NCBI RefSeq assembly: GCF_000015045.1 | Contig: NC_008609.1 | Location: 1,603,001 to 1,667,000, forward strand | Direction of reading: 5' to 3' | DNA from: Pelobacter propionicus DSM 2379 | GTDB lineage: Bacteria; Desulfobacterota; Desulfuromonadia; Geobacterales; Pseudopelobacteraceae | DNA: 64,000 nucleotides | Shown: piece by piece, positions 1 through 64,000 of the stretch | Layout: each line of letters begins with the position of its first letter | How positions within the stretch are numbered: the stretch's first letter is position 1 | Program-made: the position numbers and the translations under genes | Notes under the pieces: generated by a model | The model's input: only the letters and a program-made list of their open reading frames with translations | Told to the model about the DNA's origin: nothing | The model's database searches: none

Positions 1-2
1 GT

Positions 3-227
3 CTCCGGCATGTGGAAAATGCCACCGCCAGTATCACGGCGCTGGTGGATGCCGTCGGGTATCAGGCTGCCCAGGAGATCGCGGGGGACATGGCGGATGG
101 GGGAAGTGTCCGTGAGGCCGTGGTTCGGCGCGGCCTGATGACGGCTGAAACCTTTGACGAGCTTGTCTCGGCTGAATCCGTCACGCGGCTTGGTTCACCG
201 CTGCCGGGGGAGAGGGGACGACAGTGA
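3..227 (+). CDS. aspA: Aspartate ammonia-lyase, C-terminal fragment
   Basis: The reading frame is open from the left edge and ends at 227, so only the last 74 residues are seen. They match the C-terminal helical domain of the aspartase/fumarase superfamily: an HVEN segment, then GYQAAQEIA, GGSVREAV and RRGLMTAETFDEL, as in the tail of aspartases. Aspartase converts aspartate to fumarate and ammonia. Its stop overlaps the hydF start by four bases (GTGA), so the two are co-translated. An aspartase-like gene beside hydF is known from [FeFe]-hydrogenase maturation loci (hydE-hydG-aspA-hydF), where its lyase may help supply nitrogen for H-cluster assembly; hydE and hydG would lie to the left. A fumarase cannot be excluded from the tail alone. 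Confidence 0.8.
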   Translation, partial: LRHVENATASITALVDAVGYQAAQEIAGDMADGGSVREAVVRRGLMTAETFDELVSAESVTRLGSPLPGERGRQ

Positions 228-1462
228 AAGCCACACCAAAGGGGAACCGTCTCCACATCGGCCTGTTCGGACGCCGCAATGTGGGCAAATCCTCTCTTCT
301 GAACTCCCTGACCCGCCAGGATGCAGCCCTTGTTTCGGATGTGGCCGGCACCACCACCGATCCGATTGAAAAACCGATGGAACTCCTGCCCCTCGGGCCG
401 GTGCTGTTTATCGATACCGCGGGAATCGACGATACGGGCGCACTGGGGGAGTTGCGGGTGCAGCGTACCCGCCAGGTTCTGGACCGGGTGGACGTGGGAC
501 TGCTTGTCTCCATTGCCGGTGAGTGGGGAGAGTTCGAGGAAGTCATACTCGCCGAACTGGGCGGGCGCGGAATTCCCGTGATTGTCGTATTCAACAAATC
601 CGATTGCTGTGCCGTGGACGATGGGCGACTTGTCGCACTTCATGAGCGTGGCGCGCTGTGCGTGGTCACGAGCGCACCCCGGGGGGAGGGGCTCCCCGCC
701 CTGCGCGAAGCTCTCATCCAATGCGCCCCTGACGGGTTTATCACTCCTCCCGCCATACTCGGCGATCTGGTCCCGCCGGGTGAATTGGCGGTTCTGGTGA
801 TCCCCATTGACCTTGAGGCGCCCAAAGGGAGGCTGATACTGCCCCAGGTGCAGTCGATCCGCGATCTGCTGGACAATGACGCCTATTGCATGGTTGTCAA
901 GGAGCGGGAGTTGCGTGGTGCCCTGGATCGTCTGAAACGCCCCCCCGCCCTGGTGGTGACCGATTCCCAGGCCTTTCTCAGGGTGGCCGGGGATACACCG
1001 GATGCGGTTCCCCTGACATCGTTTTCCATTCTGTTTGCCCGCTTCAAGGGGGACCTGACGGAATTTGTGGTTGGTGCCCTGGCCATCGACTCCCTGCGGG
1101 CGGGAGACCGTGTCCTGGTCTGCGAGGCCTGCTCCCACCACCCCATTGCTGAGGATATCGGCAGAGTCAAGCTGCCGCGCTGGTTGCGCCAGTATGTGGG
1201 GGGCAGGCTGGAGTTTACCCATCTGCAGGGACACGATTTCCCAGAAGATCTCGGCAGCTACCAGCTTGTTGTTCACTGCGGCGCCTGCATGTGGAACCGT
1301 CGGGAAGTCCTGTCCCGCATCATCCGCTGCCGCCAGGCAGGCGTCCCTATCACCAATTACGGTCTGGCCATAGCCTTTTCCCTGGGTATCTTCCAGCGTG
1401 CGCTCGGGCCGTTCCCTGCTGCGTTGGAAGCATATCGCTCGCATTCGCTGCCACGCTCCTGA
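224..1462 (+). CDS. hydF: [FeFe]-hydrogenase H-cluster maturation GTPase HydF
   Basis: HydF is the scaffold on which the 2Fe subcluster of [FeFe] hydrogenase is built before transfer to apo-HydA. The 412-residue protein has an N-terminal GTPase domain with a P-loop at residues 16-24 (GRRNVGKSS), a DTAG switch II near 63 and an NKSD motif near 122. A dimerisation domain follows, then the C-terminal [4Fe-4S] ligand set: C303-S-H305, 45 residues, then H351-C352-x-x-C355. This fits the HydF signature CxHx(44-53)HCxxC. The GTG start at 224 overlaps the aspA stop. Length and motif order are normal. The host is therefore likely to make an [FeFe] hydrogenase, although no hydA lies in the window. Confidence 0.96.
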   Translation: MKATPKGNRLHIGLFGRRNVGKSSLLNSLTRQDAALVSDVAGTTTDPIEKPMELLPLGPVLFIDTAGIDDTGALGELRVQRTRQVLDRVDVGLLVSIAGEWGEFEEVILAELGGRGIPVIVVFNKSDCCAVDDGRLVALHERGALCVVTSAPRGEGLPALREALIQCAPDGFITPPAILGDLVPPGELAVLVIPIDLEAPKGRLILPQVQSIRDLLDNDAYCMVVKERELRGALDRLKRPPALVVTDSQAFLRVAGDTPDAVPLTSFSILFARFKGDLTEFVVGALAIDSLRAGDRVLVCEACSHHPIAEDIGRVKLPRWLRQYVGGRLEFTHLQGHDFPEDLGSYQLVVHCGACMWNRREVLSRIIRCRQAGVPITNYGLAIAFSLGIFQRALGPFPAALEAYRSHSLPRS

Positions 1463-1531
1463 CCGTTTCCGGCATGGCAGGAACGACCGTACGAGACGGC
1501 CATTGTTCTTGGCTGCTTGGGGTGAATTAGT

Positions 1532-1562
1532 GTATACAGTATACGGGTTCGTGTGGCACGAA
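1532..1562. promoter_or_regulatory. Two palindromes upstream of the PAS-LytTR gene
   Basis: GTATACAGTATAC (1532-1544) is followed three bases later by the perfect inverted repeat TTCGTG-TGG-CACGAA (1548-1562). The second runs into the ribosome binding site AAAGGAGG of the GTG start at 1575. The placement suggests an operator for the downstream regulator or for a shared signal. No known factor is assigned. Confidence 0.4.
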
Positions 1563-1574
1563 AGGAGGTAGCGA

Positions 1575-2279
1575 GTGGGGGTTACTAACGTCCTCAGCAT
1601 CATCGAACAAATTGAGCCGGGAGTCGTGATCCTCAACCAAGATTTGAGCGTGTCCCACATCAACCGGGTGTTCATGCTGCTTTTTTGCGACATTCCCCTG
1701 GAACAGTTGTTCCTGGGGAGTATTCTGGAGATTCATCGCCAGGAGAGTCGCGACAGGGTCAGAGATATGCTCAGGCTCGCGGCGGAGGCGAAACGCCAGG
1801 TGCCAACCACCATCAGGTTCATTCGCAATGACGACAAGGACCGCTACCTCCTGATCAAGCTCGTTCCTCTGGTTGATCGGGAAATGACTGAAGAGAAGAT
1901 CAGCGCCCTGTTCTATGACGTTACCCCCTTTATCACCACCGAGCAGAAGCTGATGCGGGTTCCTGTCAGCTCCCACGGTGAAATCCACCTGCTCAATCCC
2001 CATGAGATCCTCTATTTCAAGGCGGACAACATCTACACCACGGTCAGGACCGAGACGTGTGAATATCACTGCGCCCTCTCGCTCGGTGCGGTGGAAAAAC
2101 GCCTTTCCCACGAGATGTTTCACCGCGTCCATCGCAGCTATCTGGTCAATATCGGCAAGGTTCACAAGATCCTGCGCGACCCCTCCGAGTGTTCGGTGGA
2201 TGTCGTCGGAGGTGAAGTTCGTATTCCCATCAGCCGTGACAAGATGCAGGATTTCCTGTCCATCGTTGGCTTGAAGTAG
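1575..2279 (+). CDS. PAS-LytTR transcriptional regulator, RcoM-like
   Basis: This 234-residue protein has an N-terminal PAS domain (about residues 5-125) and a C-terminal LytTR DNA-binding domain (about 135-232; motifs FKADNIYTTVRT and FHRVHRSYLVN). The architecture is that of RcoM, the haem-based CO-sensing activator. The segment IHRQESRDRVRDML (His54) resembles the RcoM segment LHPEKSRD, which carries the haem-ligand histidine. The region that should hold the second RcoM ligand, a methionine (about residues 74-99 here), has no Met. Haem binding is therefore possible but the second ligand would differ, or the protein senses something else. It follows hydF by 112 bases in the same direction, so hydrogenase or CO/H2 metabolism genes are plausible targets. 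The GTG start at 1575 is chosen for the strong AAAGGAGG six bases upstream. Confidence 0.82.
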   Translation: MGVTNVLSIIEQIEPGVVILNQDLSVSHINRVFMLLFCDIPLEQLFLGSILEIHRQESRDRVRDMLRLAAEAKRQVPTTIRFIRNDDKDRYLLIKLVPLVDREMTEEKISALFYDVTPFITTEQKLMRVPVSSHGEIHLLNPHEILYFKADNIYTTVRTETCEYHCALSLGAVEKRLSHEMFHRVHRSYLVNIGKVHKILRDPSECSVDVVGGEVRIPISRDKMQDFLSIVGLK

Positions 2280-3427
2280 CTCAATTCCCTTCACCAGATA
2301 ATTCCCACCATTCACAAGTCCCTGCCCCATTCCGCAAGCGAAGAGTTGATTGCATCACCCCACCTGGTTTAGGTTGCTTACAACAAAAACGTAGTACACG
2401 ATGTTTTTGAATCAATATGAAATTATTCGTTTTTTTAACTTGAATACTGTTGGAGTTGTGGTGTGGGCCTTCTCTGCAGTCACGGGCCAGGCTGGTGTGG
2501 AAATTGTTACTGTCCGGCGAAAAGATGGATGTGGGTACGGTGGAATCATTTCTGTGCCTCTCTTGTTGATCATGATTTGGTGTTGAGTGCCATGCCATCG
2601 TGGCCACTCATCTGAATCAGCGCAGTTTGTAGTCGAATTCCTCGACCTGTTTTTCTGTTCTTTGACATTCGATAGTCGCCACGACGTGCTTCATGCTCAA
2701 CCTTCGCTGGAACGGTGAAGCATTCTCCTGAAATCGGAACCTGTTGCGAAGCCGCAGTGTTGATGCAACAGAGTACGGTGCTGAACTGTGTCGGAGCTAT
2801 GTTCTCTCTGACGGAAAAAACACTTGCTTTGGATATTATCATGTCATATATTCCATAATCATGTCAAGCGAGCAGGCAATTTAAATTCTAAGGGAGTACA
2901 TGTTTTAAAGGAAGTACACGGAGTGCACCAGGGGAGGTGGTGGGACAAGAGGATCTGGTCCAGATTGGTCAAGGCCGACCAGTTTAGGCAGTCAACGAAT
3001 CTTCTTGACGTCCCGCGCAAGAAAAAGAACGTGTCACTATAACGCTTCGCCACGACTTTTCTGCAATCAGTGTCAGGGAAGCGGGCTATGGGTGCCGCCG
3101 GAAGCAGCGGCGCCTCCCCTGTTTGGAAAGGATTAAAGCATTATGTGGTCATTGCGGCCGGCGAATGTTTCTGCTTGTCGTCTGCTCTGTTTGGCGTCCC
3201 GCCTTTTCTGATCATATCTGTTCATCCTCGCGGCAGGTTCCTGTGTAAAAACTTCAGAAGGTTGTTGCTCCGCTCCGTCTTTCTTCCGGCTCATGTGTCA
3301 TGGAATGTGGCGATTATTCGATTGTCAGAGCACTTTTGTTATCGATCTGCTGGCACATGTATCTGTTATCAATGTCCTGGCACTCAACAAATGTATGTAG
3401 TTCATCTTTTCGATTGGAGGGATAGCT
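2280..3427. other. Gene-poor, AT-richer intergenic region
   Basis: About 1.15 kb without a convincing gene. The short open frames here lack ribosome binding sites, recognisable domains and the codon use of the flanking genes. The base composition is clearly lower in GC than on either side. The stretch may be a decayed insertion; no mobile-element genes or terminal repeats were recognised. The last 100 bases carry a direct repeat annotated separately. Confidence 0.5.
3337..3383. repeat. 20-bp direct repeat upstream of the HTH gene
   Basis: Two copies of TGTTATC-N7-CTGGCAC (N7 counts the bases between the blocks less one shared position), at 3337-3356 and 3364-3383, differ at three of 20 positions and have a 27-base period. 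They lie 45-90 bases before the HTH gene at 3428. This suits an operator bound by two dimers, possibly autoregulatory. Confidence 0.5.
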
Positions 3428-3709
3428 GTGAACACAATGCTCGCAGGATCAGAACGCAGATCATTGATACGAAGCAATGAATTGATGTCGTACCAGTTTG
3501 CATCAAAGGTCAAACGTGCTGTGGCAGACCAGATTGAAGAGGAATTATATAAAAGCAAACTGACCAAAACTATCCTTGCAAACAGAATGGGAACAAGCCG
3601 GACTGCTATAAACAGGTTGCTTGATCCTGAAAATACATCGGTCACCCTGAATACGCTGGAGAAAGTAGCATTTGCTCTCAGTAAACGGTTGAAAATAGAG
3701 TTTTCATGA
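3428..3709 (+). CDS. XRE/HigA-like helix-turn-helix protein
   Basis: A 93-residue protein with a Cro/C1-type helix-turn-helix around residues 45-85 (KTILANRMGTSRTAINRLLD, then TLNTLEKVAFALSKRL). This is typical of HigA-type antitoxins and small XRE repressors. GGAGGG lies seven bases before the GTG start. No HigB/RelE-like toxin frame is visible on either side, so it is an orphan antitoxin-like regulator or the survivor of a decayed toxin-antitoxin pair. The direct repeats upstream are candidate binding sites. Its base composition matches the AT-richer surrounding segment rather than the ATP synthase genes. Confidence 0.72.
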   Translation: MNTMLAGSERRSLIRSNELMSYQFASKVKRAVADQIEEELYKSKLTKTILANRMGTSRTAINRLLDPENTSVTLNTLEKVAFALSKRLKIEFS

Positions 3710-4087
3710 GAAGCACAGTCCCCGTATGTGGATTTGAATACAGGGACATGTCAGGCATCACCTGTAGGTAGCGGTTCGCGGTCATGATGGTACATCCTGG
3801 CCTGTCTGGCACTACTACGTCTGCGCTATTTAGTGATACTAAAAAAAGCTTACGGTAAAGACGTCTATCTAGCGGGATGTTACGGTCTTTTCCTGTTTGA
3901 TGTGTGTTTAGTGCGGATAAAAATCTGGTCTGTTTCGTGCTGCCGTGCTCAGTTTTTGCTGCGCTTGTGCTGTCATGTGAGCGTGCGTAACTCTTAGGGC
4001 TGTTTGTACGGTTGTCAATCAGAAACGTCATAACCATAGAGTGCGGTATTCGATTCTATGGAACTTTGGATACGGTGGGTTACGCAT
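3710..4087. other. Intergenic region before the ATP synthase operon
   Basis: 378 bases with no supported gene. It must contain the promoter of the ATP synthase operon. I see TTGTCA/TTGTAC-like hexamers around 4005-4018 but no convincing matched -10 box. A frame open from 4058 adds ten residues to AtpB but has no ribosome binding site. Confidence 0.45.
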
Positions 4088-4777
4088 ATGGTTCATCCAT
4101 TTCTGTTTCTCGAATTTTTACGCAAGATGCTTGCTCCTTTGCATCTGTCCGAGGCCAGCGCCGATGCGGTCAGTTACACCTGGCTCATCATTGCGCTTCT
4201 TCTGCTCCTCTCCTTTCTGGCCACCAGGGCGCTCAAGACGGTCCCTGGCGGGTTGCAGAACTTCATGGAAATTATTGTGGGCGGCATCGAGAACATGGTT
4301 ACCGAAACTATGGGAGAGCATGGCCGTCCCTACTTCCCGCTGGTGGCGACCATCGGTATCTTCGTGCTGGTCTCCAACCTGATCGGCCTGATCCCCGGAT
4401 TCTTCCCACCAACGGCCAATATCAACACCACCGCCGCCTGCGCCATCGTTGTTTTTCTCTCGACCCATGTGGTGGGTATAAAGCGCCATGGAATTGGGTA
4501 CATAAAGCATTTCTGCGGCCCGATTCTCTGGCTGACGCCGATCATGTTCTTCATCGAGGTCATCGGACACCTGAGTCGCCCCGTCTCCCTGACCCTGCGT
4601 CTGTTCGGTAATATGAACGGCCACGAACTGGTCCTGATCATCTTCTTCGGTCTGGCGCCCTTCCTGGTGCCGCTGCCGATGATGCTGATGGGGGTATTGG
4701 TCTCCTTCATCCAGGCGTTTGTCTTCATGCTGCTGACGATGATCTACATCCAGGGGTCGCTTGAAGAGGCCCACTGA
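4088..4777 (+). CDS. atpB: F1Fo ATP synthase subunit a
   Basis: Subunit a forms the two ion half-channels of the membrane Fo sector beside the c-ring. The protein is hydrophobic with five to six membrane helices. The conserved helix [18 protein letters not shown] contains the essential arginine (R171), and the last helix has the usual [15 protein letters not shown] place the start at 4088 ([10 protein letters not shown], 229 residues) because Geobacter-type subunit a begins this way and a weak GGTGGG lies just upstream. An ATG at 4058 would add ten residues. It is the first gene of the ATP synthase locus, 75 bases ahead of atpE. Confidence 0.96.
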
Positions 4778-4852
4778 TCCACCGGTTGATTCACAACAAT
4801 TATCAAGATCCTATACTGCTTAGGATACATCACACTCCGAGGAGAAAAGAAA

Positions 4853-5128
4853 ATGAGTTTTTTCAGTATGTGCGTTCTGGGAGCAGCAATTGGTATGGCG
4901 ATTGGTACGCTGGGTACAGGTATTGGACAGGGTCTGGCGGTCAAAAGCGCGGTTGAAGGTGTTTCCCGTAATCCGGGTGCATCCGGCAAGATTATGACAA
5001 CCATGATGATCGGTCTGGCCATGATCGAGTCGCTGGCAATCTACGCCCTGGTCATCTGTCTGATTATCCTCTTTGCCAACCCCTACAAGGATATCGCCCT
5101 CAAACTGGCTGAAACTGTTGCCAAGTAA
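4853..5128 (+). CDS. atpE: F1Fo ATP synthase subunit c
   Basis: A 91-residue two-helix proteolipid that forms the rotary ring. The polar loop is SRNPGA (residues 38-43) and the ion-binding carboxylate is Glu59 in AMIESLAIYALV. Around it, Gln26, Ser60 and Tyr64 occupy positions used by Na+-binding c-rings (Q, E, S, Y), while the Na+-type threonine after the serine is Leu61. Ion specificity is therefore not obvious. AGGAG lies nine bases before the ATG. A 188-base gap follows before the b subunits, so a separate transcript or internal promoter is possible. Confidence 0.96.
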   Translation: MSFFSMCVLGAAIGMAIGTLGTGIGQGLAVKSAVEGVSRNPGASGKIMTTMMIGLAMIESLAIYALVICLIILFANPYKDIALKLAETVAK

Positions 5129-5316
5129 GTACTGATTGCCGGCAATCCTGTTCTATCGATCCGGACAGAATCAATTCCTGGACTATGCAGGTGGAATAAT
5201 TCGGTACGTGTCTGTGACATGCGTATGACATCGAATCTGCTGCCCTGATTGAAACAGGCGGGAGCTTTCGGGCTGGTTCGAGAGTAGTGCGTCAGTGTGC
5301 CTGTAAGAGGTGAGTC
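5129..5316. other. Gap between Fo c and b' genes
   Basis: 188 bases with no gene inside an otherwise compact locus. No strong hairpin with a T-run is visible. In Geobacter the atpBE and atpF-C genes form separate clusters, so this gap may mark a fused junction carrying a second promoter. Confidence 0.4.
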
Positions 5317-5742
5317 GTGATTGAACTAAATGTGGCGTTTGTCATCCAGATTGTAAACTTTGGCATCCTTGCCCTCGTGCTTAACAGCTTTCTCTACAAG
5401 CCGATCCGCAAGGTGCTGGCAGACCGCCGCCAGGTGATCGAATCAGCGCGCAGCACGGCCGATTCCGTTGATCAGGAGGTGCGTGACAAGATGGCCCTCT
5501 ACGAAGGGCGTCTGCAGGAGGCCAAGGCTGAAGCGACCCTGCGCAGGACAGAGGCGATCAGGCAGGCCCAGGCCGAGGAGACGGCGCTTCTGGATACGGC
5601 ACGCTCCGAGGCTGCGGCATCATTGGCGGGCATTCGGGACAATGTGGCCCGTGAATCGGCGCAGGCCCGGATGCTGTTGGAGCAGCATGCCCTTGCCCTG
5701 TCCGATGATATCTGCGAGAAAATCCTGGGGAGGAGTCTGTAG
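5317..5742 (+). CDS. atpF: F1Fo ATP synthase subunit b' (first b-type)
   Basis: A 141-residue stator subunit with one N-terminal membrane helix (about residues 5-25) and the conserved FLYKPIRKVLADRR segment. A long charged amphipathic helix rich in Ala, Glu and Arg follows, which dimerises as the peripheral stalk. It is shorter than the second b gene and has no signal-like leader. Two different b-type genes are normal in this lineage. The GTG start is preceded by AGAGGTGAG, and the next gene begins two bases after the stop. Confidence 0.92.
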   Translation: MIELNVAFVIQIVNFGILALVLNSFLYKPIRKVLADRRQVIESARSTADSVDQEVRDKMALYEGRLQEAKAEATLRRTEAIRQAQAEETALLDTARSEAAASLAGIRDNVARESAQARMLLEQHALALSDDICEKILGRSL

Positions 5743-5744
5743 CC

Positions 5745-6353
5745 ATGGGTACACCATCTGATCGCACAACAACCCTGTCCTTATGCCTTGCGGTCTGTGT
5801 CGTTGTCATTGCCGTCGGTACGGGGTGGGCATCGGAAGCTGGCGAAGGAGCCCACCAGGTCGATTCTGCGGCCCAAATGAAGGACTTCGGCTGGCGTGTG
5901 CTCAACTTCGCGGTTCTGGCTGCTCTACTGGGCTGGGCGATTGCAAAGGCACAGGTCAAGAAAGCTCTCAATGAGCGTCAGGTAAAGATAGAGAGGAGTC
6001 TTCGCGAGGCAGAGCAGAGCCGGGACGCTGCGGAGCAAAAACTTCGCGAATACAGCGGCAAGCTGGAACACGCTTCCCGTGAAATCGAAGAGATGCGGGG
6101 CGCGATGCTGCGCGAAAGCGAGCAGGAGAAACAGCGCATCATTGCCGAAGCCCGCGCTGCCGCCGAAAAGATCGCTGGCCAGGCAACTCTTTCCGCCGAA
6201 CATGAGGTGCTGAAGGCTCGTTCGGCTCTGCAAGCCGAGGCTGGCCGCCTGGCGGTTCAGCTTGCAGCTACGAAACTGGCTGGCGCCATTGGCAAGGAAG
6301 ACCACGACCTGTACGTGGATGATTATCTCAAGAAGGTGGAACAGTTCAAATGA
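5745..6353 (+). CDS. atpF: F1Fo ATP synthase subunit b (second b-type)
   Basis: This 202-residue b-type stator subunit has two hydrophobic N-terminal segments: a signal-like stretch (about residues 10-29, ending in GWASEAG) and the membrane helix (about 49-66). A long coiled-coil region with heptad Ala, Glu and Arg follows to the end. The double leader is seen in Geobacter AtpF and suggests N-terminal processing. It pairs with the shorter b' as a heterodimer. The stop overlaps the atpH start by ATGA. Confidence 0.92.
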   Translation: MGTPSDRTTTLSLCLAVCVVVIAVGTGWASEAGEGAHQVDSAAQMKDFGWRVLNFAVLAALLGWAIAKAQVKKALNERQVKIERSLREAEQSRDAAEQKLREYSGKLEHASREIEEMRGAMLRESEQEKQRIIAEARAAAEKIAGQATLSAEHEVLKARSALQAEAGRLAVQLAATKLAGAIGKEDHDLYVDDYLKKVEQFK

Positions 6354-6892
6354 TCAATTCCACGATAGCAAAACGATATGCGTTGTCGCTTGTGCAACTT
6401 GGGGCGGAATGCGGGCTGGTTGACCGCTTCCGCGGGGAGCTTGCAGACGTTGAGGATCTTTTTGGCACTACCCCCGAGATTCCGGCCGCCTTCGCGGATC
6501 CGGCCCTGAGCCATGAACGGAAAAAGAACATCATGCGGGAGTTGGTCGGCTCATGCGCCTGTTCCGAACTGATGGGAAACTTCCTGCTGCTGCTGGTGGA
6601 CAAGAACCGCGTTGCGTTTTTCAGCCAGATAGTCAAGGCCTATGGGCAGTTGGCTGACGAGCACGTGGGCATACTTCGCCCGGTTATCACAACCGCCTTT
6701 GAGTTGGATGCTGTTCAGTTGGCCGCGATACGGGAGGCGCTGGAAAAAAAGAGCGCTAAAACGATTATCCCCCAACTGACGGTTGACAAGGCTTTTCTGG
6801 GCGGTGTTGTCGTTCAGATCGGTGATACGGTCTACGACAGCAGTGTAAAGACGCAACTCAAGCGGATACAAGATCAATTACAGAAGGGGTAA
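6350..6892 (+). CDS. atpH: F1Fo ATP synthase subunit delta
   Basis: The 180-residue delta (OSCP) subunit joins the peripheral stalk to the top of the F1 head. The N-terminal helical domain starts [13 protein letters not shown]. The C-terminal part carries the conserved pattern [21 protein letters not shown], as in delta subunits. It overlaps atpF by four bases and ends seven bases before atpA. Length and context are normal. Confidence 0.94.
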
Positions 6893-6899
6893 TGCTCCC

Positions 6900-8408
6900 A
6901 TGAAAATCAGAGCGGAAGAGATCAGCGAGATCATCAAGAAACAGATCAGAGAGTACGGCAAGGAGGTCGAGGTCTCGGAGACCGGCACGATCATCTCCAT
7001 CGGCGACGGCATTGCCCGTATTCACGGCCTTTCGGGCGCCATGGCGGGGGAGTTGCTGGAATTTCCCGGCGGCGTTTCGGGCATGGTCCTCAACCTGGAG
7101 GAGGACAATGTCGGTGCCGCGGTCCTGGGTGAATTCACCGCGATCAAGGAGGGTCACACCGTCAAGCGCACCGGCCGCATTGCCGAGGTTCCTGTGGGCG
7201 AAGCCCTGATCGGGCGGGTGGTCAACGCCATCGGCGAGCCGATCGACGGCAAGGGGCCGATCAAAACCGACACCTTCAGCAAGGTGGAGATCAAGGCTCC
7301 CGGCATCGTTGCCCGCAAATCGGTTGATCAGCCCATGGCCTCCGGCCTCAAGGCCGTCGACGCCATGGTTCCCATCGGCCGCGGCCAGCGCGAACTGATC
7401 ATCGGCGACCGCCAGACTGGCAAGACAGCCGTAGCAGTGGATACGATCATCAACCAGAAGGGTGGGGACGTGATCTGCATCTACGTTGCCATCGGCCAGA
7501 AGCGCTCCACCGTGGCCCAAGTGGTGGCCAAGCTCTCCGATCACGGCGCCATGGACTACACCATCGTCGTTGCCGCTTCCGCATCCGAGTCGGCGCCGCT
7601 CCAGTTCATCGCCCCCTACAGCGGGGTCACCATGGGCGAGTACTTCCGCGACAAAGGCCAGCACGCCCTGATCATCTATGACGACCTTTCCAAGCAGGCT
7701 GTAGCCTACCGCCAGCTGTCGCTGCTGCTGCGCCGCCCTCCGGGGCGCGAGGCCTACCCCGGTGACGTCTTCTACCTGCACAGCCGTCTGCTGGAACGCG
7801 CCTGCAAGCTGTCCGACGAGTGCGGCGGCGGTTCGCTCACCGCGCTTCCCATCATCGAGACCCAGGCCGGCGACGTCTCCGCTTACATCCCGACCAACGT
7901 CATCTCCATCACCGACGGCCAGATCTATCTGGAATCGGACCTGTTCTTCTCCGGCGTGCGTCCGGCCATCAACGTCGGCCTCTCCGTCTCCCGCGTCGGT
8001 GGCAAGGCGCAGACCAAATCCATGAAGCAGGTTGCCGGCACCCTGCGGCTGAACCTGGCCCAGTACCGCGAGATGGCGGCCTTTGCCCAGTTCGGTTCCG
8101 ACCTGGACAAGGCGACCCAGATGCAGCTTGCCCGTGGCGAGCGTCTGGTGGAGATCCTGAAACAGCCGCAGTACCGCCCGCTGTCCAACGAAAAGCAGGT
8201 GCTGATCATCTTTGCCGCCAACAACGGCTTCCTGGACGAGCTGCCGGTCTCCACGCTGAGGCGTTACGAGGATGAGATGTACGCATTCTTCGACAACCGC
8301 CAGGCCGACCTGCTGTCGGAGCTGCGCGACAAGAAAGCCATCGATGACGAGCTGAAGAAGCGCATCGTGGCTGCCCTGGAGCAGTTCAAGAAAGAATTCA
8401 GCGCGTAA
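6900..8408 (+). CDS. atpA: F1Fo ATP synthase subunit alpha
   Basis: The 502-residue non-catalytic nucleotide-binding subunit of the F1 hexamer. It has the N-terminal beta-barrel, the P-loop GDRQTGKT at 169-176, the Walker B region [11 protein letters not shown], and the alpha signature [14 protein letters not shown] near 350. Length and motif spacing match typical bacterial alpha subunits. It is flanked by atpH and atpG. Confidence 0.98.
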
Positions 8409-8429
8409 GCACAAGGACGGACTACAACC

Positions 8430-10746
<2,317 letters not shown>

Positions 10747-10760
10747 GGGGGACCATGCAC

Positions 10761-10789
10761 GGGCACTCACACAGGGGGGTGCCCCTACG
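10761..10789. repeat. REP-like palindrome between atpD and atpC
   Basis: GGGCACT-CACACAGGGGG-GTGCCCC followed by TACG forms a hairpin. Read on the minus strand it begins CGTAGGGGCACC and ends in GCCC, the layout of the widespread GTAGGGGC...GCCC palindromic repeat. A second, diverged copy lies at 56652-56678. Confidence 0.6.
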
Positions 10790-10800
10790 GAGATCAACGT

Positions 10801-11217
10801 ATGGCTGAAAAGATGAAGCTTGAGATTATAACACCCTATGCCAAGGTGGTGGATGCCGAGGTGGACGAGGTCATGGCCACCGGTGCGTTGGGCGAATTCG
10901 GCGTGCTCCCGGACCATGCCCCTTTCCTGACATCGCTGAAGATCGGCGAGCTCTGCTACAAGAGCAACAGTGTGCTCTCCTGCATGGCGCTGAACTGGGG
11001 CTACTTCGAGATCCGTGAAAACAGGATTGTCATTCTGGTGGAGACCGCCGAGCATGCCCATGAGATCGACGTGGAGCGGGCCAGATCTGCCCAGACCCGC
11101 GCGGAGCAGGCGCTGAAGACACTGGGGCCGGAGGACAAGCAGTTCAAGGTCTACGAGGCGGCGCTGGAACGCGCCCTGATACGCATGCAGGTGGCAGGAA
11201 AGGCAACCAGAAAATAG
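10801..11217 (+). CDS. atpC: F1Fo ATP synthase subunit epsilon
   Basis: The 138-residue epsilon subunit of the rotor. It has an N-terminal beta-sandwich (LEIITPYAKVVDAEVDEVMATG, given here in parts: LEIITPYAKV, then DEVMATGALGEFGVLPDHAP) and a C-terminal two-helix arm rich in Ala and Arg that can inhibit ATP hydrolysis. It follows a REP-like palindrome inserted in the atpD-atpC gap. Confidence 0.95.
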   Translation: MAEKMKLEIITPYAKVVDAEVDEVMATGALGEFGVLPDHAPFLTSLKIGELCYKSNSVLSCMALNWGYFEIRENRIVILVETAEHAHEIDVERARSAQTRAEQALKTLGPEDKQFKVYEAALERALIRMQVAGKATRK

Positions 11218-11281
11218 TGAGGTTTTTTCATGGCATCACTCGTGTGCGCCCTGGCGCGAACTCACTACGCAGCGTCATTTC

Positions 11282-11521
11282 TTGATGAATAGTGAACGCA
11301 AAGAGCTCTTTCGCAGTCTGGCACAACTTTCCAGTATGGGGATATCGGTTGTTGCGGCAATTGCAATCGGTGTCTGGTTCGGACTGACGCTTGACGGCTG
11401 GCTCGGGACATCACCCTGGTTCTTTTATCTGTTTCTCTGTATAGGCATTGCAGCCGGCTTCAAGAATATCTATCTGATTGCCAGCAGAGAGGTTCGCCGC
11501 GACGATGATGCTACTGCATGA
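11282..11521 (+). CDS. atpZ: AtpZ/AtpI-type small membrane protein
   Basis: A 79-residue protein with two hydrophobic segments (about residues 17-35 and 44-66): GISVVAAIAIGVWFGLTLDG, then FFYLFLCIGIAAGFKNIYL. This pattern marks the AtpZ family (AtpI-like, two helices) that accompanies ATP synthase operons and is linked to c-ring assembly or Mg2+ supply. It normally lies upstream of atpB; here it follows atpC. The next gene starts inside its 3' end. Confidence 0.8.
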   Translation: MMNSERKELFRSLAQLSSMGISVVAAIAIGVWFGLTLDGWLGTSPWFFYLFLCIGIAAGFKNIYLIASREVRRDDDATA

Positions 11522-11885
11522 GGAACAGAGTGTCGGGCTTGTCGTCAAAGTAAGTGTGGCACTGCTTCTGCTCTTGTCTCTTTTTGGCCTGCTGTTTTTT
11601 TCCACCGAAACCGGACTGGGGGTCTTGGCTGGCGGCGCCATCGGGATAGCAAACTTCCTCTGGATGCACCGCATACTCCGGCGCATCCTGGCGACGCTCC
11701 CGAACAACCCGAACAGGCAGGCCATGGTCTGGCTGGTGCTGCGTCTGGTCGTATTGGCAGGTATCCTCTATCCGCTCGTGGTGTCGGGCTCTGTTTCTCT
11801 TGCAGGCCTGCTCACGGGGCTCTCCATCATAGTACTGAGCATAGGAAGCCTCTCGTTTCGTGCCGTCCTTACCGCGCGGGGCTAA
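11505..11885 (+). CDS. atpI: ATP synthase subunit I (AtpI)
   Basis: A 126-residue protein with four predicted membrane helices and the motif GAIGIANFLWMHRILRRIL, typical of the AtpI/ATP-synthase I family. I choose the ATG at 11505, overlapping atpZ, because AGAGAGG lies 12 bases upstream; the frame is open further upstream. AtpI-type proteins help assemble the c-ring. Its position after atpC rather than before atpB is unusual. Confidence 0.75.
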   Translation: MMLLHEEQSVGLVVKVSVALLLLLSLFGLLFFSTETGLGVLAGGAIGIANFLWMHRILRRILATLPNNPNRQAMVWLVLRLVVLAGILYPLVVSGSVSLAGLLTGLSIIVLSIGSLSFRAVLTARG

Positions 11886-12210
11886 GCCTGGCACGCAGTT
11901 TCCCTTTCCCTCTTTTTCGAATCATGACGACATGGTGTGTTTCGCCCATGATTTCAGGTGCCGGCGTCTGACTCAAGCCGGCTCTCCCCAACTGAACATG
12001 CTCCCCATGCAGTTGCCCTCTCTTTTTCCCCTTCCACAGGTCCTAACCATCCATGAACCTACATGTGCAGAGCTGAAGCGCACTGTTTCCGGTATGGCCG
12101 GAGCGTGAAGGCTCTCTGGCGGTGATGAGCTTCAACATCGTGGCTGCCCAATCCCTTGGGCGCCAGGGATTGGGATACATGCCCCCGGAGACTCGGCTGA
12201 AGCAGTCAGG
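11886..12210. other. Convergent intergenic region
   Basis: 325 bases between the plus-strand atpI and the minus-strand MFS gene. No gene is supported. Its only clear structure is the perfect 10-bp inverted repeat near 12147-12174. Confidence 0.6.
12147..12174. terminator. Stem-loop between convergent atpI and MFS genes
   Basis: CCCAATCCCT (12147-12156) pairs perfectly with AGGGATTGGG (12165-12174) around an eight-base loop. It lies where both converging transcripts should end. No T-run follows on either strand, so it is a factor-assisted or RNA-stabilising structure rather than a classic intrinsic terminator. Confidence 0.45.
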
Positions 12211-13410
12211 CTAGCTGACCGCTTGGCCGCTCCCTTCCGCGCCGTGACGCTTGGCGTAATGGCCGGCGACGAGCATGGTAAGCAGGGAGGCGAGGGTCAG
12301 CAGTGCGAGGGAGGCAAAGAGCGGGCCGAAGCCGGAACAGGAGATGATCTGCCCCCCCAGGAACGGGCCGAGGAAGAAGCCTCCCTGCATCATAACGATC
12401 AGCAGGTTCTGGTTCAGGCCGCGCGCACGGGGAGCCGAGATGTCGAACATCACTGCCGCCTGCAGCGGCATGGATATGCCCCAGCCCAGTCCGCAGAGTC
12501 CGGCAAGGGTGAAGAACATCCGGCCGGACGGGGAGAGGGGCAGCAGGGCATAGCAGACAGCCACGGCCAGGAGTCCCGCGCCGCAGAAGAGAAGCTTGCT
12601 GTACCTGTCGAACAGCCATCCTCCCGCCACCCTGACCAGAATCATCGCCAGGGTGGCGATGGAGAAGAAGAGGCTGGGTTTGGCGATGCCCAGGCTGCTG
12701 CCGAACTGCTTCAGGTAGAAGAAGATGGCGGAGTAACCGCAGAAGAAGAGCAGCGCCGACACAAGCAGCAGGGATATTGCGGGTGAACTCAGGCTGTCGC
12801 GCATGCCGGACAGCCCCGGGGACGGCGCCCCCCCCGCCGTTGTTTCCTGCCCGGAACGGGGGAGTAGCAACCCAAGGAGCGGGATCAGCGCCGCTCCTCC
12901 TGCCAGGTTCAGCACGGTCCCGAAGGAGGAGGGGGGAAGGCGCGTGAAATCCAACAGCGGCGGTATGATGGCGTAGGGGACCAGCCGAATCAGGGAGACC
13001 CAGCCAAAGGCGCGGCCGCTCATCTCCGGGGGGATCAGTTGGACGACCATGGTAATCAGCGCGGTCAGGACGCAGATAAAGCCTGCCCCCTGCAGCAGGC
13101 GTGCGGTCACCAGGAGCGGCACCGAGTCGGACTGGCCGATCATGAACAGTGCCGTTGCCAGGACCAGCGAGCCACCGCACAGCCAGCGCCGCGCCGAACC
13201 GGGGTGTACCAGGGGCGCGATCAGCGGCTGGATGATCAGGGCCGCCAGGGCGTCGGCGCTGATGATGAAACCGGCGGTTGCCGGACTGATCCCCAGGTGC
13301 GCCAGATAGCCTGAGAAGGCGAAGAACAGCGCGGCAATGCCGGTCACCAGCGCGAACTGGAAATTGATCACCAGAAAGGCGGGCGTGAACAGGCCGGCTG
13401 GTTTAGGCAT
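12211..13410 (-). CDS. Major facilitator superfamily transporter
   Basis: A 399-residue inner-membrane protein with about 12 hydrophobic helices, two six-helix halves, and the MFS loop motif GGWLFDRYSK between helices in the second half. It is the last gene of the minus-strand biosynthetic operon, and its start (GGAGGG upstream) overlaps the end of the FAD-subunit gene by eight bases. The position argues that it exports the product of the preceding enzymes or imports their precursor. Drug/H+ antiporters of this shape usually export. No substrate can be read from sequence. Confidence 0.85.
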   Translation of the reverse strand: MPKPAGLFTPAFLVINFQFALVTGIAALFFAFSGYLAHLGISPATAGFIISADALAALIIQPLIAPLVHPGSARRWLCGGSLVLATALFMIGQSDSVPLLVTARLLQGAGFICVLTALITMVVQLIPPEMSGRAFGWVSLIRLVPYAIIPPLLDFTRLPPSSFGTVLNLAGGAALIPLLGLLLPRSGQETTAGGAPSPGLSGMRDSLSSPAISLLLVSALLFFCGYSAIFFYLKQFGSSLGIAKPSLFFSIATLAMILVRVAGGWLFDRYSKLLFCGAGLLAVAVCYALLPLSPSGRMFFTLAGLCGLGWGISMPLQAAVMFDISAPRARGLNQNLLIVMMQGGFFLGPFLGGQIISCSGFGPLFASLALLTLASLLTMLVAGHYAKRHGAEGSGQAVS

Positions 13411-14251
13411 GGATTCCCTCCAGGAAACGGACCAGCAGGTTGGCGGCCACGGAACGGCGGTAGTCGGCGCTGCCGCGGATATCGTCCATGGGCGACACGC
13501 CTTCGCGCACCAGTGCCGCCGCTGACCGGATTGTGTCCCGGTCCAGGGGCGCGCCGGCCAGTTTCTCCTCCAGCCCGGGGAGCCTGACAACGGTGGGCGC
13601 CACGCTCCCCCAGGCAAAACGGGCCTCTTGCACGCAGCCGTCGGGGGAAAGCCTGAACATCCCGGCAAAACTGACCACGGCCACGGCCAAAGCACTGCGC
13701 AGACCGACCTTCTGGAAGGTCTGGTGGGGGAAGTCCTCCTCCCGGGGCAGCAGGATGCGGGTGATGACCTCGCCATGGCGCACCTGCGTCCTGCCCGGTC
13801 CGGCGACAAAGTCTCCCACGGACAGCCGGCGTGTCCCGTGCCGGGAGGCCAGCTCCAGTTCAGCGCCCAGCAGCTGCAGTGCCGGCAGGGAGTCCCCGGC
13901 CGGGGATGCGGTGCTGATGTTGCCCCCCAGGGTGGCCATGTTCCTGATCGCCGGGCCGCCGATGGTGCGGGCGGCCCGGACCAGCAGCTCTGCATGACCC
14001 AGGGCCAGCGGGTGGCTGATCAGGCGGGCCAGCGGCGTGGCGGCGCCGATGGAGATTTCCGTTCCCCTGTCATTGATGCCCTGGAGCTCCGGCAGGCCGG
14101 CAAGTAGCAGGAGGGGGCGCTGGTTCGGGACCGGCTCTTGGCGCAGCCTGACCAAAAGATCGGTGCCGCCGGCCATGACCATGGCCTGGGGAAAATGCTC
14201 CAGATGGGAGAAGAGCTCCTCCAGGGACGAGGGGGAAAGTACGATCCTCAT
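13403..14251 (-). CDS. Molybdenum hydroxylase FAD-binding subunit
   Basis: A 282-residue FAD subunit of the xanthine dehydrogenase/CO dehydrogenase (CoxM/XdhB) type. The FAD-pyrophosphate motif is MVMAGGTDLLVRL (residues 24-36). The second signature is GGPAIRNMATLGGNISTASP (about 97-116), where AxxRNxATLGGN contacts FAD. It transfers electrons from the [2Fe-2S] subunit to an acceptor. Its partners are the [2Fe-2S] gene immediately upstream (ATGA overlap) and the Mo subunit at 18845-21142, which is separated from them by six genes of lipid-like chemistry. Confidence 0.9.
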   Translation of the reverse strand: MRIVLSPSSLEELFSHLEHFPQAMVMAGGTDLLVRLRQEPVPNQRPLLLLAGLPELQGINDRGTEISIGAATPLARLISHPLALGHAELLVRAARTIGGPAIRNMATLGGNISTASPAGDSLPALQLLGAELELASRHGTRRLSVGDFVAGPGRTQVRHGEVITRILLPREEDFPHQTFQKVGLRSALAVAVVSFAGMFRLSPDGCVQEARFAWGSVAPTVVRLPGLEEKLAGAPLDRDTIRSAAALVREGVSPMDDIRGSADYRRSVAANLLVRFLEGIHA

Positions 14252-14739
14252 TCTTGTTCCCCTCCGCCGATGTCCGTGGCGGCCCGCTCCACCGCATCCA
14301 CGATTTTGACATACCCGGTGCAGCGGCAGAGGTTTCCGGAAAGCCCCTCCCTGATCCGCTCCCGCGTCGGCTGTGGCTCCTCACGCAGCAGGGCCAGGGC
14401 GGCCAGCTCCATGCCCGGGGTACAGAAGCCGCACTGCACCGCCCCCTCCTCCACGAAGGCCCGCTGAATAGCTCTCCCCACGGGGAGCAGCTCCAGCCCC
14501 TCCACGGTGGTGACCCGAGCCCCCTCCAGTTGGGCCACCAGCATCAGGCAGGAGAGGCGGCTTTCGTTATCCACCAGGATGGTGCAGGCGCCGCACTCGC
14601 CCGTGCCGCACCCCTCTTTGGTCCCGGTCAGCCCCAGGTCTTCGCGCAGCAGATCCACCACCCGCCGGTCTGCGGGGGCGTCGATCGCCATTGCCCGGCC
14701 GTTGAGGATGAACCGTATTGTTTCCCGTGCCTCATTCAT
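14248..14739 (-). CDS. Molybdenum hydroxylase [2Fe-2S] subunit
   Basis: A 163-residue protein with both [2Fe-2S] clusters of the xanthine oxidase family. The plant-ferredoxin-type site is CGTGECGACTI plus a later Cys in LSCLML. The second cluster is CGFCTPGM with CRCTGY. It relays electrons from the Mo centre to the FAD subunit. It overlaps both neighbours by ATGA: the acyltransferase upstream and the FAD subunit downstream. The stop-start coupling inside a fatty-acid-like operon suggests the hydroxylase acts on a pathway intermediate. Confidence 0.93.
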   Translation of the reverse strand: MNEARETIRFILNGRAMAIDAPADRRVVDLLREDLGLTGTKEGCGTGECGACTILVDNESRLSCLMLVAQLEGARVTTVEGLELLPVGRAIQRAFVEEGAVQCGFCTPGMELAALALLREEPQPTRERIREGLSGNLCRCTGYVKIVDAVERAATDIGGGEQE

Positions 14740-15695
14740 GCTTGATGCTCCTCAAGCCATGTCTCGAATCGGGACAGGCATGGAAATTCATCGACGGAAC
14801 AGACCCTGATGTGGGGGTACTCGCGCATCAGGAGCCGGGCCAGGTCCGTCCCGGGTCCCAGCTCAATCACGGTGTCGATGGCGGCCCGTGCCATGGCCGC
14901 CATGCAGAGGTCCCAGCGGACGGTGCTCGCGAGCTGGGCCGACAGTGCCTCCGCCACTCCCTCACGGCTCGTGATCCGCTGTCCGGACAGGCTGGACAGC
15001 AGCGGCACGGCGGGAGCCGCGCATTCTCCTTCCAGGATGAACCTGCGCAACGGTTCCACCGCCCCGGCCAGATGGCGGCTGTGGGAGGGAACAGCGACGG
15101 GAAGACGAACCAGGGACGGATTTGTCGGGGAAAAATGATCCAGCAGCCGGTGGACCGCGTCGTCGCGGCCGGACAGCACCACCTCGCCGCTGCCGCGGAC
15201 GATTGCCGTGTCGATCCCCAGTGCTGCCATCATTGCATCGCGCCGCATCCGTCGTTCGGGGACGTCGTCATAACGCCATAGCATCATCGCCCCGCGGCCC
15301 GGCCGCAGCTGTGCCGTTGCCAGATCCATCAGGCGCGCCCGTTCCCGGATGATCCGGAGGGTTTCCCGCCGGTTCAGGGCGCCGGCGACGTAACAGGCCG
15401 CGACCTCGCCAAGGGAGTAGCCGGCCACCAGGGCCGGCTTCGGAAGCAGGTCGCGGATGGCGTCCCAGGTTGCCAGCTGATAGAGGGCGATGGTAAACTG
15501 GGCCCGGCTGTTGGCATAGATCTCGTCTTCTCCGAGGGAGCGCCACCAGGAGCACACATCCTGTCCCAGGAGATCGGAAGCCAGCTGCGACAGTTCGTTA
15601 TGTCGCGGGTTGCCGAGAAGTTCATCCAGCATGCCGCTTCTCTGCCCGGCTTGGCCGGAACAGAGGAGGGCGATCTTCCCCGTGGTGCTCGTCAT
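14736..15695 (-). CDS. Acyltransferase, FabD/MdcH-like
   Basis: A 319-residue malonyl-CoA:ACP transacylase-fold protein. The nucleophile is Ser94 in AGYSLGEVAA, and the catalytic His is H205 in AVPSHSRHLAG, both as in FabD. The usual FxGQGxQ near the N-terminus is changed to CSGQAGQ, and the oxyanion neighbourhood differs from housekeeping FabD, so the acyl group may not be malonyl. It lies next to a dedicated ACP (15702-15947) and KAS III, and presumably loads the extender onto that ACP. Confidence 0.85.
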   Translation of the reverse strand: MTSTTGKIALLCSGQAGQRSGMLDELLGNPRHNELSQLASDLLGQDVCSWWRSLGEDEIYANSRAQFTIALYQLATWDAIRDLLPKPALVAGYSLGEVAACYVAGALNRRETLRIIRERARLMDLATAQLRPGRGAMMLWRYDDVPERRMRRDAMMAALGIDTAIVRGSGEVVLSGRDDAVHRLLDHFSPTNPSLVRLPVAVPSHSRHLAGAVEPLRRFILEGECAAPAVPLLSSLSGQRITSREGVAEALSAQLASTVRWDLCMAAMARAAIDTVIELGPGTDLARLLMREYPHIRVCSVDEFPCLSRFETWLEEHQA

Positions 15696-15701
15696 GCCGG
15701 T

Positions 15702-15947
15702 TTAGGCGGCGGCCAGGCGTTTGTCGATGAAGTCGATCATCTGCCCCAGGGTTGCCACCGAGTGGGCCTCTTCAGGAGAGAATTCCACGCCGAAGCTGTC
15801 CTCCGTCAGCACCAGCAGCTCGGCCAACGCCAGGGAGTCAAGGCGCAGATCGTTTCGCAGGTCAGCCTCGGGTTTCAGGTCCTCCGGGGCCAGCTTGCCC
15901 TTCCTCGTCTTCAGAATCAGTTCACAGATTTTCTCGCGTGTTGTCAT
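15702..15947 (-). CDS. Acyl carrier protein 1
   Basis: An 81-residue carrier protein with the phosphopantetheine-attachment serine S38 in RLDSLALAELL (usual DSL motif) and four-helix acidic character. Its start overlaps the KAS III stop (ATGA) and has AAAGGAG upstream. It is the likely carrier for the KAS III product and the acyltransferase. A second, different ACP gene lies 9 kb upstream in the same operon. Confidence 0.92.
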   Translation of the reverse strand: MTTREKICELILKTRKGKLAPEDLKPEADLRNDLRLDSLALAELLVLTEDSFGVEFSPEEAHSVATLGQMIDFIDKRLAAA

Positions 15948-16975
15948 GGTTCATCTCCTTTGGTGTGAATTTGGTCACTCCCGGGGGAGTGCCAGCGAAG
16001 CAATGCCGACCCCCAGCTGACTCCCGCCCCGAATCCGGTCAGCATCAGGTGGTCGCCATGCACTATCCGCCCCGTGCGGATGGTCTCGTCCAGGGCAATG
16101 GGGATCGAGGCGGAAGAGGTGTTTCCGATCCGCTCCAGGTTGACGACAAACCGCTCCAGCGGCAGGTCAAGCCGGCCGGCCGCGGCCTCGATGATGCGGC
16201 GGTTTGCCTGGTGGGGCACGAACAGGGCGATATCCGTTGGCGTCAATCCCCGCTTGTTCATGGCGCGCATGGCCGAATTGCCCAGGATGCGCATGGCGAA
16301 GACGAAAACCTGGTTCCCGTCCATGCGCACGTACTGCAACTGGTCGGCAAGGACTTCCGCCGAGAGCGGCAACCGGCTGCCGCCGGCCGGGACCATGATG
16401 GCCTCATGTTCGCTGCCGATGGTGCCCGCATCGGTCGCCAGCAAGCCGAATCCGTCGGGAACCGGCCCGATCACCGCCGCGCCGGCGCCGTCGCCGAACA
16501 GGATGACGCTGTCGCAGTCGTCCGGGTTGACGATGCGGGACAGCACCTCCGCGCCGATCAGCAGCACCTTGCGGCTGAATCCGCAGGTGACGGCATGACA
16601 GCCGACCACGAGCCCATACACGAAACCGGAGCAGGCGGCAGAAAGGTCGAAACAGATCGCGCCCGGAATCCCCAGGGCGCCCTGGACGAGCGCCGCCGTG
16701 GCCGGGGAGGGGTAATCGCCGGATATGGTGGAGACGATGACCATGCCGATCTCCTCCGGAAGGGTATCGGCGGCGGCCAGGGCCCGACGGGCGGCAACGA
16801 TGGCCAGGTCGGAGCAGGCCTGATGCGGTGCGGCGATGTGGCGTTGGCGGATGCCGGTGCGCTCGAAGATCCACTCCGTGGTGATGCCGAAGCGGCTGGC
16901 GAGCTCTTCGTTGGTCAGCAGCTGTTCCGGCAGGCAGACACCGGTTCCCAGGATTCCAGCCCCCGTGGTCATCAT
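15944..16975 (-). CDS. 3-oxoacyl-ACP synthase III (KAS III) family
   Basis: A 343-residue FabH-type condensing enzyme. The catalytic triad is present: Cys115 in SAACSGFVYG, His in VPHQANRRI, and Asn in ERIGNTSSAS. KAS III enzymes condense an acyl-CoA starter with malonyl-ACP. With an ACP, an acyltransferase and a ketoreductase in the same operon, it should start a short acyl chain. The start codons at 16975 and 16972 are adjacent (ATGATG), preceded by GGGAGG. It overlaps the upstream GNAT-like gene. It is not the housekeeping fabH context (no plsX or fabD-fabG-acpP cluster). Confidence 0.9.
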   Translation of the reverse strand: MMTTGAGILGTGVCLPEQLLTNEELASRFGITTEWIFERTGIRQRHIAAPHQACSDLAIVAARRALAAADTLPEEIGMVIVSTISGDYPSPATAALVQGALGIPGAICFDLSAACSGFVYGLVVGCHAVTCGFSRKVLLIGAEVLSRIVNPDDCDSVILFGDGAGAAVIGPVPDGFGLLATDAGTIGSEHEAIMVPAGGSRLPLSAEVLADQLQYVRMDGNQVFVFAMRILGNSAMRAMNKRGLTPTDIALFVPHQANRRIIEAAAGRLDLPLERFVVNLERIGNTSSASIPIALDETIRTGRIVHGDHLMLTGFGAGVSWGSALLRWHSPGSDQIHTKGDEP

Positions 16976-17982
16976 ACCCCTCCCGGTGCCGGGACTGATT
17001 CCCGGTCGTTGCGGATGAATTCCAAAAGCGCCCGTGCCCCGGCGCTGTACAGCCTGATCCCCTCGTAATCCGGCTCCCTGCCGAGGATCCGCTGCATCAT
17101 GATACCGTCGGCGCCGAACCAGCGCGGAAACAGGCCGCCCAGAAAGAAGCCCCGTTGGCGCAAATCTTCCACGGCCCGGCCGATGGAGGGCAGGGCGGCG
17201 GAGATCACCACCTGGAGGCTGACCACTCCCCGCTGCGCGGCACGAAGCAGCAACTCGTCCAGGAACCCGGTCCAGTCGCCGCCGATGGAGCTGACGGCAA
17301 CCCTCCACATGCCGGCGCCGGTGAACCAGGTGTCGTGACAAACGGTGGTCCCCGTTTCGGGCAGCGTCGCGCGGCCGTGGCGCGGGTTCCTGGGGCGCAG
17401 GCGGCCGAGGATGGCCTGGAGCGGCTCCTCGTACCGGTCCGGCAGATAACACTCCTCCTCCGGGTCGGACTGCTCGAAAAACTGCAGCAGGCAGGCCACC
17501 CGCTCCGACTCCGGCGCGTGCTCGCGGAACGCGGCCCCGTCCATCTGCTCCAGAGCCAGGGCGCAGTCCGCGAAGCCCGATTTGGCGCAGGCCAACTGGG
17601 TGAAAAAGTGGTGGCAGACCGACTCTCCGAAGATGCCGTCACTGCCGGAAGGGGGCAGGTGCTCCGGGCGCAGGAACTGTTGCAGCAGCGACCAGGCCAG
17701 ATCGCCGTCGCCCCGGCCGGGGACCACCAGCAGGTTGCCCCCTTCCCACAGGCGCGGGTTAGGCGCGCTCGTATAGATGGCAACGTAGCCGGCCGGGAGC
17801 CCCTGGCCGTCGAAGGCCAGAAACGAGCTCAGTCTGCCGGCGGCGATTTCAGCCATGACCCCCGCTCCCTGATAGACGTATTTCACCGGATAGGTGTCGC
17901 CGTAAATCGAACGGAATACCTCCGCGACCGCATCGGCGCGGGATGCGTCAACCGGTAGTAAGGTATAGGGCGCAGGGCACAT
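16972..17982 (-). CDS. GNAT-like acyltransferase paralogue A
   Basis: A 336-residue protein related to the gene at 23617-24666. Shared blocks are YGDTYPVKYVY, NPRLWEGGNLL, DGIFGESVCHHFFTQ and a C-terminal GGLFPRWFGADGIMM. These blocks resemble the GNAT-type half of RsbW-GNAT fusion proteins found in many bacteria, where a phrase like YGxxYPVxxVY opens the domain. A typical GNAT acetyl-CoA loop (QxxGxG/A) is not clear. Its role could be acyl transfer from ACP or CoA onto an amine, or regulation. AAGGAG precedes the ATG at 17982. Function is inferred. Confidence 0.6.
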   Translation of the reverse strand: MCPAPYTLLPVDASRADAVAEVFRSIYGDTYPVKYVYQGAGVMAEIAAGRLSSFLAFDGQGLPAGYVAIYTSAPNPRLWEGGNLLVVPGRGDGDLAWSLLQQFLRPEHLPPSGSDGIFGESVCHHFFTQLACAKSGFADCALALEQMDGAAFREHAPESERVACLLQFFEQSDPEEECYLPDRYEEPLQAILGRLRPRNPRHGRATLPETGTTVCHDTWFTGAGMWRVAVSSIGGDWTGFLDELLLRAAQRGVVSLQVVISAALPSIGRAVEDLRQRGFFLGGLFPRWFGADGIMMQRILGREPDYEGIRLYSAGARALLEFIRNDRESVPAPGGV

Positions 17983-18087
17983 GGTCTGACTCCTTTCAGT
18001 GGGGTGGTGCTGCTCTTCTGCGGCGGTCCCGGTCTTGCGGGCGTCGGTTCGGTTTCTCCGCAACGGTTGCCGATTGTCGTTTCAGGT

Positions 18088-18828
18088 TCAGACGATGCCG
18101 CCATCCACGACCAGGGACTGGCCGGTGATGTAGGAAGCCCGCGCCGAGGCCAGGAACAGGACCGCCTCGGCCACTTCCTGGGGAGTGCCGCTGCGCCCCA
18201 GGGAGGTGGTGCGGACGATGCGTTGCAGCGCCTCCCCCTCCAGGTGCGCGGTCATGTCGGTACGTATCAGGCCGGCCACCACCGCGTTCACCCGGATCCC
18301 TAGCGGCCCCAGCTCGCGGGCCAGGGATTTGGTGAAGCTGATGGCGGCGCCCTTGGAGGCGGAGTAGGTGGTCTGGCCGGCCGTTCCCATGAGGGCGGAT
18401 ACGGATGAGACCGTTACGATGGCGCCCCGCTGTTGCCCCAGCATCTTTCTGGCGCCCCATTTGCCGCAGTGAAAGAGGGAGTTCAGGTTTGTCCGCATGA
18501 CCTCCTCCCAATCCTGTTCGGCCATGGTGACCAGCAGCCCGTCTCTCAGGATGCCGGCGTTGTTGACCAGCACGTCGATGTGCCCCGTCTCTTTCGCGGC
18601 CGCATCCATGATGGCGCGGGCTCCTTCGGCCGTGCCCACGTCGGCCTTGATGGCGACCAGGGAGCCTGCCAGGCTCTCGGCCTCCTCCCAGGTAGCCCGT
18701 GCGGCCGCATCGTTGTTCAGGTACGCCGCAAACACCCGTGCGCCGTTGCGGGCAAAGGCCAGCGCAATGGCCCGTCCGATCCCGCGGGTGCCGCCGGTGA
18801 CGACAACGGTCTGGTCCTTGAATTCCAT
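18088..18828 (-). CDS. SDR ketoreductase, FabG-like
   Basis: A 246-residue short-chain dehydrogenase with the cofactor motif GGTRGIGRA (12-20), NNAG (89-92) and the catalytic Ser142, Tyr155 and Lys159 (TYSASKGA). It closely fits 3-oxoacyl-ACP reductase. In this operon it would reduce the 3-keto product of KAS III. I chose the ATG at 18828 with AGGGAG upstream; an ATG at 18852 overlapping the previous stop would add eight residues. Confidence 0.9.
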   Translation of the reverse strand: MEFKDQTVVVTGGTRGIGRAIALAFARNGARVFAAYLNNDAAARATWEEAESLAGSLVAIKADVGTAEGARAIMDAAAKETGHIDVLVNNAGILRDGLLVTMAEQDWEEVMRTNLNSLFHCGKWGARKMLGQQRGAIVTVSSVSALMGTAGQTTYSASKGAAISFTKSLARELGPLGIRVNAVVAGLIRTDMTAHLEGEALQRIVRTTSLGRSGTPQEVAEAVLFLASARASYITGQSLVVDGGIV

Positions 18829-18844
18829 GGCAAACTCCCTGCTG

Positions 18845-21142
18845 CTATTCATTCAGGCCGGAAAGGGCCGCCAGCACCTTCGACGGTGTCAGCGGGGCAT
18901 GGTTGACACGGATCCCGCAGGCGTCGGCCAGGGCGTTGGCGATTGCCGGCAGCGGGCCGTTCATGGCCACCTCGCCGATGCCCTTCATGCCGAAGGGGCC
19001 GCTCTCCTCGTCGCCCTGGCAGGGGATGGAGACGATCTCCGGCACATCCTGGGCTCCCGGGATCAGATAGCTGCCCAGGTCGTCGCTCAGCACCATCCCC
19101 TGGCTGGTCACCAGATCCTCCATCAGGGCGTAGCCCAGACCCTGGGCCACGCCGCCATGGACCTGCTGGTCGAACATGGCCGGGTTGATGACTCCGCCGC
19201 CGTCGGTGGTCGCCAGATAGTCCATCACCCGGATCAGGCCGGTGGCCAGGTCCACCTGGATGCGGGCCAAGTGGGCGGCGTAGGCGAAGATCAGGTGGGG
19301 GAAGCCGATGAAGAAGCCGGTGGCCGTATCCGGCACATCCCGGCAGACCGGGGCCACGAACTGGTTGATGCAGACCCGGTCCTCGCGGGGCATGAAGCCG
19401 GCCAACTGCCGCAGGGGCACTTCCCGCTGGCTTGGGGGGTGGATCACCTTGCCGGGTGCCAGGCGCAGCTCGTCGTCGTTGTCGGTGAACAGCAGCAGCC
19501 CGGCCCGGTTGATCAGGCGTGCCTTGAGATCCTGACAGGCTTTGATCAGGGCATTGCCGAAGGTATAGGTGGTCCGGCCGGCGGATGAGGAACCGGAGGG
19601 GTAGGCGGTGAGGGTGTCCGGCTGGTGCAGCCGCAAGCTGGAGGCATCCTGTCCCAGGATCTGTCCCGCCATCTGCAGGAAGGCGGCCGAGTTTCCCTGT
19701 CCCATGTCCGAGACCCCGTTGTGCACCACGATCTCCCCCTCTGGGGAAAGTTCCACCTTGGCGATGGCCGCGTCGCGCACCTTGCCGCCGTAGCCGGCGG
19801 CGTTGAAGATGGCCGCCAGACCGACCCCGCGCCTGGTATGGGGAGGTGCCTGTCGTTTCCACTCCTCCCGCTCGTGCCAGAAGGGATGCTCCTCCAGCAG
19901 TTCCAGGCAGCCTGCAATGTTGGTGGATGTGTCCAGGCGCATGCCGGCGCAGTTTCTGTCCCCCCGGACCAGGGCGTTCTTGCGGCGGAGTTGCAGCGGG
20001 TCCATGGCCAGCTTTTCCGCCAGCAGGTCCATCATGGACTCGAAGGCGAAGCTGACCTGGCAGACGCCGAAGGCGCGCATGGCGCCGGCCACCGGGTTGT
20101 TGGTGAAGACGCATTTTCCCCTGATCAGCGTGTGGGGGATGCGGTAGGGGCCGCCGCTGTGCTCCATGCCCAGCTCCATCACCTCGCCCCCCAGGTGGGC
20201 GTAGGCGCCGGTGTCATAGATCAGGTCGCACTGCAGGGCGTGCAGGGTGCCGTCCTCCAAGGCGCCCATGCGGTAGCGCATCCTGCAGCCGTGGCGCCGG
20301 TAGCCGGCGGACAGGTTTTCCTCCCTGCTCCACTGCATTCTCACCGGCCTCCCTTCGCTGTGCAGGGCGGCCAGTGCCAGCAGGCACTGCACGGTGGCGC
20401 CGTCCTTGCCGCCGAAGCCACCCCCCAGGCTGGGGCTTGTGATGCGGATGCGCTGGAAAGGGATGCCCAGGGCATGGCCCACCTCGAAGCGGTCCCGGAA
20501 GGGGGACTGGGTGGAGACGGTCATGCTGATGCCGCCATCCGCTTCCAGCCTGGCGGTGCCGTTCTCCGTCTCCAGGAAAACATGGGCCTGCACCGGGGTG
20601 GAGAACTCTCCCTCCACCATCGCGGCGCACTCCCCCAGCGCCGTCTCGGCGTCGCCGGTGCGGATCTCGGCCGCCAGGAGCAGGTTGCTCGCCTGGTCCG
20701 GGTGCAGTTGGGGGGCGCCTTCGGCCAGTGCCTCGTCGGGGTCGAACAGCGCCGGAAGCGGCTGGATCTCGGCCCGCACCAGCGTGATGGCCCGGCGCAG
20801 GGCAGAGGCACTCTCGGCCAGCACCAGGGCGATGGCGTCTCCGCTGTAGCGGACCAGGTCGTCCACCAGCACCGGCGTGTCCTTATGGATGATGCCGTGG
20901 CGGTTCGGCCCGTCTATGTCCCTGGCGGTCAGCACCCTGAGCACGCCGGGCAGGGCCAGGGCCGCCGAAGCATCCAGCGACAGGAGCCTGCCGTGGGGGA
21001 TGCCGGCCCGCACCGCCCCTGCCCAGACCAGGTTGTCGGGGTAGATGTCGGCGGAGAACAGCTCCCGACCCCTGGCCTTGGCAGGGGCGTCGCCGCGGAT
21101 CTCCGGCCGGCCTATTTCCAGTTGTCGTTCATCCATGGTCAT
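18845..21142 (-). CDS. Molybdenum hydroxylase large (Mo-binding) subunit
   Basis: A 765-residue molybdopterin-binding subunit of the xanthine dehydrogenase/aldehyde oxidase family without Fe-S or FAD domains, so the enzyme is a three-gene heterotrimer. It has the Mo-cofactor motif GGFGGKDGATVQCLL near residue 225 and the C-terminal GMKGIGEVAMNGPLPAI, whose Glu is the catalytic base of the family. Such enzymes hydroxylate aldehydes or N-heteroaromatic rings. The subunit is separated from its [2Fe-2S] and FAD partners by six genes but lies in the same operon. It follows the aminotransferase with an ATGA overlap. An N-heterocycle made by the aminotransferase branch would be a sensible substrate; that is inference. 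Confidence 0.9.
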   Translation of the reverse strand: MTMDERQLEIGRPEIRGDAPAKARGRELFSADIYPDNLVWAGAVRAGIPHGRLLSLDASAALALPGVLRVLTARDIDGPNRHGIIHKDTPVLVDDLVRYSGDAIALVLAESASALRRAITLVRAEIQPLPALFDPDEALAEGAPQLHPDQASNLLLAAEIRTGDAETALGECAAMVEGEFSTPVQAHVFLETENGTARLEADGGISMTVSTQSPFRDRFEVGHALGIPFQRIRITSPSLGGGFGGKDGATVQCLLALAALHSEGRPVRMQWSREENLSAGYRRHGCRMRYRMGALEDGTLHALQCDLIYDTGAYAHLGGEVMELGMEHSGGPYRIPHTLIRGKCVFTNNPVAGAMRAFGVCQVSFAFESMMDLLAEKLAMDPLQLRRKNALVRGDRNCAGMRLDTSTNIAGCLELLEEHPFWHEREEWKRQAPPHTRRGVGLAAIFNAAGYGGKVRDAAIAKVELSPEGEIVVHNGVSDMGQGNSAAFLQMAGQILGQDASSLRLHQPDTLTAYPSGSSSAGRTTYTFGNALIKACQDLKARLINRAGLLLFTDNDDELRLAPGKVIHPPSQREVPLRQLAGFMPREDRVCINQFVAPVCRDVPDTATGFFIGFPHLIFAYAAHLARIQVDLATGLIRVMDYLATTDGGGVINPAMFDQQVHGGVAQGLGYALMEDLVTSQGMVLSDDLGSYLIPGAQDVPEIVSIPCQGDEESGPFGMKGIGEVAMNGPLPAIANALADACGIRVNHAPLTPSKVLAALSGLNE

Positions 21143-22266
21143 GACGTTCTACCCCGCGAGCGGATCGCCGCGATCTCAGCGCCCAGAGCCTGGGCAAAGC
21201 GGGTCATGACCTCCATCTCCTTGAGGGTGACGCGGATCCAGCCGGGGTAGCGGAACCCGGTCATGGAGCGGACCATCATCCCCCGCTTCATCAGGCGGCG
21301 GTACATGAGCATGTCGTTGATTGGCACCCTGATCATCAGGTAGTTGCCTTCTCCGATGACGGTTTCCAGGCCCAGGTCGTCGCACGCCGTGCGCAGATAG
21401 GCCCTGGACTCCCGAACCAGGGCGCGGGTCGCGGCGATATGTCCCCCATCGTCGGAAAGTGCCGCCAGGGCGGCCCGCTGGGCCTGCACGTTTACCGAAT
21501 AGACCACGCTGGTGCGTCGGACCACCTCCACCACCCGGTCGCTCCCTACCAGATAGCCGGTGCGCAGACCGGCCAGGGCGTACATCTTGGAGAAGGTGCG
21601 GAATACCACCAGGTTGGGGAAGCGCTCCATCAGGCTGACCCCGTCCGGGTACTCTTCATCCTCCACGAATTCGCGGTAGGCCTCGTCCACCACCACGATC
21701 CGCTCGCTTCCCACCCTTTCCAGGAAGTCGGTCAGCAGCTGCCCTGTCCAGTAGCTGCCGGTGGGGTTGTTGGGGTTGCAGACAAAGATGATCTTGGTGC
21801 GGTTGTCGATCCTGTCCAGCATCCCCTGGGGATCGAAGGCGTGATCGCGGAGCGGAACCAGGTGCGCCTGGATGCCGGAGAACTCCGCCACCCATTCGTA
21901 GACGGCAAAGGTCTTGTCTGCGGTGACGATGTTGTCGCCCGGCTGGCAGAAGGCCTTGATCACCGACGAGATAACCTCGCAGGAACCGTTGCCCACCAGG
22001 ATGCGCTCGGGGGAGATGCCCAGGCGGTTCCCCAGAGCCTCGCGCAGCTCGAATGAGTCGCCGCTGGGGTAGACGGCGGCCAGCTCCGGGGGGAAGGAGG
22101 CGATCTCGCGGCTTGCCGCCGGGGGAGGACCCAGGGGGTTTTCGTTGTTGTTCAGGCGATAGAGCAGGGGGGCGCCGTACTCACGCATCAGCAGGTGGTC
22201 GGGCCTGCTGGGGACGTAGGCCTGGAAACAGCGAACATAGTCGGGGACCAGGGTGTCCAGGTTCAT
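21139..22266 (-). CDS. HisC-like PLP aminotransferase
   Basis: A 375-residue class I/II aminotransferase resembling histidinol-phosphate aminotransferases. It has NNNENPLGPP near 40-48, NPNNPTG (164-170), VVDEAYREF with Asp194 and Tyr197, the PLP lysine K227 in TFSKMYALAG, and R235 in LRTGYL. HisC-like enzymes in biosynthetic operons often act on aromatic or phosphorylated amino compounds, or run in the decarboxylative direction (CobD-like). No other his gene is nearby, so a dedicated role in this pathway is likely. The ends overlap both neighbours by four bases. Confidence 0.88.
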   Translation of the reverse strand: MNLDTLVPDYVRCFQAYVPSRPDHLLMREYGAPLLYRLNNNENPLGPPPAASREIASFPPELAAVYPSGDSFELREALGNRLGISPERILVGNGSCEVISSVIKAFCQPGDNIVTADKTFAVYEWVAEFSGIQAHLVPLRDHAFDPQGMLDRIDNRTKIIFVCNPNNPTGSYWTGQLLTDFLERVGSERIVVVDEAYREFVEDEEYPDGVSLMERFPNLVVFRTFSKMYALAGLRTGYLVGSDRVVEVVRRTSVVYSVNVQAQRAALAALSDDGGHIAATRALVRESRAYLRTACDDLGLETVIGEGNYLMIRVPINDMLMYRRLMKRGMMVRSMTGFRYPGWIRVTLKEMEVMTRFAQALGAEIAAIRSRGRTS

Positions 22267-23588
22267 GGCTGCCCGTTCCCGCCGGAATGGTCGTACACCA
22301 CCAGGTCGCCCTGGCCCGCGTCCGGCACCAGCAGGCGCGGCACAAAGCCGGTCTGCTCCAGGGCATCGGCGAAGGCGGTGTCCTCGCTGCGTCCGCTGTT
22401 TATTTCGACGATGAAGTTGCCGATCCCCTCCTCACCCAGGAGCTGCAGATGGGCGGACAGGTTGTCGGCCATGTCCCGGCCGGCGCAGAGGGGGCGAATG
22501 ATAGCCAGGGAGCGGGGGCAGTCCAGTTCCACCGCCAGCACCGAGGCGTCGCGCAAACGGTTGAGGCTGCCGCCCGTTTCCCGTATCTGACGGGGGAGGC
22601 AGAGCCGGTCGTACTGCTCGGCCAGGAAGGCGCCCAGGGTCCCGCCGCAGTAGACCACCCCGCCGCTCTCCTCCCTCAGCTGGCGGTAGTAGTAGGTGCA
22701 GTGGCTGGCGTCTCCGCTGGAGCCGGCCATCTCCAGGTCCCCCAGGAAATCGAAGAAACGCTCGTGGTCCGGCAGCGGCCCCTGGCGCCGCAGCAACCCC
22801 CGCGAGCGGGAGTGGGAGATGCGTCCGAAGGCCTCGTCCATCAGCATGGTCAGGGTGCGGTCTTCCGGGTCGCAGGTGAACAGGTAGGGACCGAACAGTT
22901 CTGTGCAGGTTTCCGTCAGCGGCCGCCAGAGTACGCCGCCGACGATCCAGTCGTTACTCATTGCCAAAAGCGCGTTTAAGTGGCCGGCCGCCAGCATGTC
23001 GGCCGCCATGCCCGGGCGGGCCAGGAAGAGGGGGGTGAACGGGGAGGCGGAGGCGGTCACCATGGCGGCGAAATGCCGCAGGTCGTCTGCCGTGGGGGAG
23101 CTCAGGCGGACCGTGCCGATAAGATCGGCAGGCGGGAGTTCCGCGGCGCCGACTGCCGGGTAGTCCCGGTCGCGGGTCATGCGGATCGCCACCCGTTCGT
23201 TGCCGCCAAAGTCCAGGCGCAGGCTGGATACGCTGCGGGCGGCGATCATCGGCCCCAGCATGTCCAGCGATTCCTCGCTGTCATGGCTAACCCGCCAGGT
23301 CAGGTTGAAGGCGCGCATGTCCGGGTTGGCGGTGGCGAAGGAGAGGGTGAGGCACAGGCGGTAGCCCTGGTCCTCCAGTTCGATCTCAGCCGTGGAATCC
23401 GCGGCTGCCCGGCGGCTGTAGAAGGAGAACAGTTCCTCCACCGCCAGCACCAGCCCGGTGGCTTCCCGGTCGCCATAACCGAAGCCATGCGCCCCGCGCT
23501 CGGCGAATTCCATGGCCAGGGGGAGGAAGGGGGCGCTGAAGGGGATGCGGATTGTGGCGCTCTTCTGCCTGCTTGTCTGCTGTTGCAT
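22263..23588 (-). CDS. Degenerate RsbW-like ATPase fused to GNAT-like domain
   Basis: A 441-residue protein. The N-terminal part (about 10-130) resembles the GHKL anti-sigma kinase fold: IRIPFSAPFLPLAMEFA, then VLAVEELFSFYSRR where RsbW proteins have the N-box EExxxN. Here the Asn that binds Mg-ATP is Phe56, and no clear GxGxG lid is seen, so ATP hydrolysis is doubtful. Residues about 140-441 are a GNAT-like region related in layout to the proteins at 16972-17982 and 23617-24666. RsbW-GNAT fusions are a known but uncharacterised group. It is encoded between a GNAT-like gene and the aminotransferase. I chose the ATG at 23588 (GAGAGG upstream). Confidence 0.6.
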   Translation of the reverse strand: MQQQTSRQKSATIRIPFSAPFLPLAMEFAERGAHGFGYGDREATGLVLAVEELFSFYSRRAAADSTAEIELEDQGYRLCLTLSFATANPDMRAFNLTWRVSHDSEESLDMLGPMIAARSVSSLRLDFGGNERVAIRMTRDRDYPAVGAAELPPADLIGTVRLSSPTADDLRHFAAMVTASASPFTPLFLARPGMAADMLAAGHLNALLAMSNDWIVGGVLWRPLTETCTELFGPYLFTCDPEDRTLTMLMDEAFGRISHSRSRGLLRRQGPLPDHERFFDFLGDLEMAGSSGDASHCTYYYRQLREESGGVVYCGGTLGAFLAEQYDRLCLPRQIRETGGSLNRLRDASVLAVELDCPRSLAIIRPLCAGRDMADNLSAHLQLLGEEGIGNFIVEINSGRSEDTAFADALEQTGFVPRLLVPDAGQGDLVVYDHSGGNGQP

Positions 23589-23616
23589 GGATGAGCCTCT
23601 CAAATGTTCAGGCGCC

Positions 23617-24666
23617 TCATAGTTCCTTCCGCCCATGGTCCCGCCTGACCAGCTCCAGCAGGCTGCGGCCACGGCTGGAGTGGACCTTCATGCCGTCGAA
23701 GTCCGGATCCACGAAGTGCTTCTGCAGCAGCAGGCCGTCACTGCCGAACCAGGCGGGGAGCAGGCCGCCGAAGCGATAGCCCTGGCTCCGCAGCAGCTCC
23801 ACGATCCCCCCGGACCAGGGGTGTCCCAGGTCAATGAAGAACTGGATCAGGGCGTAGTCATCGTTTCTCAGTTCCCGTTCCAGCTCGTGCAGTCGAATAG
23901 CGAGCCCTTCACCCGGCGTCGTGACCGTGCAGCGGGCCACGCCGGCAAAGTCGAAGCGTTGCGCGTCGATCTCCCCCTGGCCGGCTGGCAGGGCGTTGTC
24001 GGGGACGATCAGCTCGCGCTCCAGGTTCAGGCCGTCCAGCAGAAGTGTCAGCTCCTCCCGGTAGGGGTGGGGGATGTGCAGTTTCCTGGGGCAATCCCGG
24101 TCCACCCGGAAATAGACCATGCATCCCACGCGGCCCTGGGCACTCTGCTCTGCCTGGTAGGCCCGGGCTGGCATGAGGGCCGGCTCCAGGGCGGTTTCCA
24201 GCATCCGCGATTGCAGGGAAAGCTTCTGGGTGATGATGTGGTTGCATACCGCCTCGCCGAAGATTCCGTCGATGCCGTCGTGTCCCACCAGTTCCATGAG
24301 CTGCTGGTTTGCGCGGAAGAAGGCCATGGTGGAGCGGTACCCCGGAAGGGTCAGTCCCAGTCCGAATTCGTAGAGATTTGGGTTGGGGGGAGAACTGCGG
24401 TAGAGGGCCACATGGGAGACCACGTCGCCGGAGGCGGTACGGCTTACCACGCTGCGGATGGTCCCGCGACGGTTCTCCTCCACCAGCCGCTCCGGGATGT
24501 AGTAGGTGTCGATGGGGTAGCCGTCGCCGTACACGGCGTAGAACAGCCGTGTCACCCCATAGGCGTCGGAGGGCTGGAAACGGTCGGCAATGAACTCCTG
24601 GTCGTCGGGGATGGGGCGTTGGTCGGCGGCCAGCATGGCCAGCGCCTCGCTGCGCTGCATGCTCAT
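23617..24666 (-). CDS. GNAT-like acyltransferase paralogue C
   Basis: A 349-residue relative of the protein at 16972-17982: YGDGYPIDTYYIPE, NPNLYEFGLGLTLPGYRS, DGIFGEAVCNHIITQK and C-terminal GGLLPAWFGSDGLLL. The segment after the second block, with a basic patch near PGYRS, sits where GNAT folds bind CoA phosphates. It overlaps the ACP 2 gene by ATGA, so it may take an acyl group from that carrier. Three related proteins in one operon suggest successive or alternative acyl transfers, or a sensory role. No characterised homologue is known to me. Confidence 0.6.
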   Translation of the reverse strand: MSMQRSEALAMLAADQRPIPDDQEFIADRFQPSDAYGVTRLFYAVYGDGYPIDTYYIPERLVEENRRGTIRSVVSRTASGDVVSHVALYRSSPPNPNLYEFGLGLTLPGYRSTMAFFRANQQLMELVGHDGIDGIFGEAVCNHIITQKLSLQSRMLETALEPALMPARAYQAEQSAQGRVGCMVYFRVDRDCPRKLHIPHPYREELTLLLDGLNLERELIVPDNALPAGQGEIDAQRFDFAGVARCTVTTPGEGLAIRLHELERELRNDDYALIQFFIDLGHPWSGGIVELLRSQGYRFGGLLPAWFGSDGLLLQKHFVDPDFDGMKVHSSRGRSLLELVRRDHGRKEL

Positions 24667-24896
24667 CGACCGGCGCCGATGCGGTCGGCGAAGTTCTCCA
24701 GCGTCTTCAGCCGCAGTGCATCCGCGTCGCTGATGTTGATGCCGTAGCGTCGCTCCACCGCCATGACGAAAGCCGGGCCGTCCAGGGAATCAACCCCCTG
24801 CTGGGCCAGTAGCCGGGAAGGGTCCAGCTGTTCCACGACGGCCGGCTCCACACCCACCTCCAGCATCAGCTGTTTCAGTTCCTCGATCAGTTCCAT
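24663..24896 (-). CDS. Acyl carrier protein 2
   Basis: A 77-residue carrier protein with Ser37 in QQGVDSLDGPAFV as the phosphopantetheine site, within an otherwise normal ACP/PCP helix pattern. AAGGAG lies eight bases before the ATG at 24896. It is encoded directly after the adenylate-forming ligase (two-base gap), so the ligase probably charges it, as stand-alone A-domain/carrier pairs do. Confidence 0.9.
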   Translation of the reverse strand: MELIEELKQLMLEVGVEPAVVEQLDPSRLLAQQGVDSLDGPAFVMAVERRYGINISDADALRLKTLENFADRIGAGR

Positions 24897-24898
24897 GT

Positions 24899-26410
24899 CT
24901 ATGCTCCTTTCGGTTGAGCCGGTTCTCGCAGCCGAAAACGCTGGATCTTGCCGGTGGGTGTACGGGGAAGCTGTTCCACGAAGGTGAAGCTGACCGGACA
25001 CATGTACTCCGGCAGCCGCTCCAGCAGATGGGCGCGCAGGCGGCGCGCCAGTGCCGGGTTCCCCTGGACCTCGGGGGATGGTATCACGAAGGCCCCCGGC
25101 CTGACCAGGCCGCCCACGGATAGGGCTACCACGGCGCATTCGGCCACGCTGGGGTGACTCAGGAGCGCCTCCTCCACCGGCAGCGGCGAGACCAACTGGG
25201 CGCCGGCCTTGATCATATCGTCGTTGCGTCCCTGGTGGTAGTAGAAACCGTCCCGTTCCAGGAACAGGTCGCCACTGCGCAGGAAACCGTCGGGGAGCAT
25301 GGTCTCGCCGCTTTTGTCCGGCAGGTTCCAGTAGCAGGGGCAGCTGGTCGGCCCCTTGACCAGCAGGGTGCCCACTGTTCCGGAGGGCACCGCCCTGCCG
25401 TCCTCGTCCACCAGCCTGATCCGGTAGCCGGGCACCGCCTGGCCGGCGGAACCGGGCCTGGCCCGGCCGGGGCGGTTGGAAATGTAGATGTAGGACATTT
25501 CGGTGGAGCCGATGCCGTCCAGCAGCTCAAGCCCGGTCAGGCGGTGCCACTCGTGGAAGATGGCTGCCGGCAGGGCCTCGCCGGCGGAGTAGCAGAGTCG
25601 CAGGGAGAGTTCCAGGCGGTCGGAGCCGCAGGAGAGGATCAGCTGGGAGTAGACCGTGGGCACGGAGAAGAAGACGCTCGGCCGGTGGCGCTCCATTAGC
25701 TCCAGAATGGCGGCCGCGTCCGGCTTGTCCGGAATGAGGATCGCCGTTGCCCCGAAGAAGAGCGGGAAGGCCAGGCTGTTGATCAGGCCGTAGGCAAAGG
25801 AGAACTTGCTTGCCGAGAAGATGCGGTCCTGTTCGCTGAGCCCCAGGATCTCCCTGCCCACCAGGTCGCAGGGGATCAGCAGATCCCGGTGGCGGTGGGG
25901 GATCCCCTTGGGTACTCCGGTGGAGCCGGAGCTGTACTGCATGTAGGCGATCCGGTCGGCCGGAGGAACGTCCGCCGCGAACTCCCCGTCGTGCCCCTCG
26001 GGTGGTTCGAATCTGTCCCTATCGTCGCAGACGAGCAGGCCGACCCGGCTCTGTTCCGGCGGGAGCGGGGAGGGGAGCCGGGGATCGGTCACCAGCAGGC
26101 GACTGCCACTGTCGTTCAAGATGTGCTCGAACTGTTCCCGGGTAAGGGCGGTGCCTGCGACCACCGCCGTCACCCCGGCCAGCAGGCAGCCGAGGAAGGC
26201 CACCGGGAAAGCCAGGCTGTCGGGGAGCAGGATCAGCACCCGTTCTCCCGGTGAAATACCCCGCTCCCGCAGCAGCAGGGCGAAAAGGCGGCTGTACCGC
26301 TCCAACTCCCGGTAGGAGAGGGAACGCTCACCGCAGAGAAAGGCGGCCTTGTCCGGGTGGCGTTCCCGGTTGCGCTCCAGCAGCATGGCAGCGGCATTGT
26401 CGGTGTACAT
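24899..26410 (-). CDS. Adenylate-forming acyl-CoA/ACP ligase
   Basis: A 503-residue member of the ANL superfamily, closest in style to benzoate-CoA ligases. It has the P-loop YSSGSTGVPKG (159-169), DGIGSTEMSYIYI, SGDLF and the C-terminal catalytic Lys488 in RTPTGKIQRF. It activates a carboxylic acid as acyl-AMP and transfers it to CoA or to the phosphopantetheine of ACP 2, encoded next. The substrate is unknown; an aromatic acid is possible given the family resemblance. It is the first biosynthetic gene after the regulatory genes of the operon. Confidence 0.88.
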   Translation of the reverse strand: MYTDNAAAMLLERNRERHPDKAAFLCGERSLSYRELERYSRLFALLLRERGISPGERVLILLPDSLAFPVAFLGCLLAGVTAVVAGTALTREQFEHILNDSGSRLLVTDPRLPSPLPPEQSRVGLLVCDDRDRFEPPEGHDGEFAADVPPADRIAYMQYSSGSTGVPKGIPHRHRDLLIPCDLVGREILGLSEQDRIFSASKFSFAYGLINSLAFPLFFGATAILIPDKPDAAAILELMERHRPSVFFSVPTVYSQLILSCGSDRLELSLRLCYSAGEALPAAIFHEWHRLTGLELLDGIGSTEMSYIYISNRPGRARPGSAGQAVPGYRIRLVDEDGRAVPSGTVGTLLVKGPTSCPCYWNLPDKSGETMLPDGFLRSGDLFLERDGFYYHQGRNDDMIKAGAQLVSPLPVEEALLSHPSVAECAVVALSVGGLVRPGAFVIPSPEVQGNPALARRLRAHLLERLPEYMCPVSFTFVEQLPRTPTGKIQRFRLREPAQPKGA

Positions 26411-26507
26411 TGTTTTCCTCCGTGAATATCATCTCATTACCGGCAGGGACAGGGCCGGGTTTTCCCGAGTCTTTCCCATGCGCGCCGCTGTCAGGGGGAG
26501 GGGCACA

Positions 26508-26933
26508 TCAGCTCCCGTAATCCGGGGAGCGTCTGAATTCCATGCGCAGGATGTTGCGACCGTTTTCCCGGCGATAGCTGACGCTGTCCGACAGCGTGCG
26601 GATGAAGTGAATCCCCAGGCCGCCGATCTCCCGCTCCATGACATCAAGCGTCAGGTCAGGATCGGGGAGCGACAGGACATCGAAGGGCTGCCCCTGGTCG
26701 ACGATTTCCAGCACGAATGCGTCGCCATCGTTCCTGCAGCTGATTTCCGCGTTCCCCTCTCCCTGGGGATAGGCATGGTTGCAGATGTTGACGAAGGCTT
26801 CTTCGAGGACCAGCTGCAGTCCGAACCGCTTCTTTGCGTCCAGCCCGAAGCGGTCGGCGCACTGTTCCACGAATGCGTTAGTCGCGTCGAGGTTCCCGAC
26901 CCTTGCTGCAATGTGCTTCGTGGCCACTATCAT
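26508..26933 (-). CDS. RsbW-like serine kinase / anti-sigma factor
   Basis: A 141-residue GHKL ATPase. The N-box EEAFVNICNHAY (Asn49) and G-boxes DQGQPFD (79-85) and GGLGIHFI (104-111) are intact. Such proteins bind a sigma factor or other target and phosphorylate a STAS antagonist. The STAS gene is directly upstream (six-base gap) and a PP2C phosphatase comes before it, giving a full partner-switching module. No sigma factor gene lies in the window, so the regulated target is unknown; the enzymes of this operon are candidates. Confidence 0.9.
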   Translation of the reverse strand: MIVATKHIAARVGNLDATNAFVEQCADRFGLDAKKRFGLQLVLEEAFVNICNHAYPQGEGNAEISCRNDGDAFVLEIVDQGQPFDVLSLPDPDLTLDVMEREIGGLGIHFIRTLSDSVSYRRENGRNILRMEFRRSPDYGS

Positions 26934-26939
26934 GGCACT

Positions 26940-27275
26940 TCAGGAGAGGGCGGCAAGGGAGGCGGCCAGCGATGAATCCATCTGGAAGATGGAGTTGAAA
27001 CCGGAGATGTCGAATACCTCTTTGACGGTGCCGGTGACGTTGGCAAAGCGCAGCTGCCCTTTTTTTGCCTTGAGCAGTTTTGCCGTTACCAGCAGCCCCC
27101 GCAACCCGGCGCTGCTGATGTAATCGAGCTGTTCAAAGTCAACCACGAAATGGAGATTTCCGCCGTCGATCAGCTCACGTATTTTTTTCTCATACTCCGG
27201 GGCGGTAACGGCATCAAGCCTGCCGGTTATGGTTATGATGGTCGCGTTCTGGTCCGTTGTTGCCTTGAACTCCAT
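26940..27275 (-). CDS. STAS-domain anti-sigma factor antagonist
   Basis: A 111-residue STAS protein like SpoIIAA/RsbV. The phosphorylatable serine lies in LDYISSAGLRGL (Ser54/Ser55). It should cycle between the phosphorylated form (made by the RsbW-like kinase downstream) and the active form (restored by the PP2C phosphatase upstream). Length and motif are normal. 90 bases separate it from the phosphatase gene. Confidence 0.93.
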   Translation of the reverse strand: MEFKATTDQNATIITITGRLDAVTAPEYEKKIRELIDGGNLHFVVDFEQLDYISSAGLRGLLVTAKLLKAKKGQLRFANVTGTVKEVFDISGFNSIFQMDSSLAASLAALS

Positions 27276-27365
27276 GGGTGTTCTCCTTTGCGTGCTGTTG
27301 GTCAGGTTCTCTTGATCAGGACGGTTACACTGACTACATCTGTTCTGGCCGTCGAACGCAGCTCG

Positions 27366-29303
27366 TCACGCCGACCCTCGCGTCACACCGCTTCCCCGGT
27401 AGGTAATCGCAACCATGGTGATGTCGTCCGATTGCGGCGCGCCATTGGCATGACGCGTGACTTCGGCACGGATGAAATGGATTGTTTCCGTAAGATCATC
27501 CCTGGGGCCACGCCGCAGGGCATCAAGCAGCTGCGGCTCGCCGTACAGTTCTTCCTTCCGGTTTTTCGCCTCGGTCACGCCGTCGGTATAGAGAAACAGC
27601 GTGTCTCCCGGCTGCATGGTGAGTCGTTGGGTTGTGTAGACAATATCTGGCATGGGGCCCAGAACGAAACCCGATTCCAGGGTGAGGTAGCCTATCCCCG
27701 TGGAGTCGATTGTCAGCGGCGGGTTGTGTCCGGCATTGGCGAAGCGCACCTCACCGCAGGTGGTATCCAGGATGGCGCAGAACACCGTGGCGAACATGCA
27801 GCTGTCATTGTCCGCCGCCAGGATGTTGTTGACGGATGAAAGAATTTTGTCCGGCTCGCCCAGGCGCTGCGCCTCAGACTTCAGCAGGGTCTTGGCCACC
27901 ATCATGTACAGTGCAGCCGGTACACCCTTGTCCGAAACATCGGCAATCAGGAAGCAGAGATTGGTGTCGTCGATGAAGAAGAAGTCGTAGAAGTCACCGC
28001 CGACTTCCTTTGCCGGATCCATGGATGCGAAGATATCGAACTCGGGGCGTTCCGGAAAAGCGGGAAAAATGCGGGGCAACAGGCTGGCCTGGATGTCGGT
28101 GGCCACCTTGAGCTCGCTCTGGATGCGTTCCTTGGCCGCGGTGGTCTCGGTCAGATTCCTGATGTAGTCCTTGAGCGACTCCTTCATGGCCTGAAAGTCA
28201 TGGGCCAGCAACCCGACCTCGTCGTTGGAGCGCACCAGGGGGAGTTCCAGGTCGAAGTTCCCCGCCGCCAGTTGATGGGTCGCCGCGGCCAGGGAACGGA
28301 GCGGCGTCGTGATGGAGCGGGCGATGAAGACCACCGCCAGGGTCAAAAGCAGGATGCCGGCCAAACCCATGATTGCGCCGGTCAGGCTCAGGCTTCTCAC
28401 CTGGGCCAGCAGCTCCGCCTCGGGAAAGACCACCGCCAGGGTCCAGCCCACGGAGGGGATCGGGGCGTAGTAGAGCCAGCAGCGCCTGCCGTACAGGTCT
28501 GTGTAGGGGATGAAGTCGGAGCCCCCGCTGATCATCTTCCTCCCCAGGGCCCGCAGTCCCGGGTCGTTGCGTGCCTCGGCCAGGGAGAAGACGGTCTCGT
28601 TCATGATCATCTCCCGGGAAGGGTGGGTGACGATGGTGCCGTTGCGGGAGAGGAGAAAGGCGTAGCCGCTCTTGAGCACCTTGATGGATGCCACCGTGGC
28701 GGTCAGCCACTCCAGGGAAATGTCGGAAACCACCACCCCCTTGACACGCCTGGCGCCGCCACTGGTCTCGTGGAAGGGGACGGAACAGCTTGCCATGAGG
28801 ATGTTTGATCCGTTGTCGCCGTAATAGGGCTCGGTCCATTCCGTTCTGCCCAACTCCCGGCTGATCTGGTACCAGTCCTGGCGCAGGTACTGGAAGGAGT
28901 CCTCGTTGTTGTAGGCGATCTTCCCCCGGCTCCGGAAGAAGTAGGGGGCGTAGGGGCGGGCGTTGCTTTCGCGGGTGTCGGGCTCGAAGGCAGCGCAGGA
29001 ACCGTAGATCTCGGGGTTGTCCGCCAGTGTGTCCTTAAGCAGGGCGAGAAGCTCCCGGTGACTGTAACGGCCGTTCTCCAGGGAACGGGCCAGCCCCTCG
29101 GTTACCCTGGTGACCGAGGCGAGTACGGCCTCCACCCTGTTAACCGACGACAGCGCCAGGTTGCGGGCGTTGTTCTCCAGCTCTCTCTGCAGGACACTCT
29201 TGGAGCGGTAGTAGCTGTAGCCCAGAATAACGGTGAAGATGAGGGAAGTGCAGAGCGTGATGACCAGGATCAGTTTGAAGGCAATGCTTCTATCGCCGAA
29301 CAT
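27366..29303 (-). CDS. Membrane sensor PP2C (SpoIIE/RsbU-type) phosphatase
   Basis: This 645-residue protein starts with a membrane helix (about 8-28), then an extracytoplasmic dCache-like sensor (about 30-300), a second helix (about 305-325), a HAMP linker and a C-terminal PP2C domain (about 400-640). The phosphatase motifs include AKEVGGDFYDFF (metal-binding Asp), LIADVSDKGVPAAL and LFLYTDGVTEAKN. It should dephosphorylate the STAS protein in response to a periplasmic ligand. The start at 29303 has AGGAGG upstream and overlaps the end of the binding-protein gene, so that protein may deliver the signal. Confidence 0.9.
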   Translation of the reverse strand: MFGDRSIAFKLILVITLCTSLIFTVILGYSYYRSKSVLQRELENNARNLALSSVNRVEAVLASVTRVTEGLARSLENGRYSHRELLALLKDTLADNPEIYGSCAAFEPDTRESNARPYAPYFFRSRGKIAYNNEDSFQYLRQDWYQISRELGRTEWTEPYYGDNGSNILMASCSVPFHETSGGARRVKGVVVSDISLEWLTATVASIKVLKSGYAFLLSRNGTIVTHPSREMIMNETVFSLAEARNDPGLRALGRKMISGGSDFIPYTDLYGRRCWLYYAPIPSVGWTLAVVFPEAELLAQVRSLSLTGAIMGLAGILLLTLAVVFIARSITTPLRSLAAATHQLAAGNFDLELPLVRSNDEVGLLAHDFQAMKESLKDYIRNLTETTAAKERIQSELKVATDIQASLLPRIFPAFPERPEFDIFASMDPAKEVGGDFYDFFFIDDTNLCFLIADVSDKGVPAALYMMVAKTLLKSEAQRLGEPDKILSSVNNILAADNDSCMFATVFCAILDTTCGEVRFANAGHNPPLTIDSTGIGYLTLESGFVLGPMPDIVYTTQRLTMQPGDTLFLYTDGVTEAKNRKEELYGEPQLLDALRRGPRDDLTETIHFIRAEVTRHANGAPQSDDITMVAITYRGSGVTRGSA

Positions 29304-30300
29304 CGGGCCTCCTGGTAAAGGCATCGTAGTCGGGGATGGCGCGGATCATCCTCTCCTTTTGCAAAATCCGGCCGGTAGCCTGGTAGTCCTCCCGGTTCAG
29401 TGCGCCGGTCAGCGCCTGGCCGTCCCGGGGGGCGATCAGGTCGCGCATCCGCTCCAGCATCCATTTCTGGTGCGTGCGGTTGGCGGGAATCCTGGCCAGT
29501 CGCATCTGTTTGATGACGATGTCCAGCGCCTCGTCGGGATGGCTGAAGGCATACTCCCATCCCTCCAGCGTGGCCCGCACGAAGCTGTCCACCAGGGCGG
29601 GATCTCTCCGCACGGTTTTCTCCAGGGCGTAGAGGCCGTCTTCGGGAAGGTTCAGCCCCAGGTCTTTGAAAAAGAACAGGCTCAACTCATCGGGGTCGAT
29701 GCCGGCATTGATGATGGTGTGGTACTCGTTGTACCACATGGCCGAGGCCACATCGATGCCGCCGCGCAGGAAAAGGTTGATGGTGTAGGATTGGGGAACG
29801 GTGCGCACGCTCAATCGCTGCCTGGTGAAGAATACCGTGGGGGGGATGGCAAAGGGGTCCCCCCAGAGGCCGATCTTTTTGCCGTTCATGTCGGCAGGAG
29901 TCCTGATGCCGCTGGATTTTCGGGCCACCAGCATCAGGGAGGAGTTCTGGACCACCTGGGCGATGTTGACAAGCCGCACTCCTGCGCTGCGCTGCTGCAT
30001 GGCCGTGGTCAGCCAGAGCATGGTGAAATCGGCCGTGCCGTTGGCCAGGTATGCGCTGGGGGAGCGGTTCGGTCCTCCGGTGATAATGGTCAGGTCGATG
30101 CCGTGTTTGCGGTAGATTCCCCGCTCCAGGGCGGTGTAATACCCGGCGAACTGGGCCTGGGGGCTCCAGAGCGGCAGCAGGCTGGCCTTTTTCAGTGTCT
30201 CCGCCACGGCCGCGTGGGCTTGCGTGAGCATGACGACGGTCACCAGCAGGGGCAAAAGGACGGTTATTAGCCTCGGAGGTCCGGCTCCCGGTGTCCTCAT
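29290..30300 (-). CDS. NMT1/THI5-like periplasmic binding protein
   Basis: A 336-residue protein with a signal peptide (about 1-34, cleaving near HAAVAE) and the SsuA/THI5/NMT1 fold: WSPQAQFAGYYTALERGIY, ANGTADFTMLW, NGKKIGLWGDPF. These proteins bind thiamine precursors, sulfonates or similar small molecules. No ABC permease or ATPase accompanies it; it is instead co-transcribed with the sensor phosphatase, overlapping it by 14 bases. A sensing rather than a transport role is therefore likely. The ATG at 30300 has AAAGG upstream. Confidence 0.85.
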   Translation of the reverse strand: MRTPGAGPPRLITVLLPLLVTVVMLTQAHAAVAETLKKASLLPLWSPQAQFAGYYTALERGIYRKHGIDLTIITGGPNRSPSAYLANGTADFTMLWLTTAMQQRSAGVRLVNIAQVVQNSSLMLVARKSSGIRTPADMNGKKIGLWGDPFAIPPTVFFTRQRLSVRTVPQSYTINLFLRGGIDVASAMWYNEYHTIINAGIDPDELSLFFFKDLGLNLPEDGLYALEKTVRRDPALVDSFVRATLEGWEYAFSHPDEALDIVIKQMRLARIPANRTHQKWMLERMRDLIAPRDGQALTGALNREDYQATGRILQKERMIRAIPDYDAFTRRPDVRR

Positions 30301-30514
30301 GCGCTGCCTTTCATGCTGCCGTGAGCCACCATAAACTCCATCCCCCATTGTCTGCGGTTGCATCTGATCGAGTCAACCGCGACGCACTCACCCTGTTTTC
30401 CAACCCGGAGCGGTTCAGGCGCGCCTGGGCGCCTACCCTGCCATTGTGTACCACTTTTTTCGGTGTTGCCGAGCACAAAAAAGCGGCTCGACTGTCGGGC
30501 ACGGCAGATGAACG

Positions 30515-30541
30515 AAAAAAAAGGCCCCATCCGGCGGGCCC
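30515..30541 (-). terminator. Intrinsic terminator of modE
   Basis: On the minus strand GGCCC, an eight-base loop and GGGCC are followed by eight T. It lies just after the modE stop. Confidence 0.8.
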
Positions 30542-30546
30542 CTGTT

Positions 30547-31356
30547 TCAGGCTGTTCCCAAGAGAACGTCGGATGCCTTGAACAGCGCGCAGGCGCGGCT
30601 ACCCTCCTTAAGTTCCAGTTCGTTGACGCTGTCGCGGGTGATGGTGGCGCTGATGATGGTGCCGCCGTTGATCTCAAGGTCTACCTCGCAGTTCACCTCC
30701 CCCTCGATGATGCGAACGATGGTGCCGCGGAACAGGTTGCGGGCGCTGAATCTGCTGTTATGCAGGTCGCTGCCGATCATGACCGAACTTGCCTTCACGA
30801 TGGCATAGGCGTCCATACCGGTTGTCAGCCCCAGGTTCTCCACGGCGCCGTTGGTGATCACCGATGTCAGCTTGACGTCTCCCTTTAGCGTCAGGGTTAC
30901 CTCGGCAGTGACGCTGTTTGTGGTGATGGCGCTGATGGTGCCGTAGAAGATGTTGCGCGCGCTGATCCTCATGGAATTTCTCCGCAGAAAACTGCACAGG
31001 CTGTCGGTGTTGCCCAGTTTTTCCTCAAGTCTTTCCAGGTGTCTGCGCAATTCCCGCTGAATCAGGTTGAACTGCGTGACGATTTCCTTTCCCTCGGCGG
31101 TCAGTCTGGTGCCGCCGCCCCCCTTGCCTCCGGTCAGGCTGTCCACCAGCGGCTTTTCAGCCAGGTTGTTGATGGCGCTGACCGTGTCCCAGGCGGTCTT
31201 GTAGCAGATGCCCGCCGCCTTGGCCGCCTTGGTGATCGATCCCAGTTCGTCGATCTTCTCCAGGAGCCTGATGCGATCCGTTCCCAGGAATTTACTATCA
31301 TCCCGGTTGAACCAGAGGTTGCCGGAGATGTTGAGTTTGCTCTTGTCTGTTTTCAT
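30547..31356 (-). CDS. modE: ModE-type molybdate-responsive regulator
   Basis: A 269-residue regulator. The N-terminal winged helix (about 20-125) includes LEKIDELGSITKAAKAAGIC and the LysR-like wing GGKGGGGTRLT. Two Mop/TOBE domains bind molybdate: SARNIFYGTI (about 132) and SARNLFRGTI (about 203). This is the full E. coli-like ModE architecture. With molybdate bound, ModE represses or activates Mo uptake and enzyme genes. It lies next to the Mo storage protein operon and a terminator separates the two. A ModE-box-like palindrome is present upstream of the TonB receptor (42991-43012). Confidence 0.95.
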   Translation of the reverse strand: MKTDKSKLNISGNLWFNRDDSKFLGTDRIRLLEKIDELGSITKAAKAAGICYKTAWDTVSAINNLAEKPLVDSLTGGKGGGGTRLTAEGKEIVTQFNLIQRELRRHLERLEEKLGNTDSLCSFLRRNSMRISARNIFYGTISAITTNSVTAEVTLTLKGDVKLTSVITNGAVENLGLTTGMDAYAIVKASSVMIGSDLHNSRFSARNLFRGTIVRIIEGEVNCEVDLEINGGTIISATITRDSVNELELKEGSRACALFKASDVLLGTA

Positions 31357-31449
31357 GGATGACGCTCCTCTTTGGTGAATGCTCTGAGATCGATGAAGAA
31401 GCCTCTTTCAGAAGTGTGTGATCGCAAAATCCGGCTGGACATAACAAAA

Positions 31450-31473
31450 GGGGGCTGCTTTGCAACAGCCCCC
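31450..31473 (-). terminator. Intrinsic terminator after the Mo-storage genes
   Basis: GGGGGCTG and CAGCCCCC form an eight-pair stem with an eight-base loop; on the minus strand it is followed by TTTTG. It ends the transcript of the genes at 31508-32629. Confidence 0.85.
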
Positions 31474-31507
31474 TCTTCCTATTCCACCGTCTGGTCAATC
31501 ACTGCGC

Positions 31508-31720
31508 CTATTCTGCTTCTTCGCCCTGGTGTTTCGATCCGCGCGGCAGGGCGACCAACTCCGCTCCCACCGCCTCTGCGATGTGCTTCAGTTCGCACAT
31601 GCGCAGATGCTGGCCGTACACCTTCAGATTCAGATCCGATACAGCTACCAGGATATACCGGGGCTGTTTCGCACCATCCGCCATCTTGGACCGCTCGCGA
31701 TAAAAGATCTTGCCTGACAT
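31508..31720 (-). CDS. Small conserved-looking protein beside Mo storage gene
   Basis: A 70-residue protein of unknown function, with no membrane segment and with one cysteine. It starts MSGKIFYRERSKMADGAKQP and has a central YILVAVSDLNLKVYGQHLRM. The strong AAGGAGG before the ATG and the terminator after the stop show it is a real gene. It is the second gene of the Mo storage protein transcript, so a role in Mo storage or release is plausible. I recognise no family. Confidence 0.65.
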   Translation of the reverse strand: MSGKIFYRERSKMADGAKQPRYILVAVSDLNLKVYGQHLRMCELKHIAEAVGAELVALPRGSKHQGEEAE

Positions 31721-31822
31721 AAGGGTGCCTCCTTCTTGATTTTTTTCCTCCCTGGGTACTTCGGAGGGTTGATTAAAATATACGCCCCTTATGCATTTTT
31801 GGAAAGCGGAAAGATTTTACCC

Positions 31823-32629
31823 TTAAACCCTGATGACCGTGCCCACCTTCTCGCCCCGGATTGCCCGGCCGATGTTGCCCCGTTTGTGGCCGTTGACGAT
31901 CTTGATCTCCTTGACGTTGATCATGTCCGGCAGCAGGTTGAGCATCTTGCGTTCCAGCACCAGGTCTTCCATGTCCAGTTTGAGCAGTTCGGCCACGGTG
32001 ATGTCCTCGATCAGCTCCGCCTTGGGGTTTATCCGCGGGTCTTCGGTGTACAGACCGTCCACGTTCTTCACCAGGATGCAGTTCTTGGCACCCAGCACCT
32101 CGGCCATGAGCAGGGCGCCGGTGTCGGTGCGGTGGGGCGGGATCAGGCCGTACTCTGCCGGATGCTCGTAGAGTCCGTAGGGAGGAGTGCCGTGGATTAC
32201 GGGCAAAAGCCCCAGGTGCAACATGGTGGGCAGATCCAGCAGGTCGCCCGGTTTCACCCGCGAGCCGTGCCATTTGGAGAGCAGCAGGGTGACGATCTCG
32301 GCGTTCTGCTCACTGATTTTTGCGGCCAGTTCGGCCAGCACGCCGGTGGGCATGCCCAGGTCGATGCCGATGTCCAGGATGTGGCGCACCCGCACCCCGC
32401 CGCCGGTGACGATCAGCATCTTGTGCTCCAGCGACAGCTCGCCGATCTCCTCCATCAGCGGAAGCACCACCTCGCGGCCGTAGTCGATGGTCCCATGTCC
32501 GCCGATCTTGACCACGTTCAGATCCGGCACGAGCCTGAGCGACTCGATGCCGGCGCGCCTGCCGGTCAGGCTCTTGCGGACCAGGGTCTCGCCTTTGAGT
32601 TTGTTCTGAATTTCATGTCGTCCTGCCAT
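31823..32629 (-). CDS. Molybdenum storage protein subunit (amino-acid kinase fold)
   Basis: A 268-residue protein of the UMP-kinase-like family, closest to the MosA/MosB subunits of the Azotobacter Mo storage protein. It has VVKIGGHGTIDYG, LIVTGGGVRVRHILDIG, LGMPTGVLAELAAKIS, PPYGLYEHPAEYGLIPPHRTDTGALL and NGHKRGNIGRAIRGEKVGTVI. The middle block (PPY..PxEEGxIPPxRTD in MosB) separates it from true UMP kinases. The Azotobacter protein stores over 100 Mo or W atoms as polyoxometalate clusters using ATP. Only one subunit gene is present here, so a homo-oligomer is expected. AGGAGG lies upstream of the ATG. Confidence 0.85.
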   Translation of the reverse strand: MAGRHEIQNKLKGETLVRKSLTGRRAGIESLRLVPDLNVVKIGGHGTIDYGREVVLPLMEEIGELSLEHKMLIVTGGGVRVRHILDIGIDLGMPTGVLAELAAKISEQNAEIVTLLLSKWHGSRVKPGDLLDLPTMLHLGLLPVIHGTPPYGLYEHPAEYGLIPPHRTDTGALLMAEVLGAKNCILVKNVDGLYTEDPRINPKAELIEDITVAELLKLDMEDLVLERKMLNLLPDMINVKEIKIVNGHKRGNIGRAIRGEKVGTVIRV

Positions 32630-32712
32630 GTTGAAACCTCCTGATGGGTGTGTGGATTTTTAAATGTATGCAAATTGCGAGCCGATGTTGAGATTGTGTG
32701 TGAAATGGTTTG

Positions 32713-32943
32713 CTACGTGTTTGAAGAGCCGTGGAGCGAGGGAGCCTGGCAGGCAAAGGATGCCGCGGTCCAGCGTCGATAGCGGCAATTGTAGCAGGAG
32801 CGTTCCTCGTCGGCAATCCACTCCTCCTCCACATCCGGGGAGAAGTGCCGGCAGAGGGCCGCTTGGCCGGCCGCGCCGGCCCAGTCCTCTTTGCCGCCGG
32901 GAAACTCCCCGTCACCATGGACGTCAGTCTGCCGTTTCTCCAT
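32713..32943 (-). CDS. Small Cys-containing protein coupled to the TiaS-like gene
   Basis: A 76-residue protein starting MEKRQTDVHGDGEFPG and containing EERSCYNCRYRRWTAASFAC, a CxxC plus a later Cys that could bind metal. Its ATG overlaps the stop of the upstream gene (TGATG), a clear sign of translational coupling. No family is known to me. The context (Mo storage, TiaS-like protein, Dsr-like module) suggests a metal- or redox-related role. Confidence 0.6.
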   Translation of the reverse strand: MEKRQTDVHGDGEFPGGKEDWAGAAGQAALCRHFSPDVEEEWIADEERSCYNCRYRRWTAASFACQAPSLHGSSNT

Positions 32944-33683
32944 CAGTACCTCTTCAGCTGCTTGCGGTGAACCGTCTGCCAGGTGACGGTTCCGTCGGGA
33001 GAAGGAGTGACCAGCAGCACCGAGAGCCCGTCCAGCAGCACGGTCTTGGCCTTTTCGTCGATTCTCACCAGGTCGTTGTTCCCCACGGCCTCGCCCGTGA
33101 CGGAGCGCACCACATCCACCTCGGCGAAGCTGCTGATCAGAGCGGCCACGCTGATGACGCCGTTGTCGGCGGGGATCTTCAGCCCCCCTTTCATGCGTCC
33201 GTCGTTGCCGCTCAACCGCAGGCCGGCGCCGGCCAGGGCTCCGATGACCCCCTGACCGCTGCCGCCGTGCTCGGACAGGTGCACTCCCTCGCATCGGGCC
33301 GTTTCATAGGCCATCTCCTTGGAGAGCACGGCCTGCTTGGCCTGCCTGCCGAAGGCAATCAGCCGGTCGGGAGAACTCAGTCTGTCCAGTACGGCCACGC
33401 ACAGGCCGGGATCGGAGTCTGGCGCGCTCTCCCGGGAGAGGAATGCGGACGCATGGCCGATGACCCGGTCCAGGGAGCTGTCGTCGATCTCGGCGCTGAA
33501 GCACATGGCACTGTTGTGGGAGGTGTAGGGGATGTCCGGGTGTACCAGCAGCTGGTGGCGGCTGACGAAACTGCTGGTCCCCCAGCCGTTGGTTTCCAGA
33601 TCGTCGGCAATCAGGGAGGCCAGTTCGCCGGTCCCCCTGCTTTCCAGGTTGTCGGTGTCGTCGATGCTCACGAGAATGCGCAT
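32943..33683 (-). CDS. TiaS-like (tRNA-Ile2 agmatinylcytidine synthetase-related) protein
   Basis: A 246-residue protein that begins MRILVSIDDTDNLESRGTGE, the IDDTD motif of the archaeal TiaS/DUF1743 N-terminal domain. TiaS modifies C34 of tRNA-Ile2 in archaea with agmatine, but bacteria use TilS/lysine for that job. This protein covers only the catalytic-like part and lacks the C-terminal zinc and OB domains, so it is probably a paralogue with another substrate. Its partners, a Cys-rich peptide and Mo genes, point to cofactor or metabolite chemistry. Confidence is good for the fold and low for function. Confidence 0.65.
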   Translation of the reverse strand: MRILVSIDDTDNLESRGTGELASLIADDLETNGWGTSSFVSRHQLLVHPDIPYTSHNSAMCFSAEIDDSSLDRVIGHASAFLSRESAPDSDPGLCVAVLDRLSSPDRLIAFGRQAKQAVLSKEMAYETARCEGVHLSEHGGSGQGVIGALAGAGLRLSGNDGRMKGGLKIPADNGVISVAALISSFAEVDVVRSVTGEAVGNNDLVRIDEKAKTVLLDGLSVLLVTPSPDGTVTWQTVHRKQLKRY

Positions 33684-33833
33684 GGGTGAATGTCTCCGCA
33701 GGGGTGTGAGAGTAATGAAATGTCCGCGGAATAGTGACCTGAGCGTCGTGAAAAATCAAATACTATTTCAGGCTCCGCGCGGGATTGTTGCAGCTCGGGC
33801 GGATCAACGGTTCGAGAAATTCCTCTCTTACGA

Positions 33834-34283
33834 TTACACAGTCGGGCCCTCGCTGGGGTCGAAGCCGTTGGCGACCAGGATCTCCAGGCACTTGTTGTAA
33901 ACATTGGCGACGATCGCGCCGCAACGCTCTCGCGGTTGGGTTCCGTCGGCCAGGATTGCGGCACAGGTGATACCGCCGTACAGGGGGGTGTAGGTGTGCT
34001 CGAACCACTCCCAGAGTTCTTCCAGCATGCCGGGGAGCAGCTCGCTTTCCTGCTCGTCGTCGCTTCCCTTGCCGGCATACAGGGAGAGCAGGCAGGCTGC
34101 GCCGGTCAGCGTGCCGCAGGTGCCCAGTTGTCCGGCGGTTCCCTTTGATATGCCGTAGAGTGCCCGCACCAGGTCGGGGTTCTCCTTTCCCTGGTTGCGC
34201 AGGGCCAGGATCAGCAGGATCTGGCTGCAGAAATACCCTTTCTGGCTCAGTTCCATTAGCGTGAAGGTGGTGTCATCAATCAT
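33834..34283 (-). CDS. C-GCAxxG-C-C family protein (Dsr-module copy)
   Basis: A 149-residue redox-type protein with the signature TCGTLTGAACLLSLYAG (the C-GCAxxG element), an earlier FCSQILL and later ITCAAIL and RCGAIV cysteines. It resembles the DVU_1555 group. A paralogue lies at 48621-49079 in the aldehyde oxidoreductase operon, sharing CSQILxI, ENPDLVxAL/KQNPDLISAL, KGSDDE and the cysteine pattern. Proteins of this family are thought to carry a redox or metal site, but none is well characterised. It is encoded 23 bases after the DsrK-like gene. The second of two adjacent ATG codons fits the AGAGAGG spacing better. Confidence 0.82.
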   Translation of the reverse strand: MIDDTTFTLMELSQKGYFCSQILLILALRNQGKENPDLVRALYGISKGTAGQLGTCGTLTGAACLLSLYAGKGSDDEQESELLPGMLEELWEWFEHTYTPLYGGITCAAILADGTQPRERCGAIVANVYNKCLEILVANGFDPSEGPTV

Positions 34284-34306
34284 CATTTCCTCTCTTTCGT
34301 CGTCTT

Positions 34307-35647
34307 TCACAACCGGTTCAACTGCAGCGCCTTTCCCATGAGGTCGATCACCCCGCCGCTCCTGACCTCCTCCATGCCGTAGTGCCCGAGCACCAGGGGC
34401 AACTGGGCCTTGCAACTGGCGCAGGCAACCGCCACGTAATCCAGGGGGAGCAGGCGCCTGATCTGCTCCCCCTTCATCTTGCCCAGCTTCATGCGGATCT
34501 CCAGCATCTCCTCCATCAGGAGCCCCGATCCGCCGCCGCAGCAGAAGTTCTTCTCCCGGTTTGGGCTCATCTCCACGAACTCCTCCACGCAGGCCGACAT
34601 GATTCTGCGCGGTGCATCCACCAGCCCCGTGCCCCGGGCATGGTTGCACGAGTCGTGCAAGGTGGCCCGCAGGGGAAGTTTGCGCAGCGCTAGATCTGAC
34701 AGTCGCTCGGCCATGAAGTCCAGCACGTTCACCAGGTTGAAGGGGAGCGGCCCATTGGCGCCCTCGGAGCACATGCGTGCCACCCGCCAGCCGTGTCCGC
34801 ATTCTCCCACCACGACCGTGGTGGCGCCGACCCGGGCGGCGGTGTCGCGCATGCGCTGGTTGAACTCCTTCATGAGCTCCAGATTGAAGAGGAAGCCGTA
34901 ATTGGCCGCCTCCAGCATGGTGGTGGAGATAGTCCAGTTGACCCCCAGGGCGTGGAACAGCTTGGCCGCACCCATGAGGGTCTCCACGTTGCTGAACAGT
35001 TCCGATGAGGAGGGGAGATAGAGCAGATCCGAGTCCGGCTTATCCACCGGGATGGGGATATCCAGGCCGGTCTCGTCCCGCAACTCCTGCTCCAGAAACG
35101 CGCAGCTGTCCAGCACGGCCGGCTGGGGGATGCCGGTGTTGTTGCCGGCACCCAGTTCGTTGCGGGCGATGGTGACCATGAAGCTGGGGGCGATTCCCAA
35201 CTGGGAGAGGATGTTGCGTCCCGCCAGTACGATCTCGCCGGTATCGATCCCCAGGGGGCAGAATGTGGCGCAGCGGCGGCAGACCGTGCACTGGTAGAAG
35301 TAGTCGATCCAGCTCTCCAGGGTCTGCGCATCCAGCTGCGGAGCGCCGCCCACTATGCCCAGCGCCTTTCCAAGCCAAGTGAAGTGCCGTTTGTACACCC
35401 GGCGCATCAGGCCGGCCCTGGCTGCCGGGATGTTATGGTGGTCGTCCGTTCCCCGATAGCTGTGGCAGGCCTGGGCGCAGGCGCCGCAGCCGGTGCAGCT
35501 CTCCAGCATGACCGACAGCTGGCGGGCGAAGGAGCGGTACTGGTCCAGCAGCTGCAGAGCGGCGCTTACCCGTTTTCCCTCGGGGACCGGCGTGATGCCG
35601 ATCTTCCGCATCTCATCCGCTGTGGCCAGAAGCATTGGAATCTTCAT
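34307..35647 (-). CDS. dsrK: DsrK/HdrD-like iron-sulfur protein
   Basis: A 446-residue cytoplasmic Fe-S protein. It has two [4Fe-4S] motifs, CTGCGACAQACHSY (about 51-64) and CTVCRRCATFCPLG (about 119-132). The C-terminal part has CCG-type cysteine elements: SCNHARGTG, NFCCGGGSGLL and CASCKAQLP, as in HdrD/DsrK where they hold the noncubane [4Fe-4S] centre. DsrK reduces the DsrC trisulfide/disulfide with electrons from menaquinol through DsrM. The DsrM-like and DsrC-like genes are directly upstream, and no dsrAB, dsrJ, dsrO or dsrP is seen. Confidence 0.85.
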   Translation of the reverse strand: MKIPMLLATADEMRKIGITPVPEGKRVSAALQLLDQYRSFARQLSVMLESCTGCGACAQACHSYRGTDDHHNIPAARAGLMRRVYKRHFTWLGKALGIVGGAPQLDAQTLESWIDYFYQCTVCRRCATFCPLGIDTGEIVLAGRNILSQLGIAPSFMVTIARNELGAGNNTGIPQPAVLDSCAFLEQELRDETGLDIPIPVDKPDSDLLYLPSSSELFSNVETLMGAAKLFHALGVNWTISTTMLEAANYGFLFNLELMKEFNQRMRDTAARVGATTVVVGECGHGWRVARMCSEGANGPLPFNLVNVLDFMAERLSDLALRKLPLRATLHDSCNHARGTGLVDAPRRIMSACVEEFVEMSPNREKNFCCGGGSGLLMEEMLEIRMKLGKMKGEQIRRLLPLDYVAVACASCKAQLPLVLGHYGMEEVRSGGVIDLMGKALQLNRL

Positions 35648-36432
35648 TGCCGGGACTCCTCCCCGGGTGCGCGTTTTTCGGCAAAGGGGGAGCGGGGGTG
35701 TTTGTCCTTCGGCGTGGGGAAGGTGGGGGCCGCCTCCATCAGCATGGCCCGGTTGACCAGGGCGCCCGCCGCGTGCATCAGCTGCGAGAAGGGGAAATAG
35801 ACCAGCAGGAAGCCTGCCAGTGAAAGGTGGAGCGTGAACAGCGGGTTGGGGGGGGGCGGCACGGAATCGAAGCGGAAGAGTGATGCAATCCAGGACCTGA
35901 CGGCCGGGAGGTCAGGGTGGAAGCCGGGCAGATACATGCCGAGCCCGCTTGAGGCGACGGAGAGCAGGAGCAGCAGGTCGAACCAGACCAGAGGCTCGGA
36001 GAGCCTGCGCAGTTCCCGGTCCAGCAGGCGACGGCAGAAGAGGGCGACCAGCGAGGAAACCATGACTGCTCCGGCCACTCCGCCCAGCGTCCTGGAGATG
36101 AGTGCGCTGGTCTCCAGGGAAGCGCCCAGAGCGGTGAACTGGCCGCGCAGGAGGGAGATTCCCAGGACGTGCCCGGCGAGGATCATGGCCAGGGAGAGGT
36201 GCAGCAGCCAAGCCAGGAACCAGAGCAGCCTGTTCTCGCGAAAGAGCGTCCTGAACAGGAACAGCTCTCCGGCCGCCAGCGCCAGCTTCCCGCGCCGCTT
36301 CGTCGAGACCGGGAAGAGGGTCAGCTGGTAGGGGACCGGCCGCCAGAGCCAGGCCGCGATGCGGAGGATGCTGGCGCAGAAGAACAGCGTAACAGCCGCG
36401 AGGGGAAGTATGCCGTAGAAGATGTGCTCCAT
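35644..36432 (-). CDS. dsrM: DsrM-like membrane cytochrome b subunit
   Basis: A 262-residue membrane protein with about five or six helices and NarI/DsrM-type histidines in LLHLSLAMILAGHVLG and LHLSLAGFLLVYFPFSQLMH, which are expected haem b ligands. It would take electrons from menaquinol and pass them to the DsrK-like partner encoded next (overlap of ATGA). The ATG at 36432 has GGAG upstream. The helix count and size match the membrane subunit of DsrMK and HmeCD. Confidence 0.82.
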   Translation of the reverse strand: MEHIFYGILPLAAVTLFFCASILRIAAWLWRPVPYQLTLFPVSTKRRGKLALAAGELFLFRTLFRENRLLWFLAWLLHLSLAMILAGHVLGISLLRGQFTALGASLETSALISRTLGGVAGAVMVSSLVALFCRRLLDRELRRLSEPLVWFDLLLLLSVASSGLGMYLPGFHPDLPAVRSWIASLFRFDSVPPPPNPLFTLHLSLAGFLLVYFPFSQLMHAAGALVNRAMLMEAAPTFPTPKDKHPRSPFAEKRAPGEESRQ

Positions 36433-36454
36433 GGACACTCCGTCCGTCGTCCGG

Positions 36455-36772
36455 CTACAGGCACCCCGCCGGTTTGGGCAGTCCCGCCACCTTGCAGGCT
36501 GTCCTGGCGGTCTTGCAGGAGAAAAGCGCCTCCAGTTCATCCAGGGTGACGCCGCTCTCCCTAGCCAGCTTGCGGTACATGGGGGCGACTTTGAAGCGCT
36601 GGTAGTAGTCGCGCAGGCAGTGGATCACCCGCCAGTGCGCCTCGCTCAGTTGGGGGATGTTTTCCAGAGCGGCCAGGGCGCGGGCCACGGCCTCGTTCCA
36701 CTCTTCCTGGCGGAGCAGGAAACCCTGCGAGTTCAGTTCGATACTGTTTCCATCAACTTCCAGGTATGGCAT
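36455..36772 (-). CDS. dsrC: DsrC-family sulfur carrier protein
   Basis: A 105-residue protein with the DsrC/TusE fold and the C-terminal swinging arm CKVAGLPKPAGCL. Both redox cysteines are present, Cys93 and Cys104, 11 residues apart. TusE proteins keep only the last one, so this is a true DsrC type able to form a disulfide or trisulfide. An extra Cys86 is close by. With no sulfite reductase beside it, the substrate thiol chemistry is open; regulation of Mo/W enzymes or thiol-disulfide respiration are options. It is preceded by a conserved leader with terminator (36843-36927). Confidence 0.9.
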   Translation of the reverse strand: MPYLEVDGNSIELNSQGFLLRQEEWNEAVARALAALENIPQLSEAHWRVIHCLRDYYQRFKVAPMYRKLARESGVTLDELEALFSCKTARTACKVAGLPKPAGCL

Positions 36773-37166
36773 CGTGATTTTCCACCTTGACGCTCCGGTG
36801 GTCGGATGAAAAACCGGCGCAATCGGATTGCGCGCTCCTATGAAAAAACCCGCGACAACAACCGACTCCTGTCGGTGTCATCGCGGGTTTCGTTGGGTCT
36901 GCTCTGTACAGAGGACGAAGTGGGCGCAAGTAGGTGCTGACCGTTTCAAATCCAGCCATCCGGATGGAATCGCTGTATGTCCTGTTTCCCTCCCGGTGAG
37001 CCGACGGCTGCAACTCTAACAATATTGCTACAGTAAATAAAGGGGAAAGTGGATTTCGGGGAGCCGACGACTATGGGCGCCCGGCACCGGATTTTGCATT
37101 GACCGGGGCGAATCTTTGTTGCTTACTGTCCGGATCACCAGATGCGTAGCAAGGCGGAGGAGTTTT
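36773..37166. other. Divergent intergenic region between dsrC-like and tonB genes
   Basis: 394 bases. The dsrC-side 71 bases before the ATG follow an intrinsic terminator at about 36843-36895 and a conserved block at 36896-36927. The remaining part (36930-37166) must carry both divergent promoters. No gene is supported. Confidence 0.6.
36843..36927 (-). promoter_or_regulatory. Conserved leader with terminator, copy 1 (upstream of dsrC)
   Basis: Read on the minus strand, the 85-base leader starts GCGCCCACTTCGTCCTCTG, contains the short hairpin CTCTGT-ACAGAG and then GCAGACC, and ends in an intrinsic terminator. The terminator arms are ACGAAACCCGCG and CGCGGGTTTTTTC around a GTCGGT-rich loop. 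A second copy of identical length lies at 56501-56585. The terminator stands 71 bases before the dsrC ATG, so it looks like a riboswitch or attenuator that controls read-through. I recognise no catalogued class. Confidence 0.65.
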
Positions 37167-38033
37167 TTGGAGCGAACACCACCTGAAAAAGTCTTTTCCA
37201 TCCGGACGGCACTGCTGATCTCTCTCGTGCTCCATGCCTGCCTGCTGATGCTCTTTAGTTGCCCGTGCGACAGTCTCCCCGATCCCCGACCGATCATCGT
37301 TGATCTGAGTCTCGCCATGCCGGCGGGTGGGGGAGGGGGGGGCGGTCAGGGGGGCGCTTTCACGGGCGCCATCCGACCATCAGCGGCTCCTGCTACCTCC
37401 CGTCCTCCAGTCCCTGCTGTGCGGCACGGCGCTCCACTACGGGGCCGGGAAACAGTGGTGACCAGAGCAGTTCCGCTCGTTCGTGCCCTGTCGTCGGTCC
37501 AAAAACGCCGCCAGGATGGGGGAGCGCTGACACATGGGGCAGCGGGATCGGTTCTTGTGCTTGCGGCGGCAAACGATTCCGCTGCCTCCGGCCCGGGTGG
37601 AGGTGGCTCAGGGGGGAACGGTACGGGGTCAGCTACTGGCCACGGCTCCGGTTCGGGAAGTGGATCTGGCAGCGGTTCGGGGAGCGGAGGCGGCGATGGG
37701 GCCGGAAGCGCTGCCGTCGGAAGGAGCGGGAACAGTGTCCAGCTTCAGCGTTCCGGATACCTGGCCGAACATTTCGCCTACATCCGGGAGATCATCCACA
37801 GGCGCCTTACCTATCCCCGCAGGGCGCAGCGGGAAGGGTGGAGCGGAAGGGTGCGGGTCTCCTTCGTTATCCAGGAAGACGGCAGCGTGAGCGATATCCG
37901 CGTTGTGGGGAGCTCCGGATACGATATCCTGGATCAGGGCGCCGTGGAGGCCATACGAAAGTCCGCGCCCTTTCCCCGGCCTCCGGTCAGTGCGGAGCTC
38001 CGCATGCCCATCGTCTACCAGCTGGAACCGTGA
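37167..38033 (+). CDS. tonB: TonB-family energy-coupling protein
   Basis: A 288-residue protein with a membrane helix at about 11-27 and a C-terminal TonB domain: YPRRAQREGWSGRVRVSFVI, then EDGSVSDIRVVGSSGYDILD and a final AFPRPP-like end. The periplasmic spacer is unusual: instead of Pro-Lys/Glu-Pro repeats it is rich in Gly and Ser, with a GSGSGS run near residues 165-185. The start is the TTG at 37167, after GGAGGA at the usual distance; the frame opens earlier without a start signal. It is convergent with the ECF transporter and TonB receptor genes and presumably energises that receptor. Confidence 0.82.
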   Translation: MERTPPEKVFSIRTALLISLVLHACLLMLFSCPCDSLPDPRPIIVDLSLAMPAGGGGGGGQGGAFTGAIRPSAAPATSRPPVPAVRHGAPLRGRETVVTRAVPLVRALSSVQKRRQDGGALTHGAAGSVLVLAAANDSAASGPGGGGSGGNGTGSATGHGSGSGSGSGSGSGSGGGDGAGSAAVGRSGNSVQLQRSGYLAEHFAYIREIIHRRLTYPRRAQREGWSGRVRVSFVIQEDGSVSDIRVVGSSGYDILDQGAVEAIRKSAPFPRPPVSAELRMPIVYQLEP

Positions 38034-38036
38034 CAC

Positions 38037-38588
38037 CTACGTTGAGGGGATCAGCCTGTTGGCCTGCAGCCGTCGGATGACGCTGGGTACCAGCAGCGAT
38101 CCTGCCGCGCCGAAACAGGCGCTGCCCACCGAGGTCAGGATGATATGCTGCACGATGATCTCCGTTTCCAGCCCCAAAAGCAGGTCCAGGCCGATGCCCG
38201 TCAGCGCCTTGCAGAGCGAGGCCAGGATGCCGGCCAGCAGGCAGGCGAGGTAACGCGTGGGAAGGGGAGGGTAGATGGCGCCGGCGATATCGATGACTAT
38301 GGCCGGCAGGATGAAGTTGGCGATGACCAGCGGCCCCATCTTGGTCATTCCCAGCATCATGCAGACCAGTCCCGCCACGATCCCCACCAGGGTGGACGCT
38401 CCGATCTTGGGCACGCATCCCCGAGCCATGAGCAGGAAGAAGATCAGGAAAAACATGGAATGACCGGGCAGGGAAAAATGGATTCGCAATGCCGCCCGGG
38501 TCAGCACAATGAATGTGGCGCAGAAGCCGAGCAGCAGCGCCTCGCGAAGCGTGAAACGCCCCCACAGAAAAATATTCTCTTGTTTCAT
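38037..38588 (-). CDS. ECF transporter substrate-binding (S) component, putative
   Basis: A 183-residue membrane protein with about six helices, typical in size and hydrophobicity for ECF S components. Conserved polar spots include the GHSMFF and GASTLVGIVAG segments. It is the last gene of an operon after EcfT and the fused EcfA, so it is the natural substrate-specific subunit. I cannot assign the substrate; a TonB receptor upstream suggests a ligand too large or scarce for porins. The ATG at 38588 follows GGGAG. Confidence 0.7.
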   Translation of the reverse strand: MKQENIFLWGRFTLREALLLGFCATFIVLTRAALRIHFSLPGHSMFFLIFFLLMARGCVPKIGASTLVGIVAGLVCMMLGMTKMGPLVIANFILPAIVIDIAGAIYPPLPTRYLACLLAGILASLCKALTGIGLDLLLGLETEIIVQHIILTSVGSACFGAAGSLLVPSVIRRLQANRLIPST

Positions 38589-38684
38589 CAACGGTCTCCC
38601 TTCTTCTGGTTCCTTTATAGGATCTTTTGCATGCGGACCTGTGCTCTCTCTTCAACCATTACAAACACACAGTCGGTGGGGTAG

Positions 38685-38709
38685 CTCCCTCCCCTTCACA
38701 AGGAGGGAG
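38685..38709. repeat. REP-like hairpin between S component and EcfT
   Basis: CTCCCTCC (38685-38692) and GGAGGGAG (38702-38709) form a perfect eight-pair stem around CCTTCACAA. CTCCCTCCCCTTCAC-type palindromes are common dispersed intergenic repeats. It lies in the 165-base gap of this operon. Confidence 0.55.
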
Positions 38710-38753
38710 AATAGTGGGCAACCTTTTCTTGTTAACGCCTTTCTCCCCCAGGA

Positions 38754-39491
38754 TCACCGCCTCTGCTCCCCTTCCCTCGTGGCAGGCTCCAGGCTCAGCG
38801 GATTGAAATGGGTGCGCTCATTTCTCCGTCCGAATCCCCGCGCCTCGGCGGACAGTGCCGCTTCGTCGGCGATCTTCAGTGCGCGCACCAGCAGCGGGAT
38901 CATCAGGCAGTGGAACATGTCCCGCCAATTGGCGGGGTTGAGCAGGTCACGCGGCGCCAGTCGTGCGCCCCGCAGTTGCTGAGTCATTTTTATTTCATGG
39001 ATCTCCCGTGCGAAGAGCGGTACGAAGCGCAGGCTGGTGTAGACCAGGAAGGAGAGCCGGTAGGGGATGACCCTGCTCAGTTCCTGCATCATGCGGGAAG
39101 CCAGGGTGGTGCGCAGGAAAACGATGCCGGGGATGAAGAACAGGAATATCTGCAGCGCAATGCGCAGCCCCGGCCAGAGCCCCTCGGGTATGCCGTAGCG
39201 CGCCGTGTACAGTCCCACGACGATCAGTGCCTGTACCATCAGGTAGCGGGTGTCCCGCCACAGGTCGGCCAGCGTCAGGCGGGCGCTGAAGTAGTAGACA
39301 CCGTCCAGGGCCAGCACCAGTGCCAGGGACCAGGGTTTTTGGGCCGCGATGGCCGCCACCCCCAGCAGGGTACCCAGCAGCAGCTTCCAGGCGACCCCCA
39401 TGCGGTGGATCGGGGAGTCCACGGACAGGTACTGGCAACCGTAATCGCTGCGTCGATTTCTTTTGTGCTTGAGCGGGTCAGGATCGGGCAC
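38754..39491 (-). CDS. ECF transporter transmembrane protein EcfT (CbiQ-like)
   Basis: A 245-residue membrane protein of the EcfT/CbiQ family. The N-terminal segment YLSVDSPIHRMGVAWKL is the usual start block. Both coupling-helix Ala-Arg-Gly motifs that touch the ATPases are present: QQLRGARL and SAEARGFG. It couples the S component to the ATPases. The GTG start at 39491 overlaps the EcfA gene by 14 bases and has a weak ribosome site, so coupled translation is likely. Confidence 0.85.
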   Translation of the reverse strand: MPDPDPLKHKRNRRSDYGCQYLSVDSPIHRMGVAWKLLLGTLLGVAAIAAQKPWSLALVLALDGVYYFSARLTLADLWRDTRYLMVQALIVVGLYTARYGIPEGLWPGLRIALQIFLFFIPGIVFLRTTLASRMMQELSRVIPYRLSFLVYTSLRFVPLFAREIHEIKMTQQLRGARLAPRDLLNPANWRDMFHCLMIPLLVRALKIADEAALSAEARGFGRRNERTHFNPLSLEPATREGEQRR

Positions 39492-40854
39492 GCGAGGAGG
39501 TCTCCAGGGAGATGGTTCGGTCGGCCCAACAGGGATCGGGCAGGGGGTCGTGGGACGCGATCAGGACGGTGGTGGCATAGCTGTCGCGCAGGTCGGCCAG
39601 TATCTTCAGCAGGCGGTAGCGCTGGCCCAGGTCGAGTCCGGAAAATGGCTCGTCCAGCAGGAGCAGCCGCGGCTGCGGGGCGAGCACCGATGCCAGGGCC
39701 ACCCGGTGCTGTTCGCCGAAGCTTAGGGAGAGGGGCAGCCTGTGGCTCAGATGGTCTGCTTCGCAGGCGAGCAATGCCTTCTCCACCAGCTGTCTGGCCT
39801 GGTCGTCGGGAAGGCGGAGCCGTTTTAAGGAAAAGGCCACCTCCTCCTGGACCGTGTTCTCGAAGAGCTGGCGCTGGGGGTTCTGGAAGAGGTAGCCCAC
39901 CGTGCCCGTCAGGCCCTTGCGGTTGGAGACTCCCGCCAGCCGGATGGCCCCGGAGTCCGGCCTGATCACGCCGGCCAGGCAACGCAGCAGGCTGGACTTT
40001 CCCGAGCCGTTGCGGCCGAAGAGGTGGATTCGTTCTCCCGCCGCGACCCGCAGGGAGAAGTCCCTAAGGACCATCCCCTGGTCAGGGTAGGAGAGGCAGA
40101 GCCGATCGATGTCAATGGCCGCCTGCCGCTCCCCGTCGGATTCCTGGGGGAGCGGGGAGGAGGCGTAGCGCTCCGGTTTGGTGAAATCAACCGGGACCTG
40201 CCGTGATTCACGAATGATTTTCCCCTTCTCCATCAGCAGGTAGCGGTCGATGAGCTCCGCGAACGGTTCCAGGTTGTGTTCGGCGATCAGCAGGGTGTAG
40301 CCGCTCCTCTTCAGCTCTCCCAGCACCTGGACCAGTTCCGCCTTGGAGGCTCCGTCCAGCTGTGAGGTCGGCTCGTCCAGCAGCAGCAGGCAGGGGTTCA
40401 TGGAGAGGACCGAGGCGATGGCCAGGCGGTGTTTCTGGCCGGCCGACATGCGCTCCACGTTTCGTTGCTCGAACCCGGTCAGTTGCACCGCCGCCAGGGA
40501 ACGTTCGATGCGGCCGCCGATCTGTTCGGCGGGAACGCAGAGGTTTTCCGGTCCGAAGGCGACCTCCTCGGCCACTGTGGCGCAGAGGATCTGGGTCTCG
40601 GCGTTCTGGAAGACAATGCCGATCCCGTCCCGGTGGGAGGTGGCCAGGTCTCCGGGCATATCGATCTGTATGCCGCCGGTCAGGGAGCCGTCATGCAGGA
40701 GCGCCTTGATGGTCAGGAGCAGCGTGCTCTTGCCGCATCCCGAGTGGCCGGTGACGCAGACGCATTCGCCGGCCCGCACGGAAAAGGACACCCCCGCCAG
40801 GGCGGGGGTGTGTTCATCCGGATAGTTGTAGGATAGATCGTTAACCTGGAGCAT
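39478..40854 (-). CDS. ECF transporter fused double ATPase (EcfA1-EcfA2)
   Basis: A 458-residue fusion of two ABC ATPases. The first has GHSGCGKST (Walker A), RMSAGQKHRLAIA (signature) and LLLLDEPTSQLD. The second has GRNGSGKSS, LSLSFGEQHRVALA and LLLLDEPFSGLD. Most ECF systems use two separate proteins; a fusion of this layout is seen in some lineages. All catalytic motifs are intact. It is the first gene of the ECF operon, 57 bases after the TonB receptor. Confidence 0.92.
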   Translation of the reverse strand: MLQVNDLSYNYPDEHTPALAGVSFSVRAGECVCVTGHSGCGKSTLLLTIKALLHDGSLTGGIQIDMPGDLATSHRDGIGIVFQNAETQILCATVAEEVAFGPENLCVPAEQIGGRIERSLAAVQLTGFEQRNVERMSAGQKHRLAIASVLSMNPCLLLLDEPTSQLDGASKAELVQVLGELKRSGYTLLIAEHNLEPFAELIDRYLLMEKGKIIRESRQVPVDFTKPERYASSPLPQESDGERQAAIDIDRLCLSYPDQGMVLRDFSLRVAAGERIHLFGRNGSGKSSLLRCLAGVIRPDSGAIRLAGVSNRKGLTGTVGYLFQNPQRQLFENTVQEEVAFSLKRLRLPDDQARQLVEKALLACEADHLSHRLPLSLSFGEQHRVALASVLAPQPRLLLLDEPFSGLDLGQRYRLLKILADLRDSYATTVLIASHDPLPDPCWADRTISLETSSRARS

Positions 40855-40911
40855 GGTGCGTCCATGTATGGCACGGGATTGCCAACTGTTCCCGTGCTGA
40901 AGTGGCGACGG

Positions 40912-42909
40912 TCAGATGCGCAATTCGATCCCGCCGTAGATGAAACGGCCCGCCTGGGGATAGCCGTAGCTTGTCTCGTAGTTCTCGTCGAAGATGTTGT
41001 TGACCCCGAAATAGGTCGTGAATCTGTTGTCGAAGAACCTTTGGCTCAGTTTGACGTTCAGCAGGACATAGTCGTTCAGCTTCCCCTTGTCAAACGTTGC
41101 GGCGGTATCCTTTGTGTAGAAATACTGGTTGGCCACGTACTGGACCGAGACATAGGGGGTAAACCCGCAGTCGAAATCGTATTTTCCCTCGAAGGTGAAC
41201 TTGTCGTGGGGGGTGTACTGCAGCTGCTCCTTTTCGCTGTCATCCTTGACCTTTGAGTCCAGATAGGTGTAGGAGGCGCGCAGGAGGATGTTCTTGGTGA
41301 ACTGGGTGGCTGCCGCGATTTCGAAACCATCGTACACAACCTTGGACACGTTCATGTTCGTGTCGGTGGTCTTGTCTTTTTGAATCAGGTCCTTTACCTC
41401 GGTATGGAAGCCGATCAGGCTGATCCTGCTGTTGAAGGGGAGCTTCTGCTCCACCCCCCCCTCAAATGTCAGGGAACGTTCCGTATCCAGGTCAGGGTTG
41501 CCTTCGGAGAGACCGTACAGGTCGCCCAGGGTGGGGAAACGGATGTTCCTGTTGAAGGAGAACTTCAGCCGGGTGTCCTTGAGGATATCGTAATGGATGC
41601 CGGCGTTGACGCTGTAGTCGTTGTCCGAGGAGTGTTCGCGTGCCTGCCAGTGGTGGCCGTACCCGGCAACCAGCCCCAGCCCCTCCAAGGGGCTTAACTC
41701 GTACTCCGCTGCCAGGGTATGGACGCTGTACTGCTTTGACTCGTCCCTGCTCGTATCAAGCGGCTTATTGTTGGCCGATGATGTCAAGCCGTCGTTCTTC
41801 CACTGGTCCCATTCGTTGATCGTGGAGAAGGTCAGGGTGCCGGCCGCGCCGAAATCGTACCTGGGCTGCAGGCTGATGCCGTGGATGGTTGTCCTCACCC
41901 GCTCCTTGAAGCTGCTCTTTTTGGTGAAGGAGTCATAGTCGGCGTCGGCGTACAGGTAGTCCTGCATGTGCAGCTGGTTGCGGTAGGCCCAGCCCCTCAG
42001 GTTCAGTTTGTCGGTAAACCGGTAGTCACCGGCCAGCTGCAGCGACAGCCCCTCGTAGGACTCTATCCGCTCATACTTGGGTGTTGAGGCGAACGGGTCT
42101 TTGTTGTTGTCGATCGTGCCTGGCGGCTTGCCGTACTCCCCCTGGTTGTAGGTGAAGGTGAACCCCAGGGAGAGGTCATCGTTGGGATTGTAGCCGATGG
42201 TGCCCAGCACGTTGTGGCGTTCCCTGTCGCTGTTCTTGCGGTAGTCGCTGTCCTGGACCGAGGTTTTATCGAAGCTGTCGGAGAGCGGGAAACCGTCCAC
42301 GTCGGTGGAGCTTCCGCTGATGAAGAAGTCGAAGGCGTCCTTCTTGGCGGCCAGGCTGGACCTCACCAGGTAGGGGTAGTGGTCGCCGGTTTCGGCGGAA
42401 ACCATGCCGCTGATATCTTTGGAGCCCTTCTTGGTGATGATGTTGATCACCCCCCCCAGCCCCCCCTGGCCATAGAGGACGGAACTGGCTCCGCTGGTCA
42501 TTTTGATCATGGCGATGTTTTCCGTCGGGATGGTGGTCGGGTCGAACTGGCCGTCAAGGGCCGAATTGAGGGGAACCCCGTTCAGCAGCAGGATGACATG
42601 ACGGGTGCGGAAACCTCTCACGTCGATGCGGGGCACCCCTTCGGGCCCGATGCGCACATTCACGCCGGGCAGCAGGGAGATTGCCTGATCCAGGGTTGTG
42701 GCATTCATGCTCCTGATGTCCTCGGCGGTGACCGTATGCACCGTTTCCGCCGCCTGGACCCCCTCGGTTTTGCCCGAGACGACGATCTCGCCCAGGTTGT
42801 ACGCCTCCGTGTCCTCATCCCCCTGCTGGGCCGCCAGTACGCTGTGCTGGGGTGCCAACAGGCCGCATGCGGCAAGACACACGGCCCCAACCGTGATTTT
42901 CGTGTTCAT
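40912..42909 (-). CDS. TonB-dependent outer-membrane receptor (BtuB/FepA-like)
   Basis: A 665-residue outer-membrane receptor. It has a signal peptide (about 1-26), a plug domain (about 40-160: TVTAEDIRSMNATTLDQA, PRIDVRGFRTRHVILLLNG, SGASSVLYGQGGLGGVINII), and a 22-strand barrel with many DxDxD/YN repeats. The upstream-region layout fits a regulated receptor. It lies next to the ECF operon, with tonB convergent at 37167, so it forms a complete import route from outer to inner membrane. Ligand identity is unknown. A metal chelate is a strong possibility given two TupA-like genes just upstream. Confidence 0.9.
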   Translation of the reverse strand: MNTKITVGAVCLAACGLLAPQHSVLAAQQGDEDTEAYNLGEIVVSGKTEGVQAAETVHTVTAEDIRSMNATTLDQAISLLPGVNVRIGPEGVPRIDVRGFRTRHVILLLNGVPLNSALDGQFDPTTIPTENIAMIKMTSGASSVLYGQGGLGGVINIITKKGSKDISGMVSAETGDHYPYLVRSSLAAKKDAFDFFISGSSTDVDGFPLSDSFDKTSVQDSDYRKNSDRERHNVLGTIGYNPNDDLSLGFTFTYNQGEYGKPPGTIDNNKDPFASTPKYERIESYEGLSLQLAGDYRFTDKLNLRGWAYRNQLHMQDYLYADADYDSFTKKSSFKERVRTTIHGISLQPRYDFGAAGTLTFSTINEWDQWKNDGLTSSANNKPLDTSRDESKQYSVHTLAAEYELSPLEGLGLVAGYGHHWQAREHSSDNDYSVNAGIHYDILKDTRLKFSFNRNIRFPTLGDLYGLSEGNPDLDTERSLTFEGGVEQKLPFNSRISLIGFHTEVKDLIQKDKTTDTNMNVSKVVYDGFEIAAATQFTKNILLRASYTYLDSKVKDDSEKEQLQYTPHDKFTFEGKYDFDCGFTPYVSVQYVANQYFYTKDTAATFDKGKLNDYVLLNVKLSQRFFDNRFTTYFGVNNIFDENYETSYGYPQAGRFIYGGIELRI

Positions 42910-43127
42910 AGTGTGTTTCCCTCCAGGTGTGGTGTGTTCAGATCGCAAAAAAATAACAGGTGCCGCATAGCGGCATGAAAAACAGACGTAGTTATATAGT
43001 ATTAGTAATAACGATGTAAACGGGTAATAACATTATATATTATTTATTTTATGTAGTTTTTTCGGAGGGGCTGAGGGTGGCTATGTGGTGAAGTCTATAA
43101 CCTTTTTTGCCAGCTGTTGCAGCAGAT
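42910..43127 (-). promoter_or_regulatory. AT-rich promoter region of the TonB receptor
   Basis: This region contains the 5' leader of the receptor. At 42961-42975 TGCCGC-ATA-GCGGCA forms a short hairpin followed on the minus strand, after seven bases, by seven T; it may act as a weak attenuator. Further upstream lies a very AT-rich stretch (42985-43060) with two direct GTTATTAC copies 19 bases apart, read on the minus strand. Confidence 0.45.
42991..43012. promoter_or_regulatory. ModE-box-like palindrome upstream of the receptor
   Basis: GTTATATA, seven bases, then TAATAAC with a following GAT matches the general form of ModE operators (CGTTATATA - spacer - TATATAACG) with a few mismatches. 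A modE gene is in the window. It suggests that molybdate or tungstate status controls the receptor and the downstream ECF genes. Confidence 0.4.
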
Positions 43128-43159
43128 AAAAAAAGGCGTCCGGAGTGGACGCCTTTTTC
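43128..43159 (-). terminator. Intrinsic terminator after the first TupA-like gene
   Basis: GGCGTCC-ACTCC-GGACGCC with seven T after it on the minus strand; A-rich on the other side, so it may work in both directions. It separates the TupA-like genes from the receptor promoter. Confidence 0.85.
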
Positions 43160-43192
43160 TGTTGGAGGCAGGAGAAAAATACGAGTTGTCTG

Positions 43193-44056
43193 TTACAGGC
43201 CCAGCTGCTCCGGTTTCTTGCCCGCATCGGGGAAGAAGAGCGGGGCGCCGAACTTGGCTTTGCCGAACGTGCCGATCTCCTTCTGGGTCTTCTTGGAGAC
43301 CATGAAGTCGGAGAACGCCCTGGCGCCGGCTGCGTTCACCTTAGGCCACCTAGTGCTGTTTACTTCGATCACGTGATAGATGTTCAGTAGCTTGGAGTCG
43401 CCTTCCAGGATGATGGTCAGCTTGAGGTTCTTTTTCAGCGCCAGGTAGGTGGCGCGGTCGGTCAGGGTGTAGCCGTGCTTCTCGTCGGCAACGGAGAGGG
43501 TCTGACCCATGCCGAGACCGGTCTGCTGGTACCACTTCTGGTTGTCGGGGTTGATAGCGGCCGCCTTCCAGAGTCCCTTTTCCTTGGCATGGGTGCCGGA
43601 ATTGTCGCCGCGGGAGAGGAACAGGGCGTTGTGAGCCGCCATCTTCTTGAACGCCTCGGCGCTGGTCTTGGAACCGCGCAGTTTGGCCGGATCGCTGGCA
43701 GGGCCTACCAGGACGAAGTCGTTGTGCATGACCAGCTTGCGTGAAGTGCCGGATTGCTCCGCCATGAATTTCTTCTCTGCGTCGGGGGAGTGCACCAGCA
43801 GCACGTCGGCCTCACCCTTCTGCCCCATGGCCATGGCCTGGCCGGAGCCGACGGCGATGGTCTTGACGAAATAACCGCTCTGTTTCTCGAACAGGGGGAT
43901 CAGAACGTCCAGCAGGCCGGAGTCCTGGGTGCTGGTGGTGGTGGCCAGGATCAGGTTCCTGGAGGCGGCCATGGCAGTGGACGAGAGTCCGCAGGCCAGG
44001 ATGGCCAGTGTTGCAATGAAGGCGGTGAAACGGGACAATGGCTTGAATTTTCTCAT
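43193..44056 (-). CDS. tupA: TupA-type tungstate-binding periplasmic protein
   Basis: A 287-residue protein with a signal peptide (about 1-31) and the TupA signature ATTTSTQDSGLLDVLIPLF (38-56). Further blocks are VGSGQAMAMGQKGEADVLLV and SRGDNSGTHAKEKGLW, in which the SRGDxSGTH loop binds the oxyanion. TupA proteins bind tungstate with very high affinity for a TupBC ABC importer. No tupB or tupC is present in the window, so the partner permease is elsewhere or replaced. A well-formed terminator follows. Confidence 0.85.
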   Translation of the reverse strand: MRKFKPLSRFTAFIATLAILACGLSSTAMAASRNLILATTTSTQDSGLLDVLIPLFEKQSGYFVKTIAVGSGQAMAMGQKGEADVLLVHSPDAEKKFMAEQSGTSRKLVMHNDFVLVGPASDPAKLRGSKTSAEAFKKMAAHNALFLSRGDNSGTHAKEKGLWKAAAINPDNQKWYQQTGLGMGQTLSVADEKHGYTLTDRATYLALKKNLKLTIILEGDSKLLNIYHVIEVNSTRWPKVNAAGARAFSDFMVSKKTQKEIGTFGKAKFGAPLFFPDAGKKPEQLGL

Positions 44057-44126
44057 CTTTGATTCCTTTCCGGTGGTGGGGTGGTTGACACGTCACGGCT
44101 CTCGGCCCTGGCGTGTGGAAAACAGG

Positions 44127-44981
44127 TTATTTGGCTGCCCTGGCTTTCCATTCCTTTGAGTCGGGGAAGAAGAGCTGCGCGCCGTACACGTCCTTGCCGA
44201 ATTCGTTCACGATCTTCTGCCCCTTGTCGGGGGCGCTCAGCCATTTCACGAAGGTGGCGCTGTCCTGGGCATTGATTTTCGGGAACTTCTGCTGGCTGAC
44301 CGGGATCAGGGAGATGCGGTTCAAGAGCGCCTCATCCCCTTCCACCAGGATCCGCAGGCTGATCTCCTTCTTCAGGGAGAGATATGTGGCACGGTCGATG
44401 AACGTGTAGCCCTTCTCGGTATTGGTGTAGGCCAGAGTGGCCTTGTTTCCCTCGCTCCCCTTTTCAAAGACCCGGTACCAGGGGCCGGTCGGTTTCATCT
44501 CCGCCTTGGCCCAGAGTTCCGTCTCAGCCACATGGGTGCCGGATTTGTCGCCGCGACTGATGAAGGGGGCTCCCTTTGCGGCGATCTTCTTCAGAGCCTC
44601 GGTGGCTGTCTTCGTTCCGCGGATGGCGGCCGGGTCATCGGCCGGGCCGACGATGACGTAGTCATTGTACATGAAGGGTATGCGCTCGGTGCCGTAACCG
44701 TCGGCAACGAATTTTTCTTCCAGAGACTTGGCATGCACCATCACCAGGTCGATGCTCCCCTTCTGGGCGATCTTTAACGCCGCGCCGGTGCCGGCTCCCA
44801 CGTGGCGTACGCGGATGTTTGTATCCTTTTCAAATGCGTCTTCCAGTACCGACACGATCCCCGCGTCGATGGGGCCGATGGTGCTTGCCAGCAGGATGAA
44901 TCCCTGCTCCGCCAGGGCCGCCGATGTCCACGAGGCCAACAGCAGCAGGATTGCCAGGGTACAGCCGGTCAGTCGTTTCAT
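44127..44981 (-). CDS. Divergent TupA-like binding protein
   Basis: A 284-residue paralogue of the neighbouring gene with a signal peptide (about 1-24). The TTTSTQDSG block is changed to ASTIGPIDAG, while SRGDKSGTHVAETELW and DRATYLSLKKE are retained. The first oxyanion loop has thus diverged and may select another ligand (molybdate, or an unrelated oxyanion). It is separated from the first copy by 70 bases and probably cotranscribed with it. Confidence 0.75.
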   Translation of the reverse strand: MKRLTGCTLAILLLLASWTSAALAEQGFILLASTIGPIDAGIVSVLEDAFEKDTNIRVRHVGAGTGAALKIAQKGSIDLVMVHAKSLEEKFVADGYGTERIPFMYNDYVIVGPADDPAAIRGTKTATEALKKIAAKGAPFISRGDKSGTHVAETELWAKAEMKPTGPWYRVFEKGSEGNKATLAYTNTEKGYTFIDRATYLSLKKEISLRILVEGDEALLNRISLIPVSQQKFPKINAQDSATFVKWLSAPDKGQKIVNEFGKDVYGAQLFFPDSKEWKARAAK

Positions 44982-45313
44982 ACAGTAATCTCCTTGTGTG
45001 AAGTATGCGCCCCAGGCGCTGCTAAAACGTCCTGTTGCCCTGATAATGAACGACGCAGGTGAAGAAAAGCCGGTCTCCTCCCCTGCCGGGCACTGTCTGT
45101 CATAAAAGAGAAAAAACGGGGGAAATGCCTGTTGCTAATGAAGCGGATATAGCACAGGCATTGTAGCCGTGTCTATATATCGTTTCCGCAGGGTGAATGC
45201 AATCCGGCTCTGTTGACGGTCATGGGGGATGTTGAGGAGAGAGGAAACGGCGTATGCCTGGGTGTTGGATCCTGGTCAGGGGGATTCGTCGGGTGTGGCC
45301 GGGGCGCCGGCGT
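44982..45313. other. Intergenic region upstream of the TupA-like genes
   Basis: 332 bases. It holds a strong stem-loop at 45124-45162 and the half-site TATATATCG (45174-45182), which resembles one arm of a ModE box. The 85 bases nearest the preceding stop show nothing further. Confidence 0.5.
45124..45162 (-). terminator. Long stem-loop between phosphatase and TupA-like genes
   Basis: AATGCCTG pairs with CAGGCATT and, after a one-base bulge, TGCTA pairs with TAGCA around a 12-base loop. On the minus strand it is followed within a dozen bases by CCCCCGTTTTTTC. It may terminate the aldehyde oxidoreductase transcript or act in the TupA leader. Confidence 0.5.
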
Positions 45314-46084
45314 TCACGAAAGGACCGCTCCCTGTAACCTGATGGTTGCTTTCCGTCCATTGTCGGGCCTGCCTTCCGTGGTTGCCGCCGTCGCCTGCTC
45401 TTCGCCTTGGCTGGAATAGTCCCCGTGCTCTTCCGTTGCCCGGGAGATGATCCGCTGGAAGACCTGACTGTCCAGGTTCATCTCCCTGAGCCGCATGCCA
45501 TCCCTGCCGCAGTCGATCACGTTCAGGCAGGCGTAGTCCTGGCGCAGCCGGAACAGGTTGTCCAGGGGCATTCCCAGTATGTGGGAAAGGATAATCCGGT
45601 TGACCCCGGCATGCCCCACGATCAGCAGATTGCCGGTGGTGTTGCGCACGATCTCCTCGAACAACGGGATGACCCGCGCCGCCACATCGGCGAAACACTC
45701 GCCTGCCGGCGGGCGGTAGTAGACCATGTCGGCGCCGCGCTTCTCGTATTCGCCCGCGTAGTGGCTACGCACGTCGTCCATGGCCTGGCCGTCCCAGGCA
45801 CCCATGTTGATCTCCCGCAGCTTGGAGAGCGGCTGGACCGGGGCGTTTCTCCCCTCGGCGATGATGCAGGCGGTTTCGTGGGAGCGGCAGAGGTCGCTGC
45901 AGTAGATCCGCTTCAGGGGGATGTTTGCCAGTTCCGTGCGCCAGCTTATGGCCTGGGCGCGGCCGGTGGCGTTCAGTTCGATGTCCGCCTGTCCGATGTA
46001 CCGTCTGACGTTGTCCTGGCGGATATCGCCATGGCGCATGAGAAAGACGGTGGTGGGGTAGTTGCGGTTGTGTGTGTCGCTCAT
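45314..46084 (-). CDS. Histidine phosphatase (phosphoglycerate mutase-like) family
   Basis: A 256-residue protein with the RHG motif at FLMRHGD (17-19), CSDLCRSHETA, and the second catalytic His in IVGHAGVNR. It resembles CobC-type and other small-metabolite phosphatases. It is coupled to the NTP transferase-HD gene by an ATGA overlap, at the end of the aldehyde oxidoreductase operon. Related operons of Desulfovibrio have a similar gene set, so a phosphatase step in cofactor maturation is likely. The C-terminal 35 residues are low-complexity. Confidence 0.82.
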   Translation of the reverse strand: MSDTHNRNYPTTVFLMRHGDIRQDNVRRYIGQADIELNATGRAQAISWRTELANIPLKRIYCSDLCRSHETACIIAEGRNAPVQPLSKLREINMGAWDGQAMDDVRSHYAGEYEKRGADMVYYRPPAGECFADVAARVIPLFEEIVRNTTGNLLIVGHAGVNRIILSHILGMPLDNLFRLRQDYACLNVIDCGRDGMRLREMNLDSQVFQRIISRATEEHGDYSSQGEEQATAATTEGRPDNGRKATIRLQGAVLS

Positions 46085-47202
46085 TGTCTGCTGATAACCT
46101 CTGCCATGGGGCACCCCAGAGTGGCTTCCAGGCGTGTTTGTATGCTGAGTGCCGCGTGTAACCGGTTGGTAACGTTCTTTAAAATAGCAGGGTCATGGCC
46201 ATGGCGCTCCAGGGCGACACGGAAGCGTTCGGACAGGGTGACGCGGCGATCCCCCTGCACCAGCTTGTCCGCCAGGTAGAGCAGCTCATGGGGGGTGATC
46301 CGCACTCCCGTGCCTGGCGTGATATCCATGTGGCTGGCCACCAGTTCCGCCACCGCTCCGAAACCGGCCTCCCGCAGCAGGCGGGCTCCGGCCTGGGCAT
46401 GGTCCGCCTCGGCCCTGGCAAGGTCGTGCAGCAGACCGGCCGCCTCCAGGAGTCGGGTGTCCAGGTCATAGTCGTGGCGGTTAAGTCTGCCGGCCATCGT
46501 CAGCGCCAGGTCAGCCACGGCCCGTCCGTGACGGATGATGGGGGAATCCGCCGGCAAGAGCATTTCCAGCAACGCCATGCATTCCGCTTCAGTGGGAATC
46601 TCGTAGCGGGTGACCTTCTCCAGAAGCCCGGCATAGGCCTCGGGGGTGTCCATGTCATTGAGGATGTGCCCGTCGCTGACCGCTATGCTCCGGGAGCCGT
46701 CTTCCCACTGTCCCAGCGCTCCCCGCAGACCGTCGTTTCCGCGCCACTTCACGATCTCCCGGGCGTGCCTGGCGGCGATCAGCGGCGGGTGGCCGCGCAC
46801 CCCCTGAAAGGCGGGGTAGAGCACATCATCTCTTCCTTCCTCGTACTCCTCCAGCAGGTGGCGGATGGTGGCCGTCCTGACCAGCGGGATATCCACCGGG
46901 ATGACGAAAAAGGGGGCGCGGCCGTCGGCAATGGTTTCCGCACCAGCCACCACGGAAGTGAACATCCCCTCCCGGTAGCGGGGATTCAGGATTCCCCGGA
47001 CCCCCAGGTGGGTGAGCAGCGGTTGCAACTCTTCCGCACGGTGGCCGATGACCACGCGGATATCCTCCACGCCGGCCGAGCGGAACAGGGAAACGCTGCG
47101 CTCCAGAACCGTCATCCCCCCCAGGGGGAGCAGCGGCTTGAAGTCGCCCATGCGCGAGGAAAAACCGGCCGAGAGGATCAGGGTCGTGCTGGTATGGGTC
47201 AT
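46081..47202 (-). CDS. MocA-like NTP transferase fused to HD domain (DVU_1551-type)
   Basis: A 373-residue two-domain protein. The N-terminal half (1-200) has LSAGFSSRMGDFKPLL (10-25), typical of MobA/MocA enzymes that attach CMP or GMP to molybdopterin, and VIPVDIPLVR. The C-terminal half has an HD phosphohydrolase pattern: RHGRAVADLALTM, LLHDLARAEADHAQ, and VASHMDITP. MocA makes the cytosine dinucleotide form used by xanthine-oxidase-family enzymes, which fits the Mop enzyme of this operon. I choose the ATG at 47202 (AAAGGG upstream); an in-frame ATG at 47262 would add 20 residues. The HD part is unusual and may hydrolyse a nucleotide. Confidence 0.8.
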   Translation of the reverse strand: MTHTSTTLILSAGFSSRMGDFKPLLPLGGMTVLERSVSLFRSAGVEDIRVVIGHRAEELQPLLTHLGVRGILNPRYREGMFTSVVAGAETIADGRAPFFVIPVDIPLVRTATIRHLLEEYEEGRDDVLYPAFQGVRGHPPLIAARHAREIVKWRGNDGLRGALGQWEDGSRSIAVSDGHILNDMDTPEAYAGLLEKVTRYEIPTEAECMALLEMLLPADSPIIRHGRAVADLALTMAGRLNRHDYDLDTRLLEAAGLLHDLARAEADHAQAGARLLREAGFGAVAELVASHMDITPGTGVRITPHELLYLADKLVQGDRRVTLSERFRVALERHGHDPAILKNVTNRLHAALSIQTRLEATLGCPMAEVISRQ

Positions 47203-47266
47203 GTCGGTTCCCTTTCCGGACTCGGGGACGTGTTCAGACGCCCCGCTGGCGTTGCTATCCATGGGG

Positions 47267-48598
47267 TCATGGACCGGAGCCTTGCCGGGTATCGATGATG
47301 GCCCGCTTGATGGTGGGCGACGGTGCAGAGCATCCCGTCCCGTCAGTGTCCAGGGTCAGGACTCCCGCTGCCACGGCCTCCGCTATGGCGGGGAGCGCCA
47401 GCAGGGCGTCTTGCACCTGGCTGGTGAACCCTGCGCTGTTCCCGCTCCCCGTTTCGATGCCGATGGAGAGGACCTCACGACAGTCCCTCTGCCCCAGTAT
47501 GGCCTGATAGTTGAGCAGGAAGGGGAGCGGGAACAGCGCCTCGTCCAGTTGGGTGATGCTCAGCTGCCCGCCGCTCGCCAAGGAGAACACCCCTCCCATC
47601 CTCCCCCGTACCCGCTCCAGCTGGCGCAGCACGCTGCCGCAGGGGCAGGGTTCGGCCAGGAAGCGGGCCAGGTCGCCGGTGCGGTAGCGCACCAGCGGCA
47701 TGCCCCGGCGGGTGAGGGTGGTGAAGACCACTTCTCCCGGCTCTCCATCGGGAAGGATCTCTCCGCTCAGCGGGTCGACGATCTCCAGGTACAGGTCCGC
47801 CTCACGGGGGTGGTAGCCGCACAGGCCGGCGCATTCCACCGCCCCTCCCAGCCCCATCTCGGTCATGCCGTAGTGGTCGAACACCGGCACCTCCCAGAAA
47901 GTTGACAGGGCCTCTTTGACGGCCAGCGGCGCGTAGTCGGCGCTCACCAGGATGCTCGTGAGCCGCTTTCGGCACAGCCGGCGGGCAGCCGGGTGGCGTG
48001 TCAGGCCGAGCAGCTGTACCGGAAGCCCCACCAGGCAGTCGATCTCCTCTTCAACGATCCGGCGCAGGGTTTCCTCGCTGTCCCGGACCAGGCCGTGGAT
48101 GATCCCCGTAACCCCCAGGCGCTGGAGACCCTTTGCCAGCAGGTCGCCCACGCTGCCGGGCAACTCCCCCGGCATGAGGATCAGCACCCGCTGTCCCGGC
48201 CGGACCATGGTTCCCATGCCGTGGTGGAAGAAGTCAACGGTAAGCTCAAGGTCATGGGCGGTGAAGTGCAGCCGTTTGGGGGGCGCGGTGGTGCCGGAAC
48301 TGTGCAGGGTCACCACCCGTTCGATCTCTCCGGCTGAGACGCAGAGGAAGCGCCGGTCGTCCTCCCGGATCTGGTCCGGGGTGGTGAAGGGGAGGGTGGC
48401 CATCTCCTCCAGGGAGGCGGGTGTGCCGGATTCTGTCAGCTGCTGCCGGTAGAAGGGGCTCTGTTCCCTGACGTATGCCAGGGTCTCATGCAGCCTGTCC
48501 AACTGGTATTGCTCCAGTGCGCTACGGGTCAGCCGCGCTCCCGCTGCCAGGCCGATCCTGGCCCCGATCCATCCTTCCAGGGGGGTCAGCCGTGGCAT
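47267..48598 (-). CDS. AMP-dependent CoA ligase (PaaK-like, DVU_1553-type)
   Basis: A 443-residue adenylate-forming ligase like phenylacetate-CoA ligase. It has LHSSGTTAPPKRL (nucleotide loop), DHYGMTEMGLGG, and RYRTGDLARFL. The middle part also has CPCG, four residues resembling a metal site in this subgroup. It lies in a conserved operon with Mop aldehyde oxidoreductase, so activation of the acid product or of an acid precursor to CoA is plausible. No measured substrate exists that I know of. The start at 48598 follows GGGGCGG; the gene runs close to its neighbours. Confidence 0.82.
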   Translation of the reverse strand: MPRLTPLEGWIGARIGLAAGARLTRSALEQYQLDRLHETLAYVREQSPFYRQQLTESGTPASLEEMATLPFTTPDQIREDDRRFLCVSAGEIERVVTLHSSGTTAPPKRLHFTAHDLELTVDFFHHGMGTMVRPGQRVLILMPGELPGSVGDLLAKGLQRLGVTGIIHGLVRDSEETLRRIVEEEIDCLVGLPVQLLGLTRHPAARRLCRKRLTSILVSADYAPLAVKEALSTFWEVPVFDHYGMTEMGLGGAVECAGLCGYHPREADLYLEIVDPLSGEILPDGEPGEVVFTTLTRRGMPLVRYRTGDLARFLAEPCPCGSVLRQLERVRGRMGGVFSLASGGQLSITQLDEALFPLPFLLNYQAILGQRDCREVLSIGIETGSGNSAGFTSQVQDALLALPAIAEAVAAGVLTLDTDGTGCSAPSPTIKRAIIDTRQGSGP

Positions 48599-48620
48599 GT
48601 CAGTCCGCCCCGTGCCCTGC

Positions 48621-49079
48621 TCATCCGTTTTCTCTCCCCGGCCTTCCGGCCGTGATATCGTAGCCGCTGGCGGCCAGTATCTCCAGCACTTTGTGGTAGG
48701 TCTCGGCCACAACGGAGCCGCAGCGCTGCCTGACCTCGCTCCTGTCTCCCACGATGGCCTGGCAGGTGACCCCGCCAAAGCGGCTGCCAAATGTCTTCTC
48801 GAACCACCCCTCCAGGTCGCGGGTCATGTGCATGAGCCGCTCGTCCTCGTACTCGTCGTCGCTCCCCTTGCCGGCGAACAGCGCCAGCAGGCAGGCCGCG
48901 CCGGTCAGGCAGCCGCAGAACCCGCCGGAGAAGCCGGAGCCGTTGGCCAGCCCCCCCAGTGCGCTGATCAGGTCCGGGTTCTGCTTTCCCTGGGCTTCCA
49001 GCACCATGATCATCAGGATCTGGCTGCAGTAGTAGCCGTTGTAGTCCAATTCAAGCATGCGCATCAGGGTCTGATCCAT
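48621..49079 (-). CDS. C-GCAxxG-C-C protein (DVU_1555-type)
   Basis: A 152-residue protein with YYCSQILMIM, GFCGCLTGAACLLALFAGKG (the C-GCAxxG element), GVTCQAIV and RCGSVVAET cysteines. It is a paralogue of the protein at 33834-34283 with the same cysteine spacing. In Desulfovibrio vulgaris the corresponding gene is in the Mop-linked cluster. Its job is unknown; a redox relay or metal-handling step during activation of the aldehyde oxidoreductase is likely. Confidence 0.88.
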   Translation of the reverse strand: MDQTLMRMLELDYNGYYCSQILMIMVLEAQGKQNPDLISALGGLANGSGFSGGFCGCLTGAACLLALFAGKGSDDEYEDERLMHMTRDLEGWFEKTFGSRFGGVTCQAIVGDRSEVRQRCGSVVAETYHKVLEILAASGYDITAGRPGRENG

Positions 49080-49123
49080 GGTATTCCTTTCGTGACTGGT
49101 GACGGTGACGGAAAGACCGTAAC

Positions 49124-49170
49124 TTGTGACTTGTGACTCGTCCCTGTTCCCTGATCCCTGTTCACTGCCT
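49124..49170. repeat. Short degenerate repeats between operon genes
   Basis: Tandem copies CTTGTGAC and CCCTGTTC/CCCTGATC/CCCTGTTCACTG lie in the 82-base gap between two operon genes. The motif CTGTTCACTG recurs in the inverted repeat at 55375-55418. These look like dispersed low-complexity repeats, not signals. Confidence 0.5.
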
Positions 49171-49839
49171 ATCCGTCACCAGCAGGTAGTAGCCCGGCTT
49201 CCCCTCCCCGCAGTCGCACAACCCGGAGAGGCACTCCAGGCTGCCGTGGGTCAGCATCACCTGGGCGGCCAGCTCGGTCAGCTTGCGGCTGTGGTCCTCC
49301 CAGCGCAGCAAGCCGTCGAAGCCGCCCGCTAACAGCCAGCCCTGGATGTCCTCGCTGGAGGCGATGCCCCGGCTGCTGCGGGATTCCCCTCCGGTTTCCG
49401 ACTTGAGGGGCGCCCGGCGCCGGTACAGGTCGCTGATCACAAGCTTCCCCCCGGGCCGCAGGGTGCGGTGGAACTGGGCCAAGGCCTTCACCGGATCATC
49501 CAGGAGCGACAGCACGCATTCGCAGAAGATAGCGTCCAGCGACCGGTCGGGAAAGGGGAGTGCTTCCGCCGGGGCTCGCACCAGCCGCAGGGTCGGGTCG
49601 CGCGCCACTCCCTCGGCCAGCAGTTTCTCCGAAATGTCGATGCCGCTGACGCTGTAGGCGTAGGTGTCCCGCAGGTGCTGAACCGTGATGCCGCTGCCGC
49701 AGCCCACATCCAGGAGTTCCGCCTCGCCGGGCAGGCGGCAGAGCTGGACGCCCCGGTCGGTGAGCTCCAGCCCGCCGGGGCGAAGGGTGGGGCCGCTGGC
49801 CTCCCGGAACAGGGGCGATTCATGGAGAGGGGCGTGCAT
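49162..49839 (-). CDS. SAM-dependent methyltransferase (DVU_1556-type)
   Basis: A 225-residue class I methyltransferase: ELLDVGCGSGITVQHL (SAM motif I), IDISEKLL, and LRPGGKLVISDLYRR. A distinctive C-terminal LCDCGEGKPGYYLLVTD carries two nearby cysteines. Its gene lies between the C-GCAxxG and small redox protein genes in the Mop operon. A methylation step in a cofactor or in the metabolite seems likely. The ATG at 49839 comes five bases after the preceding stop. Confidence 0.88.
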   Translation of the reverse strand: MHAPLHESPLFREASGPTLRPGGLELTDRGVQLCRLPGEAELLDVGCGSGITVQHLRDTYAYSVSGIDISEKLLAEGVARDPTLRLVRAPAEALPFPDRSLDAIFCECVLSLLDDPVKALAQFHRTLRPGGKLVISDLYRRRAPLKSETGGESRSSRGIASSEDIQGWLLAGGFDGLLRWEDHSRKLTELAAQVMLTHGSLECLSGLCDCGEGKPGYYLLVTDRQ

Positions 49840-49844
49840 CTGGC

Positions 49845-50051
49845 CTACTTGTCCTCCAGGATCCGCTCGGTGTCGGCCATCTTGCCGTTGACCAGTTCCT
49901 CGGAGATCAGCACCATGCCGCAGTCGGCGCAGGCCGGCAGTTCGACCTCGAAGTTGCCCTTCATGTAGGTGAAACCGACCTTGGCTACCTTCAGCTGGGC
50001 GCCGCACAGGCTGCAGGTCCACTCCTGCGGGTCTTCCGTTGACAGATTCAT
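49845..50051 (-). CDS. Small CxxC redox protein (DVU_1557-type)
   Basis: A 68-residue protein with two CxxC pairs, WTCSLCGAQ and PACADCGMV, suited to a rubredoxin-like Zn/Fe site or ribbon. It overlaps the large Fe-S flavoprotein gene by ATGA and is followed by the methyltransferase. Its size and pairing match the redox protein of the Desulfovibrio Mop-linked cluster. Confidence 0.85.
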   Translation of the reverse strand: MNLSTEDPQEWTCSLCGAQLKVAKVGFTYMKGNFEVELPACADCGMVLISEELVNGKMADTERILEDK

Positions 50052-52414
50052 AGTTTGGTCCCCACGATGTTCATGCGGTGGCAGTAGGCGTTGTGAACCC
50101 TGTAGCCTCCCTCGGTTGGCGTGTACTCCACCCAGAAGGTCACGTTGCCAAATTTCAGGTAACCGCGGTACACGCCGCTGGTAGCGTTGTGCAGCTTCCT
50201 GCCGCTTGTCTCGGCATGGTCTATGACCCGTTTGATGTCGCTCTCCAGGATCCGTCGCTCGTCGGCAGTCCTGCGCACCTCTTCCGTCATCAGAAGGGTG
50301 ATACGGTCGTGCTCCTCCACGCCTGCTCCCCCCGGTTCTCCCTGCTGCTTCAGAATGCGCTCCCTGAGAGCGGCACGGTTGTGGCGCCGCTCGGTCCAGG
50401 AGATCCAGCCGCGACCGGCCGGGTCGCCCAACCCTTCAGCCGGGAAGAGCTGCTCGATCAGGTGGGAGGTGCGCTTGCCGCCGGCGGCCAGGTTGTCCCG
50501 GCACATGGCGCAGTAGGCCAGGTAGTCGTTGTCCATGACCGTCGGCTGGTAGTAGCTGGTGTCGGGCGGGTCGATGGCGGTGGTGCGGTGCCTGACCACA
50601 TCCCTGGCCAGGGCCGGGTCGGCGTTGAACATCAGCCCGCCAAAGCCGCAGCATTCGGCCTTCTCGCCGCTCAAAGGGAGCTCGTTGATGGCAAAACCCA
50701 GGGAACGGGCCAGGCTTCGGACCTGGCGGTGGGTCTCGCCATCGTGGCGGGCCATGCAGGGGTCGGTGATGGAGACCGTGGCGCCGTTGTTGGTCAGGTG
50801 TCCCGGGGGAAGACCATGTTCCCCGATCAGCTCCCACAGGGTGTGGGTCTCCATCTCTGGCTGGTTGTCCTGGAACAGGGTGCGGCAGGTGGAGCAGGCG
50901 GTGATCACCCGTGGCCTGCCCATGCGTTCCCACTGGGCCCGGATGGTTGCCTGGGCCTCCTGGAACAGGTCGTCCCGACCGGCCCAGCGGGCGGGTGCGC
51001 CGCAGCAGCCAAGCATGATGCCCACGCCCCCCTCCAGCTTCTCCCGCAGGTAGGCGTAGGAGGATTCTATCTCCAAGGGCGTGGTGGCAGAGAGCTGGCA
51101 GCTGGGGAAGTAGAGCCAGGCGCTCTCCTCCCTGCCCGGCTCGTGACGGCAGAGGGCGCAGCGCTGGGAGTTGCTGTACTCCATGTCCAGAAGGGCGAAC
51201 TCGTGGAAGGAGGGGGGCATGAACTCCTTCTTCAGGAAGGTGCGGCGCTCGCGCTGCATCATCTCGCCCACGTTGAAGTTGTTGGGGCAGACGGTCTCGC
51301 ACAGGCCGCAGCTGCTGCAGCTATTGACGAACAGGTTCTTGGTGTGCGCCCTGCCGAACATGACGTACTCACTGTTGAATACCTGCCGGGCGTACTTCTT
51401 GGGATAGCCGTTGTTGCGGTCCAGGTAGAGGCAGACCTTGACGCACTCCAGACATTCGCACTGGATGCAGCGGCCAGCCTCTGATATCGCCTCTTCCGCA
51501 CTGTATCCCGAAACCGCGCCGGCAGGTGAAACTCTCGCCAGGGGGGATATGCCGCTGGTATTGGTGTAGAGCCGTGACGGGTAGGGCCCCTCCAGCTCGC
51601 GGCCGTTCTCCAGGTTGATGTTCATGGTGTAGCGGTCGATGGAGGTGGCTGCCTTGCGTCCGTCCAGAACGTCGTAGATGGGGGAGGGACGGCCATTGCG
51701 GATGCTGTTGCCGCCGGCAAAGACCCCCTCCATGCTGGTTCCCCTGGTGAGGACGTTGCACCACACCGACCCCTTGTCGTCCCGCTCCAGGCCGTTGCTG
51801 TTGACGCCCACCGTATCAAGGCCTACGAACAGGGCGTCGAACTCACCGCGCAGGGTGGCGATGCGGCTGCTGCCGCTGATGTCGCTCATAAGCTCAATGG
51901 TGGCGCCGATTTCCTCCAGGAGCTTCAACTCACCGGCGATCACCTCAGGAGGGAGAACCGATTCCGGGTAGTTCCACAGGTTCCCGCCCAGGCGCCCCGT
52001 CGGCTCGAAGACGGTGACCTGGTACCCCTTGCGCACAAGATCCCAGGCTGCGGTCAGGCTGGAGAGCCCGCTGCCGATGATGGCCACCCTGGTCTGCTTG
52101 CGCGGCAGCATTACCCCCCTGACCTTCTCCCGGGCTGTCTCCACGCAGGCCCGCTCCAGGGCGGAGATGGCGATTGACTCACCCACCTCGTTGCGGCGGC
52201 AGGTCGACTCGCAGGGGTGGTCGCAGATTCGCCCCAGGATCCTGGGAAAGGGCATGGTCTTGGCCATGGTCTTTAAGGCATCTTCCCACTTGCCCAGACC
52301 GACCTGCTTCACGAACGTCCGGGCATCCACATGGATGGGACAGCCGGTCATGCAGGGAGGGGGCTCCTCCTGGATGCATTTGTCTTCCCATTCCTGTAAT
52401 TCGGTCTTTTCCAT
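50048..52414 (-). CDS. Large Fe-S flavoprotein oxidoreductase (DVU_1558-type)
   Basis: A 788-residue multidomain protein. The N-terminus (1-100) has a GltD-like Fe-S segment with CMTGCPIHVD and ICDHPCESTC. FAD is bound at VAIIGSGLSSLTAAW (about 108), but a second nucleotide-binding half is shortened (GVFAGGNSIRNG). A ferredoxin-type region follows with CIQCECLECVKVC and CSSCGLCETVCP. The rest is a CCG-like domain: MLGCCGAPARW, ACSTCRTLF, CCGFGG and YCAMCRDNL. This joins a pyridine-nucleotide oxidoreductase-type flavin site with an HdrB/D-like cysteine domain, so it is the likely electron partner of Mop. I use the ATG at 52414. Confidence 0.85.
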   Translation of the reverse strand: MEKTELQEWEDKCIQEEPPPCMTGCPIHVDARTFVKQVGLGKWEDALKTMAKTMPFPRILGRICDHPCESTCRRNEVGESIAISALERACVETAREKVRGVMLPRKQTRVAIIGSGLSSLTAAWDLVRKGYQVTVFEPTGRLGGNLWNYPESVLPPEVIAGELKLLEEIGATIELMSDISGSSRIATLRGEFDALFVGLDTVGVNSNGLERDDKGSVWCNVLTRGTSMEGVFAGGNSIRNGRPSPIYDVLDGRKAATSIDRYTMNINLENGRELEGPYPSRLYTNTSGISPLARVSPAGAVSGYSAEEAISEAGRCIQCECLECVKVCLYLDRNNGYPKKYARQVFNSEYVMFGRAHTKNLFVNSCSSCGLCETVCPNNFNVGEMMQRERRTFLKKEFMPPSFHEFALLDMEYSNSQRCALCRHEPGREESAWLYFPSCQLSATTPLEIESSYAYLREKLEGGVGIMLGCCGAPARWAGRDDLFQEAQATIRAQWERMGRPRVITACSTCRTLFQDNQPEMETHTLWELIGEHGLPPGHLTNNGATVSITDPCMARHDGETHRQVRSLARSLGFAINELPLSGEKAECCGFGGLMFNADPALARDVVRHRTTAIDPPDTSYYQPTVMDNDYLAYCAMCRDNLAAGGKRTSHLIEQLFPAEGLGDPAGRGWISWTERRHNRAALRERILKQQGEPGGAGVEEHDRITLLMTEEVRRTADERRILESDIKRVIDHAETSGRKLHNATSGVYRGYLKFGNVTFWVEYTPTEGGYRVHNAYCHRMNIVGTKL

Positions 52415-52492
52415 GGCAGTTTGCCCCCTTGAAAAGGGAGGCGAACGCGGCGCACAGGGCGCCACGTTCGCCTCAATTACATATGATTCAAG

Positions 52493-55300
52493 TTATTTCT
52501 TTTTTATATCCAGGGTTTCGATGCCGCCCTGGGACATGTAGCCGTCCCGTACCGCGTCGGCGACGTCGTAGGCCTTCTTCTCGGACTTGAGGCCCTTCAA
52601 GACCTTGTCCGGGTAAGCCGGGATGGACCTGATGCGCACGCCGCAGGCATCGTCGATGGCGTTGATGATCGAGCAGTGCGGTGCGGTGAGCGGACCCTCG
52701 CCGCAACCAGCCTGGCCGAAGGCGCCATCCGGGCGGGGGTTGACCACGTAGATCAGTTCCATGTCATCGGGTACGTCCTTGATGAACGGCAGGCCGGAAC
52801 CGATCAGGGTGGTGTGCTTTTTCAGGTCTTCGAAGTCTTCGGTCAGGGCGAGACCGACGCCTTGGGCGAGACCGCCGTACACCTGGCCGTCCACCGTGCC
52901 GCGGTTGGTGATGGTGCCGTTGTCGCCGGCGTAGATCATGCGGTCAACGGTAACCTTGCCGGTGGTGGTGTCCACGGACACCTCGGAGACGAACAGGGCA
53001 TACATGTAGATGCAGAACGGTTTACCCTGGCCGTCATCGTCCATGTGCGTACAGGGGGTGGTCCAGCTTCCCTCGTACTTGGTGGGGATTTCGGCCTTGA
53101 CCATTTCATCATAGGTGTAGAAGCCGCCATCTTTCTTGCGCATGGCTTCCAGCAGCAGACGGCAGGAGGCCACGATGGCGTTGCCGGTTACCACGTTCTG
53201 ACGGCTGCCGCCGGAGGGACCGGCGTTGGGGGTCAGGCTGGTGTCGTTCATGAGCAGCTTGATGTTGGACGGTTTCAGGTTGAGCTCGCGCAGTGCCTCG
53301 TGGGCGAATGCCACGGTGCCGGCGTCGGAACCCTGGCCATGGTCTTCCCAGCAGTTGCCGCACCTGACGTCGCCGTTGGGCAGCAGTTCAGCCCAGGCTC
53401 CTGAGGTGTCGGGGCCGTCCAGGCCGCAGCCGTAGATGCCCAGAGCCACACCGACGCCGCGCTTGACGGTGTCGGTGGAGAGCAGCTTGGCCCGCGCTAC
53501 GGCATCCTGGTACTTGGGACGCACCAGGTTGAACATCTCCTCGAAGGGAAGCACCTCGGGAACCTGTCCGGTGGGGGTGGTTGCACCTTCGCGGTAGATG
53601 TTCTTGTAACGGAACTCGAAGGGATCGAAGCCGGCTTTCCTGGCCAGTTCGTCAACCAGGGACTCGGACAGGAAGAAGCTCTGGGGTGAACCGTAGCCGC
53701 GGAAAGCGGAACCCCAGCCGTGGTTGGTGCAGACCGTCTTGCCGTGACCGCGGACGCTGTCCAGTTTGTAGCCGGCGCCGATGAACTGGACGCCGCGCAG
53801 GGTGACCAGATCGCCGAACTCGGAGTAGGGGCCGTGGTCGCATTCCCAGGAAGAATCGATGGCAAGCAGCTTGCCTTCCTCATCGCAGGCCAGGGTGCCG
53901 CGCAGCCAGAACGGCGAACGCTTGCCGGTGTAGGTCTGCTGCTGGTACCAGTCGTAGCCCAGGAAGACCGGACGTCCGCCGCAGGCCATGGTGGCCGCTG
54001 CCACCAGGGCTTCCATGGTCGGGCTGAACTTGTAGCCGAAGGTGGCGCCGGTGGGGTTCTGGATGAGCACCAGATTCGTGTCGTCCAGGCCCAGGCCGGG
54101 GGCGATCATGTACAGGTGCAGGTGGGCGCCGATGGTCTTGGAGTGGACGATAACGCGATTCTGGTCGTCGATGTAGGCGAAACCGCAGTCCGGCTCCAGC
54201 GGCATGTGCGGCTGGCGTTGCAGGTAGTACTCGCCGGAGATTGTGTGGGCGGCCTTCTCGATGAGCGGCTTGGGATCCGGCCCTTTCTTGCAGTAGCAGT
54301 CATAGTAGACGTTGGGGGTGCCGGGGTGGATCTCGATGGCGTCCTCGGCCATGGCGGCCGGGGCGTTCATGTAGGCCGGCAGGACTTCCAGATCGACTTT
54401 GACCTTCTCGGCGGCTGCCTTGGCGTTCTCGCGGGTGTCGGCGCAGACGATGGCAACCACGTCGCCGTACTGGTAGATCTTGTCGTCGTTTAAGATCGGA
54501 CGGTCCCAGCCATCCCCCTTGTTGGTGGGGAAGGTGATCAGGCCGGTGATGCGGTTACGCCCCTTGACGTCCTTGTGGGTAACGACCTTGAACACGCCCG
54601 GCATCTTCTCGGCTTCCGAGGTGTCGATCCCCTTGATGATGGCGTGGGAAACCTTGGGCTGTACCAGGGCTGCCTGAAGGGTCCCTTCGGGGAGCTGGGT
54701 GGCCATGTCTTCGCCGAAATCCCAGATGCCGCAGGCCTTGGCCACGAAGGTGGGGCGGGGGATGCGGGTGCCGTAGACCTTGCCGTCCGCGGGCGGCTTG
54801 TACTCCAGGGCCTGGGGGGTGATCTCGCCGCGCAGGCACTTGGCGGCGTCCATGACGGCATCCACGATCATGCTGTAGCCGGTGCAGCGGCAGGCATTGC
54901 GATGCTTCTGGAACCAGTCGCGCACGTCTTCGCGGCTGGGGTTGGGGTTCTCATCCAGCAGACACTTGGCGGAGACGATGAAGCCGGGGGTACAGAAGCC
55001 GCACTGGATGGCGTGGTGGAAGATGAAGGCCTTCTGGATCGGGTGCAGGTTGATGGGGGTTCCGATACCTTCGATGGTGGTGATGCTGGACCAGTTCTCG
55101 ACCCGCTTCATCCTGGTGGTGCAGGTGCGGACCAGCTTACCGTTCAGGATCACGTTACATGCGCCGCACTGGCCGTTGCCGCAACCGACCTTGACACCGG
55201 TCAGATGAAGCTGTTTACGCAGAACATCGGACAGGAGCGCTTCCTGGTCGACGATCAACGTGCGTTCAACACCGTTGACGTTAAGCACCTTCTTGATCAT
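52493..55300 (-). CDS. mop: Aldehyde oxidoreductase, Mop type (xanthine oxidase family)
   Basis: A 935-residue single-chain molybdenum (or tungsten) enzyme strongly like Desulfovibrio gigas Mop. Both [2Fe-2S] sites are in the same positions as in that enzyme: C40, C45, C48 and C60, then C100, C103, C137 and C139. The catalytic glutamate is E868 in FGQAGCGEGPLTAPH. The enzyme oxidises aldehydes to acids without an FAD domain, passing electrons to a separate partner, here probably the flavoprotein encoded next. A C-terminal extension of about 30 residues beyond D. gigas Mop is present. The molybdopterin form should be the cytosine dinucleotide, made by the MocA-like gene downstream. AGGAGG precedes the ATG. 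Confidence 0.96.
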   Translation of the reverse strand: MIKKVLNVNGVERTLIVDQEALLSDVLRKQLHLTGVKVGCGNGQCGACNVILNGKLVRTCTTRMKRVENWSSITTIEGIGTPINLHPIQKAFIFHHAIQCGFCTPGFIVSAKCLLDENPNPSREDVRDWFQKHRNACRCTGYSMIVDAVMDAAKCLRGEITPQALEYKPPADGKVYGTRIPRPTFVAKACGIWDFGEDMATQLPEGTLQAALVQPKVSHAIIKGIDTSEAEKMPGVFKVVTHKDVKGRNRITGLITFPTNKGDGWDRPILNDDKIYQYGDVVAIVCADTRENAKAAAEKVKVDLEVLPAYMNAPAAMAEDAIEIHPGTPNVYYDCYCKKGPDPKPLIEKAAHTISGEYYLQRQPHMPLEPDCGFAYIDDQNRVIVHSKTIGAHLHLYMIAPGLGLDDTNLVLIQNPTGATFGYKFSPTMEALVAAATMACGGRPVFLGYDWYQQQTYTGKRSPFWLRGTLACDEEGKLLAIDSSWECDHGPYSEFGDLVTLRGVQFIGAGYKLDSVRGHGKTVCTNHGWGSAFRGYGSPQSFFLSESLVDELARKAGFDPFEFRYKNIYREGATTPTGQVPEVLPFEEMFNLVRPKYQDAVARAKLLSTDTVKRGVGVALGIYGCGLDGPDTSGAWAELLPNGDVRCGNCWEDHGQGSDAGTVAFAHEALRELNLKPSNIKLLMNDTSLTPNAGPSGGSRQNVVTGNAIVASCRLLLEAMRKKDGGFYTYDEMVKAEIPTKYEGSWTTPCTHMDDDGQGKPFCIYMYALFVSEVSVDTTTGKVTVDRMIYAGDNGTITNRGTVDGQVYGGLAQGVGLALTEDFEDLKKHTTLIGSGLPFIKDVPDDMELIYVVNPRPDGAFGQAGCGEGPLTAPHCSIINAIDDACGVRIRSIPAYPDKVLKGLKSEKKAYDVADAVRDGYMSQGGIETLDIKKK

Positions 55301-55374
55301 ACTTTTCCTCCGTTTGTGGAATATAACCGGCTCAAATGTCCGATTAAGGTGGGTTGAATTCAGTGGTTAGTGGT

Positions 55375-55418
55375 CAGTGAACAGCGGACAGCGGCTGTAC
55401 CCTGTTCGCTGTTCACTG
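55375..55418. repeat. Inverted repeat upstream of mop
   Basis: CAGTGAACAGCG (55375-55386) and CGCTGTTCACTG (55407-55418) form a perfect 12-pair stem with a 20-base loop. No T-run follows. It lies after the MoeA-like gene, at the start of the region leading to mop, so it may mark the end of that transcript or an operator for mop. Confidence 0.5.
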
Positions 55419-55422
55419 CCGG

Positions 55423-56445
55423 TCACGCTCCGAATCCGCAGATGGGGTAGTGGCACTCCGGGCACGAGGAACAGAGCCCGCCGTGCCCCAGGCGGGTAAT
55501 GTCCGAACGGGTCAGGGTCTCCCCCGCCAGGATGCGCGGCACCACCAGGTCGAAGATGGTGGCCTTGTGGTACATGGCGCAGCCCGGGATGCCGATCACC
55601 GGAACCTGGCCGATATAGGCCAGCATGAACATGGCCCCCGGAAAGGTGGGGGAGCCGTAGGTGACCACCTGGCCACCGGCGGCGCGGATGCTGCTGGGCG
55701 TGCGGTCGTCCGGGTCCACGGACATGCCGCCGGTGGCGACGATCATCTCGGCCCCTCCGTCGATCAGGTCGTGGATGGCTTTCACGGTCATGGGGGTGTT
55801 GTCCGATACCAGGATCTGGCGCATGACGCTGCTCCCCAGCCTGTCGAACTTCTCCCTGATGATCGGGCCGAACTTGTCCTCGATGCGGCCGTGGAAGACC
55901 TCGTTGCCGGTGGTCACCAGGCCGACCCTGAGCGACCTGAAGGGCTTGACCTCGATCAGCGGGAATGCTGCCTGGGCGATGGCCTCCACCCGCCGGATGC
56001 GCTCCTCGTCGGTGAACAGCGGAATGATCCTGGTGCCGCCGACCCTGGTGTCCGTGTCAACCAGGCGATTGGTGTGCAGCGTGGCCAGCACCATCTCCTC
56101 GATGTCGTTGATCCGGTTGAGCGCGTCCACCTTCACCTTGAGCAGCCCCTGCTCCACCGCCTCCATGGTCACCTTCCCCTCGGAAGGCTCGGTGATGCGG
56201 ATGCCGTTGCCGCACACCGCCCGGGCTATGCGCTGGGCCGCCTCGTTCTCGTGGATGTACCCCTCCTCCAGGTCGAGCACGTAGATGTTGTCCTTGCCGA
56301 GCTTGAGCAGCGCGGCTACGTCATCCTCCCGGATGATGTGCCCCTTCTTGAAGGCCCGACCGGCGAACTCGCCCGGCACGATGCGGGTGATGTCGTGGAA
56401 AAGAACTGAGCCGACCGCTTCCTGGACCGGGATTTCTCTCATCAT
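55423..56445 (-). CDS. MoeA/MogA-like molybdopterin-binding protein
   Basis: A 340-residue protein with the molybdopterin-binding MoCF domain: VGLVTTGNEVFHGRIEDKFG, SDNTPMTVKAI, IVATGGMSVDPDD and PTFPGAMFMLAY. It lacks a full MoeA set of domains and ends in a cysteine-rich tail, CSSCPECHYPICG, absent from standard MoeA/MogA. These proteins handle molybdopterin-adenylate or Mo insertion. Sitting upstream of mop, it may be a maturation factor for that enzyme, or a redox/metal-sensing version. A conserved leader with terminator (56501-56585) precedes it. Confidence 0.85.
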   Translation of the reverse strand: MMREIPVQEAVGSVLFHDITRIVPGEFAGRAFKKGHIIREDDVAALLKLGKDNIYVLDLEEGYIHENEAAQRIARAVCGNGIRITEPSEGKVTMEAVEQGLLKVKVDALNRINDIEEMVLATLHTNRLVDTDTRVGGTRIIPLFTDEERIRRVEAIAQAAFPLIEVKPFRSLRVGLVTTGNEVFHGRIEDKFGPIIREKFDRLGSSVMRQILVSDNTPMTVKAIHDLIDGGAEMIVATGGMSVDPDDRTPSSIRAAGGQVVTYGSPTFPGAMFMLAYIGQVPVIGIPGCAMYHKATIFDLVVPRILAGETLTRSDITRLGHGGLCSSCPECHYPICGFGA

Positions 56446-56500
56446 GATGTTGTGTCTGCCTTTCGTGTGTCGTTTGTACGGACGTCGTTTCGCGGATACG

Positions 56501-56585
56501 AAAAAACCCGCGCAATCCCCCCGGGAGTCTGGGGGGAAAGAGCGGGTTTCGTGTGGTCTGCCGGGGCAGAGGACGAAGTGAGCGC
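56501..56585 (-). promoter_or_regulatory. Conserved leader with terminator, copy 2 (upstream of moeA-like gene)
   Basis: Minus-strand GCGCTCACTTCGTCCTCTG, then the stem TCTGCC-CC-GGCAGA, then ACGAAACCCGC, a C/G-rich hairpin, and GCGGGTTTTTTC. It has the same length (85 bases) and block order as copy 1 at 36843-36927, while the terminator loop differs completely. The terminator T-run lies 56 bases before the ATG. Conserved blocks with a variable loop point to a selected RNA structure. Confidence 0.65.
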
Positions 56586-56651
56586 CTGGGGTGTTTGGAT
56601 TAAGGATGTGACGAGCCGTGTTTCTGTCGGGCTCTTCCGTTACCGATCGGC

Positions 56652-56678
56652 GGGCGTCAACTGGGTGGCGCCCCTACG
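56652..56678. repeat. REP-like palindrome at the 3' end of the NifX-like gene
   Basis: GGGCGTCA-ACTGGGT-GGCGCCC followed by CTACG. On the minus strand it begins CGTAGGGGCGCC, like the repeat in the atpD-atpC gap (10761-10789). It encodes the last residues and stop of the overlapping gene. Confidence 0.55.
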
Positions 56679-57142
56679 CAATCCTGCGTGCAGGAGTCGC
56701 AGTCGTTGTCGCACTCATCGCTGTGGTCATGATCATGGTCATGGTCATGGTCGCAACCGCTGGAGCTTCCGTCCTCGTCGCTACACTTTCCCTCTCCTCG
56801 GACGTTCAGGACGACCGCCTCGCAAAGCTGGTTTTCCTCGAACAGAGGGATGTTCTCGGATACCAGTTCCGTGCCGGCCTCGAAGACCTTGTAGCCGCAC
56901 AGATTCATGGCTCTCAGGGCGTCGTCGCCGATGCCTGATACGATGATGCCGTCCAGATGACGCCCCCTGAGGGCGAGGAACGGATTGCAGCCGGCATAGG
57001 GATTCTTTTCGTCGCAATTGGCGATGGCGCTGGTCTGTCTGGTGACACTGTCATAGATGAGAAACAGCGGCGAAGAGGCAAAATGTCCGTAAAGCGTGCT
57101 GTTGATGCCCTGATCCGAGGTGACGGGGAAACACAATTTCAC
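56657..57142 (-). CDS. NifX/NifB-type FeMo-cofactor-binding domain protein
   Basis: A 161-residue protein with the dinitrogenase iron-molybdenum cofactor-binding fold (LCFPVTSDQGINSTLYGHFA; GHFASSPLFLIYD; VSGIGDDALRAM). The C-terminal tail is metal-binding in look: CDHDHDHDHDHSDECDNDC, with nine His/Asp pairs and several Cys. It could bind or deliver a metal. It lies upstream of the MoeA-like gene in the same direction. The final six residues come from a REP-like sequence, so the ancestral protein may have ended earlier. Confidence 0.82.
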   Translation of the reverse strand: MKLCFPVTSDQGINSTLYGHFASSPLFLIYDSVTRQTSAIANCDEKNPYAGCNPFLALRGRHLDGIIVSGIGDDALRAMNLCGYKVFEAGTELVSENIPLFEENQLCEAVVLNVRGEGKCSDEDGSSSGCDHDHDHDHDHSDECDNDCDSCTQDCVGAPPS

Positions 57143-57202
57143 AAGCTGACTCCTTTGTTTCTTGGTGCGATATCTGGTCGCGCAATCAGGTAATGGACGG
57201 TC

Positions 57203-57445
57203 CTATCTTCCGTAACAGTTCTTGAGTGAATAGGTCTTGCAGGGTATGCATTGCTGCTTGTACTGTCCCAGGTGTTTGTAGCAGTACCATGAACCGCAGA
57301 CGGTGCACTGCTTGACTCGATAATCATTGGGGTCAACCACCACACCGCAGGTCGCGCATCGTTTTTCTCCGGAATCCTCGCTGGCTGTGCAGGCCTCTTT
57401 CTCGTCACTCTCTTCGTTCCGGGGTGCGCATGTTTTTTGAGACAT
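57203..57445 (-). CDS. Zinc-ribbon-like Cys-rich protein
   Basis: An 80-residue soluble protein with two or three metal-binding pairs: RCATCGVVV, QCTVCGSWYC and QCIPCKTYSLKNC. The sequence before these is acidic. It is probably a zinc-ribbon or rubredoxin-like adaptor. AAGGAG precedes the ATG at 57445; the upstream GTG at 57463 lies on the ribosome site and is less likely. It is transcribed with the NifX-like gene. Confidence 0.7.
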   Translation of the reverse strand: MSQKTCAPRNEESDEKEACTASEDSGEKRCATCGVVVDPNDYRVKQCTVCGSWYCYKHLGQYKQQCIPCKTYSLKNCYGR

Positions 57446-57463
57446 TGTTTCTCCTTGACTCAC

Positions 57464-57661
57464 TTATTTGAATGTTTCGGATTTTTCCAGGTAGCTGATA
57501 CCGCCGTCCTTGAACGACACAACGACCTTGCCGTTGAATCTTTCGGGAATGATATGCAGGTCCCGCAGGGTTTCCGAGACTACTCTTTTCCAGGAGTCAG
57601 GCGCGGCTGCCTGTTGGGGAGGGCGCCGATTGATCGGCCTTTGGGCAGGGTGAAGCGTCAT
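57464..57661 (-). CDS. DUF2292-type small protein
   Basis: A 65-residue protein whose last half, RFNGKVVVSFKDGGISYLEK then SETFK, resembles the DUF2292 pattern (fGxVtvvvqDGrVvqIerTEKfR). GGGAGGA is placed well before the ATG at 57661. Function is unknown. It heads the short operon with the zinc-ribbon and NifX-like genes, and its leader contains the hairpin at 57719-57751. Confidence 0.6.
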   Translation of the reverse strand: MTLHPAQRPINRRPPQQAAAPDSWKRVVSETLRDLHIIPERFNGKVVVSFKDGGISYLEKSETFK

Positions 57662-57718
57662 GTGGTGTCCTCCCGGATCATCATCGATCTGTTTTGTCGT
57701 GCGTGGATAGATGAAAAC

Positions 57719-57751
57719 AGGGCCTCTCCATGGCTGTACGGCGAGGCCCCG
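57719..57751 (-). terminator. Leader hairpin before the DUF2292-type gene
   Basis: GGGCCTC pairs with GAGGCCC and, on the minus strand, is followed by TGTTTTC. There is no upstream minus-strand gene, so it can only act as an attenuator in the leader or as a stop for a divergent initiation. Confidence 0.45.
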
Positions 57752-58162
57752 TGACAGTGTCGTCTCTACAGCATGATGCATGCCATGAATAACATCGTTA
57801 TGTTTTAATCCGGTGGCGTGGTCGGGCGCGTGGGGGGGGCTGACACCGCTTTTCTATCCAATACTCGGCTAGTTAGCTTGGTGTGTGGAAAAAAATAGGC
57901 TTGTTTCGTGCTCCAGGGGGAGCCGCCGCCGGCTCGCTCCGGCGGCTCGGGTGGAGGTGGCAAAGTGTCACTCTCTGTGTGTGTCGCTGTCACCGATGTA
58001 ACGAAATGAGACATGATGAGAGTTAAATAATTCGACAGGCGGTTTTTTGTCCGCTTTCTGTCTGTTTTTGGGTCTGGGTTATTGCTTTTGGGCATGCAAT
58101 CTGCTAAAAGTTGAGGCCGATTCGTCGGGGCGGTCACCTCTGGACGAAACAGGAGCATCGAT
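57752..58162. promoter_or_regulatory. Divergent regulatory region
   Basis: About 410 bases between the minus-strand operon and the sigma-54 activator. It contains the palindrome ATAAC-ATC-GTTAT (57789-57801), whose core ATAACGATGT (minus strand) recurs at the TonB receptor promoter near 43008. It also holds the candidate sigma-54 site described next. No gene is supported. Confidence 0.5.
58091..58104 (+). promoter_or_regulatory. Possible sigma-54 promoter of the activator gene
   Basis: GGCATGCAATCTGC has the -24 GG and -12 GC ten bases apart, with GGCA and CTGC matching half of each consensus element. It lies 59 bases before the GTG start. The match is weak outside the invariant pairs. Confidence 0.35.
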
Positions 58163-60136
58163 GTGAACAAGTTTCCCCTCGTCAGCCTGGTCAAGATCAA
58201 GCGGGCGCGAAATTTTTTCTTCAATCAGGGCGCGGTTCCTCCTGGTCTGGTGCCTGAGTTTATCGTCCGCTCCTGGCAGCGCTCGCTGATCAACGGTGTG
58301 CCCGTGGACGACGAGTCCCGTGAAATCCCCCTGCTCACCGGCAGGGAGCTGACCTGTGCCAAGGAGGAGAGTCGGGACCTGCTGAACCATTCCCTGCCGG
58401 TGATGGAGAATCTCTACGAGCAGATCATTCACACCTCCAGCAAGGTGCTCCTGGCCGATGCTTCGGGTGTGGTGCTGCACTCCTACGGCGATCCCGATTT
58501 CCTGGGGCGGACCCGCAAGGTGTCCCTGCTGCCCGGCGGCATCTGGTCGGAAGGGATCCGCGGCACCAACGCCATCGGCACCTCGCTGGTGGAGCAGGAA
58601 CCGGTTGTGGTGCACAGCGCCGAGCACTTCATCGCCAGCAACCATTTTCTCACCTGTTCCGCCTCCCCCATCTTCGATCCCTTTGGCAGGATCATGGGGG
58701 TCCTGGATGTGTCCGGTGATGGCCGCGTGCATCAACCGCACACCATGGCGCTGGTGCGCATCTCGGTCCAGCAGATCGAGAACCAGATGTTTTCATGCGG
58801 ATTCGAGCACGATCTGGTGCTGCACTTTCACGTTCGCCCCGAGTTCGTCGGCACCATGTACGAGGGGATCGCCGTGTTTTCCCAGGATGGAAAGTTTCTG
58901 GCAGCCAACCGCAACGCGTTGCAGCATCTGGAGATGGATCGCTACCAGGCCGAATCCCACTGCTTCTCTTCCCTGTTCAACTCACCCCTGGCGGCGATCT
59001 TCGACCAGCCGGGGCAGTTTCCGCGCCCGGTGCAGCAGCTGCGCACCTGCACCGGCATCACCATTTACTGCCGCGGCAAGACCAGGTTGATCAACACCTC
59101 CAAGATCCCGCTGGTCATGGGGAAACCGGTCAGCGCTTCCCCCGCGCCTCTGGGTGATGCCGAACGGAAGCCGCTCCTGGAGGAGTTGGAACTGGGCGAT
59201 TTGGGGATGCAGAAGCTCATCGCCCGGGCGCGCAAGGTTTTGGGGCACGACATACCGGTCCTGCTGGAAGGGGAATCGGGCACCGGCAAGGAGCTGTTCG
59301 CCCGGGCCATGCACTACAGCAGTTCGCGCCGTGGCGGCCCGTTCGTGGCGCTCAACTGCGCGGCGCTGCCCGAGGGGCTGATCGAGTCGGAGCTGTTCGG
59401 ATACCAGGAGGGGGCCTTCACCGGTGCGAAGCGCAAGGGGTACAGCGGGAAGATCAGGCAGGCTGACGGCGGCACCCTGTTCCTGGACGAAATCGGCGAC
59501 ATGCCGCTCCTGTTCCAGGCCAGGCTGCTCAGGGTGTTGCAGGAACGCAGCGTCTCGCCCCTTGGGGGGGCCGAATTGTACCAGGTGGACTTTGCCCTGA
59601 TCTGCGCCACCAACCGCAGGATGCGCCAGGAGGTGGAGGCCGGCAGGTTCCGCGAGGATCTCTACTATCGTCTCAACGGCCTTTTGATAACCCTGCCACG
59701 ATTGAGGCAGAGGATGGACCGTCTGGAGTTGGCCCGAACCATCATCGCCGGCTTGGTGCCTTTCGGACGAACGGTCACCATGAGTAAGGGAGTCATGACG
59801 CTCTTCGAAAACCACCCCTGGCCGGGCAATATCCGTCAGATGCACAGCGTGCTGCGCACGGCGGTGGCGCTTCTGGGCTATGACAGCGAGATCACCGTGG
59901 ATCACCTGCCCGAGGATTTCATGGAGCAGAGCTCTTTGCAAGCCGACGCTTCCCCCCTTCGTGAACCGGACGCCCAGCGGCTGCTCTCCCCGCCCCAGGG
60001 GACCAGCCTGGAAAACATGGAAAAGAATGCCATCCGCGATGCGGTGCGCGAGTGCCGCGGGAACATGGCGGCCGCGGCGCGCAGGCTGGGCATCAGCAGG
60101 AATACCCTCTACCGCAAGATGCAGGCGCTCTCCTGA
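58163..60136 (+). CDS. Sigma-54-dependent AcoR-like activator
   Basis: A 657-residue enhancer-binding protein. The N-terminal region holds a GAF-like sensor (about 75-210: ADASGVVLHSYGD, GTNAIGTSLVEQEP, CSASPIFDPFGRIMGVLDVSG), then a PAS-like segment. The AAA+ domain (about 345-580) has GESGTGKE, the sigma-54 contact motif GAFTGA, and FLDEIGDM. The Fis-type helix-turn-helix AAARRLGISRNTLYRK closes the protein. AcoR-like proteins respond to small alcohols, ketones or aldehydes. Its divergent position next to the Mop/Mo genes makes them likely targets. The GTG start follows AGGAG. Confidence 0.92.
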   Translation: MNKFPLVSLVKIKRARNFFFNQGAVPPGLVPEFIVRSWQRSLINGVPVDDESREIPLLTGRELTCAKEESRDLLNHSLPVMENLYEQIIHTSSKVLLADASGVVLHSYGDPDFLGRTRKVSLLPGGIWSEGIRGTNAIGTSLVEQEPVVVHSAEHFIASNHFLTCSASPIFDPFGRIMGVLDVSGDGRVHQPHTMALVRISVQQIENQMFSCGFEHDLVLHFHVRPEFVGTMYEGIAVFSQDGKFLAANRNALQHLEMDRYQAESHCFSSLFNSPLAAIFDQPGQFPRPVQQLRTCTGITIYCRGKTRLINTSKIPLVMGKPVSASPAPLGDAERKPLLEELELGDLGMQKLIARARKVLGHDIPVLLEGESGTGKELFARAMHYSSSRRGGPFVALNCAALPEGLIESELFGYQEGAFTGAKRKGYSGKIRQADGGTLFLDEIGDMPLLFQARLLRVLQERSVSPLGGAELYQVDFALICATNRRMRQEVEAGRFREDLYYRLNGLLITLPRLRQRMDRLELARTIIAGLVPFGRTVTMSKGVMTLFENHPWPGNIRQMHSVLRTAVALLGYDSEITVDHLPEDFMEQSSLQADASPLREPDAQRLLSPPQGTSLENMEKNAIRDAVRECRGNMAAAARRLGISRNTLYRKMQALS

Positions 60137-60595
60137 TACAGTCCTGAATACCAGGCACCTCTCCTTCACCCCCTTCTTCTCTGTCCTTGCCGCTCGCCAT
60201 CCCTGTCCGCCATCCGCTGCTCCTGGCGTCATCTGCGAAATCCTGTTCAGCAGGTGCACGGTTTTATTGGAACGAGCAGCCCTCTCTCCCCGGATGATCA
60301 GGGAGCGAACGTGTGCGGCATCCGGCCCGCTTTCGTGATTCCTTTGCAATCGAGCCTGGGTGGCCGGTAGTGACCAGGGATGTCGGGGATATTCTGATTT
60401 ACTCCTCAGCTGGGCTGCTCTATACTCTTCAGTTCGCTTGCGGAAGGGGAAAGGCTGGCCATGGGCTCGGGACCGGCCAGGGGGTGAAGGTGGTGAGCGG
60501 GTATGTCAGGGGGAGTGGGGAGTGGATTCCCCCTCACCGCGCCGGCACGATCATCCAGTAGGGCGGAGACGGGGGAGGGGGGCAACGGCTCGGGA
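60137..60595. other. Intergenic region, nothing recognised
   Basis: About 460 bases between two convergent genes. Open frames here lack ribosome sites and domain features. No clear terminator or repeat was found. Confidence 0.5.
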
Positions 60596-60793
60596 TCAGT
60601 GCTTCTTGCTGAAGTCCCTGAACGATGACTTTTGCGGGACGGGCGGCGGCGCCTGGTGGCTCCAGATGGCGTTGGATATGCTGCGCTCGATGGGGAAGAG
60701 GACCAGGGCGAACAGGTACATGAGCAGGAATACCAGGAAAAACGCCCCCAGCATGATTATGGTGATGACGATGAATTCCACGAACGGCGGCAT
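60596..60793 (-). CDS. Small membrane protein
   Basis: A 65-residue protein with one long hydrophobic stretch (about 8-34, FIVITIIMLGAFFLVFLLMY) and a basic, Pro-rich tail (APPPVPQKSSF). AGGAGG stands seven bases before the ATG at 60793, so it is a real gene. Function unknown; the tail probably lies in the cytoplasm. Confidence 0.6.
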   Translation of the reverse strand: MPPFVEFIVITIIMLGAFFLVFLLMYLFALVLFPIERSISNAIWSHQAPPPVPQKSSFRDFSKKH

Positions 60794-60890
60794 GGAAGGC
60801 CTCCTGAAGCGAAAGAAATGACTAGCTTTTTCAGTATACACAAATGTCCGGCAATTTAAAGCCGGAAGTGCGGGAGGCGGGTGACGGGCA

Positions 60891-61241
60891 ATGTCACGAC
60901 ATAGCATGATCGACAATATCTTCTCGGCTCTTCCCGAGGCTCTTCCCGAAGAGCTGGTTCAGACCCTGGCGGAGTCGGAGACGGTCCGCATCGAGCGCAT
61001 CGTCTCCCATGGCCATGCAACTCCCCCCGGGGAGTGGTACGACCAGGAGCGGGACGAGTGGGTACTGCTTCTGTCCGGCGGCGCGGGGCTGCTCTTCGAG
61101 GGTGAGGAATCCCCCCGCGGGCTTGAACCGGGCAACTGTCTGCTGATCCCGGCCCATTGCCGGCACCGGGTGGCCTGGACCGCTCAGGGGGTGCGCAGCA
61201 TCTGGCTGGCGGTTCATTTCCAGGGGGGATCAGCGGCATGA
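60891..61241 (+). CDS. Cupin-domain protein
   Basis: A 116-residue single-domain cupin. The metal-site pattern is present in part: GEWYDQERDEWVLLLSGGAGLLFEGE, with the second part GNCLLIPAHCRHRVAW. Typical small cupins bind a sugar or metal and act as isomerases or sensors. The stop overlaps the HAD phosphatase gene, so they form a pair. The ATG at 60891 is preceded by GGAGG some 13 bases upstream. Confidence 0.78.
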   Translation: MSRHSMIDNIFSALPEALPEELVQTLAESETVRIERIVSHGHATPPGEWYDQERDEWVLLLSGGAGLLFEGEESPRGLEPGNCLLIPAHCRHRVAWTAQGVRSIWLAVHFQGGSAA

Positions 61242-61852
61242 GAGGACGTTCGGCACTCTCTCTGGCTGAGCGGCGTCACTGGGTCTTCGATCTGGACGGA
61301 ACCCTGACCGTTGCGGTGCATGATTTTGCCCTGATCCGCGCTGAACTGGGAGTTCCCGAGGGCTCCGACATCCTGGGGTATCTGGCGGCACAGCCCGAAC
61401 AGCAGGCGCAGCTGCTCCACGAACGCCTGCAGCGCATCGAGCTGGAACTGGCGGGAGTGACGGTGGCGGCCAGGGGGGCAGGCGAACTGTTGCAACGACT
61501 GCGGGATAACGGCTCGCGCCTGGGTATCCTGACCCGTAACACCCGGGAAAACGCCCTGCGCACCCTGGATCTGATCGGCCTGGGAGGATACTTCGAAACC
61601 GCCCATATCCTGGGGAGGGAACAGGCGCTGCCCAAGCCTGATCCGGACGGCATCCTACGCCTGGCGGAATGCTGGGGCGCTCCCAGCGTTGACGCGGTCA
61701 TGGTGGGGGATTACCTGTACGACCTGCAGGCTGGTCGCCGTGCCGGTGCCCTGACGGTCCACGTGGATGCGGGCCGCGGTTTCAGTTGGCCCGAATTCAC
61801 GGACCTGCCGGTGGACAGTCTGGAGGAACTGGTGCCATGGATTACGGGATGA
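61238..61852 (+). CDS. HAD-family phosphatase (phosphoglycolate phosphatase-like)
   Basis: A 204-residue haloacid dehalogenase-type enzyme. It has the nucleophile motif FDLDGTLT (residues 18-25), the Thr motif ILTRNTRENAL, Lys in LPKPDPDGIL and the acidic pair MVGDYLYDLQAG. It fits Gph/PGPase-type small phosphatases. It overlaps the cupin gene by ATGA. The substrate is not determined. Confidence 0.85.
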   Translation: MRGRSALSLAERRHWVFDLDGTLTVAVHDFALIRAELGVPEGSDILGYLAAQPEQQAQLLHERLQRIELELAGVTVAARGAGELLQRLRDNGSRLGILTRNTRENALRTLDLIGLGGYFETAHILGREQALPKPDPDGILRLAECWGAPSVDAVMVGDYLYDLQAGRRAGALTVHVDAGRGFSWPEFTDLPVDSLEELVPWITG

Positions 61853-61916
61853 AATTTTCCTGGCTCTGGTACGGCGCAGGCATGGTCGGGCGTTCCGGCC
61901 GGGAGGCGGGTGCAGC

Positions 61917-62831
61917 ATGGCGCTAGCGGAGCGCCCCGTGCCGGGGCGGGTCTACTTCTTCCTGGTGCTGACCACCTTCCTGTGGGGTGGCAGCTTCCTG
62001 TTCAGCAAGATCGGTCTGCGGGAAATCCCGCCGCTTCTGTTCGTGTTCAGCCGTTTTACCCTGGCGACGATGATCATGCTGGTGCTGTTCGCCCGGCGGC
62101 TGCCGGCCCTGGATCGCACGATCCTCAGGCGTGGCGCCATCGTGGGGGCTGCCTTGGGATTGACCAACATCACCTTTGTCTTCGGCGTCCGGGGTACCAG
62201 CATCTCCCGGGCCGGTGTGCTCAACAACCTGTTCGTGCTGTTCATCCCGCTGATCGGCAAACTGATCTGGAAGGAGCGCGTCGGGCGGATCAACCTGGCC
62301 GGTCTGGCGCTGGCCGGCGCCGGCATCTGGCTTCTGGCCACCAGCGGCGGAGCCGGGTTCAACCGGGGCGACCTGATCTCGACCCTCTGCGCCCTGTTCA
62401 TCGCCGTCCACATCATCACCGTCTCCCGGGTCCTGGCCGACGATGATGTCTATCTGGTATCCCTGGTGCAGTTCGCCACGGTTGCGCTCATGTCGGGCGT
62501 TGCCCTGCTCTCCTGCCCGGCAGTGCCGGCAGCCGTCAGCGGCGCGGCCCTGTTCTCGGTGGTCTACTGCGCCATCTTCCCCACCGTGGTCTGCTTCACG
62601 CTGCAGAACAGCTTCCAGCGCTACGTCACCCCCACCAGGGCGGGGCTGGTCTACACCCTGGACCCGGTCTGGAGCCTCTTGGCCGGATTCCTCGTCCTGG
62701 GAGAGCGCCTGCTGGCGCTGGAATGGCTGGGGTGCGCCATGATTTTCCTGGCGGTGCTGATCCCCCTGTTGGCGCGCTATCTGATGGAAACCCGGCTCAT
62801 GCGCCGCTACTGCCCGCACCGCCTCCCCTGA
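61917..62831 (+). CDS. EamA/DMT family exporter
   Basis: A 304-residue inner-membrane protein with ten predicted helices and two EamA repeats: TFLWGGSFLFSKIGL near the start and LVYTLDPVWSLLAGFLVLGE in the second half. Such proteins export amino acids or other small metabolites. The ATG at 61917 follows GGGAGG. It lies 65 bases after the HAD gene in the same direction. Confidence 0.88.
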   Translation: MALAERPVPGRVYFFLVLTTFLWGGSFLFSKIGLREIPPLLFVFSRFTLATMIMLVLFARRLPALDRTILRRGAIVGAALGLTNITFVFGVRGTSISRAGVLNNLFVLFIPLIGKLIWKERVGRINLAGLALAGAGIWLLATSGGAGFNRGDLISTLCALFIAVHIITVSRVLADDDVYLVSLVQFATVALMSGVALLSCPAVPAAVSGAALFSVVYCAIFPTVVCFTLQNSFQRYVTPTRAGLVYTLDPVWSLLAGFLVLGERLLALEWLGCAMIFLAVLIPLLARYLMETRLMRRYCPHRLP

Positions 62832-62853
62832 ATCCCACCAGCCTAAGGCGCAG

Positions 62854-63156
62854 CTACCTGCTCATGTTCAGGTTGCTGATCTGCTGGAAGCTGTACTCCA
62901 GGGTCGTCAGCTGGGCCGGGTTATTGGTGTCGTTCACCCGGTAGTAGAAGACCTTTTTCTGCTGGTTATAGCCGCCGTCCACCACGCACCTTCCGGCGTC
63001 GTTCAGCTGCCTGGCCTTTTCGATGAAGTATGTGCGCATGAAGAGTTGCTGGCTGGGCAGGAGCAGCTTGGACTGTTTGATGGGCTGGCACCTGTCGGCG
63101 GCCAGTGCCGGCAGGGAGATGGTCAGCAGGGTCATCAGCGTCAGGATCAGTTTCAT
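62854..63156 (-). CDS. Secreted small protein, unknown function
   Basis: A 100-residue protein with a classic signal peptide (about 1-20, LPALAADRC) and two cysteines in the mature part. The remainder reads QPIKQSKLLLPSQQLF and a Tyr-rich middle. AGAGG precedes the ATG. No family is recognised. Confidence 0.62.
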   Translation of the reverse strand: MKLILTLMTLLTISLPALAADRCQPIKQSKLLLPSQQLFMRTYFIEKARQLNDAGRCVVDGGYNQQKKVFYYRVNDTNNPAQLTTLEYSFQQISNLNMSR

Positions 63157-63256
63157 GTCGTTCCTCTCTTTATAGCGGGACGGGATTCGTTGGTACGGAA
63201 GGGCGGGGCGGGCGTACTGCCGGAGTCCCTCTCCGCCCGTGGCATTCCCGACCGCT

Positions 63257-63640
63257 CTAGATTGCGCTCAGCACATGGCTGGCCAGCACCTTCTGCAGTT
63301 CGTAGACATTCACCTCTTTGGTGAACTTCTTCTCCATGGGGATGGTTTCCCCGCCGATCCAGAGCATCAGCTCGGCATCGGGATCAAAGCTGGCCCCGGT
63401 CTCGATGGAGAATTTGGTGATCCTGTTGTAGGGGATGGACAGGTACTCGATCTTCCTGCCGGAAAGCCCCTGCACGTTCACCATGACCAGCCTCCTGTTG
63501 GTGAAGAGGAAGGTGTCGCGGTTGACGGCGAAGCCGGCTTCGATGATCTCGCCGTCGATCAGCAACTGCCGGTATTCCGTGTTGTATTTCTTTATCTCGG
63601 CCGATCCGCCCGCCTTCGTTGTCCCGGTAAAAAGCCCCAT
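63257..63640 (-). CDS. Bacterial PH-domain protein
   Basis: A 127-residue cytoplasmic protein with the bacterial pleckstrin-homology (bPH) fold: AFRTNRRLVMVNVQG-like strand, SIPYNRITKFSIETG and LMLWIGGETIPMEKKF. Such domains are found in many bacteria and their ligands are usually unknown. AAGGAG lies before the ATG at 63640. Confidence 0.78.
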   Translation of the reverse strand: MGLFTGTTKAGGSAEIKKYNTEYRQLLIDGEIIEAGFAVNRDTFLFTNRRLVMVNVQGLSGRKIEYLSIPYNRITKFSIETGASFDPDAELMLWIGGETIPMEKKFTKEVNVYELQKVLASHVLSAI

Positions 63641-63825
63641 CAGCTTCACACTCCTTTTTTCGTTGGATCCACACCTCGCTCCAGGGGCGTGGCTTGCCAC
63701 GTCGGCATGATACACCAGCCAGTCCCCCTGTCAACCCGCACCCCGCGCTCCCCCGCACATCCGGTGGTACACTTGTATCCAGCCGCAGCCGTGATTCCTC
63801 TTCGGGCGGCGGCCGGGAGGCTTCC

Positions 63826-64000
63826 ATGGGCTATCAGAGGATACTCTCCGTTGTCAACGAACAGACCGGCTCCACCGTGGCTGCCCGCTATGCCATTGCC
63901 CTGGCCGCGGCCGGCGGCTCCGAGTTGGTCCTCTACGCCGCCCATGGCGAGGGAACCGACGGAAGCACGCTGCTCCATACCGAACGACACCTGGACCACC
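63826..64000 (+). CDS. Universal stress protein family, N-terminal fragment
   Basis: The frame is open to the right edge, so 58 residues are visible. It begins MGYQRILSVVNEQTGSTVAA, has an Ala-rich first helix (RYAIALAAAGGSELVLYAAH) and looks like the UspA first strand-helix unit. GGGAGG is well placed before the ATG. The rest is outside the window. Confidence 0.6.
   Translation, partial: MGYQRILSVVNEQTGSTVAARYAIALAAAGGSELVLYAAHGEGTDGSTLLHTERHLDH

Follow-up and report, generated by a model that had tools for sequence, protein, structure and literature searches.

Eighteen minus-strand genes, every ORF open, occupy positions 12211-30363 of the window, the whole 64,000-nucleotide stretch of DNA that was analysed (Table 1). 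No gap inside this operon exceeds 105 bp, and its 17 junctions comprise seven 4-base ATGA overlaps, two 8-base overlaps, one 35-base overlap (between SBP and PP2C) and seven gaps of 2-105 bp, as expected from the original prediction of near-contiguous genes with many ATGA overlaps. The 5' boundary, previously given as 30300, lies at 30363. From this edge the order is SBP, PP2C, STAS and HATP, followed by the enzymes. Upstream lies a ModE-like gene, and directly behind it a consensus scan places a hairpin and T run (30543-30520). The operon genes have a third-codon-position GC of 0.71-0.89, except for three that were measured as overlong ORFs (0.65-0.80). Overall GC changes at about 26 kb, with 60-62% in the switch part and 65-67% in the enzyme part (12-26 kb), and a 97-bp gap separates HATP from LIG; the step is weak evidence of transfer, as the region at 46-50 kb also reaches 66%. 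The arrangement is not due to chance, since the same genes occur together in many genomes.

Table 1. Genes of the operon, listed from its 5' edge.
Gene	Position	Strand	Class	Assignment
SBP	29290..30363	-		NMT1/THI5-type binding protein, 357 aa; Pfam NMT1 1.6e-39
PP2C	27366..29324	-		dCache-HAMP-SpoIIE membrane phosphatase, RsbU-like; Pfam SpoIIE 1.1e-50, dCache_1, HAMP
STAS	26940..27275	-		RsbV-like; Pfam STAS 6.8e-20; phosphorylatable Ser in YISSAGLR
HATP	26508..26933	-		RsbW-like kinase; Pfam HATPase_c_2 5.5e-30; intact N-box EEAFVN
LIG	24899..26410	-		Aryl-acid (benzoate-type) ligase; NCBIfam TIGR02262 430.7 bits (cut-off 375.25)
ACP1	24663..24896	-		Carrier protein, DSL site; Pfam PP-binding 3.6e-8
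GNAT1	23617..24666	-		Predicted GNAT-fold acyltransferase, ACP-linked clade; second GNAT-like half behind; AF2 pLDDT 92.7
HGNAT	22263..23588	-	core	Degenerate RsbW-like domain fused to GNAT1-type region; AF2 pLDDT 90.1
HISC	21139..22266	-	core	HisC-like PLP aminotransferase; NCBIfam hisC 284.6 bits (cut-off 276.55)
MOL	18845..21142	-	core	Mo hydroxylase large subunit; Pfam MoCoBD_1/2
KR	18088..18852	-	accessory	FabG-like ketoreductase; Pfam adh_short_C2
GNAT2	16972..17982	-	accessory	Second GNAT1-type protein, beside KAS3/ACP2
KAS3	15944..16975	-	accessory	KAS III, Cys-His-Asn motifs; NCBIfam PRK09352 374.8 bits (cut-off 249)
ACP2	15702..15947	-	accessory	Carrier protein, DSL site; Pfam PP-binding 5.3e-10
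AT	14736..15695	-	accessory	FabD/MdcH-like malonyl-type transferase; Pfam Acyl_transf_1 1.5e-20; GYSLGE motif
FES	14248..14739	-	core	[2Fe-2S] subunit of Mo hydroxylase; Pfam Fer2_2 2.7e-29
FAD	13403..14251	-	core	Flavin subunit of Mo hydroxylase; Pfam FAD_binding_5 2.8e-43
MFS	12211..13410	-	core	Transporter, presumed exporter; Pfam MFS_1 2.5e-35; start at 13410

Pfam and NCBIfam searches confirmed the predicted binding protein, phosphatase, STAS and RsbW-like proteins, ligase, ACPs, aminotransferase, Mo hydroxylase, ketoreductase, KAS III and acyltransferase, and Pfam alone confirmed the MFS protein. The three proteins read earlier as GNAT-like or ATPase-GNAT fared differently: GNAT1 and HGNAT are backed by predicted folds, GNAT2 by its homology to GNAT1 (31-32%). 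None of them has a Pfam match at E 0.1 or an NCBIfam match at E 0.001. Catalytic motifs are present in KAS III, AT and KR, as is the ACP serine, and the metal-binding Asp motifs of the phosphatase were located in PP2C. SBP, with a hydrophobic N-terminal segment visible in its translation, is presumably periplasmic; by sequence it matches PDB entries 4nmy and 3ix1 (formyl-aminopyrimidine-binding protein), and no ABC permease lies among the 18 genes. The PDB matches of LIG are benzoate- and anthranilate-CoA ligases.

A conserved, mobile core with exchangeable cassettes

We compared the operon with a GNAT1-seeded set of 79 named loci, 42 of them core loci and 24 of these long, and with an HGNAT-seeded set of 30 short and 20 wide stretches from 40 different genomes, including the window's own. 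Within 300 bp and on the same strand, HISC accompanies HGNAT in 40 of the 42 core loci, and in the remaining two (L101, L116) the map likewise shows HISC as the gene that comes next. HISC likewise lies next to HGNAT in 29 of 30 short and 19 of 20 wide HGNAT-seeded stretches, or 39 of the 40 genomes, a check that is not fully independent, as the HGNAT profile was built from GNAT1-seeded loci and 10 of the 40 genomes, plus the window itself, overlap the named set; HISC follows in 28 of the 29 new genomes. Identities of the two proteins track each other (r 0.85 over 56 rows, with none of 1000 permutations as high), a correlation partly fed by shared ancestry and a few same-genome rows. MOL, FES, FAD and MFS each occur in 20 of the 24 long core loci, and the 20 wide HGNAT-seeded stretches hold MOL in 14, MFS in 12 and GNAT1 in 11. 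The recurring unit in both sets is HGNAT-HISC, usually with the Mo hydroxylase, MFS and a GNAT and often with the partner switch. Most operon genes belong to a unit found again in several genera, in support of the original reading. GNAT1 relatives are not confined to the core, as 37 of the 79 GNAT1-seeded loci have no HGNAT in the stretch sampled. One ORF cluster (c16) reads as the antisense of HISC, an ORF-caller misread of some genes. HGNAT has matches in 51 of the 395 genomes sampled from the phylum (E below 1e-90 in 47 of the 51) and in 44 of the 328 good-quality ones; the module is present in cultured strains.

The acyl genes follow another pattern. LIG and ACP1 are each found in 11 of the 42 core loci and both are missing from 31; window-type KAS III (identity of 60% or more) occurs in at least one of the 42, a lower bound, as short stretches lead to undercounting; KR (45% threshold) and AT (40% threshold) occur in none. 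Among eight regions from genomes of the same order, five have KAS III and none has KR or AT. These counts suggest that the acyl genes are swappable; they look like a donor cassette on the core, with the polyketide-like genes as optional add-ons, and the idea of an acyl/polyketide operon at heart was not supported. Put as linkage in homologous loci, KR and AT come apart from the set, KAS III and the ligase do so in part, and the core stays together. GNAT2 was found in G019, G125, G130, G131 and G133, and Bcr-type genes come after LIG-ACP1-GNAT1 in L061; in G125, G130 and G133 such genes separate LIG from ACP1. The operon shares KAS III, ACP, AT and KR, with their catalytic motifs, with type II FAS/PKS-like acyl-ACP pathways, but it would support no more than one extension; none of the 18 genes was recognised as encoding a KAS II, dehydratase or enoyl-reductase, and its FabG-like KR and its AT are not found in homologous loci.

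The core also spreads horizontally: a Rhodoferax MAG (L102; HGNAT 69%, HISC 79%, MOL 73%) is closer to the window than is Trichlorobacter thiogenes of the same family (L058; HGNAT 27%, HISC 55%). L102 also illustrates the exchange of acyl parts: it keeps HGNAT, HISC, MOL and MFS at 63-79%, its GNAT is at 36%, and LIG and ACP1 were not seen there.

GNAT proteins, aminotransferase and hydroxylase

The AF2 model of GNAT1 matches GNATs in a fold search through its N-domain (Z 12.6 over 156 residues), and its profile has no match to PDB chains at E 1. GNATs carry an R/QxxGxG/A motif in the CoA loop; the window GNAT1 reads YRSTMA there and lacks it. The glycine of this loop is lost in all 16 ACP-adjacent GNATs versus 18 of 67 others (kept in 49). 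A GNAT without ACP1 is found in most core loci, and in the majority of these GNATs the glycine is kept. The ACP1-adjacent, glycine-lacking proteins fall in a single clade of 22 rows, so that the association counts as one event, and phylogenetically independent pairs of ACP linkage and glycine loss gave no support. For this clade, use of acyl-ACP donors would be fitting. GNAT2, near ACP2, has a glycine-containing loop in another register (PGRGDGD) and was left out of the count. FeeM and LuxI are acyl-ACP-dependent synthases of N-acyl amino acids and homoserine lactones. GNAT1 resembles them in its GNAT-like fold beside an ACP and an aryl/acyl ligase and in the glycine loss of its clade, but differs in its second GNAT-like half and its unmatched profile. 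No homoserine-lactone or FeeM-type synthase is among the matches listed for GNAT1 by sequence (profile against PDB) or fold, though GNAT1 may still be of this type. A defence-system reading was dropped, with no PADLOC match at E 0.1 for GNAT1, HGNAT or GNAT2.

HISC passes the curated HisC equivalog cut-off; there are no other his genes in the operon, and the genome has seven other, weaker HisC matches (best 29%). MOL, whose best PDB match is nicotinate dehydrogenase 3hrd, has its fixed residues in all 42 rows, of which 40 are distinct, with Glu throughout at what we take to be the catalytic position. Three subunits and this Glu are shared with the xanthine/nicotinate dehydrogenase family. MOL differs from xanthine dehydrogenase at the columns, placed by eye, of what we assume to be the purine-binding pair (Glu802/Arg880), with Asp in 42 of 42 rows at the former and Leu in 41 of 42 at the latter. 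XdhC- or MocA-like neighbours occur in nine of the 79 named loci (families assigned from sequence), and a screen of 145 loci found deaminases beside the module in five: GuaD/TadA-like in L120, L168, L094 and L034, adenosine-deaminase-like in L167. The XDH-like subunits and these neighbours would suit a purine scaffold; with the purine-binding pair lacking and five deaminase loci a weak argument, we did not adopt this reading.

HGNAT as a candidate target of the partner switch

Our fold predictions relate HGNAT both to an RsbW-type anti-sigma chain (Z 16.1) and to a GNAT (Z 14.9 over 145 residues), and its profile matches the GNAT1 family (E 2.3e-6, probability 89%). Its ATP pocket is degenerate: the N-box Asn is found in 0 of 60 HGNAT rows versus 21 of 21 rows (20 distinct) of stand-alone HATP, whereas the kinase, STAS and phosphatase motifs of the switch are intact, with the phosphorylatable Ser in all 24 module STAS rows (23 distinct). 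That the RsbW-like region is kept in relatives despite this loss suggests a binding role. By eye, the GNAT region has no clear RxxGxG loop, and HGNAT may therefore not be an acyltransferase.

The predicted linkage of a partner switch with the enzymes recurs: PP2C, STAS and HATP are each present in 11 of the 24 long core loci, and in 3, 3 and 4, respectively, of the 20 wide HGNAT-seeded stretches. The switch is not obligate for the module, PP2C occurring in 15 of the 42 core loci and 3 of the 20 wide stretches. STAS, HATP, PP2C, SBP and HGNAT stand together in ten rows (nine distinct contigs) in several arrangements, and STAS directly precedes HGNAT in L077 and L141, which share sequence, and in L148. 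L050, L058, L059 and L060 have STAS and HGNAT with no stand-alone HATP detected; G134 (L059) and G130 (L060) also encode, no more than about 20 kb away, a separate HATPase-GNAT fusion that could act as the kinase there. Pfam recognises no sigma factor among the 18 operon proteins or in the ModE-like neighbour, and the protein on which the switch acts may be HGNAT instead.

The motifs of the phosphatase, STAS serine and HATPase kinase are those of RsbU-RsbV-RsbW and SpoIIE-SpoIIAA-SpoIIAB; the operon differs in the binding protein at its head, the pseudo-RsbW-GNAT fusion, the biosynthetic enzymes and the lack of a sigma factor gene in the operon. SiaABCD is a partner switch with a target other than a sigma factor. 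One paper describes SypE-SypA, a precedent for such a target, and TciK/TciR as regulators of an indigoidine pigment pathway in which, as in HGNAT, an RsbW-like domain is fused to another domain; TciK/TciR differ in having a REC fusion, with kinase residues reported as conserved, and in lacking an RsbV homologue (PMC12826045).

A proposed pathway and its alternatives

We propose, at what we take to be even chances, that the operon is a mobile small-molecule module with a HISC-HGNAT core, an exchangeable acyl supply and a switch acting on HGNAT. A small scaffold, heterocyclic or otherwise, would be aminated and oxidised by HISC and the Mo hydroxylase, N-acylated by a GNAT-type acyltransferase and exported by MFS. 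Two ACP-bound acyl groups may be supplied in the window: an aryl acid, which LIG would load onto ACP1 and GNAT1 would transfer, and a 3-hydroxyacyl group, which AT, KAS III and KR would extend once on ACP2 and GNAT2 would transfer. A periplasmic ligand on SBP would act on PP2C, which would dephosphorylate STAS, with HATP rephosphorylating it; freed STAS would dock on the RsbW-like face of HGNAT and so set enzyme activity or assembly.

We think it somewhat unlikely that the switch is instead an ordinary one, in which HATP holds a sigma factor encoded elsewhere, SBP, PP2C and STAS release it for transcription of the operon, and HGNAT is only an enzyme or a relic. The complete catalytic motifs of HATP, STAS and PP2C agree with such a circuit, and one other small protein of the genome with a strong HATPase_c_2 match (G000:C3:2897401; the matches number 13) indicates that such switches exist elsewhere in it, but the lack of a Pfam-recognised sigma factor among the 18 operon proteins and in the ModE-like neighbour, the retention of an RsbW-like region that has lost its Asn in 60 of 60 rows, and the loci with STAS and HGNAT without a detected stand-alone HATP count against it. 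Nor do we find it likely that a general SBP-PP2C-STAS-HATP sensor merely sits upstream of a biosynthetic island: the GC step, the gap before LIG and the many core loci without a switch would suit two separate neighbours, and against them stand the ten rows that hold the switch with HGNAT and the loci in which STAS directly precedes it.

A catabolic or salvage operon, with SBP sensing an aromatic or N-heterocycle, LIG and the Mo hydroxylase degrading it and MFS importing it, seems quite unlikely to us. The presence of ACPs, KAS III, AT and more than one GNAT speaks for synthesis, Pfam recognises neither beta-oxidation nor ring-cleavage genes among the 18 of the operon, and most core loci lack LIG and ACP1. 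Degradation would nonetheless account for the benzoate-CoA-ligase family of LIG, the nicotinate dehydrogenase kinship of MOL, the resemblance of SBP to a pyrimidine-binding protein, the Bcr-type genes beside LIG and ACP1, and a gene in the vicinity of HISC in G125 that we read as 3-hydroxyacyl-CoA-dehydrogenase-like and that has homologues in G134, G137 and G138.

Returning to the small-molecule module, a bolder version, about which we are rather doubtful, has the switch directly gate the biosynthetic complex. A ligand from outside the cell, which might be the product, would act through SBP, PP2C and STAS on the pseudo-RsbW HGNAT with its HisC-like enzyme, so that signal synthesis would be controlled at the level of the protein, with no sigma factor involved. 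Cassettes in the mobile module (acyl-CoA GNAT, benzoate-type ligase-ACP-GNAT or KAS III-ACP-GNAT) would exchange the tail, and in Desulfobacter a benzoyl-CoA-reductase-like set might dearomatise the ring.

As in the original reading, the set could not be matched to a known product: full-text searches of open-access papers yielded no characterised pathway of this kind. The module is a little-known gene set common to many anaerobic bacteria, and its product is probably a small exported molecule decorated with acyl groups. If the module makes a regulated, exported acyl compound, this compound would be widespread among anaerobes as a signal or metabolite, and annotation would tend to read the module as stray fatty-acid, purine or histidine genes. 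It is moreover a system in which one can ask directly whether a partner switch may govern enzymes instead of sigma factors.

Operon content and setting

We confirm the original prediction of a single minus-strand operon with the described contents. Its 18 genes are separated by at most 105 bp, and their families were called by Pfam and NCBIfam, the transporter by Pfam only. Along transcription they encode an NMT1/THI5-type binding protein (SBP), a dCache-HAMP-SpoIIE phosphatase (PP2C), an RsbV-like protein (STAS), an RsbW-like kinase (HATP), a benzoate-type ligase (LIG), a carrier protein (ACP1), a GNAT-type protein (GNAT1), an RsbW-like domain fused to a GNAT1-type region (HGNAT), a HisC-like aminotransferase (HISC), a Mo-hydroxylase large subunit (MOL), a FabG-like reductase (KR), GNAT2, a KAS III (KAS3), ACP2, a FabD/MdcH-like acyltransferase (AT), the [2Fe-2S] and flavin hydroxylase subunits (FES, FAD) and the transporter (MFS). 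The catalytic motifs expected for each family are present in KAS3, AT, KR, ACP1, ACP2, PP2C, HISC and LIG; GNAT1, GNAT2 and HGNAT have no match in Pfam or NCBIfam.

ATP-synthase operon genes, identified by reading, flank the operon on one side and a ModE-like gene on the other. GC content is 60% at 6-12 kb of the window, 65-67% at 12-26 kb and 60-62% across the four switch genes (SBP to HATP), a step that is weak evidence of transfer because 46-50 kb also reaches 66%. Molybdenum-themed genes occur in the neighbourhood of the operon, mostly identified from translations, the ModE-like gene by Pfam/NCBIfam; a separate Mo hydroxylase is present elsewhere in the window, as in genome G019.

Coordinates of the operon and of features in related loci
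Location	Feature	Source
12211-30363	18-gene operon, minus strand	window
30547-31356, 31823-32629, 43193-44981, 46081-47262, 52493-55300	ModE-like regulator, Mo-storage-protein-like gene, two tungstate/molybdate-type binding proteins, MocA-like gene, second Mo hydroxylase	window
G019:C9:24282-35876 (in L031)	second Mo hydroxylase, XdhC-like and MocA-like genes immediately upstream of module	G019
L061:11081-15566	BcrC/B/A/D-type set beside ligase, ACP, GNAT	Desulfobacter vibrioformis
L033:11752-15831	BcrC/B/A/D-type set beside ligase, ACP, GNAT	G125 (homologues G130, G133)
L043:12465-15857	KAS3 fusion	G131
L045:2905-6237	KAS3 fusion	G133
G134:C143:15359-16954 (L059)	HATPase-GNAT fusion	G134
G130:C45:13496-14971 (L060)	HATPase-GNAT fusion	G130
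G131:C24:124515-126665	STAS N-terminus in frame with ATP-grasp and methyltransferase-like protein (read from translation)	G131
L108:7567-11790; L112 about 1480-5617	four tandem GNAT1-family genes	two Desulfarculus MAGs
L167:7282-8283	adenosine-deaminase-like gene in or adjoining module	
L120:8357-8890; L168 about 17870-18300; L094 about 7820-8360; L034 about 16615-17196	GuaD/TadA-like deaminase genes in or adjoining module	

Recurrence and inheritance of the module

Searching the phylum with an HGNAT profile gave hits in 51 of 395 sampled genomes, or in 44 when only the 328 of good quality are counted; four of the 51 hits are partial or weak, with E values between 1e-21 and 1e-11. We compared 30 short and 20 wide stretches from 40 genomes, the window's own included. 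HISC directly follows HGNAT in 29/30 short and 19/20 wide stretches, and since both misses belong to one genome, the pair is found in 39/40 genomes. Ten of the genomes are already represented among the named loci; the pair is present in 28 of the 29 that are new. The wide stretches also hold MOL, FES and FAD (14/20 each), MFS (12/20), GNAT1 (11/20), SBP (2/20), and LIG and ACP1 (1/20 each).

Within the order, 17 of 141 genomes have a GNAT1 relative. Ten regions were compared, taken from eight genomes other than that of the window. The closest, G019_C9, carries LIG, ACP1, GNAT1, HGNAT, HISC, MOL, GNAT2, KAS3, ACP2, FES, FAD and MFS, arranged as in the window and with 51-80% identity; in the other regions the core is partial or rearranged, and G019_C160 has a lone GNAT. 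A GNAT1 scan of named genomes gave 79 loci (L047-L125), 42 of them with HGNAT (core loci); in 40 of these HGNAT has HISC on its own strand no more than 300 bp away, and in the remaining two HISC is the next gene on the map. Gene counts in core loci are lower bounds, as contigs are short and flanks 10 kb. Among the 24 that extend 9 kb or more past HGNAT, SBP is found in 9, LIG and ACP1 in one each, and KAS3 (>=60%), KR (45%) and AT (40%) in none. Among isolates, the pair is accompanied by Mo-hydroxylase and MFS genes in Desulfobulbus elongatus DSM 2908, Trichlorobacter thiogenes ATCC BAA-34, Desulfocarbo indianensis and Desulfovibrio sp. DV, and by no more than a GNAT in Pseudodesulfovibrio pelocollis. 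GNAT1-family genes also lie beside pdxS/pdxT-like genes (L097) and beside IorA/IorB-like oxidoreductase and aminotransferase genes (L113), both read from translations.

Most of the operon genes almost certainly belong to a conserved unit, of which the HGNAT-HISC pair is, on the HGNAT-profile counts, the firmest part. The predicted recurring unit held, with MOL, FES, FAD and MFS each in 20/24 long core loci, but its acyl/polyketide core did not: KAS3 occurs in 1/42 core loci, and KR and AT are listed in 0/8 genomes of the order, where KAS3 at 68-73% identity is found in 5/8.

Pairwise identities correlate across loci for HISC-HGNAT (r 0.85, 56 rows), MFS-MOL (0.77, 38), MOL-HGNAT (0.67, 38) and GNAT1-HISC (0.33, 55); 1000 permutations gave no value as high as the observed one for any of the ten core-protein comparisons. 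Common descent and a few rows from the same genome add to these correlations. A Rhodoferax MAG locus (L102, whose contig label may be wrong) is closer to the window (HGNAT 69%, HISC 79%, MOL 73%) than is T. thiogenes of the window's own family (L058; HGNAT 27%, HISC 55%), so that similarity ranking departs from taxonomy. In L102, HGNAT, HISC, MOL and MFS are at 63-79% and the GNAT only at 36%, and LIG-ACP1 was not found; the acyl cassette has probably been exchanged.

We consider it likely that this cassette is swappable. Its forms are a benzoate-type LIG-ACP1-GNAT1 (LIG and ACP1 each in 11/42 core loci), KAS3-ACP2-GNAT2, accompanied in the window by AT and KR, and a GNAT without ACP1 (31/42). 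Benzoyl-CoA-reductase (Bcr)-like genes follow LIG-ACP1-GNAT1 in D. vibrioformis, where the genes scored were those like subunits C (372 bits, cut-off 421), A (344, 578) and D (246, 313) and a B-like ORF is also present. A more divergent set lies between LIG and ACP1 in G125, G130 and G133 (scanned in G125 only). All scanned genes fall below the curated cut-offs; dearomatisation in a biosynthetic setting is possible. In G131, a 2-oxoacid-derived starter is hinted at by E1-alpha, E1-beta and lipoyl-type domains that precede KAS3 in one fusion protein; the G133 fusion was assigned by length and KAS3 match.

GNAT proteins and the partner switch

In the predicted GNAT1 model (pLDDT 92.7) the N-terminal domain has the GNAT fold (Z 12.6 over 156 residues, rmsd 2.7). 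The predicted HGNAT model (pLDDT 90.1) combines a GNAT domain (Z 14.9 over 145 residues, rmsd 2.5) with an RsbW-like domain that matches chain D of the anti-sigma/antagonist complex 8ih8 (Z 16.1 over 121 residues, rmsd 1.9); a profile comparison relates the C-terminal part of HGNAT to the GNAT1 family (E 2.3e-6, probability 89%). The HGNAT N-box keeps both Glu in 59/60 rows (57 distinct) and Asn in 0/60, whereas HATP has Asn in 21/21; where HATP has DxGxPF-like and GGLG-like boxes, HGNAT has FN[LI]T-like and GLxIA[SA]R-like motifs. With these changes, HGNAT looks like a pseudo-kinase fold suited to binding over phosphorylation. By eye, it has no clear RxxGxG loop.

The YRxxG Gly is absent from 16/16 ACP-neighboured GNATs and kept in 49/67 without an ACP neighbour (Fisher p 4e-8, overstated because all 16 fall in a single clade of 22 rows with support 94, making Gly loss one evolutionary change). 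An independent-pairs test of ACP neighbour against Gly loss gave no signal. The window's GNAT2, left out of this count, has its Gly-rich loop in a different position despite the nearby ACP2, unlike a simple ACP/no-Gly rule.

The proposed placement of a partner switch with the enzymes is recurrent (PP2C, STAS and HATP each in 11/24 long core loci) but non-obligate (HATP in 4/20 wide stretches, PP2C and STAS in 3/20), making it a frequent companion. STAS keeps its Ser in 24/24 rows. All five of STAS, HATP, PP2C, SBP and HGNAT are present in ten rows, which represent nine distinct contigs. In six loci STAS was detected but no stand-alone HATP: L050, L058, L059, L060 (with HGNAT), L173, where STAS is close to the stretch edge, and L078, with no HGNAT within the examined stretch. 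HATPase-GNAT fusions elsewhere in the G130 and G134 regions could supply the kinase for STAS; the former keeps the N-box Asn (EEAAVN), the latter does not. Pfam finds no sigma factor among the 18 operon proteins. Together with the STAS loci lacking a detected HATP, this makes HGNAT the preferred STAS target, a tentative and rather doubtful assignment. There is precedent for a partner switch with no known sigma target in SypE-SypA (PMC12826045).

Mo hydroxylase and the role of the module

The best PDB match of MOL is nicotinate dehydrogenase, and its GGKD, EH and GE residues are invariant across 42 rows (40 distinct). With columns placed by eye in the xanthine dehydrogenase numbering, Asp replaces Glu802, Leu (41/42) replaces Arg880, and the catalytic Glu1261 is kept. 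This single conserved fingerprint suggests one common substrate, other than xanthine. HGNAT, HisC and the Mo hydroxylase define a wider, mobile module to which the acyl/polyketide-like genes are accessory; this module probably serves biosynthesis rather than catabolism.
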